Assembly (NCBI RefSeq): GCF_038957035.1
Contig: NZ_CP152412.1
Location: forward strand, 1,608,501 to 1,672,500
DNA: 64,000 bases
Origin: Bradyrhizobium sp. B097
Lineage (GTDB): Bacteria > Pseudomonadota > Alphaproteobacteria > Rhizobiales > Xanthobacteraceae
Direction: 5' to 3'
A program made the translations under genes and the position numbers. The notes below the pieces were generated by a model. It had not been told where the DNA came from and ran no database searches. It saw nothing but the letters and a program-made list of their open reading frames with translations. Within the stretch, counting starts at the first letter, position 1. Each line of letters starts with the position of its first letter. Positions 1 through 64,000 of the stretch are shown here, in pieces.

Positions 1-914
1 ACACGAAATGTGAAGAGATCGACGGCTTCGCGAGCCGCAGGATCGTGGCTCGCCAGCAGGGCGCGCATGTCGGCTGACACGCCTGAGACGCCGAGCAGAC
101 CCGAACGTTCGTACAGCAGGTGCTGTACGTCATCGACCGACATTTTCTCTTCCTGCATGAGATAAAGTAGCACGCCGGGGTCTATCGTTCCACAGCGTGT
201 CCCCATCACGAGACCGTCGAGTGGGGTCAATCCCATCGTGGTGTCGACGCTGTCGCCCTTTCGTAAGGCGCAGAGGCTCGCACCGTTGCCGAGATGCGCC
301 ACGACGACGCGCTTGTCGGCCCATCGCGGCGCGATCGCGGCGAGCCGTCTGGCGACGTATTCGAAGGAGAGGCCGTGGAAACCGTAGCGGCGGATGCCGC
401 GCTCCTCGAACTGCCGCGGGATGGCAAAGCGGCTAGCCGGCGGCGCCAGGCCGTGATGGAAGGCCGTGTCGAAGCAGGCGATCTGCGTCAGCTCCGGCTG
501 CAGTGACTGCACGGCCCGGACCGGCGCAAGACAGCGCGGCTGGTGCAGCGGCGCCAGCGGCGTCAACGCCTCCAGCGCAGCGAGGGTCTGCCCTGCGATG
601 ACGACCGGTCCATAGAACTCGCTCCCGCCATGGACGATGCGGTGGCCGACGGCGGCGAGCTTACCGCCGTCGAGATAGTCTTCAATCCAGGCAAAGATAT
701 CGCTGAACAGACCGCTGTCCTCCAACGTGCCGCTCGCGCGGCGCTTCTCGAACAGCGGCTTGCCTGAGGCATCGCTCACGACGATGCGTGGGACCTTCTC
801 CTGCTCGTCGAGCAGGCCTTTGCATTGCAGCTTTGGCTCGGCCGGCGCGATGTCGAACAGGCCGAACTTGATGCTGGATGAGCCGGCGTTAAGCACCAGG
901 ACGCTGTCGGACAT
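1..914 (-). CDS. ackA: Acetate kinase, 3'-truncated by the window edge
   Basis: Interconverts acetyl phosphate plus ADP with acetate plus ATP in the cytoplasm. Reading from the ATG at 914, the protein begins with the phosphate-binding signature VLNAGSSSIKF and later shows GHRIVHGG, CFDTAFH, YGFHGLS, VVAHLGNGASL and MGLTPLDGL, all classic ASKHA-fold acetate kinase blocks. About 304 of the usual roughly 400 residues are present and the frame is open to position 1. The gene starts 28 bp after the phosphoketolase stop on the same strand. Phosphoketolase makes acetyl phosphate, which this enzyme would turn into ATP, so the two form a pathway pair. The pair probably shares the FixK-box promoter upstream of xfp. 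The C-terminus cannot be judged. Confidence 0.95.
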   Translation of the reverse strand, partial: MSDSVLVLNAGSSSIKFGLFDIAPAEPKLQCKGLLDEQEKVPRIVVSDASGKPLFEKRRASGTLEDSGLFSDIFAWIEDYLDGGKLAAVGHRIVHGGSEFYGPVVIAGQTLAALEALTPLAPLHQPRCLAPVRAVQSLQPELTQIACFDTAFHHGLAPPASRFAIPRQFEERGIRRYGFHGLSFEYVARRLAAIAPRWADKRVVVAHLGNGASLCALRKGDSVDTTMGLTPLDGLVMGTRCGTIDPGVLLYLMQEEKMSVDDVQHLLYERSGLLGVSGVSADMRALLASHDPAAREAVDLFTFR

Positions 915-942
915 AGACGGTCTCTCTCGCGTGCTCGCTGCC

Positions 943-3354
943 TCAGTCAACGGATTTGTGGTTCGTCATGCCGTAGGGCCAGACCCAGTCACGGATCTGC
1001 GGCATGTCCTCGCCATGCTCGCGCACGTAGCGCGTATGCTCGATCAGCGCGTCACGGAATTGCTGCTTGACATGGGCAGCTGCGATGTCGAGCCCCGGCA
1101 CACGCTCGATTGCTTCGATGGCGAGATGGAAGCGATCGAGGCCGTTCAACACCACCATGTCGAACGGCGTCGTGGTGGTGCCTTCCTCCGCAAAGCCCCG
1201 CACGTGCATTCCATCGTGATTGGTGCGGTTGTAGGTCAGGCGATGGATCAGATAGGGGTAGCCATGATAGGCGAAGATGACGGGCTTATCGCGGGTGAAC
1301 AGGCTGTCGAAGTCGCGGTCGGACAGGCCGTGCGGATGCTGCTCCGTCGGCTGCAGCGTCATCAGGTCGACCACGTTGACGACGCGGATCTTCAACTGCG
1401 GCAGCGCCTTGCGGAGCAGATCGACGGCGGCGAGCGTCTCCAGCGTCGGGACGTCGCCGGCGCAGGCCATCACCACGTCTGGCTCGGCGTTGACTGCTTC
1501 GGTGCCGGCCCATTTCCAGATGCCGATGCCTGCCTCGCAATGACTGATCGCGTCGCGCATCGAGAGCCATTGCGGCGCGGGTTGCTTCCCGGCAACGATC
1601 ACATTGATGCGGTCATAGGTGCGCAGGCAGTGGTCCGCGACCCAGAGCAGGGTGTTTGCATCAGGAGGGAAGTAGACGCGGACGATATCGGCGTTCTTGT
1701 TAGTGACGAGATCGACAAAGCCGGGATCCTGATGACTGAATCCATTGTGGTCCTGACGCCAGACATGCGAAGTGAGGAGATAGTTCAGAGATGCGATCGG
1801 CCGCCGCCAGGGCAGCGCCCGCGAGACCTTTAGCCATTTGGCGTGCTGGTTGAACATCGAATCCACGATGTGGATGAAGGCCTCATAGCAGGAGAAGAAG
1901 CCGTGGCGGCCGGTAAGTACGTAGCCCTCGAGCCAACCCTGACAGAGATGCTCGCTCAGGACTTCCATCACTCGCCCGTCATGAGCCAGATGGACGTCAT
2001 AAGGTTCGATGCCCTCCATCCAGACCCGGTCAGTGGCCTCGAATACCGCGTCGAGCCGGTTGGATGCGGTTTCGTCCGGACCCATGATGCGGAAATTGCG
2101 CGCCTCCGCATTCAGCTCCACGACCTCGCGCAAGAACTTGCCGAGTTCTCGCGTGGCTTCGGCGACGGCGTCGCCCGGAGCGGTGACCTCGACCGCATGC
2201 GCGCGGAAATCCGACAGCTTCAATTCCCGCTTCAGGAGGCCCCCATTGGCGTGCGGGTTCGACCCCATCCGACGATCGCCTGCGGGTGCAAGGGCTTGCA
2301 ATTCAGGTACGAGCCGGCCGTTCGAATCGAACAGCTTGTCGGGCTCGTAGGTGCTCATCCAATGTTCGAGCAGTTTCAGATGCTCGGGGTTGCCGCGCGG
2401 GTTGGCGATCGGCACCTGATGTGCACGCCAGAAGCCTTCGACCTTCAGCCCGTCGACTTCCTTCGGTCCGGTCCAGCCCTTCGGGCTGCGCAGCACGATC
2501 ATCGGCCATCGCGGCCGCTTGAGGCCGCCGGTCTGCTGGCGCGCGGCTTGCTGGATCGAGCGGATGCCGGCGAGCGCGGTATCGAGCGTGTCGGCCATCA
2601 ACCGATGCATGGCACGCGGATCGTCGCCTTCGACGAACAGCGGCTCGTAGCCGTAACCGACGAAGAGATTGCGGATTTCATCGTCACTCATTCGGCCGAG
2701 CACGGTGGGATTGGCGATCTTGTAGCCGTTGAGGTGCAGGATCGGCAGCACGGCGCCGTCGTGCACCGGATTGAGGAACTTGTTTGAATGCCAGGATGTA
2801 GCGAGCGGTCCGGTCTCCGCTTCGCCGTCGCCAACCACGCAGGCTACGATCAGGTCGGGATTGTCGAAGGCTGCACCATAAGCATGGACCAGTGCATAGC
2901 CGAGTTCGCCGCCTTCATGGATCGAGCCCGGCGTTTCCGGTGCCGCGTGGCTCGGGATACCACCGGGAAAGGAGAACTGGCGGAACAGTTTTCGCAGGCC
3001 ATCAGCATCGCGCGTCACCTCCGGATAGATCTCTGTGTAAGTGCCTTCGAGATAGGTATTGGCGACCATGCCGGGGCCGCCATGGCCGGGGCCGCAAATA
3101 TAGATGACGTTGAGATCGGAGCTCCGGATCACGCGGTTGAGGTGGGCATAAACGAAATTGAGCCCGGGCGTGGTGCCCCAGTGGCCGAGCAACCGCGGCT
3201 TGATATGCCCCGGCTCGAGCGGCTCTCTGAGCAGGGGATTATCGAGCAGATAGATCTGGCCGACAGAGAGGTAGTTGGCGGCGCGCCAGTAGCGGTCGAG
3301 CAATTTCAGATCGTCAACGCGTGCCTGTTCGTTTGGAGCAGCCGTCGGTTGCAT
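943..3354 (-). CDS. xfp: Xylulose-5-phosphate/fructose-6-phosphate phosphoketolase
   Basis: Thiamine-diphosphate enzyme that cleaves xylulose 5-P or fructose 6-P with phosphate to acetyl phosphate and a shorter sugar phosphate. At 803 aa it has the normal family length. Family blocks visible include [12 protein letters not shown] and [11 protein letters not shown] near the N-terminus, a ThDP-type [11 protein letters not shown] around residue 175, SHQDPGF near residue 550 and a C-terminal [13 protein letters not shown]. The ATG at 3354 is preceded by AGAGCGATATGC-type sequence with only a weak Shine-Dalgarno. It is the first gene of a two-gene unit with ackA. A palindromic FixK box lies 92 bp upstream, which suggests induction at low oxygen to yield ATP from acetyl phosphate. 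The family is certain; the preferred sugar phosphate is not readable. Confidence 0.96.
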
Positions 3355-3439
3355 ATCGCTCTCCGAAGAAAGGGTTCAGGAATGACCTCGAACAACCCCC
3401 ATAAGTTCCAGATTAGTCGCCCAATGTGACGGAAATCGC

Positions 3440-3453
3440 TTGAGCCAGCTCAA
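3440..3453 (-). promoter_or_regulatory. FixK box upstream of xfp
   Basis: TTGAGCCAGCTCAA is a perfect palindrome that fits the Bradyrhizobium FixK2 consensus TTG[A/C]-N6-[T/G]CAA. Its centre is 92.5 bp from the xfp start; a class II site (-41.5) would give a leader of about 51 nt. The site is seen; its use is inferred. Confidence 0.7.
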
Positions 3454-4044
3454 ATATGCTCGCTAGTGCCGAACCGAATCATCAAGGTGTACCCACCGGG
3501 GCCGTCGAGATTTGGCGGCGTCGTCAAACAACGCTAGCTGCGATCATCGCGAAAAGCGAAACCAGGCTGGCTCAAGGGGAGGACGGTATTGACAGGCTGG
3601 AAAGGTTAGCTCCAATCGCTTTCTCCCGCAGATTGACCTTACGCAATACGTCTTTGTGACGGATGGTGGATGTTGGCGTGGTACTCTTACCCAGCCGAGC
3701 ATTGCCGTGACAATTCAAGTGAAAGTGCCTCTCGTCGAACAATCAAAGTCGCAGCCGAAGGACACCGCGAGTGTCAAATGTGGAAAGGTTGTCGATCGCG
3801 ACTGGTTTTTGGATCGATTGGAGGATGACGAAATTCGCGAGGTGCTGAAGAACAGCGCGGCGCCCGTTCCATCCACAGCCTAGGGCAAGGATGTTTGGAC
3901 GCGGAAGCAGTCTGCGGAGGGACACAGGACCGACGATTCGGCTCCCCATCCCGCCTTCCACGTTGTTTGGACGCGTTGGTCGTCCGTCACAGGTAGAATC
4001 AAGCGCTTGCCGGCTATCTATCGAGTAGACGACCCGCGAAAAAG
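3454..4044. other. Intergenic stretch with one doubtful small ORF
   Basis: No convincing gene is seen. A GTG-started 58-codon frame on the plus strand (3707-3883) encodes a charged peptide containing DRDWFLDRLEDDEIREVL, but it has no clear ribosome site and no recognised family. The rest shows no coding bias, repeat or RNA gene that I can support. Confidence 0.4.
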
Positions 4045-4069
4045 AAGCCCGGCGCATTGGCCCGGGCTT
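4045..4069. terminator. Hairpin, possible terminator
   Basis: Arms AAGCCCGG and CCGGGCTT flank a 9-nt loop. No T-run follows on the plus strand, so termination is plausible but unproven. It lies beyond the 3' side of the hemN remnant and the 4433-4684 gene. Confidence 0.45.
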
Positions 4070-4276
4070 TGAGTATCGAGACAACCGCAAAGGAGGATGG
4101 GTCGCTCGCCTTCGTGACGGGTATTTAACCCGACCCGGTCCGTCGAAGCTTGAGCTAGCGCAAAAGGATTCAATAAAAAGTCGAGGTCGCGGTTGGACAG
4201 GCTTCTTGCGGGCGCTCGATGCATGGACCGCACAGCCGCCGCCGGACAAGCACGATCGCGATGGGCCGATCCCCCG

Positions 4277-4379
4277 CTGGCTCGGTCAAAGTCCGGGGGG
4301 CGATCTCCAGGGCGATCTCGGCGTCGGGCAGCACGAAGTAGGAATGGCGTAGCGCGCCATCGAGGGCTGCAAAGGTTCG
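4277..4379 (-). pseudogene. Fragment of a second hemN-like gene
   Basis: The minus strand encodes about 34 residues, RTFAALDGALRHSYFVLPDA followed by EIALEIAPRTLTEP. They match an internal stretch of the intact HemN at 26.2-27.5 kb, where the corresponding residues read TFADLVGALRYSYFVVPEAE and IAVEIDPRTLTEP. The DNA is also clearly similar to 27.09-27.18 kb but diverged. The reading frame has no start, no radical-SAM cysteines and no continuation, so this is a relic of a coproporphyrinogen dehydrogenase paralogue, not a gene. It records a past duplication or replacement of hemN in this oxygen-regulated region. Confidence 0.8.
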
Positions 4380-4432
4380 ACCTTGAACTGTGCGGCGCTA
4401 CGTAACTATACGTAGGTCGTTGCGCAGGCCGC

Positions 4433-4684
4433 TCATCGTTCTGCGGTCCCCGTTCGGGCTCCCTCGATGTCGGTTGGGACCATACCATATGTCCTCAGCA
4501 CGGTGGTCCCCGGATGGCCGCCACGGATGATTGCCGCAGCGCCGGCGTGACCCATTACTTTCCACATGTGCTTGGCGTGCTCGATTGCCGAAGATGGATT
4601 GGCGCATTTGAGCTGTTGGCCGGGAAGAAGGTGGCAATCCGCGCGATCGTAAGGCACCGCGATGAAATGTGTGATTTCGTCCAT
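4433..4684 (-). CDS. Small conserved hypothetical protein (83 aa)
   Basis: The protein starts MDEITHFIAVPYDRAD and contains AIEHAKHMWKVMGHAGAAAI, a pattern I associate with short rhizobial hypothetical proteins of unknown function. The ATG at 4684 is chosen over one 8 codons earlier because GGAG lies 8 nt before it. No membrane segment or signal peptide is visible. A 31-codon ORF (4715-4810) ends 30 bp upstream on the same strand, and a near-consensus FixK/FNR box lies further up (4897-4910), so both could be one low-oxygen unit. No function can be assigned. Confidence 0.7.
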   Translation of the reverse strand: MDEITHFIAVPYDRADCHLLPGQQLKCANPSSAIEHAKHMWKVMGHAGAAAIIRGGHPGTTVLRTYGMVPTDIEGARTGTAER

Positions 4685-4714
4685 CGATGCGTCTCCTAAA
4701 CTGACCAACTGGGG

Positions 4715-4810
4715 CTACAGTGCGGCAATCCTCTTACGGAGGGTCGTCAGATGACCTGGGTCTGCCGACGAGCCGGTCACGACATTGCGCGCCGATATGA
4801 AATTGAACAT
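4715..4810 (-). CDS. Possible 31-aa peptide upstream of the 4433-4684 gene
   Basis: ATG at 4810 is preceded by GGAG with 8-nt spacing and opens a 31-residue frame beginning MFNFISARNVVTGS and ending in a basic LRKRIAAL helix-like tail. It ends 30 bp before the next gene on the same strand. The box at 4897-4910 is 93 bp from this ATG, about the spacing seen for xfp. Too short for family assignment; it could be a real small protein or a leader. Confidence 0.45.
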   Translation of the reverse strand: MFNFISARNVVTGSSADPGHLTTLRKRIAAL

Positions 4811-4896
4811 TGCTGTTCTCCACTGCTGTTCCTTCATAAAAGCAGGGAAAGCCAAGGGCCGCTTTGATTTATCTCACTCTTATCGGCTCATTTCAT

Positions 4897-4910
4897 GTGA
4901 TCCAGATCAA
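4897..4910 (-). promoter_or_regulatory. Near-consensus FixK/FNR box
   Basis: GTGATCCAGATCAA differs at its first base from the TTGA-N6-TCAA pattern. It would serve the minus-strand small genes ending at 4433. Weaker than the other boxes. Confidence 0.4.
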
Positions 4911-5189
4911 TGCGGAAGCGGCGCATTTCGGACACCTCGCGGCTCGAGGGGAACTCGTGACGGCGTCGTGGTCACCGATCGACTGATGGAGAAGCGCAAC
5001 GGTGCTTGCAACTGGCGCGACGGTCGTACGAAATAATGCGCTCTCCTGCCGGATTCCGATAGAAGAATTCACGTGAGTTCAATCTCGCAGCTGAATAGTT
5101 CTCACCAGCTCAAGCTAGCCGGTATTGACTTCGCATGCCCAAGTCAGATCGGGGCAAGCAGTTTGCGGCCGATCAGTTGGTGAAGAGGA

Positions 5190-5648
5190 ATGAATTTCAA
5201 AATCTCTCTGGCGCACCGCATTTGCGCAATCGTCGGATTGAGCTTTTGCGGGCTCACCGGCCTGGCCGCTATCCAAACAAGCAATTTGGCGGACGCTTTG
5301 CGCGGGCAGCGGCAGAGCGAGCTAAAGCACCTTACTCAGTTGGCTCTAAGCATTGCGCAGGAAGAGCATGACGCCGTCGAGCCTGTCGAACTGGCGATTG
5401 ATGGGCTCACATTCCGGCTTGGCGGTGTCGTGGGGCGTATGGATCGCGGCTCGGTGTTGATCAACCTGAATCTGTCGGCGGAAACCGAGCAAAAGTTGGC
5501 TGCCGCGCTCTCGAGCGAGCGTGCGCGCTCGGCAGCAGCTAAGGCTAGAGCCCGGCAGCAATCGCGATCCGCATCAGCTCCGACATGCTGCGCACATTGG
5601 TCTTTGCCATCACGTTCGCCCGATAAACCTCGACCGTGCGCGGGCTGA
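5190..5648 (+). pseudogene. Chemoreceptor-like N-terminal stub overlapping fixJ
   Basis: The first 60 residues (MNFKISLAHRICAIVGLSFC and onward) look like the cytoplasmic start, first membrane helix and early sensor region of a methyl-accepting chemotaxis protein. No second membrane helix, HAMP or signalling domain follows. From about residue 62 the sequence changes character to a short region containing AIDGLTFRLGGVVGRMDRGS and an alanine/arginine-rich tail. The frame then runs 104 bp antisense into the end of fixJ before stopping. A plausible ribosome site (GAGGA) sits directly before the ATG. I read it as a truncated or chimeric relic, although a short expressed protein cannot be excluded. 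Confidence 0.5.
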
Positions 5649-6153
5649 TGCCAAGGTCGTGGGCGATCACCTTGTTGATCTTGCCTGCAACGAGCCCTCG
5701 CAGGACGTCACGTTCGCGCGGCGAGAGGTCCAGCAGGCGAGCTTCGGCGTCGCGCTTGACCGTTCCGTCGGCCGGTGCTGCCGACTGTGCTCGCAGGGCT
5801 TCGCCGATTGCACGCAACAGAGCTTCGTCCTCAAACGGCTTTTCGATGAAGTCAACTGCGCCAGCCTTCATCGCCTCGACGGCGAGTGCGACATCACCAT
5901 GGCCGGTCATCAGAATGACGGGGCATACCGCTGCGTCAGCCTTGAGTTTGCGGACGAGCTCAAGGCCGCTCATGCCGGGCATGCGTATGTCGGATACGAT
6001 GCAGTCGACCGTGCCATTGGCGAAATGATCGAGAAACTCGGTTGCCGTCTCATAGGTCGTGACGGCAAAGCCGTTGACATCGAGCAGGAAGGCCAGTGAG
6101 TCCCGCATCGCCGGATCGTCGTCGATGACAAGAATTGTACGCCGCGTCGTCAT
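5545..6153 (-). CDS. fixJ: Two-component response regulator FixJ
   Basis: A 202-aa regulator with an N-terminal receiver domain ([11 protein letters not shown]; phospho-acceptor Asp55 in VSDIRMPG; the conserved lysine in EKPFED) and a C-terminal LuxR/FixJ helix-turn-helix ([20 protein letters not shown], then [13 protein letters not shown]). Phosphorylated FixJ activates fixK-type promoters in low oxygen. The ATG at 6153 overlaps the fixL stop (ATGA), giving translational coupling; longer upstream frames only read through fixL. The fixK gene itself is not in the window. Identity rests on domain order and on the haem-PAS kinase beside it. Confidence 0.95.
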
Positions 6154-7580
6154 GCTTCTTCTCCGTCCTCCGCGAACGGGAGGATGAACTGAAAAACCGT
6201 GCCGCCTCCAGAGTTTGGCATCACATCGATGCGTCCACCATGGGATTCGATGATGGTCCGGCAAATCGAGAGGCCGACGCCCATGCCTTGCTCCTTTGTC
6301 GTGATAAAGGGCTGAAACAGGCGGTCGGCGATGTCGGGGCTGATGCCCGGGCCGGTATCGGCGATAGAGAACGTCGCAACACCGTTAGTCTTGGCGACAC
6401 CGACGGTCAATTCGCGGCGCGGACTGGAGGCCATCGCCTCGATCGCATTGCGAACCAGGTTGAGCACGACCTGCTGAATTTGGATCTTGTCGACGATGAT
6501 CGAGGGCATGTCCCGGTCGCTGCGGATCGCTACCCGGATGCCCTGCTCCTTGGCGCCGAGCAGCGCTAATGCGACAGCTTCTTCAAGCAGGGTGGCCGGG
6601 CTCTCCAGGGAGTGTTGGGTCTCGCCCTTGGCGACAAATTCGCGCAGACGCTTGATGATGTCGCCAGCCCGTAGCGCTTGCTGCGCGGCCCGCTCGAGCG
6701 CGTCCCGAATGCGGGTAGCGTCCGGTGTCTCCGACGCCAGCAGTGACCTCGCACCACGCATGTAGTTCGTAATGGCTGATAGCGGCTGGTTGATCTCATG
6801 CGCGATTGAGGACGCCATCTCGCCCATGGCGGTCAATCGCGACACGTGAACCAGCTCGGACTGCAGCTCCTGAAGCCGCCGTTCCTGCGCACGACGCTCG
6901 GTGAGATCGCGGATAAAGCCGGTGAAAAAGCGTTCTCCGCGTACCTTGGCCTCGCCGACGGCCAGCTCCATCGGAAAGGTCGAGCCGTCGCTTCGTTCTC
7001 CGACCACGATGCGGCCAATGCCGATGATGCGACGCTCACCGGTCGTAAGGTAGCGCTCGAGATACCGGTCGTGCTCGCCGCGATACGGCTGCGGCATCAG
7101 GCTCGAAACGTTTTTACCGACGACCTGGTCCGCCTTCCAGCCAAACAGGCGCTCGGCTGCCGCGCTGAAGGAACGAATGATGCCATGGTCGTCGATGACG
7201 ATCATCGCGTCAGGGACCGTGTCGAGGATCGACTGCATATGGGCTTGGCGATTTCGTGCCTGATCGCTCTCCTTCAGTAGCCGGTCGCCCATAAAGCCAA
7301 GGATCGGTCCGAGGACAGCGAAGCAAGCGATATCGATCAAATTCGCAGGTTCAGTGACCAGGCTCCAGCCGAGGAATTTGGCGCTGATGACAAGGCAGAG
7401 CAGGGTGGTGACGATCGCCGGACCACGACCGCCGGCGAACGCGGCAAACAGCACGGCCGGGACAAAGATGATCGTGAAGGTCCGGTCTTCGAGATAATTA
7501 TCAAGCCCCGCGCGCACCGCGAACACGAGCGCGGCCGCTGCCGCGGCAGTGCCATAGCGGTACCAGATGCGGTCGGACAT
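6150..7580 (-). CDS. fixL: Oxygen-sensing haem histidine kinase FixL
   Basis: A 476-aa membrane sensor. Three or four hydrophobic helices occupy roughly residues 8-100, followed by a PAS domain with the haem-PAS signature. His170 in GEHDRYL aligns with the proximal haem histidine (His200 of B. japonicum FixL) and Arg190 closes the RIIGIGR segment that contacts bound O2. The histidine-kinase core follows, with His261 in [10 protein letters not shown], then an N box ([10 protein letters not shown]) and G boxes ([15 protein letters not shown]). Deoxy-FixL would phosphorylate FixJ, encoded immediately downstream with an ATGA overlap. All residues needed for sensing and catalysis appear present. 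Confidence 0.96.
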
Positions 7581-7645
7581 ATTCCCCCGGCAAAGCCCTC
7601 AGTCTGTTTGATATTACAACGTCCGGACGCCAGGTGCTACCTGCC

Positions 7646-7664
7646 GCTCTGTTCAAAGCAGAGC
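7646..7664 (-). terminator. Short hairpin after the 7674-7934 gene
   Basis: GCTCTG and CAGAGC arms flank a 7-nt loop just beyond the stop of the minus-strand gene. No strong T-run, so a weak terminator at best. Confidence 0.35.
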
Positions 7665-7673
7665 GTAGATGAG

Positions 7674-7934
7674 CTATTTGCACCAGGCGCGCCAATGCGT
7701 CGGCTGCACCAAGATGCGCTCGACGGTCCCCGCCTTCACCCAGCCGCCCAGGATGCGGCGGCAGGGGAAGACGAGCTTGTGAATCGCGTTACCTTCGATC
7801 ACGGCCAGCTCAAGGTCGCGGTCGAAGGGGGCCGTCGCGACCCCCTCCCATGTGGCGCTGGCGCCGGCCCCTGGGCGCTCTAGAGCGTCGCGTGCCGGCA
7901 CGTCAGGCAGCCTTCTGAATAGCCTCGTCGACAC
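7674..7934 (-). CDS. Hypothetical protein, paralogue of the 19003-19248 gene
   Basis: An up to 86-aa protein of unknown function. The central pattern ATAPFDRDLELAVIEGNAIH, then VFPCRR and a C-terminal PTHWRAW recurs in the gene at 19.0-19.2 kb (ELAVIDDDRH, GFPC, SATHWRYW), so the two are paralogues. The start is uncertain: the ATG at 7934 overlaps the end of the phasin gene by 32 bp, and a GTG near codon 12 is an alternative. Being downstream of the phasin on the same strand, it is probably co-transcribed from the FixK box at 8316. No membrane segment is seen. Confidence 0.65.
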   Translation of the reverse strand: MSTRLFRRLPDVPARDALERPGAGASATWEGVATAPFDRDLELAVIEGNAIHKLVFPCRRILGGWVKAGTVERILVQPTHWRAWCK

Positions 7935-8259
7935 CGCTCGTCTTTCGTGCGAGCAGGTTCAGCTCGATCGTGCCCAGCGAACGCGCGGTCTCGATCGCGT
8001 ACGTCGCGTCGTTCGCGCCGCGCGCGGTGACGCCCTTGGCCCAGTCCTGCAGAGCCGTGATCTTCTCGGCCACCGAGGCGGTGGAATTGAACCTACGGAA
8101 AAGCTCCCAGGCTTCGTTCGATTCGATCTGGATCTGCTCGAACCAGTGCCGGTTTGCCTCGATCAGTTTCTCCGAGAATTCCGACTGGACCGCCATCGCC
8201 CGCTTCGCGTAGCTCTGGATGGCGTCGGAGACGGGACGGGCTTCGCTATGGTCTGTCAT
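7903..8259 (-). CDS. Phasin family protein
   Basis: A 118-aa helical protein resembling phasins, which coat polyhydroxyalkanoate granules. Typical features are SYAKRAMAVQSEFSEKLIEA, a region rich in charged amphipathic helix, and KITALQDWAKG near the middle. The ATG at 8259 is preferred over one three codons earlier because GAAGG lies at a good distance. It is preceded by a perfect FixK box, 63.5 bp from centre to start, so micro-oxic induction is likely. That would tie carbon storage to the low-oxygen regulon. No polymer synthase gene is nearby. Confidence 0.8.
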   Translation of the reverse strand: MTDHSEARPVSDAIQSYAKRAMAVQSEFSEKLIEANRHWFEQIQIESNEAWELFRRFNSTASVAEKITALQDWAKGVTARGANDATYAIETARSLGTIELNLLARKTSGVDEAIQKAA

Positions 8260-8315
8260 GTCCAACATCCTTCGTTGAGGGAAGTATTGTTTCTCATGCG
8301 GGCGGCGCCTGCGCG

Positions 8316-8329
8316 TTGACGCGCGTCAA
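8316..8329 (-). promoter_or_regulatory. FixK box upstream of the phasin gene
   Basis: TTGACGCGCGTCAA is a perfect palindrome. Centre to start codon is 63.5 bp, which puts a class II transcription start about 22 nt before the ATG. Confidence 0.75.
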
Positions 8330-8370
8330 CTTGATGGCTTCCGGCCCGCGCGCTGGTTCTCGCGACCAGG

Positions 8371-8565
8371 CTAGCTGCGCTTGGGACTGACGACGGCACC
8401 GGTTCGCAGATTGATGAAGTGGACGCCGTCGCAGGCAGCGCAGGAGATCGAGTGCAGCTCGTCAGCCAGGGGCTCGGATGCGTCGGCGGGTAGCAAGCCT
8501 TGAACTCGATCGCCGGTATTGGGACACGAGAAGATGATGGGGCGCCAAGCCCTTATGTCTGCCAT
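8371..8565 (-). CDS. Small zinc-ribbon-like protein
   Basis: A 64-aa protein with two cysteine groups, FSCPNTG and SCAACDG, followed by VHFINLRTG. The CPNTG...C-C pattern suggests a metal-binding ribbon as found in short rhizobial hypothetical proteins. The ATG at 8565 follows AGGA with 9-nt spacing; a GTG two codons earlier is the alternative. A FixK box lies 58.5 bp from the start. Function unknown; a regulatory or redox role under low oxygen is only an inference from context. Confidence 0.7.
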   Translation of the reverse strand: MADIRAWRPIIFSCPNTGDRVQGLLPADASEPLADELHSISCAACDGVHFINLRTGAVVSPKRS

Positions 8566-8616
8566 TTGCACGATCCTGACGGATGACCATCCTAAACGGC
8601 GGCGCGGCGCTCCGTT

Positions 8617-8630
8617 TTGATGCAGGTCAA
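8617..8630 (-). promoter_or_regulatory. FixK box upstream of the zinc-ribbon gene
   Basis: TTGATGCAGGTCAA fits TTGA-N6-TCAA. Centre to ATG 8565 is 58.5 bp, in line with the other boxes in this window. Confidence 0.7.
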
Positions 8631-8667
8631 AATTCCAGTCGGGTGGTCGGATTGGGCAGGCGGCGGC

Positions 8668-8811
8668 CTAGAACGGTCGGCGCCCACGGAGCTGGTGGGT
8701 GCTCGACTTGGCGGGCTGCCTGAGCGGCCGCCTTGGCGGCAAGCGCACCCTGGCGAACGTTACGAAGACAATCGTCAGCACTCCCATCGAGGCAAGCAGG
8801 TTCTGCAACAT
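8668..8811 (-). CDS. 47-aa single-membrane-span peptide
   Basis: A short frame with a hydrophobic N-terminus (MLQNLLASMGVLTIVFVTFA) followed by a basic, proline-rich tail (RVRLPPRRPLRQPAKSS). It has a strong ribosome site, AGGAG with 9-nt spacing. The FixK box at 8865-8878 is centred 60.5 bp upstream, giving a predicted 19-nt leader. The layout is the same as for the recognised FixK-linked genes, which argues that it is expressed. It resembles small inner-membrane peptides, but no family is recognised. Confidence 0.65.
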   Translation of the reverse strand: MLQNLLASMGVLTIVFVTFARVRLPPRRPLRQPAKSSTHQLRGRRPF

Positions 8812-8864
8812 GACTTTGATCTCCTGACAGGGCGTCAGCATCGTCGATCATCGGCCGCGTCGCC

Positions 8865-8878
8865 TTGATTTCCGTCAA
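8865..8878. promoter_or_regulatory. FixK box between divergent genes
   Basis: TTGATTTCCGTCAA lies between the 47-aa ORF (start 8811, 60.5 bp away) and the CBS-BON gene. For the plus direction the first ATG (8907) is only 35.5 bp away, which would precede a class II start site; the ATG at 8958 (86.5 bp) fits better. Confidence 0.7.
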
Positions 8879-8906
8879 GCGCAGGCGTTGAGGGAGATCA
8901 AAGCAG

Positions 8907-9707
8907 ATGAGCGGATTGCGTGTGACCTTGGTGGCAGGCGATGGACGGAGAGCGGCAATGCGCGCACATCAGATCATGGCGAGACACGTCATCACTGTCG
9001 GAACCGAGACATCCATTCTCGACGCCGCGAAGCTGATGATGGACCACCATATCAGCGGCTTGCCGGTGGTCGATGCGGCTGGAAGACTGGTCGGAATCCT
9101 GTCGGAGAGCGATTTTCTGCGGCGAAGCGAGATCGGCACGCAGAGCCGGCGTGGCCGCTGGTTTCAGTTCCTTCTCGGCTCCGGCTATGCAGCCGCGGAC
9201 TTCGTCGACGAGCGCGGGCGGAAGGTCGGAGAGATCATGTCGTGCGATCCCGTCACCGTGACGGAAGACACGCCCTTGCCTGATCTGGTCGATCTCATGG
9301 AGAAGAAGGGCGTCAAGCGGCTGCCGGTGATGAACGACGGGCGGCTCGTTGGCCTCGTGACACGCGCGGACCTGCTGCGGGCAGTAGCGTCCGTCGCGCA
9401 CCAGGTTCCGGATCCCACGGCGGATGACGAGCATATCCACGATCGCATCGTACGGGCACTCGACGGTGCAAACTGGTGTCCGCTCGGACTGCAAGTCTCG
9501 GTGCGCAACGGCGTGGTGCATCTCCGCGGGGTCATCATGGATGAGTGGGCGAGGCAGGCGGCGATTGTCGCTGCGGAGAATGCCGCCGGCGTCAAGGAAG
9601 TGCACGATCACCTGTGCTACGTCGACACCTATTCCGGCTTCTATATCCAGTCCGCGGAGGACGAGCGAGAAGCTGCCGCCAAAGCGGCGAAGGAGACGGC
9701 TGGATGA
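8907..9707 (+). CDS. CBS-pair and BON domain protein
   Basis: A 266-aa cytoplasmic protein. Two CBS motifs fill residues 20-170 (MARHVITVGTETSILDAAKL with SGLPVVD and LVGILSESDFL; then MSCDPVTVTEDTPLPDLVDL with KRLPVM and LVGLVTRADLL). A BON domain follows at about 185-250 (IVRALDGANWCPLGLQVSV, GVVHLRGVIMD). CBS pairs bind adenine nucleotides; BON domains bind lipid or other ligands. Such proteins often appear in energy-stress regulons. The start may be 8907 or the ATG at 8958, which has GGAG 8 nt upstream and fits the FixK box better. It overlaps the next gene by ATGA. Confidence 0.88.
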   Translation: MSGLRVTLVAGDGRRAAMRAHQIMARHVITVGTETSILDAAKLMMDHHISGLPVVDAAGRLVGILSESDFLRRSEIGTQSRRGRWFQFLLGSGYAAADFVDERGRKVGEIMSCDPVTVTEDTPLPDLVDLMEKKGVKRLPVMNDGRLVGLVTRADLLRAVASVAHQVPDPTADDEHIHDRIVRALDGANWCPLGLQVSVRNGVVHLRGVIMDEWARQAAIVAAENAAGVKEVHDHLCYVDTYSGFYIQSAEDEREAAAKAAKETAG

Positions 9708-9913
9708 TCGTTCGCCCTGCACTTCTACTGATCCCGTTGATCGCGACCGCGGTGGTCAGCGCCGATGTCGTGGGATTCGCCGCAACGCTGCTTGCGATCT
9801 GCGCGATCGTGGGCTTCGCGATCGTTGCCGCCGGATGGACCGTTAGCCGAAAGGCGACATCAATACCGGCAGCCCGGCCGGGATCCGCAGACGGGAAATC
9901 TCGCCACGAATAG
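9704..9913 (+). CDS. Small membrane protein coupled to the CBS-BON gene
   Basis: A 69-aa protein with two predicted membrane helices (IVRPALLLIPLIATAVVSAD and FAATLLAICAIVGFAIVAAG) and a polar tail. Its ATG overlaps the upstream stop codon in ATGA, so translation is coupled. No family is recognised. The tight coupling suggests it works with the CBS-BON protein at the membrane. Confidence 0.7.
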   Translation: MIVRPALLLIPLIATAVVSADVVGFAATLLAICAIVGFAIVAAGWTVSRKATSIPAARPGSADGKSRHE

Positions 9914-10130
9914 TACTCGTCCGGTCCGGTTGTAGTCCCTGATCACGTGAGCCGCACGTCGCGAGATGCGCGCCGTCCGCGCTGTCGAGATCGTTCAAGC
10001 TCTGCTCGTCTTCGATACTCTCCGCAACACGGCACCCGCAACACAGAGCACGCCGTTGCGACAGATCAATACGGGCGCCTCGCATTGATGGCAGCGTCAG
10101 CAACAAGGAATCAGCCCACGCGAGGGTGCC

Positions 10131-10358
10131 ATGCCATCATTTGACGTTCGTTTCATCAAAACGGTTTGCGACGATACCGGCCATGAACATCGCGCCTGCC
10201 AGGCAGCGTTCAAGGTCGATGCTGCCTCGCTTTCTGCGGCCGCACAGCTGGCCGAAGCCGACTTTTGCCGACAGAAGGGTGTCCGCGACTGGACGATCTT
10301 TGCCGACTCCATGGAGCTTCGAACACCGCCGGCATTGGCATCAGCATGGGGCGGCTAA
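10131..10358 (+). CDS. Small conserved hypothetical protein
   Basis: A 75-aa protein starting MPSFDVRFIKTVCDDTGHEH, with CQAAFKVDAAS and DWTIFADSMEL. The layout, a short beta-alpha-beta-like protein with a central ADFCR helix, resembles rhizobial hypothetical proteins of this size. GAGGG precedes the ATG at close range. It lies between the CBS-BON pair and the fixNOQP promoter and has no obvious promoter motif of its own. Function unknown. Confidence 0.6.
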   Translation: MPSFDVRFIKTVCDDTGHEHRACQAAFKVDAASLSAAAQLAEADFCRQKGVRDWTIFADSMELRTPPALASAWGG

Positions 10359-10403
10359 CGATCATAGGCGGCGGTCGCGATCGATTGCCGCGACATCGCG
10401 CGT

Positions 10404-10417
10404 TTGACCAAGATCAA
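10404..10417 (+). promoter_or_regulatory. FixK box of the fixNOQP operon
   Basis: TTGACCAAGATCAA, centred 61.5 bp before the ATG of the DUF6455 gene that leads into fixN. This implies a class II start with a leader of about 20 nt. Confidence 0.8.
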
Positions 10418-10471
10418 ATCGGAGATCGGATCTCTCCGCTAGAGGTAGAGAACCAGAACGGGGCTTGAGAA

Positions 10472-10969
10472 ATGACCGACCGATCAGCTGGCAATAGCTC
10501 GCCGCAATTCGAGAATCTACTCGGCCGCTTGCGAGCATTTCTTGCTCGGCGACACGAATTCGATCTCATGACGTCTCGAGAGGTCGACGAAATCGCTCAC
10601 GAGCTCAACCTCTCGACGTCGGACCTTCGTGCGCTTGCCCGAGAGCAAGGCTCGCCGGAGTTACTCAGCAAGCGTCTTGAGCATGCAGGTTTGTCCGAGC
10701 AGATGCTCGCTTCTTCCCATTGCGATGTGCTGCGTGACCTGCAGCGGGTTTGCGGTCTTTGCTGCGAGAAGGCACGCTGCGCCGAGGATCTGGCGCGGGA
10801 GCGGCGGGCCAGTCCGGCAAAATACTGTCCGAATGAAATGACCCTGACTGCGCTAAGCCGCGGCGCCGGCGGCACGCGGCATGGCGCCGGAATTGACGCC
10901 GATCAAGCGGTTGGAAGCCAGACTGTGATTTCCCTGACGCCGTCGCACCCAAAGAAAGCCTCCACATGA
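10472..10969 (+). CDS. DUF6455-type protein leading the fixNOQP operon
   Basis: A 165-aa protein with a helical region [20 protein letters not shown] followed by [20 protein letters not shown] and [12 protein letters not shown]. The ordered cysteines ([11 protein letters not shown] and YCPN) match what I know of DUF6455 proteins and suggest a metal or redox site. The stop overlaps the fixN start (ATGA), so the gene is coupled to cbb3 oxidase synthesis. Its position as first gene of the FixK-controlled operon hints at a role in oxidase biogenesis, but no function is established. Confidence 0.75.
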
Positions 10970-12618
10970 CAGGTCCATCTTCCGTTTCAAAGTCGATGAC
11001 GATGGGCGAAGCCGGCTTGGCGTCGGTACTCGCAGTTTTTGCCTTCGTTAGCTTTCTCGGCGCTGCGATGGGCCACGATGCGGCGTTCAGCTTTCACGCG
11101 TCGCTTGCTTGCGCCGCCAGCCTGATCTCCGTGATCATGATCGGCAATCGCTACCTTGACCGTCCGGCTCAGCTGCCTCCGGCGGAGATCGGCGGCCGCC
11201 CCAATTACAATCTCGGCCCGATCAAGTTCGCTTCCGCCATGGCGATGTTCTGGGGCATCGCGGGTTTCGCCGTGGGTCTGATCATCGCCTCGCAGCTGGC
11301 GTGGCCGGCGCTCAATTTCGATCTGCCCTGGACGACATTCGGCCGCCTGCGGCCGCTGCATACGTCGGCCGTGATCTTCGCGTTCGGCGGCAACGTCCTG
11401 ATCGCAACGTCGTTCTATGTCGTGCAAAAGACCTGCCGCACGCGCCTTGCAGGCGACCTGTCGCCCTGGTTCGTCGTCGTCGGCTACAACTTCTTCATCC
11501 TGATCGCCGGCACGGGCTACCTGCTCGGCGTGACTCAGTCGAAGGAATACGCCGAGCCGGAATGGTACGCCGACCTCTGGCTGACGATCGTCTGGGTGAC
11601 GTATCTGCTCGTGTTCCTGATGACGCTCGTGAAGCGCAAGGAGCCGCATATCTTCGTCGCCAACTGGTTCTACCTGGCGTTCATCATCACGATCGCGGTG
11701 CTCCATCTCGGCAACAACCCCGCGCTGCCGGTCTCCTTCCTCGGCTCGAAGTCCTATATCGCCTGGGGCGGTGTGCAGGATGCGATGTTCCAGTGGTGGT
11801 ACGGCCACAACGCGGTCGGCTTCTTCCTGACCGCCGGCTTCCTGGCGATCATGTACTACTTCATTCCGAAGCGGGCGGAGCGTCCTGTTTACTCCTACCG
11901 GCTGTCGATCATCCATTTCTGGGCGCTGATCTTCCTCTACATCTGGGCCGGGCCGCATCATCTGCACTACACGGCGCTGCCGGACTGGGCGCAGACGCTC
12001 GGTATGACGTTCTCGATCATGCTCTGGATGCCGTCTTGGGGCGGCATGATCAACGGCCTGATGACGCTGTCGGGAGCTTGGGACAAGCTGCGGACCGATC
12101 CCGTGCTGCGCATGATGGTGGTGTCGGTCGCTTTCTACGGCATGTCGACCTTTGAAGGCCCGATGATGTCGATCAAGGTTGTCAACTCGCTGAGCCACTA
12201 CACCGACTGGACCATCGGCCATGTGCATTCCGGTGCATTGGGCTGGGTCGGCTTCGTCTCGTTCGGCGCGCTGTATTGCCTCGTCCCGTGGCTCTGGAAT
12301 CGCCAGCTCTACAGCCTGAAGCTCGTCAACTGGCACTTCTGGATCTCGACGATCGGCATCGTGCTCTACATTTCGGCGATGTGGGTGTCGGGAATCCTGC
12401 AGGGCCTGATGTGGCGTGCCTACACCTCGCTCGGCTTCCTCGAATACTCCTTCATCGAGTCCGTCGAGGCCATGCATCCCTTCTACATCATCCGCGCGGC
12501 CGGCGGCGCGCTGTTCCTGGTCGGCGCCCTGATCATGGCCTTCAATCTCTGGATGACGGTCAATGCCGGCCAAGCCAGCGAAACCGAGGGCGCCGGTGCT
12601 CTCCAGCCTGCCGAATAG
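10966..12618 (+). CDS. fixN: cbb3-type cytochrome c oxidase subunit I
   Basis: The catalytic, polytopic haem-copper subunit that reduces O2 with high affinity. At 550 aa with about 12-14 membrane helices it is typical of FixN/CcoN. Expected ligands are visible: His132 (LHTSAVIF), His281 in YGHNAVGFF and His331-His332 in GPHHLHYT for CuB, and His419 and His421 in [11 protein letters not shown] for the haems. The ATG is fused to the upstream stop (ATGA). First oxidase gene in fixN-O-Q-P order, followed by the assembly genes fixGHIS. Confidence 0.97.
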
Positions 12619-12626
12619 GTCACGAT

Positions 12627-13361
12627 ATGTCTCTCTGGAATCGACACAAGATCTTTGAGAAGAACTCGATCATTTTGATCGTCGGCATTCTCGTCGTCAT
12701 CGCCATCGGCGGACTGGTCGAGATCACGCCGCTGTTCTACCTGAAGAGCACGATCGAGGCGGTCGACGGCGTGCGGCCCTATACGCCGCTCGAGCTTGCC
12801 GGCCGCAACATCTATGTCCGCGAGGGCTGCTATCTCTGCCATTCGCAGATGATCCGGCCGCTGCGCGACGAGGTCGAGCGCTACGGCCACTATTCGCTGG
12901 CCGCCGAGAGCATGTACGACCACCCGTTCCAGTGGGGTTCCAAGCGCACCGGACCGGACCTAGCGCGCGTCGGCGGCAAGTACTCCGACGACTGGCACGT
13001 CACGCACCTGATCAATCCGCGCTCGATCGTGCCGCAATCGGTGATGCCCGGATACCCGGCGCTCGCCAGGACGGAGCTCGACCCGTCCGACGCCATGGCC
13101 CATCTGCGGGCCAACCGCGCGGTGGGCGTGCCCTATACCGACGAGCAGATCGCCAACGCGGCCGCCGATCTGAAAGCACAGGTCGACCCCGACAGCCCCG
13201 GCTCCGATGCGTTCCAGAAGCGCTATCCGAAGGCGGTGGTCCGTAACTTCGACGGCAAGGCCGGTAATCCGACCGAGCTCGACGCGCTGATCGCCTACCT
13301 GCAGATGCTCGGCACGCTCGTCGACTTCAAGCTCTACAACGAAAAAGCCAATCTGCGCTGA
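12627..13361 (+). CDS. fixO: cbb3 oxidase mono-haem cytochrome c subunit
   Basis: A 244-aa protein with one N-terminal membrane anchor ([16 protein letters not shown]) and a periplasmic cytochrome c domain. The haem site is CYLCH at residues 68-72. Blocks typical of FixO/CcoO follow, including [31 protein letters not shown] and the probable Met axial ligand in SVMPGYPAL. It passes electrons from FixP to FixN. The ATG at 12627 follows AGG closely and lies 8 nt after the fixN stop; longer upstream frames are fixN in another phase. Confidence 0.97.
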
Positions 13362-13371
13362 GGGCACGAGC

Positions 13372-13536
13372 ATGAAAGCGATCATTCAAGTCGAGAATTT
13401 TGCGTCGAGCCTGGTCGGCACTCTGTGGACGCCCATCTTCGTTGGAATCTTCATCGCCATCGTCGCCTACGCGCTGTGGCCCCGCAACAAATCTCTCTTC
13501 GACGCCGCAGCTCGGATGCCGCTGCGGGAGGACTGA
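13372..13536 (+). CDS. fixQ: cbb3 oxidase small subunit
   Basis: A 54-aa protein with a single membrane helix (TPIFVGIFIAIVAYALWP) and a short cytoplasmic tail rich in charged residues. Size, topology and position between fixO and fixP identify it as FixQ/CcoQ, which stabilises the oxidase complex. Starts 10 nt after the fixO stop, with GAGGGCAC upstream. Confidence 0.93.
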   Translation: MKAIIQVENFASSLVGTLWTPIFVGIFIAIVAYALWPRNKSLFDAAARMPLRED

Positions 13537-13542
13537 CCGATC

Positions 13543-14415
13543 ATGAGCGAGCACAACGAGATCGACCGCGTTTCCGGCCGCAGCACGACCGGTCATGAGT
13601 GGGACGGCATCAAGGAGCTGAACACGCCGCTGCCGCGGTGGTGGGTCCTGACATTCTATGCAACGATCATCTGGGCGATCGGTTATTGGGTCGTCTACCC
13701 GGCCTGGCCGCTGGTCTCCGGCTACACCACTGGTCTGTTCCAGTATTCCACCCGCGCCAGTGTCGCGACTGACCTTGCCGATCTCGAGAAGCTGCGCGGC
13801 GAAAAGATGGCGGTGCTCGGCAACGCGTCGCTGGCCGACATCGAGAAGGATCCGGCCCTGCTGGCGCTGGCACGTGCCCGCGGCAAGACCGTATTCGCCG
13901 ACAATTGCGCGCCCTGCCACGGCAGCGGCGGCGCGGGTGCAAAGGGCTATCCGAACCTGAACGACGACGACTGGCTGTGGGGCGGTTCGCTTGACCAGAT
14001 CATGCAGACCATCCAGTTCGGTGCACGTTCCGGACACGCAAAGACTCACGAAGGGCAGATGCTGGCATTCGGCCGCGACGGCGTCCTCAAGAAGGACGAG
14101 ATCGTGACCGTCGCCAACTATGTGCGCTCGCTTTCCGGCCTTTCCACCGCGCCGAAGTTCGACCCAGCGGCCGGAAAGAAGATATTCACCGAGAATTGCA
14201 CCAGCTGCCACGGCGACAACGCCAAGGGCAACCCGGAGCTCGGCGCGCCGAACCTGACCGACCAGATCTGGCTCTATGGCTCCGATGAGGAGACGTTGGT
14301 CGAGACCATCACCAATGGCCGCGCCGGTGTCATGCCGGCCTGGGTCGGTCGCCTCGACCCGGTCACCGTCAAGGCGTTGGCGGTCTATGTGCACTCGCTC
14401 GGTGGCGGCAAGTAG
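13543..14415 (+). CDS. fixP: cbb3 oxidase di-haem cytochrome c subunit
   Basis: A 290-aa protein. A cytoplasmic N-terminus (GHEWDGIKELNTPLPRWW, a CcoP hallmark) is followed by a membrane helix near residues 35-52 and two cytochrome c domains. Haem sites are CAPCH at residues 122-126 and CTSCH at 219-223. Candidate Met ligands lie in EGQMLAFG and GVMPAWVG. It receives electrons from bc1 or soluble cytochrome c and passes them to FixO. Start is 6 nt after fixQ. Last gene of the structural operon. Confidence 0.97.
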   Translation: MSEHNEIDRVSGRSTTGHEWDGIKELNTPLPRWWVLTFYATIIWAIGYWVVYPAWPLVSGYTTGLFQYSTRASVATDLADLEKLRGEKMAVLGNASLADIEKDPALLALARARGKTVFADNCAPCHGSGGAGAKGYPNLNDDDWLWGGSLDQIMQTIQFGARSGHAKTHEGQMLAFGRDGVLKKDEIVTVANYVRSLSGLSTAPKFDPAAGKKIFTENCTSCHGDNAKGNPELGAPNLTDQIWLYGSDEETLVETITNGRAGVMPAWVGRLDPVTVKALAVYVHSLGGGK

Positions 14416-14440
14416 CCGCCACCGCGAGGGGCCGGGATCA

Positions 14441-14454
14441 TTGACCGAGGTCAA
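14441..14454 (+). promoter_or_regulatory. FixK box upstream of fixGHIS
   Basis: TTGACCGAGGTCAA, centred 62.5 bp from the fixG start, almost the same spacing as for the DUF6455-fixNOQP promoter. It gives fixGHIS its own low-oxygen promoter. Confidence 0.8.
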
Positions 14455-14509
14455 ACCCGGACACGGTGCAGGGATGTAGGTTTCAACCAGAGCCTCACTC
14501 GAGCAACCC

Positions 14510-15967
14510 ATGAACAAGCCCGTGTCGCCTGATGAACTCACAACCGACGAAGACGGGCCGCTCTACGCGCCCCGCAAGAAGGTATATCCGCAGAGCGTCT
14601 CAGGCCGGTTCCGCTCGATCAAATGGCGGCTGATGGCCGTCTGCCTCGGCGTCTACTATCTGCTGCCGTTTGTGCGCTGGCATCGGGGCCTCGGCGCGCC
14701 CGACCAGGCGGTCCTGATCGATTTTCCAAGCCGACGCTTCTATTTCTTCTTCATCGAGCTGTGGCCGCAGGAGGTCTACTACTTCACTGGCCTTCTGGTG
14801 CTGGCGGCGTTCGCCTTGTTCCTGATGAATGCGCTCGGCGGCCGGATCTGGTGCGGTTATCTCTGCCCGCAGACGGTCTGGACCGATCTGTTCTATGCGG
14901 TCGAGCGGCTGGTCGAAGGTGATCGCCGCGCGCAGATGAAGGCCGACGCTGGCCCAATGACCGTAAAGCGGGCCGGTCGCCGTGCGTTGAAGCACGCGAT
15001 CTGGCTGATGATCGCCTGGTGGACCGGTGGCGCCTGGGTGCTCTACTTCGCCGATGCGCCGACCCTGGTGCGCGACCTGGCGACCCTTCAGGCCCCAGTG
15101 ATCGCCTATGTCTGGATCGCGATGCTGACCGCGTCGACCTATTTGCTGGCCGGCTACATGCGCGAGCAGGTCTGCGTCTATATGTGCCCGTGGCCGCGGA
15201 TACAGGCGGCGCTGACCGACGAGTGGGCCCTCAACGTCACCTACAAATACGATCGCGGTGAGCCGCGTTGTTCGGTCAAGAAGGCGTTCGACATTCGCTC
15301 GCTCGGCGAGAAGGCCGGCGATTGCATCGATTGCAACCAGTGCGTTGCCGTGTGCCCGACCGGGATCGACATCCGCGATGGCGCGCAACTCGGCTGCATC
15401 CAATGCGGCCTGTGCATCGATGCCTGTGACGCCGTAATGACCAAGGTCAGTCGCAAGACGGGTCTGATCGGATACGACAACGATATCAACATTCAGCGGC
15501 GCGTTGCCGGCAAGCAGGAGATTTTCAAGCCCGTTCGAGCCCGTACCGTCGTCTACGCCAGCCTGATCACCGTGGTTTGTGCGGTCATGCTGTACGCGTT
15601 GATGTCGCGGACCCTGCTCGACGTCAACGTGCTGCACGACCGCAACCCGATCGCGGTGCGTCTCAGCGATGGCGCGATCCGCAATGGATACACGCTCCGC
15701 TTCCTCAACAAGCGCGGCTTTGATCGCGTGATCGCGATTGATGTCGATGGGCCAGCCGACGCGAAGCTGCATGTCATCGGTGCGGACTCCGTGACACCAG
15801 ACCGTCCGATGATCGTCCTTGGCCGCGACACCACCACCGAGCTTCGCGTGCTGGTGACGGCGCCGTTCGATGAAAAGGCGGAAAAGTCGGTACCGGTCAC
15901 GTTCCGCGTCACTGATATCGGCCTCGGAGAGGTCGCGTCCGCGACTGACCACTTCGTCCTTCCATAA
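14510..15967 (+). CDS. fixG: Membrane iron-sulphur protein FixG (CcoG)
   Basis: A 485-aa polytopic protein needed for copper handling during cbb3 assembly. Membrane helices lie in the first half and near residues 345-365. NapH-like GYLCPQTVWTDLFY and MCPWPRIQ motifs occur. Two ferredoxin-type 4Fe-4S clusters follow at about residues 270-310 (CIDCNQCVAVCP and CIQCGLCIDAC). A periplasmic C-terminal Ig-like domain closes it. First gene of the FixK-controlled fixGHIS operon. Confidence 0.96.
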   Translation: MNKPVSPDELTTDEDGPLYAPRKKVYPQSVSGRFRSIKWRLMAVCLGVYYLLPFVRWHRGLGAPDQAVLIDFPSRRFYFFFIELWPQEVYYFTGLLVLAAFALFLMNALGGRIWCGYLCPQTVWTDLFYAVERLVEGDRRAQMKADAGPMTVKRAGRRALKHAIWLMIAWWTGGAWVLYFADAPTLVRDLATLQAPVIAYVWIAMLTASTYLLAGYMREQVCVYMCPWPRIQAALTDEWALNVTYKYDRGEPRCSVKKAFDIRSLGEKAGDCIDCNQCVAVCPTGIDIRDGAQLGCIQCGLCIDACDAVMTKVSRKTGLIGYDNDINIQRRVAGKQEIFKPVRARTVVYASLITVVCAVMLYALMSRTLLDVNVLHDRNPIAVRLSDGAIRNGYTLRFLNKRGFDRVIAIDVDGPADAKLHVIGADSVTPDRPMIVLGRDTTTELRVLVTAPFDEKAEKSVPVTFRVTDIGLGEVASATDHFVLP

Positions 15968-15982
15968 CGATGGAATCCAGCC

Positions 15983-16483
15983 ATGGCAGCCTCAAGTTCA
16001 GTCGCACGACCCATCACCGGACGCTTCGTCCTGGTCACGACAATCGCGTTCTTCGCTGTCGTGATCAGCGTGAACATGGTCATGATGCGCCTTGCCATCA
16101 CGACACTTCCGGGCACTGAGGTCGACAGCGCCTATAGCGCCGGCCTCGCCTATCAACGCGAGATCGACGCGGCAAGACAACAGAACGAGCGCGACTGGCA
16201 GGTTCATGCGCATATTGATCGGCAGTCTGATGGGACCGCCGCAATAGCACTCGAGGTGCGCGATCACGCTGGCGTACCGCTGGCCGGATTGAGTTTCCTC
16301 GCTCGGCTCGAACGACCAATCGATCGTCGCGCCGATCGGGAGATCGGGATCGGTGAGGCGGGCGTCGGTACTTATCGCGGCCGAGCCGAGGGCGTCGCCG
16401 CGGGGCAGTGGGACCTGGTGATCGAGGGCGACGCGGATGGTCGCCGCATGTTCCTGTCGAAGAACCGAATCCTGCTGAACTGA
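15983..16483 (+). CDS. fixH: cbb3 oxidase assembly protein FixH
   Basis: A 166-aa protein with one N-terminal membrane anchor (FVLVTTIAFFAVVISVNMVM) and a periplasmic beta domain carrying the family pattern SAGLAYQREIDAARQQNERD. FixH is required with FixI to metallate cbb3 oxidase. It lies 15 nt after fixG and 11 nt before fixI. No copper-binding residues can be assigned with certainty. Confidence 0.93.
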   Translation: MAASSSVARPITGRFVLVTTIAFFAVVISVNMVMMRLAITTLPGTEVDSAYSAGLAYQREIDAARQQNERDWQVHAHIDRQSDGTAAIALEVRDHAGVPLAGLSFLARLERPIDRRADREIGIGEAGVGTYRGRAEGVAAGQWDLVIEGDADGRRMFLSKNRILLN

Positions 16484-16494
16484 GGGGAAATCTC

Positions 16495-18681
16495 ATGCAG
16501 GCGGATATCGATTTCTCTCACTATCTGAAGAGCGCGGGCACCGGACTCGTCCATCTCGATCTCGCAGTCGAGGGCATCAATTGCGCGGGCTGCATGGCCA
16601 AGATCGAGCGTAGTCTGTCAACCATACCGGACGTCACCTCGGCTCGCGTAAACCTGACCGACAGTCGCCTAGCGCTGGAATGGAAGGCGGGTGCAGTCGA
16701 CCCGGCGCTGTTCGTAAGCCGACTCGCGGAACTCGGCTACAAGGCCTATCCGTTCGAGCGGAATGATGCCGAAACGCTGGAAGTGCAGCGAGCGCAAGGC
16801 CTGTTGCGCCGGCTGGGCGTCGCCGCCTTTGCGGCGATGAACGTGATGATGCTGTCGGTCCCCGTATGGTCCGGCAACGTGTCCGACATGCTGCCGGAGC
16901 AGCGCGATTTCTTCCACTGGCTGTCGGCGCTGATCGTGCTGCCGGCCGCAGCCTATTCGGCGCAGCCCTTCTTCTCGTCGGCTTTGTCAGCCCTGCGAGC
17001 GCGCGGCGTCAACATGGACGTTCCGATCAGTATCGGCATCGTGCTCGCGCTGGCAACCTCGGTGATCGAGACGGTAAATCACGCCGAACATGCCTATTTC
17101 GATGCCGCGATCATGCTGATCGCGTTCCTGCTCGCCGGTCGGTACCTCGACCAGAACATGCGGCGGCGCACCCGCGCCTTTGCGGGCAACCTCGCGGCGC
17201 TGAAGGCGGAGACCGCGACGAAGTTTATTAGCCCAACCGAGATCAGAACGGTCCCGGCAGCCGCGATCCGGCCCGGCGACGTCGTGCTGCTGCGGCCCGG
17301 CGAACGCTGCGCGGTCGATGGCAACGTGATCGAGGGCCGCTCGGATGTCGATCAGAGCCTGATCACGGGCGAAACCTTGCCGGCGATGGCGACGCCTGGC
17401 AGCGCTATATTCGCAGGCACACTGATCCGTTCCGGAACATTGCGCGTCCGTGTATCGGCCGCCTCGGGTGGTACGCTGCTGGATGAGATATCTCAGCTGC
17501 TCGATCGCGCGCTCCAGGCGCGCTCGCGCTATCTTCGACTGGCGGAGCGTGCATCAAGGCTCTATGCCCCGGTGGTGCACGCGACCGCGTTGATCACGAT
17601 GCTGGGCTGGCTGGCGTATGGCGCGAGCTTTCATGATTCAATCGTGACAGCGATTGCAGTCCTGATCATCACCTGTCCCTGCGCATTGGGGCTTGCCATT
17701 CCTGCCGTGCAGACCGTTGCATCCGGTGCGCTGTTTGGCTCTGGCGTGCTGCTCAACGCCGGCGACGCGATCGAGCGTATCGCCGAGATCGACCGGGTGA
17801 TCTTCGACAAGACGGGCACGTTGACGTTACCCGAGCTTGATGTCGCCAATCTCGCGGACATCCCGGACGATGTCGTGAAGCTGGCAGGCCGTTTGGCACT
17901 CTCGAGCCGTCATCCGGTCGCTGCCGCGGTCGCGCGCAAGGGGGGTGCGGCCGCACCCCTGCCGGACATCCAGGAAGAACCAGGTCAGGGCGTCCACGGT
18001 TTTTACGAAGGTCGTCCGATCCGGCTGGGCCGGCCGTCATTCTGCGGCGCGGATGACATCGCCAACGAGCTTCTGTGCCGCGATCCCGAGGCGTCCGTCG
18101 TCGCATTCAGGTCTGGCGAGTGCAGATATGCCTTCGCGGTTCGGCAACGGCTGCGGCCGGACGCGGCTGAGGTGGTGGCAGGGTTGGCTCGCATGGGCAT
18201 CACCGTCGAGATCGTGTCTGGGGACCGAGAACCTGCGGTCCGGCTGGCAGCCGAGGTGCTCGGCGTGCATGAATGGCGCGCCGAGGTGTCTCCGGTCGAC
18301 AAGATCGACCGGATCGACGAACTGGTGCGCCAGGGCTGCAAGGTACTGATGGTCGGCGACGGCCTGAACGATGCGCCAGCGCTGGCTGCCGCGCACGCCT
18401 CAATGTCGCCCGTTACGGCGACCCACCTGAGCCAGGCGGTCGCCGATGCGGTCTTTCTCGGCGAACGTCTCGTGCCAGTGCTGACGGCGGTCAAGGTGTC
18501 TCGCAAGGCGCTGCGGTTGATGCGCCAAAATCTCTGGCTCGCCGTGATCTACAACCTACTGGCCGTGCCGATCGCGATCGCCGGCCTGGTTACTCCGCTG
18601 ATCGCCGCGGCGGCGATGTCGGGCTCCTCGGTGATCGTGATGTTGAACGCGCTGAGAGCGCGAGCGAGGGAGATGGTCTGA
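16495..18681 (+). CDS. fixI: Copper-exporting P1B-type ATPase FixI (CcoI)
   Basis: A 728-aa pump that exports Cu(I) to the periplasmic side for the cbb3 CuB centre. It has an N-terminal heavy-metal domain with CAGC at residues 30-33, membrane helices, an actuator motif (ITGETLP), the transmembrane metal motif CPC in ITCPCALGLAIP, phosphorylation site DKTGT, the P1B His-Pro pair (SSRHPVA) and hinge MVGDGLNDAPAL. ATG 16495 follows GAGGGG after fixH; longer frames read fixH in another phase. The stop overlaps fixS in TGATG. Confidence 0.96.
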   Translation: MQADIDFSHYLKSAGTGLVHLDLAVEGINCAGCMAKIERSLSTIPDVTSARVNLTDSRLALEWKAGAVDPALFVSRLAELGYKAYPFERNDAETLEVQRAQGLLRRLGVAAFAAMNVMMLSVPVWSGNVSDMLPEQRDFFHWLSALIVLPAAAYSAQPFFSSALSALRARGVNMDVPISIGIVLALATSVIETVNHAEHAYFDAAIMLIAFLLAGRYLDQNMRRRTRAFAGNLAALKAETATKFISPTEIRTVPAAAIRPGDVVLLRPGERCAVDGNVIEGRSDVDQSLITGETLPAMATPGSAIFAGTLIRSGTLRVRVSAASGGTLLDEISQLLDRALQARSRYLRLAERASRLYAPVVHATALITMLGWLAYGASFHDSIVTAIAVLIITCPCALGLAIPAVQTVASGALFGSGVLLNAGDAIERIAEIDRVIFDKTGTLTLPELDVANLADIPDDVVKLAGRLALSSRHPVAAAVARKGGAAAPLPDIQEEPGQGVHGFYEGRPIRLGRPSFCGADDIANELLCRDPEASVVAFRSGECRYAFAVRQRLRPDAAEVVAGLARMGITVEIVSGDREPAVRLAAEVLGVHEWRAEVSPVDKIDRIDELVRQGCKVLMVGDGLNDAPALAAAHASMSPVTATHLSQAVADAVFLGERLVPVLTAVKVSRKALRLMRQNLWLAVIYNLLAVPIAIAGLVTPLIAAAAMSGSSVIVMLNALRARAREMV

Positions 18682-18848
18682 TGGAAATTCTGGTCTTTCT
18701 GGTGCCTCTGGCTCTCGCACTTGGCTTTGCCGGCCTGCTCGGCTTCCTCTGGTCACTCAAAAGCGGCCAGTACGACGATCTCGACGGTGCAGCCTGGCGC
18801 GCCATCGCCGACGATGAGCCCGCGAACGGTCAAGGCCGATCCAAATAA
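18681..18848 (+). CDS. fixS: cbb3 oxidase maturation peptide FixS
   Basis: A 55-aa protein with one membrane helix (VFLVPLALALGFAGLLGFLW) followed by the FixS/CcoS signature LKSGQYDDLDGAAWRAIADD. It is required for insertion of redox cofactors into cbb3 oxidase. Its ATG overlaps the fixI stop. Confidence 0.95.
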   Translation: MEILVFLVPLALALGFAGLLGFLWSLKSGQYDDLDGAAWRAIADDEPANGQGRSK

Positions 18849-19000
18849 TGGAAATAGACCAGTGAAACACCCGCGGCGATGGTCATTGCCGTTGAGGCGA
18901 GCGCCAGCACCAATGTCCAGTCTGGCCGCCGCGATTGCGGCACCCGAGACCGCAAGAGCAGGACCGAGACCAGCCGGTTGAGAGCACCAAACCGCGCCAT
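18830..19000 (-). CDS. Small membrane protein convergent with fixS
   Basis: A 56-aa frame starting MARFGALNRL with a predicted helix (TLVLALASTAMTIAAGVSLV) and a short tail. Its ATG follows the stop of the 19003-19248 gene almost directly, so the two would be translated from one mRNA. Its 3' end overlaps the tail of fixS on the other strand by 19 bp. No ribosome site of its own is obvious and no family is recognised. Confidence 0.5.
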   Translation of the reverse strand: MARFGALNRLVSVLLLRSRVPQSRRPDWTLVLALASTAMTIAAGVSLVYFHYLDRP

Positions 19001-19002
19001 CG

Positions 19003-19248
19003 TCAGCAGCAGCACATTGGCAGCACGTCAGGCTGCCAATAGCGCCAGTGTGTCGCGGACACTGTGACGGGTCGCATCGTGGTGGCATCGAACCATCCGT
19101 CGGCGTGCCGAATGCAGGGAAAGCCAAGCGGATGTCGATCGTCGTCGATCACCGCGAGCTCGATCACGCGGTCAGACGGCGCCGACCCAATCTCGCGCCA
19201 CCCTAACAGAGCCAGCCGTCGAATTATCGAGGTCAAAAGCCGACGCAT
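19003..19248 (-). CDS. Hypothetical protein, paralogue of the 7674-7934 gene
   Basis: An 81-aa protein whose core (GWREIGSAPSDRVIELAVID, GFPC and SATHWRYWQPDV) parallels the 7674-7934 product. The ATG at 19248 follows GGAG with 10-nt spacing. A FixK box at 19304-19317 is centred 62.5 bp upstream, the same spacing as for fixG. Two members of one unknown family linked to FixK boxes in one window suggest a real micro-oxic function. The cysteine-rich end (MCCC) is noted; its role is unknown. Confidence 0.7.
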   Translation of the reverse strand: MRRLLTSIIRRLALLGWREIGSAPSDRVIELAVIDDDRHPLGFPCIRHADGWFDATTMRPVTVSATHWRYWQPDVLPMCCC

Positions 19249-19303
19249 ATCGTAAGTTGCTCCGCTGAAGCATTTATCGTGACACGCTCACTCGCTTGAA
19301 CGG

Positions 19304-19317
19304 TTGACGCAGCGCAA
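19304..19317 (-). promoter_or_regulatory. FixK box upstream of the 19003-19248 gene
   Basis: TTGACGCAGCGCAA fits TTGA-N6-GCAA. A class II start would fall 21 nt before the ATG. Confidence 0.65.
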
Positions 19318-19455
19318 TCGCAGGGCTGGAAACTGACAGTCTCGATGAAATGATTGGTGCGTTGACTGAGTCCTTCGGCCGCGAAGGTGTTGCAACGGCT
19401 TACGTGGTCCAGGGGTACGCCCCACAAGATCGCCGATCTCGGAGGCCGCCGAGCC

Positions 19456-19469
19456 TTGAGCTAGGTCAA
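19456..19469. promoter_or_regulatory. FixK box with no clear target
   Basis: TTGAGCTAGGTCAA matches the consensus. The nearest plus-strand gene starts 119 bp from its centre, further than the 58-93 bp seen elsewhere, and no minus-strand start lies at the expected place. Confidence 0.45.
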
Positions 19470-19581
19470 TGTGTCCCCATCGATCCGCTATAGATTGAAG
19501 CTCTGGTCCGACTGGTTCCCGTTCTGTCGCTGGAAGTTGTCGCCTCAAATGCCGGGGCCTATCAGGCACGTCGAGGTGGTA

Positions 19582-19734
19582 ATGATACGGTTAGCTGATG
19601 CCGAAGCAATACTCGACGAAGTTGAGCGCGACGCCGCCGAGTTGCTATCCGAGGAGCTTCGGAAACTAGTGCAGCAGTACGTTGAGGAGCAACGCGTGGC
19701 CCTCAAAGTGCTTCGCAAGCTCTATCATCAATAG
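19582..19734 (+). CDS. 50-aa helical hypothetical protein
   Basis: A short, highly charged, probably all-helical protein: MIRLADAEAILDEVERDAAE, then ELRKLVQQYVEEQRVALKVL. GAGG precedes the ATG at close range. The heptad-like leucine spacing suggests a coiled coil or dimer. The only promoter motif nearby is the FixK box at 19456. No family recognised. Confidence 0.6.
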   Translation: MIRLADAEAILDEVERDAAELLSEELRKLVQQYVEEQRVALKVLRKLYHQ

Positions 19735-20164
19735 GAGTTAGCCCGACAAAGCGGAGGTACAACACGGCCTCGCGACGGAGGCGATTGCAATTTGTCGCGC
19801 AGACCAGCGCGCAAAGGAAAAAGGGACAGGTTGAAGGAGCTTCGAGCAACGGATGCATGTGCATTGTGCTGGGTGTACTGGCGCGAATAGCTTCTTCGCA
19901 CTTTAGCTTGATGTGATGTGCCGCAATGCCGCGCGCGATCCGAGTGTGCCGCAACTCGTGCGGAAGATGGGCTTCATTCGATGTGGGCGGTGACGGCCGG
20001 TCAGTGTATTTGGATTACTGGCCCTTTGCAGCGGGGGCGTCTTCGTGAACGAAGCGGGTCGCGTGTTGTGAGATAGCGACAAGTCTCGTTTGGCCGTTCG
20101 CGCCGGCCTCGAGGAACTCTCGGTTTGACGCCCCGGAGCGATACGTATGGTCGCAGCATGCATG
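19735..20164. other. Intergenic stretch without a supported gene
   Basis: Short frames on both strands lack ribosome sites and recognisable sequence. No repeat or RNA gene is seen until the hairpin at 20165. Confidence 0.5.
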
Positions 20165-20196
20165 GCAGCCCGGCAGGAAGTTTCCTGCCGGGCTGC
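20165..20196. terminator. Strong hairpin, probable bidirectional terminator
   Basis: Fifteen-base perfect arms (GCAGCCCGGCAGGAA and its complement) are separated by 2 nt. It lies between a plus-strand and a minus-strand gene, as a shared terminator would, although T-runs are weak. Confidence 0.55.
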
Positions 20197-20396
20197 GTCA
20201 TCGGCGTTCCCGAGGGCAGGTCGGGCCGCTCAATGACCGGTGAATCGCAGTTGGCTTCGTTGGCGGCGCGTTGGACGCTCGACGCCCCGTCGGAATGTCG
20301 AGCTTTCTTTTAGACGCCCAATGATCGTCAGCACCACGGCTGCAATCGGATGAGCAAGGGGGCGACGCCCTCCGAGCCGAACCGGGCGACCAGCGC

Positions 20397-20681
20397 TCAG
20401 ATATCGCCGAGCCGGCACCAGGCGAGGTCGATCAACGTCCCGATCCGCGTAGATTTGGCTTGTAGTTGTTTGCGGTTCTCCGGATTCTCGATCTTTCCGA
20501 TCACGATGGATGTTCGTGCATGAGTGATCTGAAGAGCGAAGACCGCCTCTTGTAGCGCCTCGCGCGCTTTCTGCCGGTGAGCACTCCAAAGCTCAGACGA
20601 ATCGATCGGCGCTGCCCGGCATGCCAGCGACAGCGTGGGGCGGTGACGCTTACGTCGATCGAGGTTCGTGATGTCCGGCAT
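20397..20681 (-). CDS. Hypothetical protein (94 aa)
   Basis: Starts MPDITNLDRRKRHRPTLSLA and continues with a long helix (LWSAHRQKAREALQEAVFAL). The ATG at 20681 has AAGGGAG with good spacing, so the longer upstream frame is not used. No signal peptide, membrane segment or known domain is seen. It is divergent from the MarR gene, from which it is separated by a palindrome-rich gap. Confidence 0.6.
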   Translation of the reverse strand: MPDITNLDRRKRHRPTLSLACRAAPIDSSELWSAHRQKAREALQEAVFALQITHARTSIVIGKIENPENRKQLQAKSTRIGTLIDLAWCRLGDI

Positions 20682-20763
20682 GGTGCTTCTCCCTTGGCGT
20701 GTGCTCGGTGTTGATGTCCTTTCGAGGGGATATTGAGGGCACCGTCTTAATTGCTTGATCAAT

Positions 20764-20853
20764 CCGATTATCGGAATCCGGCAAATCGTGGGAATTTTGT
20801 GATTAACCCTTTGAAAACGGCATATGCCGATAAATTACCGGTATATGCATATA
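20764..20853. promoter_or_regulatory. Palindrome cluster upstream of the MarR gene
   Basis: The gap holds CCGATTATCGG (20764), CGGCATATGCCG (20818), TACCGGTA (20836) and TATATGCATATA (20842), all palindromic. This density just before a MarR gene suggests autoregulatory operators covering both divergent promoters. Confidence 0.5.
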
Positions 20854-20866
20854 ACGCAGGTGCTCG

Positions 20867-21346
20867 ATGAAGCAGGTTGTGTCGCTAATGCCCGAGGAAC
20901 TGGCCGTGGTGGGCAGTTGCTGCGCCGCATTCAATGTTCGGAAGGCAAGCCGGGTGATTACTCGGCTGTATGCCGAGGCCTTCGCGCCCGTCGGCGTGGA
21001 GCCGACGCAATTCATGCTGCTCGCCGCCTGTGCACGGCAGAGGACCGTGACCATGGGAGCTCTTGCGGAGAGGATGGCTATGGACCCGAGTGCACTTGCC
21101 CGCAATATTGCGGTTCTTGAGCGCCGTGGGCTGGTGAAGGTCGCACTTGGAGTGGACCGGCGGGTGCGGGACATCTCGATATCCGCCCGAGGCAAACAAA
21201 TCCTGTCCCGCGCGCTGCCCCGCTGGCGGGCGATGCAGGCGAAGCTGGCCGTACAGTTTGGCGAAGACAATTTTCAGGCGACCGTCGATCTGATGAAAAA
21301 GATGACGCAGGCAGGCGAGGCGCTGCTCATCGATTCAAACCCGTAA
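20867..21346 (+). CDS. MarR-family transcriptional regulator
   Basis: A 159-aa winged-helix regulator. After an N-terminal dimerisation helix (FNVRKASRVITRLYAEAFAP) comes the MarR DNA-binding core, TQFMLLAACARQRTVTMGAL, then DPSALARNIAVLERRGLVKV and the wing GVDRRVRDISI. Conserved Asp/Arg in the wing are present. It ends 9 nt before an AraC-family gene, so the two are probably one transcript. The palindromes upstream are candidate self-binding sites. Ligand and targets are unknown. Confidence 0.88.
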   Translation: MKQVVSLMPEELAVVGSCCAAFNVRKASRVITRLYAEAFAPVGVEPTQFMLLAACARQRTVTMGALAERMAMDPSALARNIAVLERRGLVKVALGVDRRVRDISISARGKQILSRALPRWRAMQAKLAVQFGEDNFQATVDLMKKMTQAGEALLIDSNP

Positions 21347-21355
21347 GAGGTCACG

Positions 21356-22303
21356 ATGCCCGTCCGTTGGCTCGATCCGTCGCCGGTGCTGCGTGTCGAA
21401 CGTTTCAACAGTTTCGACGAATTTCGACCCAACGATGTTATCGGCGGAATGAGAAGCACGCCGCTGGATTCCTCGCCCATCTCGGTCTCGCGGAGCATTC
21501 TGGCGCTTCCCGACTGCCTTCTCGTACTGCAGCGATCATTTGCCAGGCGGATGGAGGGAGATCTCGGAGCAAATCGTGGGGTTGGGGTCGTGATTCCTCT
21601 GGCCTTCCACGCGACGATGAACGGGAACGCGGTCGGCGATTCTACGATCGGAGTCATCCGCGGCCGGGCGCCTGTCGATGTCGTCGAACGGCATGCAAAC
21701 ACCTATCTCATGCTGCGTTTCGGCTCCGACATGCGCAATCGCGGATGGGCCGACTTCGAGGGCGGAATCGAGCTGTTCAGGCTGACACCGGCGAAGATGC
21801 TGGCGATACGATCGGCGATTCTGGACATGTTTTGCCTGGCGTCCAGCTGCAGGGAGCTCAGGGAGTTCGAACTGTTGAGGGGAGGGCTGCAGGAAACGCT
21901 CGTAGCCGGGCTCGACAGCGCCCTGGTCGAGGACAGCGTCAAGCGGGCACTGCCCGGCTCGTTCGACCGGCATCGGAAGCTGGTCGAGCGCCTGGATGAA
22001 CTGGTGGCCGCGGTCGGCGAGGCCGATCTCTACAGCGCCGGCCTCGCGCAGACCCTAGGCGTTTCCGTTCGTACGCTTCAGACCGCCATACAGCACGTCT
22101 GCGGCGTTAGCCTGCATCAACATTTGCGATCGAAACGCATCTGGTCGGTCCGCAAGCTCCTCGTCAAAGGAGGCCCGCTCCTTACCGTGACCGCGGCGGC
22201 GCGGGCCAACGGCTTCTGGCACATGAGCGACTTCGCGAGATGTTACGGCCGTGCATATGGCGAGATGCCGTCGGAGACTCTCGCGCGGGTGCGAGGGGTC
22301 TAA
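21356..22303 (+). CDS. AraC-family transcriptional regulator
   Basis: A 315-aa protein with a roughly 200-residue N-terminal sensing domain of the type found in oxygenase or amine pathway regulators, and a C-terminal AraC double helix-turn-helix (DLYSAGLAQTLGVSVRTLQT, then LLTVTAAARANGFWHMSDFA and GEMPSETLARV). It is 9 nt downstream of the MarR gene. Three more full-length AraC proteins lie at 56-62 kb. The target may be the exported hydrolase-fold gene downstream, but a 397-bp gap separates them. Confidence 0.88.
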   Translation: MPVRWLDPSPVLRVERFNSFDEFRPNDVIGGMRSTPLDSSPISVSRSILALPDCLLVLQRSFARRMEGDLGANRGVGVVIPLAFHATMNGNAVGDSTIGVIRGRAPVDVVERHANTYLMLRFGSDMRNRGWADFEGGIELFRLTPAKMLAIRSAILDMFCLASSCRELREFELLRGGLQETLVAGLDSALVEDSVKRALPGSFDRHRKLVERLDELVAAVGEADLYSAGLAQTLGVSVRTLQTAIQHVCGVSLHQHLRSKRIWSVRKLLVKGGPLLTVTAAARANGFWHMSDFARCYGRAYGEMPSETLARVRGV

Positions 22304-22700
22304 TCCACGGTGTGCCCGTCGAGGCCGTGTACCAATTAAAGCGGTGGCGGTGTGCCGAAGACCGCGTCCGCTTTGCCCTTCAACCAAGCCATCGCCGCAG
22401 TGCAATATTTCGTCATGGGCTAGAAGCAGCTATGAACTGGAAGCATTGGCACGCGCCTTCGTGCGACGGCTTCCCAGACACGATCGCGAAATCAAATCGG
22501 CGCACGTCTATCGAGACGCCAAGAGGTTCAAACCACAAGCTCAAAAATGTCTCGTTGCTGATTGGTCGACAGCATCCGAAGATAAGCGACAGTCGGCAAC
22601 TTTCGCTGGGTGGAAATCCCAAGCCCAACGTTCAGCCGGCAAAATTTGAATTGCGTGAACTGAATTTTCGGCGGAATCCAACCGAAGAGGAGACGCGTCC
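22304..22700. other. Intergenic region upstream of the metallo-beta-lactamase-fold gene
   Basis: Plus-strand frames here have no ribosome sites and low coding character. A TTGGCACGCGCCTTCG string at about 22446 recalls a sigma-54 -24 element but lacks the -12 GC. No repeat seen. Confidence 0.4.
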
Positions 22701-23690
22701 ATGAAATTCGGGAAATGGATTTTTATCGTCGCTGCTGTCACCTGCGCGACAACGGCGGGTCCTTGCGCGACCATCGCAGCCGAGCCGAACGGCAAGATTA
22801 CGATACTATATGACGCGTTCGGCGCCGATCCCACAATGACAAAGGACTGGGGCTTCTCGGCGCTGGTGGAGGTCGCAGGTAAGCGCATTCTGTTTGACAC
22901 CGGAGATAACGCCGAGATCTTTGCGAAGAATGTCGGAGCAAAGGGGGTCGATCTTACCATGCTCGATTTTGTGGTTCTCTCCCATCGTCACTCCGATCAC
23001 ATGGCGGGATTGAGCTACGTGCTGAGTGTCAACCCGAAGGTGAAGATCTACGCACCCAAGGAAGGGTTCGGCATCTACGGATCGTCGCTTCCATCGACCT
23101 TTTATCGCAAGGACGAGTCCCTGCCTGAGGAGATGCGATATTACGGCGGCAGACCGCCGAAAATCATGGAGTTCGGCGCCGCATGGCCCAATGCAAATTT
23201 CGAACTGGTTGATCAGACGACCGAGATTGCGCCTGGCATCAACCTAATTGCTCTGGTTTCTGATCTTCCCGGCACAAAGGAACTCAAAGAACTCTCTCTC
23301 GCTGTGAATACGCCAGATGGCCTCATTCTTGTTGTCGGCTGTTCGCATCCGGGAATCGAGCGTATTGTCGAGGCCGCAACAGCGATCAACCCCAAGATCC
23401 ATCTCATTGCCGGAGGCTTCCACCTTGTTGTGGCCGCCGACGACGCCATTGATAAGATTGTGATCGCCCTCAAGGACAAATTCAAGGTTGAGAACATTGC
23501 CCCCGGTCACTGCGCGGGCGAACCGACGTTTGCTGCGCTAAAGAAGGCGTTTGGCACGCGATACATCTATGCCGGGCTCGGCACTTCACTGGCCCTTGGG
23601 CCCGACATCAACTCCAGTGTTCGGCACGGCGAAGCGCCTGCCTTTGACGATCTAGCGGTCTATCGCAGGCTTGCCAGTCGCGAAGACTGA
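22701..23690 (+). CDS. Exported metallo-beta-lactamase-fold hydrolase
   Basis: A 329-aa protein with a signal peptide (MKFGKWIFIVAAVTCATTAG, cleavage near ATIAAEP). The metal-binding HRHSDH motif lies at about residues 98-103, with further candidate ligands in VGCSHPG, GGFH and PGHCAGEP. The arrangement resembles the cluster of exported MBL proteins related to dihydropterin-aminobenzene 5'-phosphate synthase-like enzymes. GAGGAG precedes the ATG. Substrate unknown; periplasmic location is inferred from the signal peptide. Confidence 0.85.
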   Translation: MKFGKWIFIVAAVTCATTAGPCATIAAEPNGKITILYDAFGADPTMTKDWGFSALVEVAGKRILFDTGDNAEIFAKNVGAKGVDLTMLDFVVLSHRHSDHMAGLSYVLSVNPKVKIYAPKEGFGIYGSSLPSTFYRKDESLPEEMRYYGGRPPKIMEFGAAWPNANFELVDQTTEIAPGINLIALVSDLPGTKELKELSLAVNTPDGLILVVGCSHPGIERIVEAATAINPKIHLIAGGFHLVVAADDAIDKIVIALKDKFKVENIAPGHCAGEPTFAALKKAFGTRYIYAGLGTSLALGPDINSSVRHGEAPAFDDLAVYRRLASRED

Positions 23691-23895
23691 TTTTCCCGCC
23701 AGTCGGGAGAGGTCGTGGCGGACATCTCTCATATGGGCGGCCGCCATGACCGCATTGGGTCATTTTCGACGGATTTGGTGGGGTGGTAGGTTAATGTCCG
23801 CTTCTGCTCGTAAGCCTCCAACCGGGGCCCGCCCGGAAGCGTTACGTCGGGCCAGACCCCTATGATTCAAGGCCTCCAAACTGGGGGCTCGAATT

Positions 23896-23943
23896 ATGCG
23901 CTACGAACTCGCCGATTATGAATTGATTGCCACCAAGCCCGTA
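23896..23943 (+). mobile_element. Stub of an IS5-type transposase
   Basis: The frame begins MRYELADYELIATKPV, like the N-terminus MRYEL-DYEW-IKP of IS5-group transposases. It then loses similarity and has no catalytic domain. No inverted repeats could be fixed. Confidence 0.55.
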
Positions 23944-23971
23944 AGAGTACGGATGGCGTGCGGCTGGCGAG

Positions 23972-24217
23972 CTAATTCGATTCGAACCGAACGCCGATGC
24001 GGTTCTCCTTCCGCCACACGATATGGCAGGGCAATTGGCTATGATCGGTGTCCATCACGAGCGTAAACCGATCCGGGATCCCGACCGGCGATATCACGTC
24101 CAGCGCTGCGCCCGTGTCAGACAGGTTGCGGACGGTGCAGTCGATTGCGCCCCCGCCGAATGAGATTGTGCCCGCTTTCAGCATTCGCCGCCGCTGTACT
24201 GCTCGATGTTCTTCCAT
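23972..24217 (-). CDS. PilZ-domain protein
   Basis: An 81-aa single-domain protein: MEEHRAVQRRRMLKAGTISF, CTVRNLSDTGAALDV, then LPCHIVWRKENRIGVRF. The RxxxR-like start and the NLSDTGAAL motif (the D/N-x-S-x-x-G-A-like binding loop) are typical of PilZ, which binds cyclic di-GMP. The ATG at 24217 is chosen because this is where the family begins. It sits alone among gene fragments. Confidence 0.82.
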   Translation of the reverse strand: MEEHRAVQRRRMLKAGTISFGGGAIDCTVRNLSDTGAALDVISPVGIPDRFTLVMDTDHSQLPCHIVWRKENRIGVRFESN

Positions 24218-24374
24218 AGCAAACCTACGCAAATATCGAGACGCCCGCATACGCCAACGCATGAGACGGCTGGCTGGTCGTCCCTTTGGGAAGTTTGCGT
24301 GACCTTGATTAACGGACCGTCACCTCAGTTCAACCGTCTGCGCGTGGAACCGATGCAGCGTTCCATCCATCAGT

Positions 24375-24560
24375 GACCACGCGACACTCGTCATCCACCA
24401 TGATGAGGTCAAGCACGAAATATTCGATGAAGAGTTCGGCGCCGACGCGCAGGGCTTGCCCATAGAGCGTGTGAATCAAAGCATGTCCCGTTCGATCCGC
24501 CGCTGCGCAGGCGCGGCGGACCGGTTTTTTGCCGAACTCGCTCATATGGCCGCCGAATTT
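24375..24560 (-). pseudogene. Internal fragment of succinate dehydrogenase flavoprotein (sdhA)
   Basis: The frame reads [20 protein letters not shown], then [20 protein letters not shown] and [13 protein letters not shown], closely matching the SdhA/FrdA catalytic region ([18 protein letters not shown] in typical enzymes). Only about 60 residues remain. A different frame upstream (24560-24735) begins MIRAALDFFIQNRLEAEPEV and joins it without a common reading frame. This is a relic. Confidence 0.8.
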
Positions 24561-24754
24561 CGGATGGACCTGTATAGGTCGCACATCGGGGAAATGGATC
24601 AGTCCTTTTTACGATCCGCACGACAGAATCGGATAGCCCAAGGCGCTTCTTATGCGCTTCCTCAAAGCGTTCCTTCACCTCTGGCTCGGCTTCCAATCTG
24701 TTTTGAATGAAGAAATCCAGCGCTGCCCGGATCATGTCTCACTCACTATCCTCG

Positions 24755-25057
24755 ATGGATCTCCTCGCCCCTAGCGCAGGGATCCATGCCTGGACCGGCG
24801 GCGCGATCGGCTCGATGACGATAGCTGTGATGACGCGGGCGTCCCTCGGCCATAGCGGGCAAGCGCTCTCGGCATCCACTGCCACCCGCGCCGTTTACGC
24901 CTCGATCGTCATCGCAGCGCTGGCGCGGATATGTGCTGCTGTCGATCCGACCTATTCGATCCCGCGGTTAGCGATCGCGGGTATCGCATGGACAGGGGCG
25001 TTTCTGGGATTCGCGCTGGCTTACGCCCCGCTGCTGTGCAGCACCCGCAAGCTCTGA
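24755..25057 (+). pseudogene. C-terminal fragment of nnrS
   Basis: About 100 residues match the end of NnrS, a haem-copper membrane protein of nitric-oxide metabolism: GIHAWTGGAIGSMTIAVMTR, ASLGHSGQAL, then hydrophobic helices. NnrS proteins are usually near 400 aa with about 12 helices, so the first three quarters are missing. The frame before residue 20 is unrelated sequence. It lies beside the sdhA fragment and convergent with a hemerythrin gene. Confidence 0.75.
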
Positions 25058-25072
25058 GACGACGCTGACAGA

Positions 25073-25636
25073 TCAGTGTCGTTCCGCTTCAGCCTCTTGC
25101 TCCATTCGCAGAATGTGCGCTCTTAGCGCGTCGAAAGTTTCTTCGGCGGCGTCGCTAAACAGCGGATCTTTATGATCGGCTAGGACTGAAGCGACCTCCG
25201 CCCAATCCTGGGGCAGTAGAGCCTTGAGGGCTGCTGGGAAGAAATCGCGCTCTTCCACCATCATATGGTGACGCTCGTTCACAATAAAATCTCGTATGAT
25301 CTGGCCGACCTCCAGCCGAGGAATCTCGCGATCCGCGAGGACGCCATCGATCGCTTCGGCGAAGCGGCGCAAGCGATCGGCTCCGTCTGCGTGCTCACGT
25401 GCGAGATCGCCAACGGTTGCAGCCGCAGCCGGATCGCGAAGCGTCAGCTTGGAGAGTATCAAGTCTTCCTGGGGATGATGGTATACCTCCGGGTAGACTT
25501 CGAAATAGCTGATAATCGCCCGAATAACCTCATAATCGGGGCGACGCCCGTGCTCAAAGAGCTCAAGTTCTCGCTCGAGTATAGTGAGGAGCAAATCAAT
25601 ATTGCGATGCTCTCGGCGCAAAAGATCGATAATCAC
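25073..25636 (-). CDS. Hemerythrin-domain protein
   Basis: A 187-aa protein with a four-helix hemerythrin domain: REHRNIDLLLTILERELELF, EVYHHPQEDLILSKL, EHADGADRLRRFAEA and VNERHHMMVEERDFFPAAL give the expected His/Glu ligands for a diiron site that binds O2 or NO. GTG 25636 is chosen because GAGGAGG precedes it; an in-frame extension to 25729 (MFGSGLIWRKKAKPAS) lacks a site. Nearby nnrS and nirV relics suggest an NO-related history. Confidence 0.85.
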   Translation of the reverse strand: MIIDLLRREHRNIDLLLTILERELELFEHGRRPDYEVIRAIISYFEVYPEVYHHPQEDLILSKLTLRDPAAAATVGDLAREHADGADRLRRFAEAIDGVLADREIPRLEVGQIIRDFIVNERHHMMVEERDFFPAALKALLPQDWAEVASVLADHKDPLFSDAAEETFDALRAHILRMEQEAEAERH

Positions 25637-25861
25637 TGCAGCGCCCTCCTCAGAGGAGATACCCCAGTGGCCAAGGTAGGCCGAAGCCGGCTTCGCCTTT
25701 TTGCGCCAGATCAAGCCTGAACCGAACAAAGTGCGGTACCTCCTCGCTCAAGAAAGCGGAAGGCGGCAACGCTGCGATTTCGACCACCGCGTTGATCAAG
25801 CCGTTGATCAAGCGGCTATCGTTCGCGGAGATGTTGCGCGGCTGATTTAGCCGGGCGCGTT

Positions 25862-25875
25862 TGATCAGGCGCAAA
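25862..25875. promoter_or_regulatory. FixK-like box with no intact target
   Basis: TTGATCAGGCGCAA matches TTGA-N6-GCAA. On the plus strand an ATG with GAGGGG upstream lies 64.5 bp away (25933), but that frame stops after four codons and abuts an ATG opening a 44-codon frame. The minus-strand hemerythrin start is much further. Confidence 0.4.
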
Positions 25876-26169
25876 TCAGTTTAGCTCAAGTTCTGCGATC
25901 CATGTTCTGTAACAGCCATTCCGAGGGGCACCATGGACGCTGCATGATGGCCGTGGTGATACGGGTGACAGGCCAGACGATGAGCATTCGCGCAGATATG
26001 CAGGTGCTGCGCCTGTTGAGGGTGTTCCTGAGGATCGGAGGCCCGGATGCGCCGGCGGATCATGGCCAACTGTCTTGAGGAAAGGACCGTCAGAACGGAT
26101 CAGGATCCGGACGAACGTCGTTAGCCGGTTCGATCAGCAGAAGCGGCAGCGTCCTTGCAGATTGCGCTC

Positions 26170-27522
26170 TCAGACAGCGCGGCTGTGGATCGCCGTGGAC
26201 CGGGCGAGATGAGCGTCGAATGCGGAAGCCAAGCTCCGGACCAAGAACTCGGCGCCAGCGCTTACCGAGATCAGATCGTCGCTTATGGTCACCGCTCCGT
26301 CCGCGACGAGGCTTTCGAGTCGCGAGCGATCCACGATGGCTGCATCCGGATCGCGGCCGTGCGACCTGGCGATCTTGGAGAGATCGACGGCCATGTCGCA
26401 CATGACACGTTCGATGATGTCGCCGCGGAAGCGGTCGTCTCCGGTGAACGTGTAGCCCTTGACGGTCGCGAGCCGCTCCTCGGCGATGCGCGCTAGGTAG
26501 TCGCGTGTCGCGACCGCGTTCTGAACGAAGCCCTGCGGCATCCGACCGATGGCGCTTGCGCCCAGGCCGACAAGCGTTTCGGCGGCATCGTTGGTGTAGC
26601 CTTGGAAGTTCCGCCGCAATCGGCCCTCCCGCTTCGCAACAGTGAGTTCGTCCGAGGGGAGCGCGAAGTGATCGAAGCCGATGCGTACGTAGCCCGCATC
26701 GACGAGCGCCTCGGCTATCGCTTCGGACTGCAGATGTCGTTCGGTGCTGTCAGGCAATGCGCTTTCGTCGATCTTGCGCTGGTGCTTCTTGAACGAGGGG
26801 ACATGCGCATAGCCGAACACCGAGAACCGATCCGGCCGGAGTTCGATGCACCTCGCGACGGTGTCGAGGCAGGAACTCACTGTCTGAAGCGGCAGCCCGT
26901 ACAGCAGATCGAAGTTGAGTTTGCCGATGCCGTTCCTTCGCAGGCCCTCGACGCTCCGGGCAGTCTGGTCGAAGCTCTGTAAGCGGTTGATCGCGCGCTG
27001 GACCGCGGGGTCGAAGCTCTGCACGCCCAGGCTCGCGCGGTTGACCCCACTGAAGCCCAGAGCCTCAGTCATCGGCTCGGTCAACGTGCGCGGGTCGATC
27101 TCGACGGCGATCTCGGCTTCGGGCACCACAAAGTAGGAATAGCGCAGCGCGCCGACCAGATCGGCGAAGGTCTCGGGTGTCATGATCGTCGGCGTGCCAC
27201 CTCCGAAGTGGATGTGCGAGATCGGCTGCCGATGGCCGATGCTCTCCGCAACCAGATGCGCCTCGGTGCGCAGGCCCGAGGCGTAGATGGCGATCGGATC
27301 GTCCTTCTTGGTGACCGAGGTGTGGCAGCCGCAGTACCAGCACATGGATCGGCAGAACGGCACGTGCAGGTAAATAGAGGCCGGCCGTCGTGGGGAGATC
27401 GACTTCAGCCATCCGCGATATTCGGCTTCGCCGATCGACGGATTGAAGTGCGGGGCCGTTGGATAGCTGGTGTAACGGGGGAGCCGGTCCTGACCGTACC
27501 GTCTTGCGAGATCCGAGCGCAT
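26170..27522 (-). CDS. hemN: Oxygen-independent coproporphyrinogen III dehydrogenase
   Basis: A 450-aa radical-SAM enzyme converting coproporphyrinogen III to protoporphyrinogen IX without O2. The Fe-S motif is CRSMCWYC (Cys57, 61 and 64), preceded by YLHVPF and followed by GGGTPTIM. HemN blocks RASLGVQSFDPAVQRAINR and GLGASAIG are present. ATG 27522 is chosen because AAGG lies 8 nt before it and the FixK box then sits 59.5 bp upstream, like others here; a longer start at 27537 would crowd the promoter. A relic paralogue lies at 4.3 kb. Confidence 0.96.
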   Translation of the reverse strand: MRSDLARRYGQDRLPRYTSYPTAPHFNPSIGEAEYRGWLKSISPRRPASIYLHVPFCRSMCWYCGCHTSVTKKDDPIAIYASGLRTEAHLVAESIGHRQPISHIHFGGGTPTIMTPETFADLVGALRYSYFVVPEAEIAVEIDPRTLTEPMTEALGFSGVNRASLGVQSFDPAVQRAINRLQSFDQTARSVEGLRRNGIGKLNFDLLYGLPLQTVSSCLDTVARCIELRPDRFSVFGYAHVPSFKKHQRKIDESALPDSTERHLQSEAIAEALVDAGYVRIGFDHFALPSDELTVAKREGRLRRNFQGYTNDAAETLVGLGASAIGRMPQGFVQNAVATRDYLARIAEERLATVKGYTFTGDDRFRGDIIERVMCDMAVDLSKIARSHGRDPDAAIVDRSRLESLVADGAVTISDDLISVSAGAEFLVRSLASAFDAHLARSTAIHSRAV

Positions 27523-27574
27523 CGTCTGCCTTTCCATTGTACGAGGACATTGCCCGATGCGGCGTTCCCGAACG

Positions 27575-27588
27575 TTGCGTCAGGTCAA
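27575..27588 (-). promoter_or_regulatory. FixK box upstream of hemN
   Basis: TTGCGTCAGGTCAA fits the TTGC-N6-TCAA form allowed by the B. japonicum consensus. Centre to ATG 27522 is 59.5 bp. hemN genes are established FixK targets in rhizobia. Confidence 0.75.
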
Positions 27589-27635
27589 CTTCGGAGCAGC
27601 TGGCAGGGGCGCTGGATGGGTCAAGGCCGTGTCTC

Positions 27636-28076
27636 TCAAGGCGTGTCGTTCTTCCAATGACCCTGCTTCTTCAGAGCGTCGGCCACCTCCCTGGGCATGT
27701 AGTTTTCGTCGTGCTTCGCCAGGACAGTGTCGGCGCGAAACACGCCGGCCCCGTCCAGAGCGCCTTCGGCGACGACGCCTTGGCCTTCCCTGAACAGATC
27801 GGGGAGGGGGCCTCTGAAGCTCACCGGGATGCTGCCTCCTCCATCAGCGATACTGAATGTGGCGGCCAGCCCGTCTCCCCGCGTCAGCGAGCCCGGCTGG
27901 ACCAGCCCGCCGAGGCGGAAGCGCTTGCCCGCTACGATGTGCCTCTCCGCTGCCATCATGGGTGTGGTGAAGAACACGATGGAGTCGCGGAGCGCGTTGA
28001 GGACAAGTCCCGTCGCGATGGCGAGCACCGCAAGCGAACTTCCGATCATCACTATCCGTCGTTGTCTACGTTTCAT
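27636..28076 (-). CDS. ccmE: Haem chaperone CcmE (CycJ)
   Basis: A 146-aa membrane-anchored periplasmic protein that carries haem to apocytochrome c. N-terminal [20 protein letters not shown] anchor, OB-fold body ([16 protein letters not shown]-like loop), and the haem-binding signature [10 protein letters not shown] with His122 and Tyr126. It stands alone: the usual ccmF, ccmH and cycH partners are not next to it, so this is an orphan copy. It could support the several c-type cytochromes encoded here. Confidence 0.9.
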
Positions 28077-28187
28077 TTCTTGCCGCGATCGGTTTTGCGC
28101 CGTGCGCTCGGAGGATCTTGCGGCAGCTCTTATAGGGGCTGAGTCGCGGAGAGACTTTGCGCCAGCTCAAGGTGGGTCCGAATTGTC

Positions 28188-28872
28188 TACGCCCGCCGCA
28201 GCAGCTTCACGGCTTTGCGGAAAGCGTCGGTGACGGCAGCTCCGGGACGTTCGGCGATCAGACGGAAGCCCAGGTTCGTCGGCGGAATCCGACCGCGCAA
28301 CCGCCCGACTTCGGATCGCGGATGAAGTCGGTCATGTAGGCGCGATGGGCCCTTTCGACGATCGTACGTCGCAATTGGCGTTCGTCACCTGCTCGCGGTT
28401 CCCATCCAACGAGACGCGGATGAAGCAAGTATTTCGTCCACTCCCAGATGTTGCCGGCCAGGTCGTCGAAGCCCTTGCTATTGGTCCCGAATGTGCCGCC
28501 GGGCTGCGGAGCGGTCTCGGCCGGTTTCGAACAGTTCGATTCGGCTTCGTAGCGCGCGATCCATGCCTGAGCGGGGTCGGCGGGATCGACGCGCGGCAGG
28601 GCTTCGTCGCGCGCCTTTTTGGCCGCGGCGAACGTCCATTCCTCGTCGGTTGGCAGCCGATGCGTGACGCCTGTCTTCAGAGAGATCCAGGCCGCGTAGC
28701 CATCGTGGGCGTCCAGACAGGTTCGTCCGTCGTGGTCGGGCACGAGACTTCCGAAGCGTTGCGGGTCACTTTGTCGGGGGCGGCGGTCGGTCAGGGCGAC
28801 GTCGTATTCACAACCCGGAACGAGACCGGTGCCGTCCTTTCGGCAAAGGACAGATTCGTCGATCGATGACCG
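28188..28872 (-). pseudogene. Frameshifted nirV-like (formylglycine-generating-enzyme family) gene
   Basis: The main frame reads CRKDGTGLVPGCEYDVALTD, CLDAHDGYAAW, THRLPTDEEWTFAAA and FDDLAGNIWEWT, typical of SUMF1/NirV proteins. No start codon or N-terminal third is found upstream. At about 28287 the frame breaks after GGCAVG; in the next frame the family end continues as PPTNLGFRLIAERPG and VTDAFRKAVKLLRRA to a stop at 28188. A one-base deletion explains this. nirV usually accompanies nitrite reductase genes, which are absent here. Confidence 0.75.
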
Positions 28873-28997
28873 CGCCTCTCGGCCGATCCGATCCGCGCCG
28901 AGTTCGACTACTTCGGAGACCGTAGAAACCCGGATTAGGGCTTTACCGGATTTGCAAACCCCGTCGTAACGGACCTAAGTCGGTCACCACTTGGAGC

Positions 28998-30833
28998 ATG
29001 CGCATGACGACTGTCGAGCACTTCGAACCGTACGCCGCCTCCTCCCGGTCAGGCGGGGTCGCGAAGAAGCGCGATGCGATCTCGACGAAGCGCAGCGGCC
29101 TGCGTCCTCTGGTGTCGCTGTTTCCCTACGTGGCCCGCTATCGAGGACGCGCGATGCTCGCATTCCTGTCGCTCACGGTCGCAGCGGTTACCACGCTCGC
29201 TATCCCGGTGGCGGCACGGCGGATGGTCGATTTCGGCTTCGATCCGGACGACCTTTCGGCGATCGACGGCTACTTCGCGGCCATGATCGCGGTCGTGGCC
29301 GTGCTGGCCTGCGCCAGCGCCTGCCGATACTATTTCGTGGCGACTTTGGGTGAGCGCGTGGTGGCTGACGTCCGGCGGGATGTCTTCGGTCATTTGCTCC
29401 GACTGTCGCCTTCTTTCTTCGATCAATCGCGCAGCGGCGATCTCACCTCGCGGCTGACGGCAGACACCACGCAGATCAAGGCGGCGGTCGGCGCATCCGC
29501 TTCCGTGGCTTTGCGCAACCTGATCATGCTGCTCGGGGCAATCGTCATGATGACGGTCACAAGCCCGAAGCTTTCTGCAATGGTCCTGCTCGTCATCCCT
29601 GCCGTCGTGATCCCCCTGATCGCATGCGGTCGATGGGTCCGGCGACTGTCCCGCAACGCTCAGGATACGCTGGCCGATGCAACCGCCTACGCCTCGGAGC
29701 TGATCGGCGCGATCAGAACGGTACAGGCCTACAACGGCGCGGCGATCGCGACCGATCGCTTCGGTCGCGAGGTGGACGAAGCCTATGAGGCGTCTCGCGT
29801 TTCGACCAGGGCGAGGGCCGTTCTGACCCAGCTCGTCATCTTCATCGTTTTCAGCAGTGTCGTGATTATTCTCTGGGCCGGCTCTCGCGACGTGGCGATG
29901 GGAGCCATGAGCGCCGGACGTCTCGGTCAATTCATACTCTACGCGGTCCTGGCTGCGACGAGCCTCGGCCAGCTCAGCGAAGTCTGGGGCGAGGTGTCCG
30001 CGGCTTCGGGCGCAGCGGAGCGCCTGTTCGAGATACTTCGCCTCAAGCCCGAGATCGCAGCCCCGAACCGGCCGTTGAACCTGCCGCTGGCCTGTCAGGG
30101 AAGCGTGACATTCGAAGGCGTCAGCTTCGCCTATCCGGGAAGGCCGGACGTCCGGGTGCTCGACGACGTCGCGTTCTCCGTGCGCTCCGGTGAGAAAGTC
30201 GCCATCGTCGGGTCGTCTGGAGCCGGCAAGAGTACGTTGTTTCATCTTCTCCTGCGGTTCTACGATCCGAGTTCGGGATTGGTCTCGCTCGATGGAGCTG
30301 CCGTCCACGAGGCCGAGCCCGAAGAAATCCGCTCGCACATTGCCCTGGTTCCGCAGGATCCGGTCATCTTCGCCGCCTCCGCCCGAGACAACATCCGCTT
30401 CGGGCGCCCCTCCGCGACGGATGCCGAGGTAGAGCGCGCCGCCGACCTGGCCTCAGCTTCCGCGTTTCTGGCCATGCTGCCGGAAGGACTTGATACGCGA
30501 CTAGGCGAACGTGGCGTCATGCTGTCCGGTGGGCAGCGCCAGCGTATCGCCATCGCGCGCGCGATCCTGCGCGATGCCCCCCTTCTGCTCCTCGACGAGG
30601 CCACCTCGGCGCTCGATTCCGAGAGCGAGGCCGCGGTCCAGGCCGCGCTGCAGGGGCTCATGATGGGACGGACCACTCTCGTCATCGCGCACCGTCTTGC
30701 TACCGTCCTGTCCTGCGACCGCATTCTGGTGATGGATCGCGGCAGGATCGTCGAACAGGGCACCCATGAGGAGTTGTCTTCGGCCCGCGGCCTTTACGCC
30801 CGCCTCGCGCGGTTGCAGTTCGGAACGAGCTGA
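28998..30833 (+). CDS. ABC exporter, fused membrane and ATPase domains
   Basis: A 611-aa half-transporter of the MsbA/ABCB type. Six membrane helices occupy about residues 45-330 and the nucleotide-binding domain starts near 365. Walker A is GSSGAGKST, the signature is LSGGQRQRIAIARAI, Walker B LLLLDEATSAL and the H-loop AHRLAT. The ATG at 28998 or 29004 is possible. Exported substrate unknown. It is followed closely by an XRE regulator, a lipoyl-like protein and a copper-chaperone gene, which may be one functional set. Confidence 0.9.
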   Translation: MRMTTVEHFEPYAASSRSGGVAKKRDAISTKRSGLRPLVSLFPYVARYRGRAMLAFLSLTVAAVTTLAIPVAARRMVDFGFDPDDLSAIDGYFAAMIAVVAVLACASACRYYFVATLGERVVADVRRDVFGHLLRLSPSFFDQSRSGDLTSRLTADTTQIKAAVGASASVALRNLIMLLGAIVMMTVTSPKLSAMVLLVIPAVVIPLIACGRWVRRLSRNAQDTLADATAYASELIGAIRTVQAYNGAAIATDRFGREVDEAYEASRVSTRARAVLTQLVIFIVFSSVVIILWAGSRDVAMGAMSAGRLGQFILYAVLAATSLGQLSEVWGEVSAASGAAERLFEILRLKPEIAAPNRPLNLPLACQGSVTFEGVSFAYPGRPDVRVLDDVAFSVRSGEKVAIVGSSGAGKSTLFHLLLRFYDPSSGLVSLDGAAVHEAEPEEIRSHIALVPQDPVIFAASARDNIRFGRPSATDAEVERAADLASASAFLAMLPEGLDTRLGERGVMLSGGQRQRIAIARAILRDAPLLLLDEATSALDSESEAAVQAALQGLMMGRTTLVIAHRLATVLSCDRILVMDRGRIVEQGTHEELSSARGLYARLARLQFGTS

Positions 30834-30846
30834 GCCGACGCTTCGG

Positions 30847-31194
30847 ATGTCGGAGGCTGTGAACATCGAAGATGAAGAGTGGGCGCTATATCGAAGCGAG
30901 CGCTCGTTCGACCCGAGCGCGTTGTCGTCGTCGTGTTCCGATCTCGATTTCCTAACTGCATTGGGCGAACGTCTTCGCGGACTCCGCACGGCTCGCGACA
31001 TGTCGCGCCGCGAGCTCGCCGGCGCCTCGGGAATGTCCGAACGCTGGATCGCGCGGATCGAGAGCGGCAAGGGCAACATCACGATCCTCCTGCTACGGTG
31101 TCTGGCTTCGGCTTTTCGTCAACGACCGGTTCAGCCGGCGGTGGATATCGAGACGAATTTGCGCTGCAACAAGGAGTTGTCGGGCGGTTTGTGA
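30847..31194 (+). CDS. XRE-family regulator
   Basis: A 115-aa protein with a Cro/CI helix-turn-helix at about residues 38-95 (LGERLRGLRTARDMSRRELA, GASGMSERWIARIESGKGNI). This core resembles the N-terminus of BoxR/BzdR-type regulators, which normally continue into a shikimate-kinase-like domain. Here the protein ends shortly after the HTH, so it is either a short form or truncated. It starts 13 nt after the ABC gene. Confidence 0.78.
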   Translation: MSEAVNIEDEEWALYRSERSFDPSALSSSCSDLDFLTALGERLRGLRTARDMSRRELAGASGMSERWIARIESGKGNITILLLRCLASAFRQRPVQPAVDIETNLRCNKELSGGL

Positions 31195-31240
31195 GACCTT
31201 CTTCAGGAAGGCTTCGGCGCGAGCCCAACGGAGATGGACG

Positions 31241-31486
31241 ATGAATATCGATATCAAGACGGATGAGACTCTCTGGCGCAATACCATGCTGCCTGAAGGC
31301 TTCGTGACGAAGTGGCTGGTTGCCGACGGCGAGCTGGCAAAAGAAGGGCACGGCATCGCCGTTGTCCGTATCGAAGGCGCGCTGCACGATATCGTCGCTC
31401 CGTGCCACGGCCGCGTGAAGATCGAGACGGGCGTCAATCACGTTATCGAGCCCGGATCGCTGCTCGCCACGCTCGTTCCCGCCTGA
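31241..31486 (+). CDS. Lipoyl/biotinyl-like small protein without the lysine
   Basis: An 81-aa protein matching a stand-alone biotinyl/lipoyl domain: MLPEGFVTKWLVADGELAKE, GIAVVRIEGALHDIVAPCHG, then VIEPGSLLATLVPA. In real carriers the hairpin turn carries the modified lysine (for example ETDKA); here it reads IEGALHD, with no lysine. It therefore probably cannot be lipoylated in the usual way and may be a structural or binding module. It lies between the XRE and PCuAC genes. Confidence 0.7.
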   Translation: MNIDIKTDETLWRNTMLPEGFVTKWLVADGELAKEGHGIAVVRIEGALHDIVAPCHGRVKIETGVNHVIEPGSLLATLVPA

Positions 31487-31499
31487 CGGGAGAAACGCC

Positions 31500-32348
31500 A
31501 TGCTGAAGGTCGCAAGCATCACGTTGGTCGCCGTGGCGCTGCTCGCATTGGTAAGTTCCGCTCCCTCGCTTGTTGAGCATGGACGTGTCGCCGTCAGCCA
31601 GGCCTGGAGCCGCGCCACGCCGAAGGGTGCCAAGGTCGCGGGCGGCTATCTCACTGTCGAGAACCGCGGTACTCGCGCCGATCGCCTGCTGTCGGCGGAA
31701 AGCCCCGCCGCCGGCAAGGTCGAAATTCACAGCATGACCATGCAGGACGGCATCATGACGATGCGTCCCCTCGACGACGGGCTGGCGATCCCTCCGGATG
31801 CGACGGTCACTCTCGCGCCAGGCGGCGATCACATCATGTTCGTCGGATTGACCACGCCGTTCGAGGAGGGACACCGTATCCCGGTGTCGCTGAATTTCGA
31901 ACGCGCAGGCAAGGTCGAGGTCACGTTCGAGGTCGTCAGCGTTGGCGCGAAGGGACCGCGGCTGCAGATCGTTTCGGGCGATCCAGCACCGCTGACGGTC
32001 TTACCGGCAAACGCGGTCCCGCGCGGCGAGCCCTTCTTCACCCACATCTGCGGAACGCGGGTGATGGCCGACGTCACGGTCACGCCCGGCCGCAGCGGGC
32101 CTGTCGAGATCGACGTGAAGCTGGAGGACGGCGATGAGAAGCCGCTCGCGGTCGATGGGCTCTCTGTGGTCTTGTCCAATCCGGACAAGCACATCGCGCC
32201 GGTCAAGGCCACGGCCGAACGGATCGCGGCGGACAGCTGGCGCGTCCGCATGACGGCCGCGGTCGACGGCAAGTGGTCGCTGTCTCTCGGCATCGACATG
32301 ACGAAGGACGATCGCATCGACATCGCGGCTCCGGTCATCATCGAGTAA
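31500..32348 (+). CDS. Periplasmic PCuAC copper chaperone fused to a second beta domain
   Basis: A 282-aa exported protein. After a signal peptide (about residues 1-28) a PCuAC domain shows the copper motif H-x10-M-x22-H-x-M as His77, Met88, His111 and Met113. From about residue 185 a second domain (THICGTRVMADVTVTPGRSG, ending in a beta-rich KWSLSLGIDM) resembles the YtkA or CopD C-terminal type. PCuAC proteins deliver Cu(I) to haem-copper oxidases, which fits with cbb3 genes in this window. The fusion is less common than the single domain. Confidence 0.85.
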   Translation: MLKVASITLVAVALLALVSSAPSLVEHGRVAVSQAWSRATPKGAKVAGGYLTVENRGTRADRLLSAESPAAGKVEIHSMTMQDGIMTMRPLDDGLAIPPDATVTLAPGGDHIMFVGLTTPFEEGHRIPVSLNFERAGKVEVTFEVVSVGAKGPRLQIVSGDPAPLTVLPANAVPRGEPFFTHICGTRVMADVTVTPGRSGPVEIDVKLEDGDEKPLAVDGLSVVLSNPDKHIAPVKATAERIAADSWRVRMTAAVDGKWSLSLGIDMTKDDRIDIAAPVIIE

Positions 32349-32835
32349 TGGGTGAGTCGTCGGACCGGGCATCTGTGCCAGCGAAATGCCGATAAAGCTC
32401 TCCGCCGACGTCAGCGAGTTCGAGCGGCGGGCCGGAGCTACCGCGGACGGGATGGGCCAATCGCCCGAGCTACTAGTTTTCGGACTGCCTCTTGGCTCCG
32501 AGCAGCATAGCGTTCATCGTAGCTCGGTTTCGCTCCAACCAACACCGACCTGATGGCAAAGCAACGAGTGGCGCGACAGAGGCCGCCGCGGCTTGGTTCC
32601 GTGATGTTACCGCCGGTCACCCCGCAAACCGTAGCTCTTAAGCGTGGGGTCAAAGGACGGATTTCGCGATGAAGAACACTATGCGGAGGACCTTAGCAGA
32701 CGAAATCGCTCACGAAATTCGGGACTCTACCTCGTCGTCTTCAGCATCCACGTCAAAGAACTGGAGCGACCAATAGCGGAAGTATGGCAAGGAGTGTTGG
32801 CCATACCTAGGCGACCGCCTGAAATAGCAATTTGA
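32349..32835. other. Intergenic stretch without a supported gene
   Basis: Short plus- and minus-strand frames have no ribosome site or recognised sequence. The following segment is the dispersed repeat described separately. Confidence 0.5.
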
Positions 32836-33019
32836 GATGGTTGCATGTCCCCGATTTGAACCTACTCGTCGGACCATTTCAGCCGGCGACGGACCGCGCA
32901 CGAACGGAGGCTTTTGGCGGACTATCGAGAACCGACGTTTCGAGTTAGGTTGCTCTTCTGTAACAAAACAGCGCCTCCGAAATAGTGGGATTCGCGATGT
33001 AGCGGACCCCCGCTACCAA
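32836..33019. repeat. Dispersed repeat copy A with GTAGCGG hairpin
   Basis: About 180 bp are visibly related to 48492-48669: both start GATGGTTGC, share GCCGGCG-CGGA, TTGGCGGAC and GAGAACCGA blocks in order, and end in an identical GTAGCGG-ACCC-CCGCTAC hairpin followed by CAA (here 32999-33016). Copy B lies just beyond a decayed recombinase gene, so the repeat may be the residue of the same mobile element. Confidence 0.65.
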
Positions 33020-33198
33020 TCGTACGATTTTGCACGCCAACCTACGATCTTCTACGATTTCGTGCCCATGATGGAAGCTCTTGTGCCGCTACAGTGACGC
33101 GTGCCAAGTCACGAGCGGCCTTCCAGCAGTATGCGAGCCTGCATTCAGCCCGCAGGTCATGGCCAGGTGGTCACCTTGCGAGCTAATTAGGCTGCCCT

Positions 33199-33350
33199 TC
33201 AAGGTGACAACGTCGTCGCGAGCGGGTTGTCGAGCGGCAGCAGGGTATTCTGCTCGAGGTCGAAATATCCCGGATCATCGCGCATGGCGCTGACGAGCCA
33301 AATGCCATCGTCGACGTCTTTGATGCCAGGTGTTTGTCCGTCCAGCACCT
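33199..33350 (-). mobile_element. C-terminal tail of an integrase-core transposase
   Basis: The frame reads KVLDGQTPGIKDVDDGIWLV, SAMRDDPGYFDLEQNTLLPL and DNP to a stop at 33199. This matches the end of IS481/IS3-like transposases (GI-EVDDGIWLVSFM-YDLGYFDLE-LQPLDNPFG). About 50 residues remain, without the DDE core. It joins the sseB-like gene directly. Confidence 0.75.
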
Positions 33351-33354
33351 TGGC

Positions 33355-33810
33355 CTATCGCGCGGACCTCATCGGCATCTCGAATATCTTGCCGCTCATC
33401 AGCAGAGCGATCTCGCTCGCCGGGAGCGGTTTCTGACATTCCGACAACGGATTGAGCCAGAAATTGCAGTTGGGCAGCATCTCGAACAGATTGCGCGCGG
33501 CGGCGCCAAGGCATACCTCGGGCTCCTTGATGTAGTCGTAGATGCGCTTCTTCGAGGTAAAGGCGGGATGCCATCGCATGTTCTGGAAGTCGACCGTTGC
33601 GATGTTGATCTGTTCCTGAAATTTGAGCGAACGACGGCGGCCGGGTTTCATCGGTGCTTCCGGCGTTAGAATGTAGATCTCCGCCTCAAGCAGCGCTTGA
33701 TAGAACGCGGGAATGATGCCGGCGTCCCTCCCGGCGGCTTGCATCAGGGCTTCGAGGCTGTTTTCCGGTTCGAACATGGTGACACTCCCAATTCGACCCG
33801 ACAAGGACAT
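33355..33810 (-). pseudogene. sseB-like gene cut at its 3' end
   Basis: A frame of up to 151 aa, better started at the ATG giving MFEPENSLEALMQAAGRDAG. It matches SseB N-terminal-domain proteins (IPAFYQALLEAEIYILT, CLGAAARNLFEMLPNCNFWL, LPASEIALLMSGKIFEMP). After KIFEMP the sequence shifts frame (DEVRAIGQG continues in the next frame) and then enters a transposase tail. The C-terminal part is therefore lost. SseB-type proteins have no firmly known function here. Confidence 0.7.
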
Positions 33811-33846
33811 GGACTTCAGCGCCCACGGCCAAGCCGGATTGTTCAG

Positions 33847-35742
33847 TCATTCCTCGCCGCGATCATACTGGTCCTGCTTGCCGCGAAGGGCGCGGTAGAT
33901 CGTATTGCGCGACACGCCGAGGCGGCGCGCGGTCTTGCTGATGTTGTTGCCGGTTTCCGCATACGCGCTCAGCACATGCGAGCGCTGAAGCTCATGCAGG
34001 TTGGCCTTTGCGCCGGCACCGACGGATTTGCCGGGCAGGCGCTCACTGGCTGAATGCGCAAGGACCGACTCGACGGATGTCTCGTCGATCAGATCTCCCG
34101 GCTCGACCAGCGACAACCGGGACAGGACGTTGCGCAACTCGCGGATATTCCCACCCCAATCCAGCTCGGCCAGGCGATCAATCGCGCCTTCCGTCAGATC
34201 CATCAAGGGATCGATCTTGTGGACCAAATGACGCGCGATCTCGGTGAAATCGGAACGTTCGCGTAAGGGAGGCAGCGTCACCTCAAGCGTGTTGAGGCGG
34301 AACAGCAAGTCGGACCGGAACCGGCCCTTTGCTATCGAGTCGTCGAGATTGGCGTTGGTGGCGGAGACCAGGAGCACGTCGACCTGGCGCTTGGTGCCGC
34401 CGACCGGGCGGACGGTCCAATCGTCGAGAAAGCGTAGCAGCACCGCCTGCAGCGTCACCGGCATGTCGCCGATCTCGTCGAGGAAGAGTGTGCCGCCATC
34501 CGCCTCCTTGAACAGCCCGGCGGCTCCGCCCTTCTTGGCCCCGGTAAACGCGCCTTCGGCATAGCCAAACAGCTCCGCCTCGATCAGGCTGTCGGGGAGC
34601 GCAGCGCAGTTGACCGGGACGAACGCCCCGGTCCGTCCACTGGCGACATGGGCATGGCGGGCGAGTTGCTCTTTGCCAGTCCCGGTCTCGCCGCGGATCA
34701 GGATCGGCATCTTGCGGAGCGCGGCCACTCCGACCCGCTGCACAACGGCTGCGATCGCCGGATCGGCCGAGACGAACTGTGTGGCGACCTTCGGCGTCGG
34801 CAGCCGCGGGCGCGAGATGGCTTGCATCATGGAGAACTGGCGTGCGTTCTCGATTGTTGCGACGAACTGGCTGCCGACCTCGTCCTCAAGACGCTGACGT
34901 TCCTTGCGCCGGCCTTCATCGACAAAGGCGCTGAACTTCGTGCGAAAGACATCGGCGAAGCGCCGGCCTGGCGAAGCCGGCAGGCCATGCAGCAGAACAC
35001 TCGCGGCCCGATTGGCCGCGAGGATCCTGCCCTCATTGTCGACCGCGAGCAGGCCCGCGCTCAGCGTGTGCAGATATTCGCCGCGATTGTGGAACGCGAT
35101 CAGGATATTGCCGCGGTGATGCTCGCGGAACAGGCCGTTCTCGATCTGGGTCGCGGCCATCGCGACCAGCGCCTGGGTGTGTGCCTGCCGCGACATACAG
35201 TCCGATGATGCATCCAGTATGCCGGCCAGCTCGCCGTCGGGCGCGAAGATCGGAGCCGCGATGCAGGTGAGATTGTTGTAGCGGGCGAAGAAGTGTTCGC
35301 CGCCGTGAACGACGATGGCCCGCTTCAGATACGCCGCCGTGCCGAGGCCGTTGGTGCCGCAAATGGCCTCGGTCCAGACGGTGCCGGGCCGGATGCTCGC
35401 CGCGTTCGAGGCATCGCTGAAACTGGAGTCGGAGATGATGTCGAGCAGCAGGCCGTCGGCGTTCGCAAAGGCGATCATGAAATTGGAGCCGGCAATCTGC
35501 TGATGCAACGTGTGCATCTCCGCAAGCGCGAGGCCGCGAATCAGTGAGCAGCGCTGCTGCTCCTGACGCAGCGTTGCAGGGCTTACGAACTCGGGCGACG
35601 GAGGGCGCAAGGTGTCGAGCCCGAGCGAAATGCAGCGCATCCAGCTGTCGTAGATATCGGCTGACAACAGCTCTGCCGGTGGCGCTCCACGCTGCTCGAG
35701 CGTCATCCAGGCGTTGTCCATGCGTCGGCCGGCAGTCAGCAT
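33847..35742 (-). CDS. AcoR/MimR-type sigma-54-dependent activator 1
   Basis: A 631-aa enhancer-binding protein. The N-terminal AcoR region has DSWMRCISLGLD, followed by a GAF sensor (SIRPGTVWTEAICGTNGLGT). The AAA+ domain spans about 320-550, with Walker A GETGTGKE, the sigma-54 contact loop GAFTGA, and Walker B GGTLFLDEIGDMP. A C-terminal Fis HTH follows (ISKTARRLGVSRNTIYRAL). It is divergent from adh-mim, whose promoter has a -24/-12 element and an inverted repeat, so it is the likely activator of the operon. In mycobacteria MimR does this job for mimABCD. Confidence 0.92.
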   Translation of the reverse strand: MLTAGRRMDNAWMTLEQRGAPPAELLSADIYDSWMRCISLGLDTLRPPSPEFVSPATLRQEQQRCSLIRGLALAEMHTLHQQIAGSNFMIAFANADGLLLDIISDSSFSDASNAASIRPGTVWTEAICGTNGLGTAAYLKRAIVVHGGEHFFARYNNLTCIAAPIFAPDGELAGILDASSDCMSRQAHTQALVAMAATQIENGLFREHHRGNILIAFHNRGEYLHTLSAGLLAVDNEGRILAANRAASVLLHGLPASPGRRFADVFRTKFSAFVDEGRRKERQRLEDEVGSQFVATIENARQFSMMQAISRPRLPTPKVATQFVSADPAIAAVVQRVGVAALRKMPILIRGETGTGKEQLARHAHVASGRTGAFVPVNCAALPDSLIEAELFGYAEGAFTGAKKGGAAGLFKEADGGTLFLDEIGDMPVTLQAVLLRFLDDWTVRPVGGTKRQVDVLLVSATNANLDDSIAKGRFRSDLLFRLNTLEVTLPPLRERSDFTEIARHLVHKIDPLMDLTEGAIDRLAELDWGGNIRELRNVLSRLSLVEPGDLIDETSVESVLAHSASERLPGKSVGAGAKANLHELQRSHVLSAYAETGNNISKTARRLGVSRNTIYRALRGKQDQYDRGEE

Positions 35743-35887
35743 CAGTGCTCCTCCCGGAGTCGCTGTTTGGCGATTTCCTCTTTCGTCGCGGCCCGTTCGG
35801 GTCGTTCGCGCGCGTGGCGCGGTTTTCGCGATGATAGATCAAACAATCGAAAATCCAAATTTCGCGCTGTTGCCGCCGTCGCCGCCA

Positions 35888-35908
35888 AAACTGTTCCGAC
35901 TCGGAACA
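35888..35908. promoter_or_regulatory. Perfect inverted repeat, candidate enhancer (UAS)
   Basis: Ten-base arms ACTGTTCCGA and TCGGAACAGT are separated by one base. It lies 87 bp upstream of the -24 element and between the activator gene and adh, where an enhancer for an AcoR-type protein is expected. Confidence 0.7.
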
Positions 35909-35994
35909 GTGCGTCGTGAAGTCTGCTCCGAGGCGGATCGGCGCGTGCACGCCCGCGATCGCGAGAACAATAGAAAGATCAGGCCGTTGTGCGC

Positions 35995-36011
35995 TTGGCA
36001 CAGGCCTTGCT
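35995..36011 (+). promoter_or_regulatory. Sigma-54 (-24/-12) promoter of the adh-mim operon
   Basis: TTGGCACAGGCCTTGCT fits the consensus TGGCAC-N5-TTGC exactly, with the GG and GC at the right spacing. It lies 67 bp before the adh ATG. No comparable element was found before mimA, so the whole cluster probably depends on it. Confidence 0.85.
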
Positions 36012-36078
36012 GACCTAGTCCGGCGGATCGCGATCGCTGCGATCGACGGAATAAAAAAATTTTGGGGAGGCTGATCAG

Positions 36079-37122
36079 ATGAAGGCTGCGGTGCTTCATG
36101 AGTTCGACGAGAAACTGACGGCCAAGGAGTTCGTCAAGTTCGAGGACGTGACTGATCCGAAGATCTCACGGCCGATGGACGTCATCGTCCGCATCGGCGG
36201 TGCGGGCGTTTGCCGTACCGACCTGCACATCGTCGAAGGCATCTGGCGTAGCAAGGTCGACGTCAAGCTTCCCTACATCATGGGGCACGAGAATGCGGGC
36301 TGGGTCGAGGCGATCGGGCCGGGGGTCGAGGGCGTCAAGGTCGGCGACAGCGTGATCTGCCATCCGCTGGTGACCAGCGGGCACTGTCTTGCATGCCGGC
36401 GCGGCAACGACATGCACGCGCTGGACAGTTCGTTTCCCGGCATCAATGCCAACGGCGGCTACGCGCAATATCTGCTGACGGGACAGCGCTCCCTCATCAA
36501 GCTGCCGAAGTCGCTGGCCCCGAAGGATGTCGCTCCATACACGGACGCCGGGCTGACCGCCTATCGCGCCGCGAAAAAAGCATCCCGTCATCTGCTGCCC
36601 GGCGAGTATGTCGCGGTGATCGGCGCCGGCGGATTGGGCCACATCGGTATCCAGGTTCTCGCAGCGCTGTGTGCGGCGGAAATCGTCGTGATCGATCGCG
36701 CGGACCAGTCGCTCGAGCTCGCCAAGAAGTGCGGCGCGCATCATGTCGTGAAGGCGGATGGCAACGAGGTCGAGGCCGTACTGGCGTTGACCGGCGGACG
36801 CGGCGCCGAGGCTGTGATCGACTTTGTCGGCGAGGGCGATGCGATCGCCAAGGGCCTGTCGATGACCGCGAACGGCGGCTACTACTACATCGTCGGCTAT
36901 GGCGGGAAGATCGACATCCCGACCATCGACATGATCACGTCGGAAAAGACCATCGTCGGCAACCTGGTCGGCACTTACGCGGAGCTGGTCGAGCTGATGG
37001 CGCTCGCCGACCGCGGCCTCGTCGAGCTCCATACCAAGGAATACCGGCTCAGCCAGGCCAATGACGCGCTTCATGATCTGCATCATGGGCGCATCCACGG
37101 CCGCGCCGTCCTGGTTCCGTAG
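36079..37122 (+). CDS. Zinc-type NAD(P)-dependent alcohol dehydrogenase
   Basis: A 347-aa MDR-family enzyme. Catalytic zinc ligands are expected in GVCRTDLHIVEG and MGHENAGWV, and the Rossmann motif GAGGLGHIGIQVL lies at about residue 178. The structural zinc loop is shortened (CLACRRGND), so fewer cysteines than usual are present. It would oxidise 2-propanol or acetol formed in propane metabolism. GGGGAGG lies upstream of the ATG. First gene of the sigma-54 operon. Confidence 0.9.
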   Translation: MKAAVLHEFDEKLTAKEFVKFEDVTDPKISRPMDVIVRIGGAGVCRTDLHIVEGIWRSKVDVKLPYIMGHENAGWVEAIGPGVEGVKVGDSVICHPLVTSGHCLACRRGNDMHALDSSFPGINANGGYAQYLLTGQRSLIKLPKSLAPKDVAPYTDAGLTAYRAAKKASRHLLPGEYVAVIGAGGLGHIGIQVLAALCAAEIVVIDRADQSLELAKKCGAHHVVKADGNEVEAVLALTGGRGAEAVIDFVGEGDAIAKGLSMTANGGYYYIVGYGGKIDIPTIDMITSEKTIVGNLVGTYAELVELMALADRGLVELHTKEYRLSQANDALHDLHHGRIHGRAVLVP

Positions 37123-37125
37123 TTC

Positions 37126-37551
37126 ATGCACCGCAAGATGTTCGCCTTCAGTCCGGATCATCGAACGAGAGTGGCGCGAGTGACCAACGACAGCCCGCGC
37201 GGGCCGCAGACCAGCACCGAGATGGCCACCGAATTGCGGCGCGCCCGCGATCGGATGCTCGCCCGCGACAGGGTGATCGACGAGATGGTCGAAAACAACG
37301 AGCGGCAGATCAAGAACGAGCACGCGCGGGGTGGCGCCGAGATCGAACTCGCATGCGCCCGGCGCGAAGCAGCACGCGCGGAGGCAGGAGCGGCAGCGAA
37401 TGCCGAACTGGATCGTGCGACCGCACACCTGGAAATGCTTCAGGAAGAACATCGGCGGCTGGTGGCCGAGCGCGAATGGCTCAACACTTCTTTGCTTGAG
37501 ATCGACAACGGCCCGTCGACCGACGAGCACCAGCGGTCGGGCCACGCATGA
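37126..37551 (+). CDS. Coiled-coil hypothetical protein in the mim operon
   Basis: Up to 141 aa, very rich in Glu, Arg and Ala. Long heptad-like helices run from TEMATELRRARDRMLARDRV through NERQIKNEHARGGAEIELAC to ATAHLEMLQEEHRRLVAERE. No catalytic motif, signal or membrane segment. It begins 3 nt after adh; a GTG at codon 18 is an alternative start. Its end overlaps an ATG (ATGA). Encoded between the dehydrogenase and the oxygenase, it may act as a scaffold or adaptor, but this is inference from position only. Confidence 0.7.
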   Translation: MHRKMFAFSPDHRTRVARVTNDSPRGPQTSTEMATELRRARDRMLARDRVIDEMVENNERQIKNEHARGGAEIELACARREAARAEAGAAANAELDRATAHLEMLQEEHRRLVAEREWLNTSLLEIDNGPSTDEHQRSGHA

Positions 37552-37574
37552 CGGGCAACAACGAGGGAACGAAC

Positions 37575-37820
37575 ATGATTGCATCAGAAGAAGCCGGACG
37601 TACGCCGTCTCCGCAAGCGGAAATGAGCGATGAAAGCAAGTCGAAGGACGTCTTCTTCGTTCAGCTCGCCGAACTCGCCGAGGCGATGATCGCGGCGCAC
37701 GGCAAGGATTTCGCGATCGGTGCGCTGGTCCTGTCGGCGAAATTCGTCGCCGAAGGCAAGCCCCTCATCAAACGCGCCGACGGAAGCGACACGTCCGCCG
37801 GCGTCGAGAAGCCGAACTGA
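37575..37820 (+). CDS. Small hypothetical protein before mimA
   Basis: An 81-aa protein starting MIASEEAGRTPSPQAEMSDE, a disordered-looking acidic head, followed by VFFVQLAELAEAMIAAHGKD and FAIGALVLSAKFVAEGKPLI, two amphipathic helices. The ATG at 37575 has GAGGGAAC upstream; an alternative ATG (37548) overlaps the preceding stop. No recognised family. Operon position suggests a role in oxygenase expression or activity. Confidence 0.7.
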   Translation: MIASEEAGRTPSPQAEMSDESKSKDVFFVQLAELAEAMIAAHGKDFAIGALVLSAKFVAEGKPLIKRADGSDTSAGVEKPN

Positions 37821-37970
37821 CGTAGGACGACGAGATAGCAGATCAGGAATCGATTTAACGGAATCAAAGTGAGTTTTGCAGCCGAGAATTTCAACACCGA
37901 GATCCAGGTGTTCTGACCTGGGACCAACGCGAGAAACGCCGAGACAACGCAACGTTCAAAGGAGCTGGAA

Positions 37971-39641
37971 ATGACTGCAAGTTTGACGCTGAACAAGATA
38001 ACCGCGCAGAAGGGCATCAGCATCGCTGAAGCGGCCAACCGCGTCGCGGACCTCGGCTGGACGCCGAGCTACGTGCAGGAGGCGATGACCTTCCCGACCG
38101 ACTACAAGATCTCGAAGACGCCGCGTGACCCGATGAAGCAGGTCCTGCGGTCGTACTTCCCGATGCAGGAGGAAAAGGACAACCGCGTCTACGGTGCGCT
38201 CGATGCGGCGTTGCGCGGCGACATGTTCCGTAACGTCGAGCCGCGATGGGTCGAGTGGATGAAGCTGTTCCTGGCGATCATCCCGTTCCCGGAGATCTCG
38301 GCGGCACGCTCGATGGCGATGGTCGGACGGCTCGCACCCGGCGAGGAACTGCGCACCGGTTTCACCATGCAGATGGTCGACGAGTTCCGCCACTCGACGA
38401 TCCAGATGAACCTCAAGAAGTGGTACATGGAGAACTATATCGATCCTGCGGGGTTCGACATTACGGAAGCCGCGTTCGGCAAGTGTTACGCGACCACGAT
38501 CGGCCGCCAGTTCGCCGAGGGCTTCCTGACCGGTGACGCCATCACCGCGGCGAACGTCTACCTGACCGTCGTCGCCGAAACGGCCTTCACCAATACCTTG
38601 TTCGTGGCGATGCCGTCGGAAGCCGCGCGCAACGGCGACTACGCGCTGCCGACCGTGTTTCTGTCGGTCCAGTCGGATGAATCCCGTCACATCGGCAACG
38701 GTCACTCGATGCTGATGGCCATGATCAACGATCCGACGAACCATCAGCTGCTCGAGCGCGACCTCAAATACGCCTTCTGGCAGAATCACGCGATCGTCGA
38801 CGCCGCGATCGGGACATTCATCGAGTACGGCACGACCAACCGCGACAAGAACAAGGAGTCCTACGCCGAGCTCTGGCATCGCTGGATCTACGAGGACTAC
38901 TACCGGACCTACATGCTGCCGCTTGAGAAGTACGGCATCAAGATCCATCACGACGACGTCGCCGCTGCCTGGGATCGCATCGTCAAGAAGAATTACGTCC
39001 ACAAAACCGCGCAATTCTTCACGGTCGGCTGGTCGGTGAACTTCTGGCGCATCGAGGCCCAGACCGAAAAGGACTTCGAGTGGTTCGAGCACAAGTATCC
39101 GGGCTGGTACGCCGAATTCGGCGACTTCTGGAAGTGGCACGCCAAGCTCAGCGTGCCCGGCGAGACCAACATCCTCTTCAACAGCGAGGTGGGCTATGCG
39201 TACCCGCACCGGTGCTGGAGCTGCATGGTGCCGTGCCTGATCCGCGAGGACTTCGTCTGCGACGAGGTCGACGGCAAGATCTATACCTACTGCTCCGAAG
39301 GTTGCCGCTGGACCCACAAGGTGGCGTTCGCCGCCGAATATGAGGGCCGGGCGACGCCGGCGATGGGCCGCTTCAGCGGTCGTCGTGAATGGGAAGACTG
39401 CTATCACGGCTGGGATGTCGCCGACGCGATCAAGGATCTCGGCTTTGTCCGACCCGACGGCAAGACCATGATCGCACAGCCGCATCTGCGCTTCGACACC
39501 AAGGACATGTGGACGCTCGATCACGTGCGCGGACACACGCTTGGCAGCCCGTTGCGCGGTTTCAGGGCGCTGTCGCCCGCCGAACGCGAGGTCGCGACGG
39601 CCGAGTACCGCAAGGGCTTCAAGATCAACCCCTGCAACTAG
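37971..39641 (+). CDS. mimA: Propane/acetone-type monooxygenase large subunit
   Basis: A 556-aa soluble diiron monooxygenase alpha subunit, matching MimA/PrmA. The two EXXH pairs and outer glutamates are visible: Glu108, Glu138-x-x-His141 (DEFRH), Glu203 and Glu237-x-x-His240 (DESRH). The C-terminal half has a Cys-rich stretch with HRCWSCMVPC and YCSEGC, which may bind metal. In mycobacteria this enzyme oxidises propane at C2, acetone and phenol. AAGGAG precedes the ATG. The substrate here is inferred. Confidence 0.93.
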   Translation: MTASLTLNKITAQKGISIAEAANRVADLGWTPSYVQEAMTFPTDYKISKTPRDPMKQVLRSYFPMQEEKDNRVYGALDAALRGDMFRNVEPRWVEWMKLFLAIIPFPEISAARSMAMVGRLAPGEELRTGFTMQMVDEFRHSTIQMNLKKWYMENYIDPAGFDITEAAFGKCYATTIGRQFAEGFLTGDAITAANVYLTVVAETAFTNTLFVAMPSEAARNGDYALPTVFLSVQSDESRHIGNGHSMLMAMINDPTNHQLLERDLKYAFWQNHAIVDAAIGTFIEYGTTNRDKNKESYAELWHRWIYEDYYRTYMLPLEKYGIKIHHDDVAAAWDRIVKKNYVHKTAQFFTVGWSVNFWRIEAQTEKDFEWFEHKYPGWYAEFGDFWKWHAKLSVPGETNILFNSEVGYAYPHRCWSCMVPCLIREDFVCDEVDGKIYTYCSEGCRWTHKVAFAAEYEGRATPAMGRFSGRREWEDCYHGWDVADAIKDLGFVRPDGKTMIAQPHLRFDTKDMWTLDHVRGHTLGSPLRGFRALSPAEREVATAEYRKGFKINPCN

Positions 39642-39654
39642 TTGATGACGACGG

Positions 39655-39679
39655 GAGGGGCCGCCTTCGGTGGCCCCTC
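39655..39679 (+). terminator. GC-rich hairpin between mimA and mimB
   Basis: GAGGGGCC-x-CC and GG-x-GGCCCCTC arms close on a TTC loop. In mid-operon it may attenuate transcription or protect the mimA mRNA end, lowering reductase relative to hydroxylase. Confidence 0.55.
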
Positions 39680-39741
39680 TTGCCGGACCGGCAAGAACGG
39701 CTTGCCGGATCGGTTCATTCAATTGCGGGACGAAGGCGGGG

Positions 39742-40779
39742 ATGATGACGGACGTGCACAAAGTTCGTTTCGAGCCGGTGGGCATCGAGATGGAAGTGGA
39801 AGAGGGCGAGACCGTCCTTGACGCGGCGTTCCGCCAGGGCATCTCGTTGATGCACGGCTGCAAGGAAGGCCAATGCGGCAGCTGCAAATCGAAGCTGGTC
39901 GACGGCGACATCGAGCTGCTGAAATATTCGACCTTCGCGCTGCCGGACTACGAGAGCGAGACTGGCCACGTCCTGCTGTGTCGGACGCACGTCTACAGCG
40001 ATATCAGCGTCGAACTGCTCAACTACGATGAGGATCTGCTAAGCCGCTCGATCGCGGTCAAGGCGTTTGCCGGCCGCGTTGCGGGGATCACGGTGCTGAC
40101 ATCCGATATCCGCTTGCTTGAGGTCGAGATCGAAAGGCCGATGAAGTTCTGGGCCGGCCAATACGTCGATCTGACACTACAGGATGGCTCGATCACCCGC
40201 GCCTTCTCGATGGCGAACCCTCCGGGTGATGGCAGCAATCTTCGCTTCATCATCAAGAAGTATCCGAATGGGGCGTTCTCGTCGCAGCTCGACGGCAAGT
40301 TGGCCGTCGGCGACGCCGTGACTGCCAAGGGGCCGTACGGCACCTGCTTCCGGCGCGAGGAACGACCAGGGCCGATGCTGCTGATCGGTGGTGGTTCCGG
40401 GATGTCGCCGCTGTGGTCGATTCTGGCCGACCATATCGGCAGCGGAGAGCAGAGGCCGGTCCGGTTCTTCTACGGCGCGCGCACGCGCACCGACTTGTTT
40501 TACCTCGATGAGATCGCAGCGATCGCGGCGCGGCTCGAGGACTTCAAGTTCGTGCCGGCGCTGTCGCATGCCGAAGCGGGCGACGGCTGGGACGGTGAAA
40601 CCGGGCTGATTCACGAGGTCGTGCTGCGCCATCTGCGCGAGGAGAAATTGAGTGGCGCCATCGATGCCTACGCGTGCGGGCCGACGCCGATGATCGACGC
40701 CGTATTGCCCGTCCTGCAAATGAACGGCGTCGAGCCGGAGCACATCTATTTCGACAAGTTTACGCCGGCGGTGCGATGA
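39742..40779 (+). CDS. mimB: Monooxygenase NADH reductase
   Basis: A 345-aa reductase. The N-terminal plant-type 2Fe-2S ferredoxin domain has Cys40, 45, 48 and 80 (MHGCKEGQCGSC and LLC). The FAD domain follows (RAFSMANPP, GPYGTCF) and an NAD domain ends the protein (LLIGGGSGMSPLWSIL, YACGPTPMID). It passes electrons from NADH to the MimA diiron centre. ATG at 39742 or 39745. Start follows the hairpin. Confidence 0.93.
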   Translation: MMTDVHKVRFEPVGIEMEVEEGETVLDAAFRQGISLMHGCKEGQCGSCKSKLVDGDIELLKYSTFALPDYESETGHVLLCRTHVYSDISVELLNYDEDLLSRSIAVKAFAGRVAGITVLTSDIRLLEVEIERPMKFWAGQYVDLTLQDGSITRAFSMANPPGDGSNLRFIIKKYPNGAFSSQLDGKLAVGDAVTAKGPYGTCFRREERPGPMLLIGGGSGMSPLWSILADHIGSGEQRPVRFFYGARTRTDLFYLDEIAAIAARLEDFKFVPALSHAEAGDGWDGETGLIHEVVLRHLREEKLSGAIDAYACGPTPMIDAVLPVLQMNGVEPEHIYFDKFTPAVR

Positions 40780-40828
40780 CGGCGTTCAAAGGTTCGTCGC
40801 AGAACAGAATGGCAAAAGGGAGTGAACG

Positions 40829-41935
40829 ATGAGTGCACAGACGAGCAGCGCAACGGCAGCGGCCAAGCCCGCAGCAGCCGTCAAATCCGGTGCCGCGGGA
40901 GCCGCGGTCTTTCCGGGCTCCGACAGCCGCAAGTACAACTACTTCGAACCCAAAGGCCGCAAGGCGACCCACTACGAGGACATGACGGTCGACGTGCAGC
41001 CGGATCCAGAGCGATACCTGCTGCAGGACTGGATCATCTCCTTCCCGGACGGAACGCCGACCTATTCCAAGGACTGGACGGCGGCCAAGAGCTCGAACTG
41101 GCACAAATTCCGCGCCGTCGACCAGGAGTGGGAGCGAACCCATTACCAGCGCCAGTCGACGATCTGCGGCATGGTGCAGAACACCATCGAGAACGGCCGG
41201 AAATCAGGTGCGCCGACCCGCTTCGATCCCGCCTGGGTGAAGATCCTGCAGAACCACCTTGGCGCCTACAAGCACGCCGAATTCGGTCTCGGCACCTCGA
41301 CCATGCAGGCGCAGCGTTACGGCTACACCCAGATGGTCAACAATGCGATCCTGACCAACTCGTCCTACAAGTTGCGGTTCGCGCAGGACATCACGCTCTA
41401 TCTGAGCGAGATCGGTCTCGACCTCTCCGCCTTCGACATTGCTGCCGGGAAGAAGCACTGGCTGGAGGACCCGATCTGGCAAGGCGTGCGCAAGTCGGTC
41501 GAATCGGTGATGGGTTCGAACGACTATCTCGAACAGTACTTTGCAACGAACGTGGTGTTCGAGCCGCTGATCGGCGAACTGTTCCGCTCCGGCTTCCTGA
41601 TGCAGGCGGCCTCTGCACAGAACGATTTCATCACGCCGGCGGTCGTCTCCGCCGCGGAGGCCGACTACGAGCGCAACCTCGCCAACTCTGTCGAGCTGTT
41701 CCACATTCTCGGCACGGATCCTACCTACGCGGCGCAGAACCTTGCGCTGTTCAACAAGTGGCTGGTCAAGCATGCCGACCTGGCGCTCGACGCCGCCAAC
41801 CATCTGCAACCGATCTGGTCGCAGCCGCGTGTCAAGGTCGCTGCGTTCGCCGATGCCTTGGCACACGCGAAAAACCGGATCAAGGGCATCGCCGCCGAGC
41901 TTGGTCTGACGGTTCCGGCAAATCTCACATCCTGA
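40829..41935 (+). CDS. mimC: Monooxygenase small hydroxylase subunit
   Basis: A 368-aa beta subunit of the hydroxylase, with an Ala-rich start, then RKYNYFEPKGRKATHYEDMT and YLLQDWIISFPDGTP, and a helical body. It lacks the EXXH diiron pairs, as expected for beta subunits, which are structural. Lies 49 nt after mimB. Confidence 0.92.
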   Translation: MSAQTSSATAAAKPAAAVKSGAAGAAVFPGSDSRKYNYFEPKGRKATHYEDMTVDVQPDPERYLLQDWIISFPDGTPTYSKDWTAAKSSNWHKFRAVDQEWERTHYQRQSTICGMVQNTIENGRKSGAPTRFDPAWVKILQNHLGAYKHAEFGLGTSTMQAQRYGYTQMVNNAILTNSSYKLRFAQDITLYLSEIGLDLSAFDIAAGKKHWLEDPIWQGVRKSVESVMGSNDYLEQYFATNVVFEPLIGELFRSGFLMQAASAQNDFITPAVVSAAEADYERNLANSVELFHILGTDPTYAAQNLALFNKWLVKHADLALDAANHLQPIWSQPRVKVAAFADALAHAKNRIKGIAAELGLTVPANLTS

Positions 41936-41982
41936 CCGGCACCGCTTCACCTCCGTCACAACAAAAGCTTCAGGAGACCGAC

Positions 41983-42339
41983 ATGCTGCACGAGAATGAC
42001 AACATCTTCAAATCGATGAAGGACATCACGTTCGAGGACACGGTGTCGCATCAATGTGGCGTCACCATGAATGACAGCGTCGAGGCGCGCGCCATCGCCG
42101 AGGTGATGAGCCGGCATGACCATATCAAGGTGACCTACATGCCCGCGATGATCCGCATCGACGGCGTCGGCAAGATGGAGTTCAAGATGGACGAGATTTC
42201 GGAGGAGCTGGGGCGGGTGATGACCCCGCATCTCTTCGAGATCTCGACCTCCACGCACTACGGCCGGATGGTCATGATCGACGACAACACCGTCATGTTG
42301 TTCGGCGACATGAACGAGATGATGAAATACATCGTCTGA
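41983..42339 (+). CDS. mimD: Monooxygenase coupling (effector) protein
   Basis: A 118-aa MmoB/DmpM-type regulator with HQCGVTMNDSVEARAIAEVM, ITYMPAMIRIDGV-like core and a Met-rich end (MVMIDDNTVMLFGDMNEMMK). Such proteins bind the hydroxylase and control O2 and substrate access. CAGGAG lies 9 nt before the ATG. Confidence 0.92.
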   Translation: MLHENDNIFKSMKDITFEDTVSHQCGVTMNDSVEARAIAEVMSRHDHIKVTYMPAMIRIDGVGKMEFKMDEISEELGRVMTPHLFEISTSTHYGRMVMIDDNTVMLFGDMNEMMKYIV

Positions 42340-42453
42340 CGACCGCTCGTGAACGAGCCCCGGCCGGCGCGACACCGGCCGGGTGCAATCGACGACATCA
42401 ATCGCACGCTTTCAGAACGGCACGCAATCCAGCGGGGATCAGGGAGAAACGTC

Positions 42454-43497
42454 ATGTACAGAACAGCCAAGGGTGAAGAGATTTTTGTCATCGATGGGCA
42501 TACGCATTTTTGGGATGGCAGCCCGGCGAACCAGAAGAACATCCACGGCAAGCAGTTCATCGACTGCTTCTACGCCTATCACGCGAATCTGAGCCCACCC
42601 TCGGAGAAATGGGAAAAGGAGAAGTTCGAGAAATACGACGCCAAGACGATGTTCGACGATCTGTTCGTCACCGGCTATGACGACATGGCGATCCTGCAGC
42701 CGACCTATCTCACCGACTTCTACAAGAACGGCTTCAACACCACCGAGCGAAATTCGGCCATGAAGAAGAGCCATCCGGATCGCTTCATCCTGAACGGCGC
42801 GTTCGATCCCCGCGACGGCAGCAAGGGCATCGAGGAACTTCATGCACTGTCCGAGAAGCACAAGCTCAAGGGTGTCAAGCTCTACACCGCCGAATGGCGC
42901 GGCGAATCCAAGGGCTACAAGCTGACCGACAAGGCGTCCTACCAATATCTGGAGGCGGCGCAAAAGCTCGGCATCAAGAACATCCACGTCCACAAGGGCC
43001 CGACGATCATTCCGCTGAACCGGGATGCGTTCGATGTAGCCGATATCGACGACGTCGCGACCTCGTTCCAGGACCTCAACTTCATTGTCGAGCATTGCGG
43101 CCTGCCGCGGCTGGACGATTTCTGCTGGATCGCGACCCAGGAGACCAACGTCTACGCCGGTCTCGCGGTGGCGCTGCCCTTCATCCATTCGCGGCCCGGC
43201 TATTTCGCCCACGTCATTTCCGAGCTGCTGTTCTGGGTCGGAGCGGACAAGATCCTCTACGGCAGCGACTACGGCATCTGGACCCCGAAATGGCTGATCG
43301 ACAAGTTGATGGCCTTCGAAATTCCGGCGGACGTCACCAAGGAGACCGGCTCGGTGTTGTCGATGGAGGCCAAGACGAAAATTCTCGGCCTCAACGCAGC
43401 GCGCATCTACGGGATCGATGTCGAGGCGCAGAAGAAGAAGATCCGGGCCGGCGGCGGCTATGCGCATCTGCCCGAAGCCGTTCATGCGCCGAGGTGA
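42454..43497 (+). CDS. Amidohydrolase-family protein of the mim cluster
   Basis: A 347-aa TIM-barrel hydrolase with metal-site motif VIDGHTHFW, then IHVHKGP, VEHCGLP and LYGSDYGIW, placing it in the amidohydrolase-2 (ACMSD-like) group. Homologues occur in propane monooxygenase clusters of actinobacteria and proteobacteria, where their role is unclear. GGGAG precedes the ATG at 42454. Confidence 0.9.
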   Translation: MYRTAKGEEIFVIDGHTHFWDGSPANQKNIHGKQFIDCFYAYHANLSPPSEKWEKEKFEKYDAKTMFDDLFVTGYDDMAILQPTYLTDFYKNGFNTTERNSAMKKSHPDRFILNGAFDPRDGSKGIEELHALSEKHKLKGVKLYTAEWRGESKGYKLTDKASYQYLEAAQKLGIKNIHVHKGPTIIPLNRDAFDVADIDDVATSFQDLNFIVEHCGLPRLDDFCWIATQETNVYAGLAVALPFIHSRPGYFAHVISELLFWVGADKILYGSDYGIWTPKWLIDKLMAFEIPADVTKETGSVLSMEAKTKILGLNAARIYGIDVEAQKKKIRAGGGYAHLPEAVHAPR

Positions 43498-43502
43498 CGG
43501 CC

Positions 43503-44303
43503 ATGAATGGCGCCGTTGACAGCGCGATGCGGCCGCAAGACCGTTCGATCGATGACAGGCGGGCCCAGATCTGGGCCTGCCTGCAGGGCGTGATGGACCC
43601 GGAGCTCGACGAGTCCGTCACCGAGTTGAATTTCGTGACCCGCGCCGATGTGGACGCGGCCGACCGCGTCCACATCGAGTTCCGCCTGCCGACCTATTGG
43701 TGTGCGGCCAACTTTTCGTTCCTGATGGCGGACGACATGCGCCAAGCCGTGAGCCGACTCGACTGGGTGAAGGGCGTCAGCGTCGTGTTGGGCGAGCATA
43801 TGTATGCCGACAAGATCAATGCCGGTCTTGCCGAGGGGCGTTCGTTCCAGGAGGCGTTTGGCACCGAGGCTGATGGTGGCCTCGACGATCTGCGTCAGAC
43901 GTTCCTCGTCAAGGCATTCCAGCGTCGACAGGTCGTGCTGCTCGGTCACCTCATCGCATTGGGGCATTCTCCAGCGGAGATCGTGAGCTTGACGCTGGCC
44001 GAGCTTGGCAGCCTGCCGCTCGACGATACCGGGGAGAAGCTGGTTCAGCGTTATCTCGAACGACGTGCGGTCGTCGGCTCCGCGCCGAGCGATGCGACGG
44101 CCTTTGTCGACGCGAAAGGCGCGCGGCTAAACGCCGAAAGCCTTCCAGGCTATCTGTCGGACTTGCGGCGTGTCGGCATTAATGCCGAGTTCAACGGTGC
44201 GCTGTGTCGCGGTCTGCTGGCCGCCCGGTTCGACCTCGAAACGCCATTCGTCCCGAAATCGAAGGCGATGCCGGCCTCGCCGGGTGCGGACCAGGTGCCG
44301 TGA
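43503..44303 (+). CDS. MIP18/DUF59-type Fe-S assembly-like protein
   Basis: A 266-aa protein. The N-terminus is a DUF59 domain (ACLQGVMDPELDESVTELNF, then RLPTYWCAANFSFLM with a conserved Cys). The C-terminal half (residues 110-266) is helical and less familiar. DUF59 proteins help insert Fe-S or iron, so it may load the monooxygenase diiron or reductase cluster. Starts 5 nt after the amidohydrolase. Confidence 0.88.
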   Translation: MNGAVDSAMRPQDRSIDDRRAQIWACLQGVMDPELDESVTELNFVTRADVDAADRVHIEFRLPTYWCAANFSFLMADDMRQAVSRLDWVKGVSVVLGEHMYADKINAGLAEGRSFQEAFGTEADGGLDDLRQTFLVKAFQRRQVVLLGHLIALGHSPAEIVSLTLAELGSLPLDDTGEKLVQRYLERRAVVGSAPSDATAFVDAKGARLNAESLPGYLSDLRRVGINAEFNGALCRGLLAARFDLETPFVPKSKAMPASPGADQVP

Positions 44304-44369
44304 TGCCGGCGTGCAGCAAGAGAACGAGTGCAAACGAGACGCCCTCCAGCCAACAGTCGGGGATGTAAG

Positions 44370-45998
44370 ATGCCGAAGATCATGCTGCATGATGAAGCCG
44401 CGCGGGCCGCCCTAGGCAGAGGTGTTGCCAAACTCGCCAAGGCGGTCAGAGGCACGCTCGGACCGAAGGGTATGAACGCGATCATGGACCGGCCGATCGG
44501 TACGCCGATCGTGTCGCGCGACGGCGTCAGCATTGCCAGCGAGATCGAGCTGGAATGCCCGTTCGAGAACATGGGCGCACAGGTGTTGCGCGAAGTCTCG
44601 GCGCGGACCAATGAAGTGGCGGGAGACGGAACCACCACGGCCACCGTGCTTGCCGATGTCCTGGTGCAGGACGGCCTGAAATGTCTTACAGCCGGCGCCA
44701 ATCCGGTCGAGCTGGTCGAGGGGCTGGAACTGGCGGTCACCGAGACTATCGCCGCGCTCAGACGCTTGGCGAAGCCGCTGCAGGGTGCCGCCGGCCTGCG
44801 TGCCGTGGCGAGCATTGCCGCCAATGACACGGCGCTTGGCGACATGGTGGCCGAGGCATTCCAGCGTGCCGGCAATCACGGAATCGTTGCGGTTGAATAT
44901 GGCAGCACGGTCGAAACGACGTTGGAGATCGTCGAAGGCATGGCCTTCGATCGCGGCTATCTCTCGCATCACATGGTGACCGATGTCGAGAAGATGCAAG
45001 TGGTGCTCGACGATCCGTTCATCCTCATGACCGATATCAAGATCCAGACCGGCGAGCAGCTCGCCGGCGTGATCTCGCTGATCGAGAGGAGCGGCAGGCC
45101 TCTGTTGATCATCGCCGAAGAAGTTGCGCCGCCGGTCATCATGCAATTGCTGGCACGCCGGGAGCGCGGCGGCTTCAAGGTCGCCGCGATCCATCCGCCG
45201 GAATTCGGCCATTGGCGCAAGGCGATGCTTGAGGACATTGCGATCACGACCGGGGGACGTGTGATCTCGGTCGATCTCGGCGGAAGGCTCGAGAAGGCCG
45301 AGCTGCATGACCTAGGTTCTGCGCGTCAGGTGCGCATTTCCGCCTCGAAGACCCTGATCACCGCGGGCGCCGGGGATCAAAGGAACATCGTTGCGCGACG
45401 CGAGCAGGTGTTGCGGCAGTATGAGGCCGCTCCTGAAAATATCGAACGGGACAAATTCCAGGAGCGAATCGCAAAACTATCCGGCGGCACGGCGATGATC
45501 CTCGCTGGCGGCGCCACGCCGGTGGAACAGAAGCGCCGGACCCAGCTGATCGAGGACGCGATCAACGCGACCCGCGCGGCGATCGAAGAGGGCATCGTCC
45601 CGGGCGGCGGCCTGGCCTTGCTCAGGACCGCCGGGAAACTCGACGAGTTGATCGGCCGTCTGGATGGGAGCACCAGGCAGGGCGCCGAGCTGCTGCAGCG
45701 CGCGCTCAGTCGGCCGCTGTTCTACATTGCCGGCAATGCCGGCCTGAACGCTGAGGCGGAGGTTACGAGATTTGCAAAGACCAGGAATGGTCATGGCCTC
45801 GACGCGCGCAACGGTTCGGCGGTCGATCTAGTCGAAGCGGGCATCATCGACCCGGTCAAAGTGTGCTATAGCGCGGTTCGCAATGCGGCCTCGGTGGCCG
45901 GTCTGATCCTGACGACGCAGACCTTGATCGCCAAGAAGCCGGATGACCACGATCCGACCGCAGGGCCGGCGCGAGGCGGTGGTGCCGAACTGCTCTGA
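44370..45998 (+). CDS. mimG: GroEL-type chaperonin of the mim cluster
   Basis: A 542-aa Hsp60 paralogue with VAKLAKAVRGTLGPKGMNAI, the ATP site DGTTTATVLA, and GGGLALLR near the end. It lacks the GGM repeat tail of housekeeping GroEL and ends ARGGGAELL. No groES lies beside it. In Mycobacterium a similar mimG product is needed to fold MimA, so a dedicated chaperonin for the hydroxylase is likely. Last gene of the operon, followed by a shared terminator hairpin. Confidence 0.93.
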   Translation: MPKIMLHDEAARAALGRGVAKLAKAVRGTLGPKGMNAIMDRPIGTPIVSRDGVSIASEIELECPFENMGAQVLREVSARTNEVAGDGTTTATVLADVLVQDGLKCLTAGANPVELVEGLELAVTETIAALRRLAKPLQGAAGLRAVASIAANDTALGDMVAEAFQRAGNHGIVAVEYGSTVETTLEIVEGMAFDRGYLSHHMVTDVEKMQVVLDDPFILMTDIKIQTGEQLAGVISLIERSGRPLLIIAEEVAPPVIMQLLARRERGGFKVAAIHPPEFGHWRKAMLEDIAITTGGRVISVDLGGRLEKAELHDLGSARQVRISASKTLITAGAGDQRNIVARREQVLRQYEAAPENIERDKFQERIAKLSGGTAMILAGGATPVEQKRRTQLIEDAINATRAAIEEGIVPGGGLALLRTAGKLDELIGRLDGSTRQGAELLQRALSRPLFYIAGNAGLNAEAEVTRFAKTRNGHGLDARNGSAVDLVEAGIIDPVKVCYSAVRNAASVAGLILTTQTLIAKKPDDHDPTAGPARGGGAELL

Positions 45999-46003
45999 TC
46001 AGC

Positions 46004-46040
46004 GGCGCGAACCGTCAATCTGATGCGAGCGGTTCGCGCC
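46004..46040. terminator. Hairpin between mimG and activator 2
   Basis: Perfect 11-base arms GGCGCGAACCG and CGGTTCGCGCC flank a 15-nt loop between convergent genes, so it could end transcription from both sides. Confidence 0.65.
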
Positions 46041-46096
46041 AGCTCGCGCTGCATGCTGCGCCACCGGCAGTGTCGACGGTCCGATACGGCTGCGGT

Positions 46097-48016
46097 TCAT
46101 TCAGGCTTCTTTTGCCCGAGCGCGCGATAGATTGTGTTTCTTGAGACACCAAGACGTCGCGCGGTTTCGCTGACGTTGCCGGCGGTCTCGGCGTAGACCG
46201 CAAGGATTCGTGCCCTGTGGGTGTCGTGGAGCGATCCGGGCGCCGCTTCAGGGGATTGCACGGCGACATCCTGCCGCTGCGGCTCGCTCGAGGTGCCATC
46301 CGCAGCGGCAAGCGTGAAACGTGCCAACACATTGCGAAGCTCGCGGATGTTGCCGGGCCAGGGGCGTGTGGCGAGATGCGCGATGTCGGCCGGGGTGATT
46401 TCGCAGCCCGGGTCGATGGCATCAAGCAGATGGCGAACGATGGCGTCAAAATCGCTGCGATCGCGGAGTCTCGGCAACGTCACCTCGAGCGTGTTGAGGC
46501 GGTAGAGCAGATCGGATCGAAACCTGCCCTCGGCGACCGCCTTGTCGAGGCGCGCGTTGGTCGCGGAGACGAGAAAAACATCGACTTTCGTTCTGACGCC
46601 GCCGACGGGACGCACGGTCCAGTCGTCGAGCAGCCGCAGCAGCACGGCCTGCAATGCGACGGGCATGTCGCCGATTTCGTCGAGGAACAACGTGCCTCCG
46701 TCGGCCTCCCTGACCAGTCCAATCGCGCCGCCGCGCCGCGCCCCGGTGAATGCACCTTCGGCGTAGCCGAACAGTTCGCTCTCGATCAGGCTTTCGGGCA
46801 GGGCGGCACAATTGACAGGGATGAACGCGCCGGTCCGCCCGCTCGCTGCGTGAGCATGCCGGGCAAGCTGTTCCTTGCCGGTCCCGGTTTCACCGCGGAT
46901 CAGGATCGGCATCTTGCGCGCCGCCGCGGTTTCGACCTGACGAACGACGGCCCGCACCGCGGGATCGCGGGCGACGAATCCGGCGGCGGCGCCCGGAAGC
47001 GAGGGGGGCTGCGGCCTTAAGTCCTTCCGGGCGGACGATGAGCCCGTGGTCTCGCGGTGCTCGGGCTCGAACCTCGATTGCCGAGCGTTCTGATGCGTGA
47101 CCAATTGGCGTCGCCGTGCAGGCAGCACCACGATGGCGCCGATGCCGGAGCGTTCGTTCTTGACGAGATTGAAGCTGGCGTTTGGAAGCAGCTCTTTCAA
47201 CCTGCCTGGCCACTCATCGAACGGCACCGTCTTCAAGAAGCGGGTCGGTGCATCGTCGTGAATGCCGTGCTGGATCACATTCAGCGCGCGTTCCGTGGCG
47301 TGAAGGATGGTGCCGCGGCGGTCGAGCACGATGCATTCGTCATTCGACCATTGCGCCCTCTTGGCCAGAAAGCGGCACAGCAATTCCTCATGTTCCTGTC
47401 GGATGGATTGCGCCAGGACGCCTTCGACGTGATGGCCGACCGCGACCGCCAAGGCGAGGCTCTGCGGATTGAAGGTGCTGGCGGGGCCGGAGATGTCCAC
47501 CACGCCAAGCAATTCGCCATCGCTGGGATCGTGAACCGGAACGGCCGCGCAGGTCCACCGCTGCACCTCCGAACAGAAATGCTCCGCCCCGCGGATCTGG
47601 ACCGGTTTCGATTCCGCGATCGCGGCGCCAATCGCGTTGGTGCCGATGTCAGCCTCGCTCCAGCGTCCGCCGTGCTCGAGATGAACCGCGCGCCCGGCGT
47701 CGATAACCCTGTCGTCGCCCTGGGTATCGATGATCAGCCCGCTGGGATCGGTGAGGATCATGATCGAATTCGCATCGCGCAGGAACGTCTTGGAATTCTC
47801 GAGAGCGCAGCGGGCGGCGTGGCGAAGCGAAGCGTGCTTGGCGCGCCGGCGAAACAACTCGGCGTCGGCGACGAGCGGCGCCCGCGCTCGGTCGACGGTG
47901 ACGTGATGGTTTCTGGATCTCTGCCACGACGCGGCAACCGACGACCTCAAATCGGACGACAACGCTCCGCGCTCGACGAATCTTTCCCACGCCGCCAGCA
48001 CTTCTCGTTGGTCCAT
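46097..48016 (-). CDS. AcoR-type sigma-54-dependent activator 2
   Basis: A 639-aa enhancer-binding protein, paralogous to the 33.8-35.7 kb activator. N-terminal AASWQRSRNHHVTVDRARAP and a GAF region (SEADIGTNAIGAAIAESKPV) are followed by AAA+ motifs GETGTGKE, GAFTGARRGG and GGTLFLDEIGDMP, and the Fis HTH (VSETARRLGVSRNTIYRAL). ATG 48016 is selected because GGAGGAG lies just upstream. Its sensor part differs from activator 1, so it may answer to a second signal such as acetone. No -24/-12 site was found near it. Confidence 0.9.
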   Translation of the reverse strand: MDQREVLAAWERFVERGALSSDLRSSVAASWQRSRNHHVTVDRARAPLVADAELFRRRAKHASLRHAARCALENSKTFLRDANSIMILTDPSGLIIDTQGDDRVIDAGRAVHLEHGGRWSEADIGTNAIGAAIAESKPVQIRGAEHFCSEVQRWTCAAVPVHDPSDGELLGVVDISGPASTFNPQSLALAVAVGHHVEGVLAQSIRQEHEELLCRFLAKRAQWSNDECIVLDRRGTILHATERALNVIQHGIHDDAPTRFLKTVPFDEWPGRLKELLPNASFNLVKNERSGIGAIVVLPARRRQLVTHQNARQSRFEPEHRETTGSSSARKDLRPQPPSLPGAAAGFVARDPAVRAVVRQVETAAARKMPILIRGETGTGKEQLARHAHAASGRTGAFIPVNCAALPESLIESELFGYAEGAFTGARRGGAIGLVREADGGTLFLDEIGDMPVALQAVLLRLLDDWTVRPVGGVRTKVDVFLVSATNARLDKAVAEGRFRSDLLYRLNTLEVTLPRLRDRSDFDAIVRHLLDAIDPGCEITPADIAHLATRPWPGNIRELRNVLARFTLAAADGTSSEPQRQDVAVQSPEAAPGSLHDTHRARILAVYAETAGNVSETARRLGVSRNTIYRALGQKKPE

Positions 48017-48491
48017 CCTGGCTCCTCCGAGATCAAAGGCCACCAGACCCGGTCGCACGGGGCCGCTTGATCAACCATCCGAATGCAGGGGACTGCCCGC
48101 CGCGGCTGTCGGACTGATCAGGCAAGGGGCAACAACAGAACCCTCAGGCTGCTCGAATGGCCGCCCGCATCGGATTCCATGCCGCCGCACTCGCCGTCAA
48201 ACCGGCCGCGCCGTGCGATCAAACAAACCTCTTCAGCGTCCCGCTCCCTGATGTCCCAGGCTCTCTCTCAGGCCCGGTAACCAGGTCAGAATATACATTT
48301 TGAATGGTTCTAGCAAAGGTAGCGGATCTAGCTTCATGAGATGGAACCCGGCAGCAGCCAGCCTTAAATTCGACGCCGCTGGATCGATCCAACTCCGCAC
48401 GGGCCACGGTTCGATCTGTCGGAAGATCCTTGGTTGGGCCTGTGATGCAGCGCAGCATCCGGGGATGATGCAGCGTGGTCCTGTCGGTATC
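48017..48491. other. Intergenic stretch without a supported gene
   Basis: No frame with a ribosome site or recognisable product. It borders the second dispersed repeat, and may contain more decayed mobile DNA. Confidence 0.45.
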
Positions 48492-48669
48492 GATGGTTGC
48501 GCCTCCCCGACTTGAGATTGCTCGCCGACTGTTCAGCCGGCGGCGGATTGCGCTGAACGGCGGCCCTTGGCGGACAATGGAGAACCGATACTCCTAGTCA
48601 GGGTGCTCTCCGGTAAGAAAACAAGGCTGCTACAATGGGTCTTGCGGTGTAGCGGACCCCCGCTACCAA
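48492..48669. repeat. Dispersed repeat copy B with GTAGCGG hairpin
   Basis: Related to 32836-33019 along its length and ending in the same GTAGCGG-ACCC-CCGCTAC hairpin (48649-48666). A second hairpin, GTAGCGG-TCTC-CCGCTAC, follows at 48706-48723. Confidence 0.65.
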
Positions 48670-48689
48670 GTGTGACCCACTATCCTCAA

Positions 48690-49450
48690 AAGTGGGTTTC
48701 GGACTGTAGCGGTCTCCCGCTACCATCTTTCCCCACACTCCCGTTACCCGGTTGGGGTAGGCGGCTTCTCCAAGCAGGGCATTTAGGCGGCCGGCTATCT
48801 CCACCGCTACTCCATTTGGTCTTGGCTGGATCCCGAAACACAGTAACCGTATCGACAAGGTCTCGAATGGCTTCTGCGGCCTCTGCGTCGCCGGCTGCGA
48901 CACTTTTCCCCAATGGCATCTAAGGCAGTCGATCGGGGTCCGAGAATGGAAGGATCGCCATGTCCTTTTGCGATCGCATCCACCAGGCGTTCGATTTCCC
49001 TGTTTAATTGACCAAGCTGCTGCTCAAGGCGCTGTCGGCTTGCATGTGATTTTGCCGCGAGGCGCTTCCGATCCTCTAGATATGTGCGTACGTACTCTGC
49101 AATTGCCTTCGGCGCGCGCAACTCGGCCCTTAACCCGTTGAGAACTGCACTTTCCACAGTATCTAAAGTCTTGGCGTCAGGACACGTGCCGCTCTCCGTC
49201 GCAGCCGAGCAGCGAATGCGAACGCGACCTGATTTGTCCCGCCCATTGGTTGCCATGCCGGAGCCGCATGAACCGCAGCGAAGCAAACCAGACAACATTC
49301 GACGAGGACGACGTTGCTGGCTAGGATGCGTCCGACTGCGCTCTTCTTTGCGTTGCTGAGCAGCCGTGAATAGCTCGAAAAGAAGATTGATGACATTCTG
49401 AAAGCGGAGCTTGCCAGGAACGCGAATAGTGATGGTGCCGACAGCACTGA
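48690..49450 (-). pseudogene. Decayed large serine recombinase, copy 1
   Basis: The best frame carries a recombinase zinc beta-ribbon (RRMLSGLLRCGSCGSGMATN, RVRIRCSAATESGTCPD) and the following coiled coil (RQRLEQQLGQLNREIERLVD). The remaining C-terminal pieces lie in two other frames (GDAEAAEAIRDLVDTVTVFR; VEIAGRLNALLGEAAYPNRV). No catalytic serine domain is present. It is a multiply frameshifted relic. Confidence 0.75.
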
Positions 49451-49555
49451 CATGGCTGCGTTTGGTCTTGTGGCTCAAAGGCTGCAATATCTCATGCGCC
49501 ACCGCCGCACGCTGCTTCGAAAGACACCGGCGACCGAGCGAGTTGCGGAGGTCAA

Positions 49556-50377
49556 CTAGGGCGCACCGGAGCGGTCAGTGTGGGCCGAAGACGCCCAGGA
49601 AAACACGGCATCCTTTATCTGAATCAATGCCGGCGGCGGCAGCGCCACGGCAACCCTGTCCGCCTTGTCGCCTCGACGAACGAGCCTGACCACCCATATC
49701 TCTCCATCCGTATAATAGGGGTCTCCCTCGCCATTCCGCCCATTGAGCGTGGGACCGATTCCTCTCATTTGATAAATGCCGGTGACCATCTGCGCCTGGT
49801 TCAGTCCGTCAACCAATTGGTCGCGCTCCTCATCAATGTTTGGTGCGATCTTATGGGTCACCTGACCGGTGTCGCGGCTCAGTGTCACTCCCTTGTCGAA
49901 AGTAGCAGATCCAAGCCAGACGGGACGTGCATCGGCCCCGTTGGCAAGCACGAACCACACCCGGACGTGTTGCCGGCGGTCGGCGCTCACCCCGTCCGGT
50001 TTTTCAAACGCCAGGTCCTCGCGCCGCCCCTCGAAGAAGAGCGGACTGACAGGCGCGTCCTTGTAAGGCCGATCAAACAATACGCTGCCCACGATCTCTG
50101 CGCTGGTCCGCAACGTAATCGGGTCTGCGGGATACCAGCCGGCGGCATGAAATGCAGAAACGACGTCTTCACGGCTTCCAACGAGGCCGACGTTGATGGG
50201 ACCGCCTGGAATTCCCTGCGCCGTCGCAGTCAGCATCGGCCGATGTGAGAGTCCGGGCTCGTGTTCGATCCGTGACCATGTCGCAGGCAGAATCAGGTAG
50301 CTGATCGTGACGTAACAAGCGATCATCGCTGCGGGAACGGCAAATAGCGGCGTCCGAGTCCTTCTGGATCCATTCAT
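49556..50377 (-). CDS. LssY C-terminal-domain protein
   Basis: A 273-aa protein with an N-terminal membrane anchor (FAVPAAMIACYVTISYLILP) and an LssY-C-type domain: INVGLVGSREDVVSAFHAAG, VLFDRPYKDAPVSPLFFEGR, VRVWFVL and IWVVRLVRRGDKADRVAVAL. LssY-like domains accompany phosphatase and DedA proteins, but this is a single domain whose function is unknown. ATG 50377 follows GAAGG; upstream sequence in the same frame belongs to another relic. Confidence 0.78.
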   Translation of the reverse strand: MNGSRRTRTPLFAVPAAMIACYVTISYLILPATWSRIEHEPGLSHRPMLTATAQGIPGGPINVGLVGSREDVVSAFHAAGWYPADPITLRTSAEIVGSVLFDRPYKDAPVSPLFFEGRREDLAFEKPDGVSADRRQHVRVWFVLANGADARPVWLGSATFDKGVTLSRDTGQVTHKIAPNIDEERDQLVDGLNQAQMVTGIYQMRGIGPTLNGRNGEGDPYYTDGEIWVVRLVRRGDKADRVAVALPPPALIQIKDAVFSWASSAHTDRSGAP

Positions 50378-50472
50378 GATACTGCCTTCGAAATTTGATC
50401 GTGGCAAAATGGACGCAATATCTGCGAGCCTATACTGCGGCCGGGTGACCGACCCAGCTCCGGGTAAGTCGC

Positions 50473-50700
50473 CTACTTCGTCACGATCCGCCGCGTCGGC
50501 GTGACCGTGCTGGTGGGCGCCATCGGCGAGACCGCGAACGTTATCCAGGCATTCAAGCCGCATGGTCGGTTCCGCGCTTCGAACTGGCCATAGGCTTTCG
50601 GGTTGAGGTATCCCTGCATATCGCCGACGGGAAACACGAAGCCGGCTGAGGGCCGATGCAGAGCACGCGCGACTATTGCGCGCCATCTGCCTGTCCCCCT
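50473..50700 (-). pseudogene. C-terminal fragment of a SphA/MetA-pathway-type porin
   Basis: The frame GFVFPVGDMQGYLNPKAYGQ, FEARNRPCGLNAWITFAVSP and a polar end to a stop at 50473 matches the end of outer-membrane transporters annotated as SphA family or phenol-degradation MetA pathway. The upstream part is in another frame (CIGPQPA), showing a frameshift, and the rest of the barrel is missing. Confidence 0.65.
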
Positions 50701-50752
50701 CGACGGCGGCGTGGATCAGCGCAACGATCGGACGCCTCATCTCGGGCCAATG

Positions 50753-51265
50753 CTATGCAAATTCGGCCGGGTTCTGAATTTCGTCCTCATCTGTGTCAGC
50801 AAGATCACGCTGGAGCTGTATTATTCCGGATTTCGCTGAAGGCTGCTCCCTGCGGTCGGCATAGGCCCGACCTGTAGCACTCCGCTGCAGGGTTTTCGAA
50901 GGACTCTCGCCATACACCTTGCGGTACTCGACCGAGAATCGGCCCAATTCCACGAAGCCGAAAAGGGTGGCGATCTCGGTTACCGTTGCAAGATTATCGC
51001 CGGCGGACAGAAGCGCGCGCCTGGCCTGCGCCAGCCGCTGCATACGAAGATGGCGGCAGGGGGGGGCGCCGTGAACGGTATGAAATGCCTTGCGCAGCGT
51101 GCGCTCGCTGACGGCGAGAGCGTTGCAGAGCGCCGAAATGTGCAGCGGCGAGTCGGGCTCTGCGAGAACGATCGCCTCGGCCCGGTCGACGAGACTGCGC
51201 CAGGTTCTGCTGGTCGACTGGCAGGAAAAGTCCGAAAAGTTTTCTGACCAATAACGGATAGTCAT
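50753..51265 (-). CDS. Short AraC-type regulator
   Basis: A 170-aa protein with only the AraC DNA-binding region: LHISALCNALAVSERTLRKA, then LATVTEIATLFGFVELGRFS and YGESPSKTLQR. The usual ligand domain is absent, leaving about 40 residues before the HTH. Either a stand-alone DNA-binding protein or a truncated gene; ATG 51265 has no strong ribosome site. It precedes the porin fragment on the same strand, which may have been its target. Confidence 0.72.
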   Translation of the reverse strand: MTIRYWSENFSDFSCQSTSRTWRSLVDRAEAIVLAEPDSPLHISALCNALAVSERTLRKAFHTVHGAPPCRHLRMQRLAQARRALLSAGDNLATVTEIATLFGFVELGRFSVEYRKVYGESPSKTLQRSATGRAYADRREQPSAKSGIIQLQRDLADTDEDEIQNPAEFA

Positions 51266-51402
51266 TAGTGCCCCCGACTTTACGATCGCGGTAAAAGCGC
51301 TAGAGCTGTGGGCAACACAGCATCAAGTACCGGGGGCGCGCTACTGTACCTGGGGGCAAACGGTGCCTGGTCGAGCGGCCCTAGGCGCTCGCCCGGCGAT
51401 GG

Positions 51403-52053
51403 TTATGAAGCGCCCTTGACGTCGGGCGAGGGCTCAGGCGTCAGCATCCCGGTGCGCTCCGCCACAGAGACTGCCTCCGCAAACGAGCGGACCTGAAGCT
51501 TTTGCATGATCATCTGCCGATGATATTTGATGGTTCGCTCTGAGGTACCCAGCGAATGGGCAATCTGCTTGTTCATCCTGCCACGGACCATCAGCGCGAA
51601 CACTTCGCTTTCGCGAGGAGTTAATTGCGCAATCAGCGCCTTTAGCGAATCGAGCCGGCTCTGATTCCGTTGGACATCCCTGAAGCGTGACAGTGCGCGC
51701 TCAATCGCTTCCAGCAGCGTCTGCTTGAGGATCGGCTTGGAGAGAAAGTCCTCCGCGCCGGCCTTGATGGCGCGAACGCTCGTGGGAATGTCGCCGTGAC
51801 CGGTCATAAAGATGATCGGCCAGTGATGCGACAGTTTTGCCAGCTCCTGCTGAAGATCGAGACCGCCGAGTGCGGGCATCTGCACGTCGAGGAGAAGGCA
51901 GCCCGGCTCGGCGTCGGTGGCTTCTAAAAAGCTCGCCGCCGAATCGTAGTCGGCAACGGCATAGCCCGAAGCTTTCAACACCCGGGATATCGCGCTGCGA
52001 AACGATGCGTCATCGTCCACGATATGAACCCTGGGAGCACCTGCTATTCCCAA
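51403..52053 (-). CDS. FixJ-like response regulator without a nearby kinase
   Basis: A receiver domain (VHIVDDDASFRSAISRVL, phospho-acceptor in LLLDVQMPALGGL, SKPILKQ) and a LuxR/FixJ HTH (LTPRESEVFALMVRGRMNKQ, SERTIKYHRQMIMQKLQVRS). No in-frame ATG lies close to the family start; TTG 52053 (LGIAGAPRVHIVDDD) with GAGGGCGAGA before it gives 216 aa, while an ATG frame reaches 52194. No partner kinase is in the window. The HTH differs from the genuine FixJ here. Confidence 0.85.
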   Translation of the reverse strand: MGIAGAPRVHIVDDDASFRSAISRVLKASGYAVADYDSAASFLEATDAEPGCLLLDVQMPALGGLDLQQELAKLSHHWPIIFMTGHGDIPTSVRAIKAGAEDFLSKPILKQTLLEAIERALSRFRDVQRNQSRLDSLKALIAQLTPRESEVFALMVRGRMNKQIAHSLGTSERTIKYHRQMIMQKLQVRSFAEAVSVAERTGMLTPEPSPDVKGAS

Positions 52054-52434
52054 TCTCGCCCTCGTCGTGGCTCGTCGGCCAAGTCCCGAAAGATCTCCGG
52101 ACGATTTGCTGCGGGCAGACCAAGGCTCAACCGAGCACCGCAGCAAGAAGTAACCGGAAACGCGAGAATAAGTGGGGTGGCCTCGGGCAGTCAACGTGGA
52201 GCGTGCATGTATGGAATATACAAGTGTCTGACTGCTGTATGCAGTTTGTGCCAGGCGAGCGAGGCTGGGCTACAGGCACGCCGTGTGGGAGCTGACCATA
52301 CCAGAATTGACGCCCCGGCTCGCTTCCTGAAGAGAGTTTCGGGCGGTGATTCGGCGGAGGTCGAAGAGCGGCGCTTAGCCGCGGCGCTAGGTCGGTCAGC
52401 TGCCATCACAACAGCAATTCATGTAACAACGATC

Positions 52435-52995
52435 TTAAACCTGATCACGCTTTGAGTATCCTCTTTGCGTAGGACGCCCATCGGGTGCCAGCGTCGCGCG
52501 ATTCTCAGTCCAGCACGATTCAATTGACGATAGGGACAACCTCTCTCCGCTTCCGATATCCCAAAGTTCGCTGATCATGGCGAACAAGAACGCCGTCGTC
52601 AGGCCAAACAGCAGCATGCCATTCAGCGCTTCCAAAGCTCCCATCAGCTGCCACTGATCTTTGAGATAGAGGTTTGCGTGACCGTAGCTGGTCATGGCGC
52701 TGAGCGAATAGAGCATCGCAGACCGCCCATCGGGAAACGCATCAAGAAATCGATATGATACAGCCCATAGGGCTCCTTCAAGCGCGTGAAGTACTGTGGC
52801 GAGCAATACAGCCACGCCCAGCACCGCGATAAACATCGGTGCAAAGTGTCTGCGAACCGCTGCAACATTCATTGTATGGACGGCACCTCGAAGGATCATC
52901 ATGAGGCCGACGACGTGGATGACCACGCTGACGACGATCAATGGTAAGCCCCAAAGCCAGTCGATGTCCCAAGGGGCCGCCACAGTTGAACTCAT
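52435..52995 (-). CDS. Ion-channel-like membrane protein
   Basis: A 186-aa protein with four probable membrane helices (LPLIVVSVVIHVVGLMMILR; MFIAVLGVAVLLATVLHALE; then a pore-like SAMLYSLSAMTSYGHANLYL; and LNGMLLFGLTTAFLFAMISE). The P-loop-like MTSYGHANL between two helices resembles two-TM channel-type proteins of rhizobia, although a canonical GYG filter is absent. Ends with a polar tail. Ion selectivity unknown. Confidence 0.75.
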   Translation of the reverse strand: MSSTVAAPWDIDWLWGLPLIVVSVVIHVVGLMMILRGAVHTMNVAAVRRHFAPMFIAVLGVAVLLATVLHALEGALWAVSYRFLDAFPDGRSAMLYSLSAMTSYGHANLYLKDQWQLMGALEALNGMLLFGLTTAFLFAMISELWDIGSGERLSLSSIESCWTENRATLAPDGRPTQRGYSKRDQV

Positions 52996-53099
52996 TGCTC
53001 ACCCCCAAACCCCAAACCAGTAACACTAACCTTCTGACTGGATTGGGAACGAACGCAGATCTCGCAACGCGCGGCCATTGGTCGAGTCTTGCTTAGCGG

Positions 53100-53330
53100 C
53101 GACGGCCTATGGAGATGTTCGTAAACGCGAATACGGAGATCGTTGGCCACCCACTGCTCGACGCCTGTCGTGTAATGGTTGTCGGCATAGCTTGCTACCG
53201 CACCGAAGATGGCAATAACCAGCGTCGCGGTCCCGGCGAATAACGCTACCACCGGGCGCAGCCCGTGATCTCCGAGGGCGTCATCGAGGACAAGCCTTAA
53301 TGGCCATGGACGTGCTGCTACCGCAGGACT
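53100..53330 (-). pseudogene. ABC transporter membrane-domain fragment
   Basis: ARPWPLRLVLDDALGDHGLR, a hydrophobic helix, and TTGVEQWVANDLRIRVYEHL match the first membrane segment of MsbA-type exporters. No continuation or ATPase is found, so only about 75 residues of the gene survive. Confidence 0.65.
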
Positions 53331-53354
53331 AGCGGCAAACTCCGCACGTACCAT

Positions 53355-53685
53355 TGGGCCGCGCTGGGCCGCGGATTGCCGCCGTTATCCCGTCCTCATC
53401 GCGCTCTTGCGCGTTGACGACGCACGGTTTGTTGCCATCCCGCACGATTGAAAGCCGACGCGTCAGAGCATCTATCAATTGTAACAGGCAGCCCGCCAAC
53501 TCCTCTTGGGAACTCACACTAGGTGCTCCTGCTTCTGGTCGGGCACGGCGACAGCACGCTGTAGAGAACAACACCGAAGGGTTCGATCACGTGGACCAGC
53601 GCCGTCTCTACCACTTCGCGGGAGAGCTTGGAGGCATGACACGCGTCCGTGTCTCACTTGATAGATAACCCCGACCGTGCGCCTG
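53355..53685. other. Unclear coding content
   Basis: Frames overlap on both strands (for example a minus-strand one containing ELAGCLLQLIDALTRRLSIV), but none has a clear start, family or partner. Probably part of the decayed region. Confidence 0.35.
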
Positions 53686-53904
53686 TCAGTATCGACGCAC
53701 TCCAACGGCTCCTCTGCGGTATCCATACCGGCCAACTCCAACCGCCGCACATCCCCGTGGCCCGCAACGAGCTGCTGCGCAACCTCTTGGCCCACATCCC
53801 GCAGCGCCTGCTCTATAGTACGCTTCACTCCGACCACCACCAAAGGTGACGAGACCGAGAAACACGGTGAGACTCAAAGCCATGACACGAATAATCGGTG
53901 ACAT
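53686..53904 (-). CDS. Small exported Gly/Arg-rich protein
   Basis: A 72-aa protein with a signal peptide (RVMALSLTVFLGLVTFGGGR, cleavage near SEA-YY) and a repeated mature part, GCGPRGCAA-RCGPRGCAA, ending in a GRYGYRRGAVGVRRY tail. GGAG precedes the ATG. Cysteine-paired short repeats like this occur in rhizobial exported peptides of unknown function. Intact in a region otherwise full of fragments. Confidence 0.68.
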   Translation of the reverse strand: MSPIIRVMALSLTVFLGLVTFGGGRSEAYYRAGAAGCGPRGCAAARCGPRGCAAVGVGRYGYRRGAVGVRRY

Positions 53905-54135
53905 TTTCTTCTCCGGCGCTATCCATGTTGTCGCGCTACTTTGTACTGACCAAGCTTGACGTGATTATCAGAAGCCTCGTGGCGTCGACTATGCAAAAGC
54001 GGACAGTGATTAAAAAAAGTCTCGGCGCGCTACAGAATTAACATTGCCAGCGCAAAGCAGTTCGTTGCGCCAAGCTAGCCGGGATGACCACTGTGGCTGG
54101 TCTGTCGGGTCTCTTGGATGCACCCAGCAAGAAAC

Positions 54136-54155
54136 GCCCCGGATGATGTCGGGGC
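54136..54155 (-). terminator. Hairpin with T-rich tail on the minus strand
   Basis: GCCCCG and CGGGGC arms with an 8-nt loop, followed on the minus strand by GTTTCTT. It would terminate the decayed recombinase gene. Confidence 0.5.
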
Positions 54156-54189
54156 TTAAGTTTGCTGAAAATTAGAATGAATCAGTAAC

Positions 54190-54650
54190 CGGCGACGACG
54201 GGCCGCCGAAACGGCCGTTTACGCGCATAATGACCACATATCCACATCCTGGCTGATCCGATTGAGCGCACCGGCGCGTGTGATCGCCACCCGGCCAGTG
54301 AACGACCATCCCCCGTGTATCGCGGACGACGTCGACGACGATCTCTGCAATAACGGTCCAGGTTATCTTCTTGCGCGTCTCATGCGTGGCTCGCGCCCTG
54401 TCCAGGCCGCAGCCACGTCGCGCCCGACTACCATGAGGCATTGCCGATCCACGCTGGTGGGAAGCAGCTCAGTCCCGGCGTCGAGCTGATTGATCTCGGT
54501 TTCGAGACTTCGCACGGCAAAAGTCGCTCGTTCCAGCGTCTCCTTCTACATCGGCGCAAACGGCGGGTGCGGAACGAGCCGCAATTCCTGGAGTTTCGTG
54601 CCGGTAGTTGGCGTGGTCACCACCAGGCGGGCCGCCTAAGCAAAATCGGC
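54190..54650 (-). pseudogene. Decayed large serine recombinase, copy 2
   Basis: Minus-strand pieces match the C-terminal part of rhizobial recombinases: LRLVPHPPFAPM then an in-frame stop, KETLERATFAVRSLETEINQ with CLMVVGRDVAAAWTG, a second stop, and in another frame TVIAEIVVDVVRDTRGMVVH with WPGGDHT. Two stops and a frameshift show it is dead. The lineage differs from copy 1, since no zinc ribbon is retained. Confidence 0.65.
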
Positions 54651-54669
54651 AGAAATGAACGCAGATCGA

Positions 54670-55974
54670 TTATGACACTTTCAGCATGGCCCGGCGCGCG
54701 TGTATGAGGCTCTCAACCCTGTTGGCGGCAACGTTCAACGTCGCCATATCTGCTGCATTCTCGTCCCCATCCGCAATTTTGAGGCGCTGGTCGCTCAAGA
54801 TGTCATCAATCCGGTTCTCTATCTGGGACAATTCCTCCTCGCGCTCCGCCTTGCGAACCCGACGGGCCAGGACATAGAACGCGTCGAGTGCCGCTTCATC
54901 CGGTTTCGATGTCCGCAGGCCGATGAACCGCCAGGCCGCCGCGAGAATCGAGGCCAATCCGCCAAGGATCATCGGCGTCAGGTAGATCGCATTGCTCCAT
55001 TCGTCCAAAAAGCTCTGCTGGGTGCCATTGAAGTACTCAGCCGCACCTGCATGGACCGGCAGGAAGGCGTCGGGATCCGTGTCGGGAGCGGTGACCTGCG
55101 CTAGCATCGGCAGTTCGTGGATGAGATCGCGCCGCGCGGCGAGAAGCGATTTCGTCAGGTCGGCAATGGTGTCGGGATTGAGCTTTTTTTGCGCGACCAG
55201 GTAGAATGACACACGCAACGTCGTCAGGTCGTCGCTCGGAAGTGGCGGCGCGCCGCGCAGCGTGCCCTTCGGCACATCGAAGCTTTCATATGCGGGATGG
55301 CTTTCCGCGATCGCCCCGGCCGATTCGATGGGAATGAGCACCGGCTGGGATTTCGCATTTTGCGGGAAGAGGCTGCGCGCCAGCGCCAGGTATTTTTCGG
55401 TCAGGGGAAGCACAAGCAGAAGCGCGTCGACGCTCCTCGAGGCGATAGCGCGGCGTACGTCAGGCGCCGGGATATCCTTGAAGGTGACTTTGGCGCGGTC
55501 GAGATCATATTCCTGACGCAGCGCGTCGACGACGGCTCTGTTGATCTCCCCGCCGACCACGCCGACGTTGTGGCCTTTCAGGCTCGGCACATCAGTCAGC
55601 GACGAACCGGGAGGGGCCAAAACCAGTACGACGGCGTGGGTAAGCACGAGGACGGCCTGGGCCTGCGACAGGTCGCCCACGTCACCACGGACGACGGCGA
55701 GATCGACCTTGCCCGATGAAAAGGCCTTGGCGGCTTCGAGCGTGCCCGGTTGCTTGACGATCCGAAGCCTTACCGGCGCCCCCGTCGCGGTCAGCCGATT
55801 GGCGATGGCAGACATGATCTTGTCAGCTTCGCCATCAAGCGATCCGACGGCAACTGTCAGCGAGACCGGACGGACATACCAGAGATAGGCGAACAGCCCG
55901 GCGCCAATGGCCAGCAGGAAAGCGCCGCTCACCATTACGATACGTAGCCAGGCCGGTAGTTTGATCGAGGTCAT
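54670..55974 (-). CDS. TAXI-family TRAP solute receptor, membrane-anchored
   Basis: A 434-aa protein. An N-terminal anchor (IVMVSGAFLLAIGAGLFAYL) is followed by a TAXI-type binding domain (VAVGSLDGEADKIMSAIANR, KVDLAVVRGDVGDLSQAQAV, VGVVGGEINRAVVDALR), then a second membrane helix near residue 340 (IYLTPMILGGLASILAAAWR) and a charged coiled-coil tail. The trailing helix and coil are typical of the rhizobial subgroup. No TRAP permease genes are nearby, so its transport partner, if any, is elsewhere. Confidence 0.85.
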   Translation of the reverse strand: MTSIKLPAWLRIVMVSGAFLLAIGAGLFAYLWYVRPVSLTVAVGSLDGEADKIMSAIANRLTATGAPVRLRIVKQPGTLEAAKAFSSGKVDLAVVRGDVGDLSQAQAVLVLTHAVVLVLAPPGSSLTDVPSLKGHNVGVVGGEINRAVVDALRQEYDLDRAKVTFKDIPAPDVRRAIASRSVDALLLVLPLTEKYLALARSLFPQNAKSQPVLIPIESAGAIAESHPAYESFDVPKGTLRGAPPLPSDDLTTLRVSFYLVAQKKLNPDTIADLTKSLLAARRDLIHELPMLAQVTAPDTDPDAFLPVHAGAAEYFNGTQQSFLDEWSNAIYLTPMILGGLASILAAAWRFIGLRTSKPDEAALDAFYVLARRVRKAEREEELSQIENRIDDILSDQRLKIADGDENAADMATLNVAANRVESLIHARRAMLKVS

Positions 55975-55990
55975 CGGGCAACTCTCCGAG

Positions 55991-56932
55991 CTAAGCTTTG
56001 CGTTGCAACGTCGTCAACGGCGCTTCTCCGAAGGCGGCACGATACGTCGCGGCAAAGCGTCCGACCTCGAAGAATTGATGGTCCCGCGCGATGCTCGCGA
56101 CGCTCGCCATAGACGGATCGGCGCGCCGTAGCGCAGCGCGGGCCTTGTTCAGCCTGCGCAACAAGAGGTATCGCATCGGGCTGACGCCGAGAAATTCGCG
56201 ACAGCACATCCGCAATGTGCGTTCGGCCACGCCGATTTCGGTACAAAGATCGGGCAGCGCGACCTTCCGGTCGACGGATTTGCGTAGCGCTGTTTCGAGG
56301 CGGGTCATCAAGGAGGTGTGCTTGGAGCGTGTCCCGGGACTGTCTTCAGTCCCGTCGCCGGTCAGGCAATGGATCACGGCATGAAGCATGTCCTGTTCAA
56401 GTGCTCGTGCCACTTCGGGTTGCTCAATTAGTTTGCTTGTGGGGGCTGCCAGGTGACAGGCGTGTTGGAATAGGCGTCGAAAACGGGACAGGTCCGCGCC
56501 GCAAGGGTGGAGCAGTCTGGTTGAGCGCGGTGGCAGGATCGGCTGGCCGGTCAATGCCGCACCACTGCTTGCGAGTTGATCCAGCGGCAGGGATATCAGG
56601 CCCCATTGGCATTTCCCGCTCGATAGCTGATGCATCTGCTGGCCTGGGCCATGAAAAGCGATCTTGTCACTTTGAAAAGCAAACCCGTCGCATTCCAGGC
56701 TCGCCCGGCCAACTGGAAAGGACAAGAAAACCCTGTCGACTGCAAGCGAAATGCAGCCAATGCGCGGCAGCCATTCGCGCAGCCGCATGATGACCAGATG
56801 GTTCAGTTTCAGCCGCAGCAGCTCCGCTTCGAAATCTCCGGGACCGGTTATTGTGAGATTGACCCCGATGTCGCCAAAACCCGCTTCGTATGCCCCAGGA
56901 TCGTCAAAGCTTAGAATGGAGCGTTCAGCCAT
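55991..56932 (-). CDS. AraC-family regulator
   Basis: A 313-aa protein with a cupin-like AraC sensing domain (about residues 30-200) and the HTH pair (DLCTEIGVAERTLRMCCREF, MASVASIARDHQFFEVGRFA, FGEAPLTTLQR). Its HTH is most like that of the neighbour at 57.2-58.2 kb, indicating recent duplication. It ends 16 bp from the TAXI gene start on the same strand and could control it. Confidence 0.87.
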   Translation of the reverse strand: MAERSILSFDDPGAYEAGFGDIGVNLTITGPGDFEAELLRLKLNHLVIMRLREWLPRIGCISLAVDRVFLSFPVGRASLECDGFAFQSDKIAFHGPGQQMHQLSSGKCQWGLISLPLDQLASSGAALTGQPILPPRSTRLLHPCGADLSRFRRLFQHACHLAAPTSKLIEQPEVARALEQDMLHAVIHCLTGDGTEDSPGTRSKHTSLMTRLETALRKSVDRKVALPDLCTEIGVAERTLRMCCREFLGVSPMRYLLLRRLNKARAALRRADPSMASVASIARDHQFFEVGRFAATYRAAFGEAPLTTLQRKA

Positions 56933-57161
56933 ATCCGGTGTTCCATCGGACGGGCGAACGGCTCTTACGGCCTTTTGATGCCCATGGGTATCCTCGACGC
57001 GGCACCATCAGACAACTGATAGGCGCCGGCTATGCAATTCCGGCAGCGTGAGACGAAAAGGTCACTTCAGGGAGCGCGGACGCACATCCAGCTCCGGCAA
57101 ATGCCGCGCTAGCGCAAATCGGCTGGTCGATTGTGCGTGGTTGGGTAACGAAAATGTTGCG

Positions 57162-58175
57162 TCAGTGAAGGCGTCCCACGATGTTCTCGGTGGGCAGCGT
57201 CGTGGGGCGATTGAGATGGAGATCGGGATCCTGCGCGGGCCGTCGCAGTGTTTCCGACGGCAACTCTCCAAACAGCTGGCGGTAGGTGACCGAGAAACGC
57301 CCGAGCTCCCAGAACCCGTAGTCGGTCACGATGCGGGTAACGGTGGCTTTGGATGCGTCAGCGCGCAGCAGCGCGCGCCGGACCAGATACATTCTTCGCA
57401 AGGCGAGATAGCGCATTGGGGCCATGCCGAGATGTTCTTCGCAAGCCGATCGCAGCGTCCGCTCGGAAACGCCAGTCGCAGCGCAGAGTTCGGTCAGATA
57501 GATGGCCCGGTTCGGATTTGCGGCCAGATAATCCTCGAGCCGCGCGATGATCGCATTGTGACGCCGCCTGCCAGCGGTAATCTCGATGCCGGCGCCTTCT
57601 GCAAGGCATCGAACCATCAGATAAGACAGTTGTTGTTCGAACCCGCGAAGCAGCTCCGGCGATTCCAGTGCGTCCGGCGCTGTATGAGCCAAATCGCCGA
57701 CGGTCTGGTGCACCTTCAACAGGCGCGACATCAACTCCGGGCGGGGCCGAACCACGCGGGTTGTCAACTTTTCCAGAAAGTCAGCTCCGATGACGGTCGT
57801 GAGGGTTGCATTCATGTCCTCCTCGGAGAGAGACATCCCTCCATGGCGATGGTTGGCGCCGGAACGCTTGTGCGACACGTCGAACTTGTCGATGATGATA
57901 TCACCCGGCGTGACGTCCATGCCGCAGTGTTGAATTGAAGCGCCTTCCGATTGCGTCAGAAAGCTGATGGATCTGCGTCCCGGCCGGACGGCAAGTTTGT
58001 TAACTTGAGGCAGGTTTACCTCGTATCGACTCATCCAAAGCCGATTCAAACCAATCTGCTCTATCTTTAGATCAAACTCACCACGCATTGTCGGAAATAC
58101 GTTGAGCTCGCATCCTTGAACGGCACTCGGGCAAAGCAGCGGATCTTCGATCCTCATCGTTCTAACCCAAAACAC
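57162..58175 (-). CDS. AraC-family regulator
   Basis: A 337-aa protein with a sensing domain and C-terminal HTH (YLTELCAATGVSERTLRSAC, KATVTRIVTDYGFWELGRFS, YRQLFGELPSETLRR). Several starts are possible at the N-terminus (MFWVRTMRIEDPLL). Paralogue of the preceding AraC gene. Ligand unknown. Confidence 0.87.
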   Translation of the reverse strand: MFWVRTMRIEDPLLCPSAVQGCELNVFPTMRGEFDLKIEQIGLNRLWMSRYEVNLPQVNKLAVRPGRRSISFLTQSEGASIQHCGMDVTPGDIIIDKFDVSHKRSGANHRHGGMSLSEEDMNATLTTVIGADFLEKLTTRVVRPRPELMSRLLKVHQTVGDLAHTAPDALESPELLRGFEQQLSYLMVRCLAEGAGIEITAGRRRHNAIIARLEDYLAANPNRAIYLTELCAATGVSERTLRSACEEHLGMAPMRYLALRRMYLVRRALLRADASKATVTRIVTDYGFWELGRFSVTYRQLFGELPSETLRRPAQDPDLHLNRPTTLPTENIVGRLH

Positions 58176-58577
58176 TTCGGATGCTCCTGCAATGGTTGGA
58201 TATCTCAGAAAGATCGCTCGAAACTAGCGCAGCATTCCAAAAGTAAAGTTGTAATTCAATATCGCATGCAACCGCCGAACAGTGAAGCCGTTATGACGAA
58301 CCGAAAAGGGCAATTTTCGTCGTGTTGGCGCAACCGGTTGCCGATAGGTCTCGGCTAACACGGGAATGATAGAAGGTTGGAGCGCTGAAGGCGTTTGAAT
58401 TTCGAAGCCGCGGCTTCGCTGCGAATTCGGCGCCGTGAGCCAAGGGCGCAATCTTTTCGCTCACGGCGAGTTCGTCGTGCCGATTTTGCATAGTCTCGGC
58501 TTCGCGCATGCTGCTCTATGAAAACAGAAGGCGGTTCGGGGCCAAGCGCCTGCCCGCGATCAATGAGGTTTTGCGAG
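58176..58577. other. Promoter region upstream of the DUF992 gene
   Basis: No supported gene. A GATTTTGCATAG motif lies at 58482-58493, 85 bp before the DUF992 start; similar strings precede both Omp25-type genes. Confidence 0.45.
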
Positions 58578-59078
58578 ATGATCGGGAAAGGAATGCGTGC
58601 GCAAGTTCTGGCCGTCGTCGGCGCGCTCTGCGCATGGTCTGGCTCTGTGTCTTCCGCAGCCGCCCAACAGGCATCGTGGACCCAGATCGGCATGCTGGCG
58701 TGCAAGGTCGACCCCAGCATCGGGTTCGTCATATTTGGCCATCAATCGATGTCATGTCGCTTTACACAAAACCCGCCGTTCCCGATTCAACTCTATGAAG
58801 GCGCACTCAACACCGTTGGGATCGATATCGGCGTTTCGGCTGGAGGCGCGCTCGCTTGGGCCGTTTTGGCCCCGACGGCAGGCCCTCCGGTCGGAGCCCT
58901 CGCTGGCGAGTATGTCGGGGCGTCAGGTGACATTGGGCTCGGCTTGGGCGCCGGCGTCAATGTTCTTGTCGGTGGCTCGGGGCGGTCATTTGCGTTGCAG
59001 CCCGTTTCCGTAGAGGGATCGATTGCCATCAATGTCACTGTCGGCCTTTCCGGCCTGCAGCTGCGTCCGATCTATTGA
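58578..59078 (+). CDS. Exported DUF992 protein
   Basis: About 166 aa with a signal peptide (VLAVVGALCAWSGSVSSAAA). The mature part shows DUF992 features: GMLACKVDPSIGFVIFGHQS, MSCRF, then NTVGIDIGVSAGGALAWAVL, a glycine-rich beta core and LQPVSVEGSIAINVTVGLSG. Start at 58578 is chosen because GAGG lies 10 nt upstream; 58593 is the alternative. Function unknown; a periplasmic or envelope role is likely. Confidence 0.82.
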   Translation: MIGKGMRAQVLAVVGALCAWSGSVSSAAAQQASWTQIGMLACKVDPSIGFVIFGHQSMSCRFTQNPPFPIQLYEGALNTVGIDIGVSAGGALAWAVLAPTAGPPVGALAGEYVGASGDIGLGLGAGVNVLVGGSGRSFALQPVSVEGSIAINVTVGLSGLQLRPIY

Positions 59079-59204
59079 AGCTCCGCGCTTTTTTCTGGCG
59101 TGACGGGATGGGACGCGGCTCCAGTTCGTGGTGTCGAAAGTGCATGGCGGGAGCGAGCTCGCAGAGATCGGCGAGCCCACAGGGAAAGCAAATCGGAAGA
59201 CCCG

Positions 59205-59507
59205 GTGCCAACTGATCCGCCGAAAACATGGTATGTTTCATTTGAGGTGCCGAAGAAGGTGCGCAAAGCATCGGCGCAGCGACATCCGAGACGAAGTGAG
59301 AGCTTTCCGACCGAGCTCGACGCCCAGAGGTTTGCTCGCCAGAAATTCGAGCAAGGATACGTCGTGACCGCGGGTACCATCAATCCCTGCACACCGCGAC
59401 GGGCAATTCCTTCGATACTCATTCATCATTGGTTTGCGGAAATGTCCGAGCCGCCGTTTGTCGAGCCGGCCTCATTCGAGGATACCAAAGAGGCTGATCT
59501 GTCGTAG
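59205..59507 (+). CDS. Hypothetical rhizobial protein
   Basis: Reads WYVSFEVPKKVRKASAQRHP, ELDAQRFARQKFEQGYVVTA and GTINPCTPRRAIPS. This pattern resembles short rhizobial proteins of unknown function. The GTG at 59205 with GGAAG upstream is proposed; an ORF from 59100 is possible. No domain recognised. Confidence 0.5.
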   Translation: MPTDPPKTWYVSFEVPKKVRKASAQRHPRRSESFPTELDAQRFARQKFEQGYVVTAGTINPCTPRRAIPSILIHHWFAEMSEPPFVEPASFEDTKEADLS

Positions 59508-59931
59508 AAGTCACCGCGATGCGGTGCCCTGTGCATTGGCAGATTTTGCATAGAGCGTTCCGGCGAGTTGTCGATTTCGCTCCAGCATCCCGCAATCTCC
59601 CGGAATATTGAGCAGGGTTCGCCGGACGACGCACAATGCAAAGTTTGACCGAGATGTTGCCCGTCCCTCCCTCGATCGATCAGCTTGGCCGCATCATTGC
59701 TGTCAGTCGGATTGTCAGAATTTACATATTCGTCAGCTCGCTCGGCTGACACCCAAAGGCCTTTCGCGAAGGTCGCTTGTGGTGAACACCGATGGCGCGT
59801 CGGTGCTTCCGCTGCGGCAACTTGGCCACAGTCGGGAAAACTGAAGGCGGGCGTCAGATTCTGCATAGCGGGTTGCGCGAGTTCGATGCGATTTGATGTG
59901 CATGAATTTCTTCGATCAATCAGGTGGGGTC
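59508..59931. other. Intergenic region with two GATTYTGCATAG motifs
   Basis: No supported gene. GATTTTGCATAG (59542-59553) and GATTCTGCATAG (59857-59868) occur. The second is 64 bp before the Omp25-type gene. Confidence 0.5.
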
Positions 59932-60648
59932 ATGAACAAGATTGGAAAGCCAGCAGTTGCGATCGCGGCTTCGGTAATGATGGGTGGCTACGCAGTCGCG
60001 GCGGATTTGCCGGCGGCGCCCGTCTACAAGGCGGCTCCGGTTGCCGCCGTCTACAACTGGACGGGATTCTATGTCGGCGGCAACGGCGGTTATGGCTGGG
60101 GTAACCAGGACCCGCTTGTGCTGTTCTCCAACAGGTTCGATCGTGCCGGCTTCGACATCAATGGCGGCATGATCGGCGGCACGTTTGGCGCGCAGATTCA
60201 GCAGGGATATGTCGTGCTCGGCTTGGAAGGTGATGTGGACTGGGCCAACATCAAGGGCTCGTCCGTCGTAACACCCCGCGTTCTCGGCATCGGGCAGGGC
60301 GTCACGCTGAACACGTCGTCGAGCATCAGCGCCTTGGCAACGGTGAGGGCGCGTGTCGGTGTCGCCATGAACAACGTGCTGATCTACGCCACCGGCGGCG
60401 GAGCCTTCGTCAGGTCGACCGCCAGCGCATCGAGCATCGCGGGCGTACCCTGCGGCACGCTTGGTGTCTTGCCGGATTGTTCCGGCTCGTCCTGGCGTCC
60501 GGGCATCGCCGCGGGGCTGGGCCTGGAATATGGCTTTACGCCGAACTGGTCCGTGAAGGCCGAGTATCTCTACACGAAAGTCGTCGGCACTGGAATCAGC
60601 ACGGATCAACTGAATATCGTGCGTGGCGGCGTCAACTATCGATTCTGA
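59932..60648 (+). CDS. Omp25/Omp31-type outer-membrane beta-barrel protein
   Basis: A 238-aa protein with a signal peptide (VAIAASVMMGGYAVA-AD), the usual LPAAPVYKAAP leader, then YNWTGFYVGGNGGYGWGNQD and eight likely beta strands ending in VNYRF. GGTGGGG precedes the ATG. Paralogous to the 62.4-63.2 kb gene. Envelope structure or small-solute passage is its likely role. Confidence 0.9.
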   Translation: MNKIGKPAVAIAASVMMGGYAVAADLPAAPVYKAAPVAAVYNWTGFYVGGNGGYGWGNQDPLVLFSNRFDRAGFDINGGMIGGTFGAQIQQGYVVLGLEGDVDWANIKGSSVVTPRVLGIGQGVTLNTSSSISALATVRARVGVAMNNVLIYATGGGAFVRSTASASSIAGVPCGTLGVLPDCSGSSWRPGIAAGLGLEYGFTPNWSVKAEYLYTKVVGTGISTDQLNIVRGGVNYRF

Positions 60649-60852
60649 ATGGAGCGGCATTGATGACGCATTCGGCCGTGTTCGATGCGCGATGTGCCGC
60701 CTCAACCATCCGATAGTGCTGCATGGATCCCGATCGCGCATCCGAGCCGATGGTTTTTCAGCTCGGATGCCGGTCGCCCGCGAAGGCGCCCGGACTCTGA
60801 AAGTCATGTGAAGTCCTTCCACATCTGATTCATTCCAAAATGGGGGCTCCCA

Positions 60853-61206
60853 ATGCGTTCGAAACTGCTGCTTTCCGCCGCTCTGCTTGCCGCCGGCATG
60901 GCTTCAGCCAAGGCCCAAGTGCCGCTGTCGTCCTATGTCGATGCGAACGGATTCATCGACGTCCAGACGTTGACCTGCGCGCAACTCGCAGGGACTTACC
61001 AGGAGGACGCCGATGCGCTGACAGCCTGGTACAGCGGATGGTACAATGGCCTTGCCAAGAAGCACTTCCTTGACCTGCGCAAGGGCAAGCTCGTCGAGCA
61101 CGAAGTCATTGTCTACTGCAAGGCCAATCCGGACAGGCGCATCATCGATGCTATCGCTGTCGTGTTCAAAGCGGAACGGGAGCTGATGGGCATCCAGATG
61201 AAGTAG
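60853..61206 (+). CDS. HdeA-family periplasmic protein
   Basis: A 117-aa protein with a signal peptide (LLLSAALLAAGMASAKA) and an HdeA/HdeB-type mature domain: TCAQLAGTYQEDADALTAWY, SGWYNGLAKK and VIVYCKANPDR, with the two disulphide cysteines. HdeA is an acid-stress chaperone; in rhizobia the role is not established. A purine-rich GGGGGC sequence precedes the ATG. Confidence 0.85.
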   Translation: MRSKLLLSAALLAAGMASAKAQVPLSSYVDANGFIDVQTLTCAQLAGTYQEDADALTAWYSGWYNGLAKKHFLDLRKGKLVEHEVIVYCKANPDRRIIDAIAVVFKAERELMGIQMK

Positions 61207-61326
61207 ATCGTCCGGAACGGCGTCGTCGCGGCGGCAGACCTGTCCCCTTATGCCGCTTTGCCAAAGCCGCACAGCTTGCCGTCTATTTCATGTGAGATGC
61301 CGCTCTGACGAGTCGGGATTCTAGAT

Positions 61327-62280
61327 TTGAACGATTTCGGGCAATACACCGACGCCATTCGGGGTGCGACGGTGACATTTCTGAAATCCGCCCCATCGTC
61401 CCACCGTTGGGGGGTGAAGTATCTCCCCTTGAATCGCACGATCCTTCAGTTCGGAGCCGACGGCGGCCCGGGGATCTCTCATGGCGTCACCGCCCCGAAC
61501 TTGACGACGGTGATGATCCAGTCGTCCAATTTCGATGATCGCGTCGTGCTCGATGGCGTGCCATGCCATGTGTCGGACCTGGTCATTATGCCCCCGGACT
61601 GTCAATTTACCTTTGTTCGGTTCGGTCACGTCGAGTGGATAGCATGGTCGCTGCCGGGGGATGGGGAGGTCGCGAGGAAGATCCTTCCCGTCGCCACAAG
61701 TCGGGAATCGCCGAACACCGCCAAGCATCGCGTCCGGTTGCCAATACCGATCGCATCGGGACTGATCGAAGCATCGAGGCGGGCCCTGCGTTCCGTCTCC
61801 GATTCCGCTTCCGCCGATCGGCCCATGATGGCCCGGGAGACGGAGCGCGCCTTGATGGATGAACTGGCTTACGTCTGGGACAATCGCCTGAGCGAGACCC
61901 TCCTGCCCACCAAGTACACCGTCTCGTCCGAGCGAATCGTTCTGGAGGCACTCGAATTCGTGCGGAAGAAGCCGGAAAGCATCGTCCATATCAAGGATAT
62001 CGTGAAAGCCACCAAGGTGGAGTACCGAACCTTGCTGCGCGCTTTCGAGCGCTATCTCGGCTTCTCGCCAAAGCACTATCTGAAGCTGCGACAGCTAAAC
62101 CTGGTTTACCATGAGATCCGTCGCGGGAATGGTGCATCCGCCAGGCTCGCCGATATCCTGGCGGCCCACGGCGTCACCGAGTTCGGCAGGTTTGCCGGCC
62201 ACTACCGGTCGCTGTTCGGCGAGTTGCCATCCGAGACATATCGCCGGTTTCGCGCAGTGAAGTCTGGCAATTCGCTGTGA
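61327..62280 (+). CDS. AraC-family regulator
   Basis: A 317-aa protein with a sensing domain and a C-terminal HTH (VHIKDIVKATKVEYRTLLRA, SARLADILAAHGVTEFGRFA, FGELPSETYRRF). It lies between the HdeA and second Omp25-type genes and may regulate its neighbours. The first ATG-type start is a TTG at 61327 (LNDFGQYTDAIRG), so the exact start is uncertain. Confidence 0.85.
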   Translation: MNDFGQYTDAIRGATVTFLKSAPSSHRWGVKYLPLNRTILQFGADGGPGISHGVTAPNLTTVMIQSSNFDDRVVLDGVPCHVSDLVIMPPDCQFTFVRFGHVEWIAWSLPGDGEVARKILPVATSRESPNTAKHRVRLPIPIASGLIEASRRALRSVSDSASADRPMMARETERALMDELAYVWDNRLSETLLPTKYTVSSERIVLEALEFVRKKPESIVHIKDIVKATKVEYRTLLRAFERYLGFSPKHYLKLRQLNLVYHEIRRGNGASARLADILAAHGVTEFGRFAGHYRSLFGELPSETYRRFRAVKSGNSL

Positions 62281-62332
62281 GTTCGGCGTGGTGTTTTGGT
62301 GCAACACCGCGGTGAAATGCTCGGCGGTGACA

Positions 62333-62344
62333 GTTTCTGCATAT
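62333..62344 (+). promoter_or_regulatory. GTTTCTGCATAT motif before the second Omp25-type gene
   Basis: Variant of the GATTYTGCATAG string found before the DUF992 gene and the first Omp25-type gene; 66 bp before the ATG at 62410. Confidence 0.35.
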
Positions 62345-62409
62345 CAGGTGAGCCGGGGGCGATGGCAAATGGCTGGACTATTCTCCACCTTCGAAAAGGC
62401 TCACAGACG

Positions 62410-63156
62410 ATGAAAAAAATCAGTTTACTCGCCGCAGCGGCGGTGACGTCCGTTTCACTGACGGGTATTGCAAAGGCCGCTGACCTTCCTCAGAGACCAA
62501 CCTACAAGGCAGCGCCGATCGCAGCGCCGATGATGTACAACTGGTCCGGCTTCTATCTCGGCGCGAACGGCGGATATGGCTGGAGCAACCAGTGCATCGA
62601 TGTCACCGCCATCAACGGAATTGGCGGCATTTTCGCGGAAGGCTGCAACAGCAAGGGCGGCGGCATCATCGGTGGTCAACTTGGCTATCGCTGGCAGGCT
62701 GGACAATTGGTGTACGGTCTGGAAGCGCAGGGCGACTGGGCCAACATCCGCAATACGCGCATCAGTGCGCAGGATCCGACCCGCACCTACAAGTCGACCC
62801 TCGCCGGCTTGGGCCTTTTCACGGCTCAACTTGGCTACGCGGTCAACGAGGCGTTGTTCTACGTCAAGGGCGGCGGCGCGGTTGGTAGCCAGGACTTTGC
62901 CATCATCAACAACGTGACCGGCACGGGCCTTGCTTTTGCGAACCGGACCCGCTGGGGTGGGGTCGTGGGCGTCGGCTTCGAGTACGGCTTCTCTCCGAAC
63001 TGGACGGCCGGCATCGAGTACGACTATCTGTGGCGGGTGAACGAGAGCAACACCTTCCTGACGCCGTCATTGGGCCCCATCGCGTCGATCACCACCAACA
63101 CCAAGACGGATGCGAATCTGCTCGCGCTCCGCCTCAACTACAAGTTCGGTTACTAA
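62410..63156 (+). CDS. Omp25/Omp31-type outer-membrane beta-barrel protein
   Basis: A 248-aa protein with a signal peptide (LLAAAAVTSVSLTGIAKA-AD), LPQRPTYKAAP, then YNWSGFYLGANGGYGWSNQC and beta-strand repeats to LNYKFGY. It has two cysteines in a loop (QCIDV, EGCNS) that the 59.9-kb paralogue lacks at that place. Followed by a strong terminator hairpin. Confidence 0.9.
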   Translation: MKKISLLAAAAVTSVSLTGIAKAADLPQRPTYKAAPIAAPMMYNWSGFYLGANGGYGWSNQCIDVTAINGIGGIFAEGCNSKGGGIIGGQLGYRWQAGQLVYGLEAQGDWANIRNTRISAQDPTRTYKSTLAGLGLFTAQLGYAVNEALFYVKGGGAVGSQDFAIINNVTGTGLAFANRTRWGGVVGVGFEYGFSPNWTAGIEYDYLWRVNESNTFLTPSLGPIASITTNTKTDANLLALRLNYKFGY

Positions 63157-63164
63157 TGAAGAGA

Positions 63165-63191
63165 GGAGGCCGGCCAACTCGGCTGGCCTCC
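63165..63191 (+). terminator. Terminator hairpin after the Omp25-type gene
   Basis: GGAGGCC-x-GCC and GGC-x-GGCCTCC arms with a 5-nt loop directly after the stop codon. Confidence 0.65.
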
Positions 63192-63325
63192 ACTCGGTCC
63201 CATCATGTGCCTGGGCCCAGGTCGTCCCTGATTCTGGAACTGATCATGCTGCCGAATACGATGTCGAGCGGGCCGAGTAATTCGTGCCGCACACCGGTGT
63301 TCGGACAAAGTGATTGGAGACATCC

Positions 63326-63685
63326 ATGATCGCTGCACGTCGCACGTCGCACGTTGCCGCTGCTCGGCTTGGGCCTGTTCGCCGCTCCGCCGTCCACTTC
63401 CTTAACCGCCGTCACGCCAGATCTCGACCGACCACGTCATCCGCAGGTCTCAACGATCGGTTGATCCATCAACGCGCCGTCGAGGCCGTGATCTGGTCGA
63501 TGCCAGCTATAAGCGAGGTGTTCTTCCGGCAGTCTCTTTTCCGTGGCCTCGGAATGAAGCCCGGCGACGTCATGGTCACGTGTAAGCCCCTTGTGGCGCG
63601 TCACGAGGTACTCACGGCAAGCAACCGAGTCAACCACGCGGCTATGGCATATGAGCAGAAGCAGCCCGTCTTCACCCTCAGTTGA
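63326..63685 (+). pseudogene. Broken DUF1254-domain gene
   Basis: GGAG precedes the ATG. The middle of the frame, QRAVEAVIWSMPAISEVFFR and GMKPGDVMVTCKPLVARHEV, is the start of a DUF1254 domain. The signal-peptide part is in another frame (TLPLLGLGLFAAPPSTSLTA) and ends in a stop, and the gene stops at AMAYEQKQPVFTLS, long before a full DUF1254-DUF1214 protein. At least one frameshift and a C-terminal loss are needed. Confidence 0.65.
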
Positions 63686-63798
63686 CCGCGTAGCACCCGT
63701 CGCTTGCCTCAACGCAACCGCTGAACTCGGCGCAGTGTCCGGGTCCAGTTCTGCGCCGGCGTTTGGTTCCCTGGGGCTATCGTGGCTGCCCCTTCTGT

Positions 63799-64000
63799 TC
63801 ACGACGTACGCTTCTTTGGCTTCTTGCTTATGGCAAGCGTCTCCGCTCCCTTGGTTCCGTGTTTTTCGAAATCGGCCAAAATTCCTTCGTCGGACAAATC
63901 GAGCTTTTTGGAATTTTTCCAATCCTGGCGCGATGTCTTGACGAGCCGCTTCACGACATGCTTGGCGTCTGTCTCGACGGCCAGTTCTCGTCTTGCATCG
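63799..64000 (-). CDS. Hypothetical protein, 5' end beyond the window
   Basis: The last 66 codons of a minus-strand gene: VETDAKHVVKRLVKTSRQDW, then LSDEGILADFEKHGTKGAET and a lysine-rich end to a stop at 63799. No family recognised; a charged, probably helical protein. Only the C-terminus is visible. Confidence 0.55.
   Translation of the reverse strand, partial: DARRELAVETDAKHVVKRLVKTSRQDWKNSKKLDLSDEGILADFEKHGTKGAETLAISKKPKKRTS

Follow-up and report, generated by a model that had tools for sequence, protein, structure and literature searches.

The window, the whole stretch of 64,000 nucleotides of the Bradyrhizobium sp. B097 chromosome that was analysed, very probably holds the core of a micro-oxic FixLJ-FixK island, which its relatives assign to the B. 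elkanii type, with class II promoters and with tandem FixK promoters for fixNOQP. FixK regulons govern how rhizobia respire in nodules. The members known so far account for respiration and denitrification, and small genes often escape notice. What was seen directly in the DNA comprises the boxes and their spacing, a −10-like signal, sequence conservation, and selection acting both on the proteins and on a box inside a reading frame; FixK binding, low-oxygen induction and the working of both fixNOQP promoters are what we infer from it. According to the proposed mechanism, boxes of the form TTG[AC]-N6-[TG]CAA, with centres near −41, would be occupied by FixK dimers, which would switch on promoters that also have a −10 element. 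The distance from box centre to transcript start would be about 41 bp, giving predicted leaders of about 17–30 nt for most genes and of about 45–51 nt for xfp.

The FixK box cluster and its probable regulator

The regular cluster of FixK boxes was confirmed as a real feature of this chromosome. The initial annotation had described seven consensus boxes with centres 58–64 bp from their start codons and an xfp box at 92 bp. The results showed that all seven are present and fit the published FixK2 consensus, TTG[AC]-N6-[TG]CAA as it appears in excerpts of PMC6710368, and that the distances are 58.5–63.5 bp for the seven and 92.5 bp for xfp (Table 1). Five boxes (8316, 8617, 8865, 10404 and 14441) are exact TTGA-N6-TCAA, and those at 19304 (TTGACGCAGCGCAA) and 27575 (TTGCGTCAGGTCAA) are each one base off exact and still fit the consensus. 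Matches to the consensus numbered 20 in the window versus one for the reversed pattern, and 19 of the 20 lie within the first 30 kb; the match at 19456, absent from the initial annotation, has no convincing gene attached. The cluster continues outside the window, for about 23 kb in the upstream direction, and a stretch of 43 kb holds 18 of the 126 exact sites of the genome. Consensus boxes were found at the island promoters and are conserved before orthologues, weakly so for hemN (one relative only).

Table 1. Positions of boxes and genes in the window; distances run from box centre to start codon, and "new" marks boxes absent from the initial annotation
Feature	Positions	Strand	Distance (bp)	Remark
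xfp, phosphoketolase	943..3354	−		Pfam XFP_N, XFP, XFP_C
Box, xfp	3440..3453	−	92.5	exact TTGA-N6-TCAA; ATG 3354
Phasin-like gene	7903..8259	−		118 aa; named by resemblance
Box, phasin-like gene	8316..8329	−	63.5	exact; ATG 8259
znr, zinc-ribbon-like gene	8371..8565	−		64 aa; C14, C42, C45, H49
Box, znr	8617..8630	−	58.5	exact
p47, 47-aa peptide gene	8668..8811	−		one hydrophobic stretch, basic tail
Box, p47	8865..8878	−	60.5	exact
Box, CBS/BON gene	8888..8901	+	63.5	exact; new
CBS-CBS-BON protein gene	8958..9707	+		Pfam CBS (two stretches), BON
Box, p75	10056..10069	+	68.5	new
p75, uncharacterised 75-aa gene	10131..10358	+		
Box, DUF6455-fixNOQP	10404..10417	+	61.5	exact
DUF6455-related gene	10472..10969	+		165 aa; 4-bp overlap with fixN
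DUF6455 tail, residues 133–165	10868..10966	+		coding; also holds putative fixN promoter
Internal box, fixN	10893..10906	+	66.5	new
fixN, cbb3 oxidase subunit I	10966..12618	+		matches at E ≤ 1e-150 in 132 of 146 genus genomes
Box, fixG	14441..14454	+	62.5	exact
fixG	14510..15967	+		Pfam FixG_C, Fer4_18
81-aa uncharacterised gene (19.0-kb protein)	19003..19248	−		
Box, 81-aa gene	19304..19317	−	62.5	
Hemerythrin-like gene (frame)	25073..25729			Pfam Hemerythrin
Box, hemerythrin-like gene	25701..25714	−	71.5	GTG 25636; new
hemN-like gene	26170..27522	−		Pfam Radical_SAM over cut-off; HemN_C below cut-off
Box, hemN	27575..27588	−	59.5	ATG 27522
CcmE-like gene	27636..28076			Pfam CcmE
Box, CcmE-like gene	28157..28170	−	87.5	new

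The island has a FixK-like protein, encoded at C1:1591158–1591835, some 17 kb before the window begins. It matches the solved FixK2 4i2o_A (E 2e-58) and carries IETVSR, and by this match together with the ETVSR recognition helix it qualifies as a FixK2 orthologue. Two further FixK-type proteins of the genome also have the ETVSR helix; their identities to the island FixK are 74% and 48%. The three could share sites, and excerpts of PMC6710368 describe an overlap between NnrR and FixK2 boxes in B. diazoefficiens. It is conceivable, if unlikely, that most of the binding here is by a different CRP/FNR protein, be it an NnrR, the third FixK/FNR-type protein (4.63 Mb) or the second FixK (near 6.82 Mb), and that the genes answer a different signal, for example nitric oxide. 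However, the boxes surround fixLJ, fixNOQP and fixGHIS, the island holds its own FixK-like gene, and it is established for the genus that FixK2 controls fixNOQP (PMC6515984), all of which favour the island FixK as the probable regulator.

Conservation of the boxes and the small genes

The conservation of the boxes was compared among relatives. Exact boxes stand at 60.5–64.5 bp before the CBS/BON gene and before fixG in 13 of 13 island copies each, and the xfp box lies at 86.5 bp in all four islands with xfp among the seven examined. The CBS/BON gene has a pN/pS of 0.18. Before the phasin-like gene (pN/pS 0.23, 11 copies) an exact box was found at 60.5–64.5 bp in 11 of the 11 island copies counted, a count that leaves out L064 (no N-terminal match) and L067 (gene not found); the distant matches L070 and L080 (26–34% identity) have no box. 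The assignment of this gene as a phasin failed by family profile: its only Pfam match is EzrA (E 0.03), far below the cut-off, and its protein has no Pfam family over cut-off and no NCBIfam match.

The hemerythrin-like gene has an identical box and spacing in one relative (G009b), and the CcmE-like gene shares its box spacing with another (G069). The hemN box recurs only in G069; four islands from three genomes (G107, G118, G009a and G009b) have a 77–78% identical hemN elsewhere and no box. The initial annotation had likened four uncharacterised genes (znr, p47, the 81-aa gene and the DUF6455 gene) to fixG and hemN at the promoter; the likeness to fixG stood, and hemN, with its poorly conserved box, proved a weak comparator.

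The znr, p47, p75 and 81-aa genes would each have a FixK promoter of their own. The znr box is exact at 58.5–61.5 bp in 19 of 19 copies (12 island, 7 second-type), and the protein (pN/pS 0.27) keeps C14, which stands alone, and C42-x2-C45-x3-H49 invariant in all 13 aligned rows; profile searches gave no match to any family. The 81-aa gene is present in all seven islands examined (58–98% identity), and its box lies at 62.5–66.5 bp in the six islands that match from residue 1, exact in four, with G069, aligned only from residue 20, outside this count; the profile search found no Pfam family in its protein.

The p47 box is exact at 59.5–60.5 bp in 11 of 11 copies, in all of which it lies 23 bp, centre to centre, from the next box. 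With a pN/pS of 0.43, the weakest coding signal among the six genes tested, and with p47 not found in L067 and L068, the box might instead drive a small RNA and the 47-aa frame be no protein gene. This is rather improbable, as opposed to a peptide gene, given that 11 of 11 copies keep the start codon, 47–50 codons, the hydrophobic N-terminus and the C-terminal RRPF.

On sequence evidence, p75, overlooked by the initial annotation, is the best-conserved uncharacterised candidate target of the island. A consensus box was found at 52.5–72.5 bp in 54 of the 57 distinct loci examined, the loci without it being L251 (85% identity), L260 (45%) and L261 (48%). The pN/pS was 0.09 in island copies and 0.17 over 18 further loci, and no Pfam domain was found among 120 listed of 206 homologues. 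The gene is intact in seven of seven loci read further in which the fix genes are remnants or were not found, and its box persists in such loci as well. Because p75 outlives the oxidase in several lineages, p75, and perhaps znr, may act independently of this cbb3 oxidase copy. Ranked by promoter anatomy and conservation, p75 comes first among the small targets, followed by znr and then by the 81-aa, 47-aa and DUF6455 genes. The genes would be new members of the known FixK regulon, and the small ones are strong candidates for novel functions at low oxygen.

A putative fixN promoter within the DUF6455 reading frame

The initial annotation took the DUF6455 gene as a target in its own right; its 4-bp overlap with fixN makes it instead the head of the fixNOQP operon. 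PF20056 is present in 20 of 105 homologues, mostly 50–60% identical to the window protein; for the window protein itself no PF20056 match was listed at E ≤ 10, a range in which HMMER filters drop many weak ones. Cysteines C94, C97, C103 and C119 are invariant in the 20 rows of alignment A1. The box before the gene is exact in 11 of 13 island copies, with one mismatch in L067 and none found in L068; among 12 overlap-type loci from named records, three, L177 included, have a weak box or none, and two of the three come from the same genomes as L067 and L068.

A second box lies inside the gene. It is exact in 12 of 13 island copies, with its spacing to fixN conserved as well (12 of 12), and broken only in L069, whose fixN is frameshifted, and its half-sites are intact in 16 of the 17 sequences used. 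Three half-site bases fall at third codon positions (as in ATT, GAT and CAA, with shares of 0.12, 0.44 and 0.24 among synonymous codons in the large genes of the window) and are identical in 17 of 17, and the Asp codon between the half-sites alternates between GAC and GAT.

The box keeps the same frame in 17 colinear sequences, most of which encode I-D-A-D-Q, so that it could be kept for the protein rather than as a promoter. This is very improbable: the half-site third positions never vary, the tail residues do vary (pN/pS 0.67, pS 0.295, versus 0.19 and 0.503 for the body), second-type paralogues align only to about residue 130–147, and in L199–L202, with gaps of 95–168, the whole fixN box is intergenic. 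Residues 136–165 have a pLDDT under 50, within a low-confidence model. The promoter reading implies that fixN keeps an ancestral FixK promoter, now within the 3′ end of the DUF6455 frame, and that fixNOQP would be served by two tandem FixK promoters.

In fix clusters without the DUF6455 overlap the fixN box lies at 59.5–66.5 bp in 34 of 34 rows (L083–L117). Among 13 second-type loci it is exact in seven, has one mismatch in four and was not found in two, and the fixN promoter can therefore be lost. Stop-to-fixN gaps of 56–106 bp and 36 bp and a 4-bp overlap in other species represent intermediates. Tentatively, and with somewhat more doubt than confidence for the whole, p75 and znr may form an undescribed, cbb3-independent, FixK-driven module, and the DUF6455 frame may have grown over the fixN promoter, making a tail that is also a promoter and hence two tandem promoters. 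With its intermediates, this arrangement would illustrate how an operon absorbs a neighbour and retains the old control.

Promoter geometry and comparison with known systems

Eight of the 19 matches in the first 30 kb lie 58–64.5 bp before a start, versus a mean of 0.11 in circular shifts (4 of 20,000 reached eight), with gene starts from a list curated by hand. Some spacings depend on the start chosen: the phasin-like gene gives 63.5 bp from ATG 8259, the start that its orthologues have in common, and 54.5 bp from 8268, and hemN gives 59.5 bp from ATG 27522 and 44.5 bp from 27537. A −10-like pair (A at +30.5, T at +34.5, counted from the box centre) was found in 9 of 17 promoters. No other place had it in more than 4 of 17, and none of 5,000 shuffles matched the observed count. 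The opposite side of the boxes gave the pair in 2 of 17 cases, and of the 64 sides of 32 exact sites beyond the island (32 listed of 108) four had it. Genes were assigned to the 17 promoters by hand, and four upstream exact boxes and eight window consensus matches were omitted from this set. The full pair is missing from eight promoters, including the internal fixN promoter, which has GTG[AG]TTTCC in its place.

As the A/T signal uses no start codons, it backs the class II part of the earlier claim of a fixed 58–64 bp class II geometry and supports a putative class II FixK promoter geometry for the island boxes, in agreement with the +40.5 position of the nosR start (PMC5582078). The spacing is wider than claimed, reaching 66.5 bp for fixN, 68.5 bp for p75 and 71.5 bp for the hemerythrin-like gene, with xfp and the CcmE-like gene in a group of about 87 bp. 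That the regularity is a mere by-product of short intergenic regions and of start codons chosen to fit is hardly credible: the phasin-like and hemN starts do have upstream alternatives that break the pattern, but the observed eight far exceed the circular-shift mean, orthologues conserve start and spacing, and the −10-like signal is independent of starts.

In class II CRP/FNR promoters the activator binds near −41.5 and a −10 element is present. The island promoters would share this layout and differ in nothing fundamental, except that the 87-bp subgroup would have longer leaders and that one putative promoter lies within coding sequence. The DUF6455 family (PF20056) is represented among the homologues; the island version differs in its extra tail, which extends over fixN and holds the candidate promoter.

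The FixLJ-FixK2 regulon of B. diazoefficiens USDA 110, as far as excerpts of the reports go, has the same consensus; its fixN box is centred at −63.5 (first base −70 in Table 1 of PMC6710368), and its nosR start was mapped at +40.5 from the FixK2 box (PMC5582078). There, fixG, fixI, the CBS-domain gene blr2762 and a phosphoketolase gene are given as induced micro-oxically, and phbB and hemN genes with putative boxes as induced anoxically (PMC6710368, PMC5582078, PMC6515984). In USDA 110 the CBS-domain gene blr2762 is numbered directly before fixN (blr2763). In contrast to USDA 110, the genes are packed here into a single dense island of 43 kb that has a FixK-like gene of its own, and the island adds znr, p47, p75, the 81-aa gene and the DUF6455 gene.

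Spacing and geometry of the FixK boxes

The window carries fixL, fixNOQP, fixGHIS, xfp and hemN-like genes of a 9.25-Mb genome; fixJ, fixO, fixQ, fixP, fixI and fixS were named from position and sequence. The initial annotation had described seven putative FixK sites (boxes) at regular distances from start codons, and one before xfp. The result showed that all seven are present, with centres 58.5-63.5 bp from the start codon, and that the xfp box lies at 92.5 bp. Five of the seven are exact TTGA-N6-TCAA, and the boxes at 19304 and 27575 match the FixK2 consensus TTG[AC]-N6-[TG]CAA given in PMC6710368. The window holds 20 matches to this consensus, 19 of which fall in its first 30 kb, and a single match to the backwards pattern. 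Against a fixed, hand-made list of 25 gene starts, 8 of the 19 boxes stand 58-64.5 bp before a start (circular-shift mean 0.11; 8 reached in 4 of 20,000 shifts) and 11 stand 55-72 bp before one (mean 0.27; 11 reached in 3 of 20,000). A second spacing class of about 87 bp comprises xfp, a CcmE-like gene and a doubtful 61-aa frame.

Genome-wide, 126 exact sites were found versus 41 for the control. Among the sites listed (the first 50 of 126, up to 3.74 Mb), the stretch 1585342-1627956 contains 18, and the window therefore covers only half of the box cluster. Upstream of the window are genes whose translations read as CBS-type, universal-stress-like, acetoacetyl-CoA reductase, PHA synthase and alcohol dehydrogenase-like.

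Seventeen promoters, 12 from the window and 5 from upstream, were aligned on the box, excluding four upstream exact boxes and eight window matches that either had no clear gene or showed the spacing of about 87 bp. The most informative positions from the box centre were A at +30.5 (13/17) and T at +34.5 (12/17), where a −10 element would have its −11 A and −7 T if transcription started at +41.5. Both bases occur together there in 9 of 17 promoters, in at most four at any other place and in two on the opposite side of the boxes; none of 5,000 shuffles reached nine, and outside the island the pair was seen on 4 of 64 sides (32 exact sites). The class II geometry proposed earlier is thus supported, in 9 of 17 promoters, by a −10-like pair identified without use of start codons. 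The B. diazoefficiens nosR starts lie at +40.5 and +67.5 from the FixK2 box (PMC5582078).

The exact box TTGATCCGGATCAA is present in five islands of relatives, about 0.72-0.75 kb after the xfp box in G120, G107, G118 and G009a, and in G009b though no xfp match is found there. In its place the window has, between xfp and fixJ, just two sites with one mismatch each, at 4864 and 4897. A methyl-accepting chemotaxis-like gene of the window, named from its translation, appears internally deleted; its counterpart in G120 is an open frame of 668 aa.

Coordinates of the features (window positions unless prefixed)
Feature	Positions	Strand
Window	C1:1608501-1672500	
Box before xfp, second spacing class	3440	
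Chemotaxis-like gene	5190-5648	+
Its counterpart in G120	L119:5598-7604	
Box pair of 47-aa and CBS genes	8865-8901	
p75	10131-10358	
DUF6455 gene	10472-10969	
Internal box	10893-10906	
Box before 61-aa frame, second spacing class	19456	
Box before CcmE-like gene, second spacing class	28157	
Upstream FixK-like gene	C1:1591158-1591835	
Second fixN locus (L075)	C1:6809600-6818300	
Second FixK-type gene	C1:6821869	

Conservation of the boxes and of p75

Sixty fixN neighbourhoods of the genus, hand-picked from fixN matches, were fetched; 12 are island copies (L058-L069), and the others are of the second or the canonical type. In counts that include the window and drop genes not found or lacking an N-terminal match (e.g. 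the phasin-like gene in L064, fixN in L069), an exact box at the same spacing precedes the phasin-like gene (11/11 island copies), the zinc-ribbon-like gene znr (12/12 island, 7/7 second-type), the 47-aa gene (11/11), the CBS gene (13/13), fixG (13/13 island), fixN (12/12 island) and the DUF6455 gene (11/13). Of the 13 second-type loci (L070-L082), seven have an exact fixN box and four have one with a single mismatch, while in two no fixN box was found; an exact fixG box was seen in none of the 12 shown. The 81-aa gene has a box at 62.5-66.5 bp in all six islands with a match from residue 1, and all four islands where xfp was found have the xfp box at 86.5 bp. Only one relative keeps the hemN box; three genomes have between them four hemN copies, 77-78% identical, that are without it. 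The divergent 47-aa and CBS genes share a box pair with a separation of 23 bp in 11 copies; before the CBS gene of L067 and L068 the separation is 34 and 33 bp, roughly a helical turn longer, as if the pair were kept on one helix face.

The uncharacterised targets named in the initial annotation do carry boxes, but its list missed the 75-aa gene p75, which shows stronger purifying selection (pN/pS 0.09) than the other five genes tested. A consensus box precedes p75 at 55.5-71.5 bp in 27/27 rows of a first set and at 63.5-72.5 bp in 20/20 loci of a second, two of which repeat first-set rows (45 distinct). Twelve further matches have it in nine (52.5-67.5 bp) and lack it in L251 (85% identity), L260 (45%) and L261 (48%), giving 54 of 57 distinct loci among matches of about 45% identity or more. 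The 18 copies L221-L238 have a pN/pS of 0.17, and each keeps an uninterrupted frame of 64 codons or more; L230 has ACG at the place of the ATG seen in the rest. Seven of these loci were read further for their fix genes: no fixO, fixP, fixG or fixI match was found within 9.5-11 kb; fixN matched in five of the seven, never past residue 97; fixL was broken into short pieces in four loci and gave no match in two, and L249 has a 43% match that runs off the stretch end. All seven retain p75 residues 1-71 or 1-75, and znr is matched at full length in four and partially in three. Because p75 is intact where fix genes are remnants or not found, it seems, from these sequences, not to depend on this oxidase copy. 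The predicted beta-beta-alpha-beta-alpha fold of p75 gave no telling match.

The DUF6455 gene and the fixN promoter

The 165-aa product of the DUF6455 gene has no PF20056 match of its own; 20 of its 105 homologues carry the family. Named relatives in the scan are mostly Bradyrhizobium, including B. embrapense, B. mercantei, B. viridifuturi and B. macuxiense, and B. elkanii is among the names of homologues. The gene and fixN share 4 bp. In the body of the protein (residues 1-132) pN/pS is 0.19 and pS 0.503; in the tail pN/pS is 0.67 and pS is lowered to 0.295, a mark of DNA-level constraint. An internal box falls in this tail, 66.5 bp before fixN. In rows L083-L117 the fixN box lies at 59.5-66.5 bp in 34/34 (L086 dropped), and GTG[AG]TTTC is common to the tail and the L088 promoter at the same distance.

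Of 19 sequences, two were set aside for frame or length; the other 17, colinear and distinct, were compared at the half-sites of the internal box, and 16 have them intact. In L069, the remaining one, two half-site bases are changed, neither at a third codon position, and fixN is broken into two frames (residues 1-200 and 202-550); in this single frameshifted copy a sequencing error is possible. The third codon positions within the half-sites, as in ATT, GAT and CAA (shares 0.12, 0.44 and 0.24), are invariant in all 17.

The gap from stop codon to fixN was surveyed in 39 loci, nearly all from named organisms. The 4-bp overlap occurs in 12, each with an exact internal box, at 72.5 bp in one and at 66.5 bp in the others; nine of the 12 also have an exact box before the DUF6455 gene. 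The gap is 36 bp in three loci (fixN box exact in two, absent in one), 56-70 bp in eleven (exact in four, one mismatch in five, none in two), 95-106 bp in three (exact in all) and larger in three; seven have no fixN match downstream within the stretch covered. This gap series and the kept internal box suggest that the DUF6455 reading frame grew over the fixN promoter. fixNOQP may have two working promoters. The genome's second fixN locus carries p75, znr and a DUF6455 paralogue, and its fixN box has one mismatch.

FixK-type regulators and known systems

Three FixK-type proteins are encoded in the genome. The product of the upstream FixK-like gene matches the solved FixK2 (4i2o) with E 2e-58; a second gene, 74% identical, lies near the second fixN locus. 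The boxes, their spacing, the −10-like signal, conservation and selection are the observed steps of the best-supported mechanism, activation by FixK at class II promoters, in which FixK would bind the boxes and low oxygen would induce these genes. No description of these members or of this putative promoter inside a reading frame was found in the literature compared, which excludes the main FixK2 regulon paper. This kind of system is well known; its novelty here lies in these members and in the fixN promoter predicted within the DUF6455 gene.
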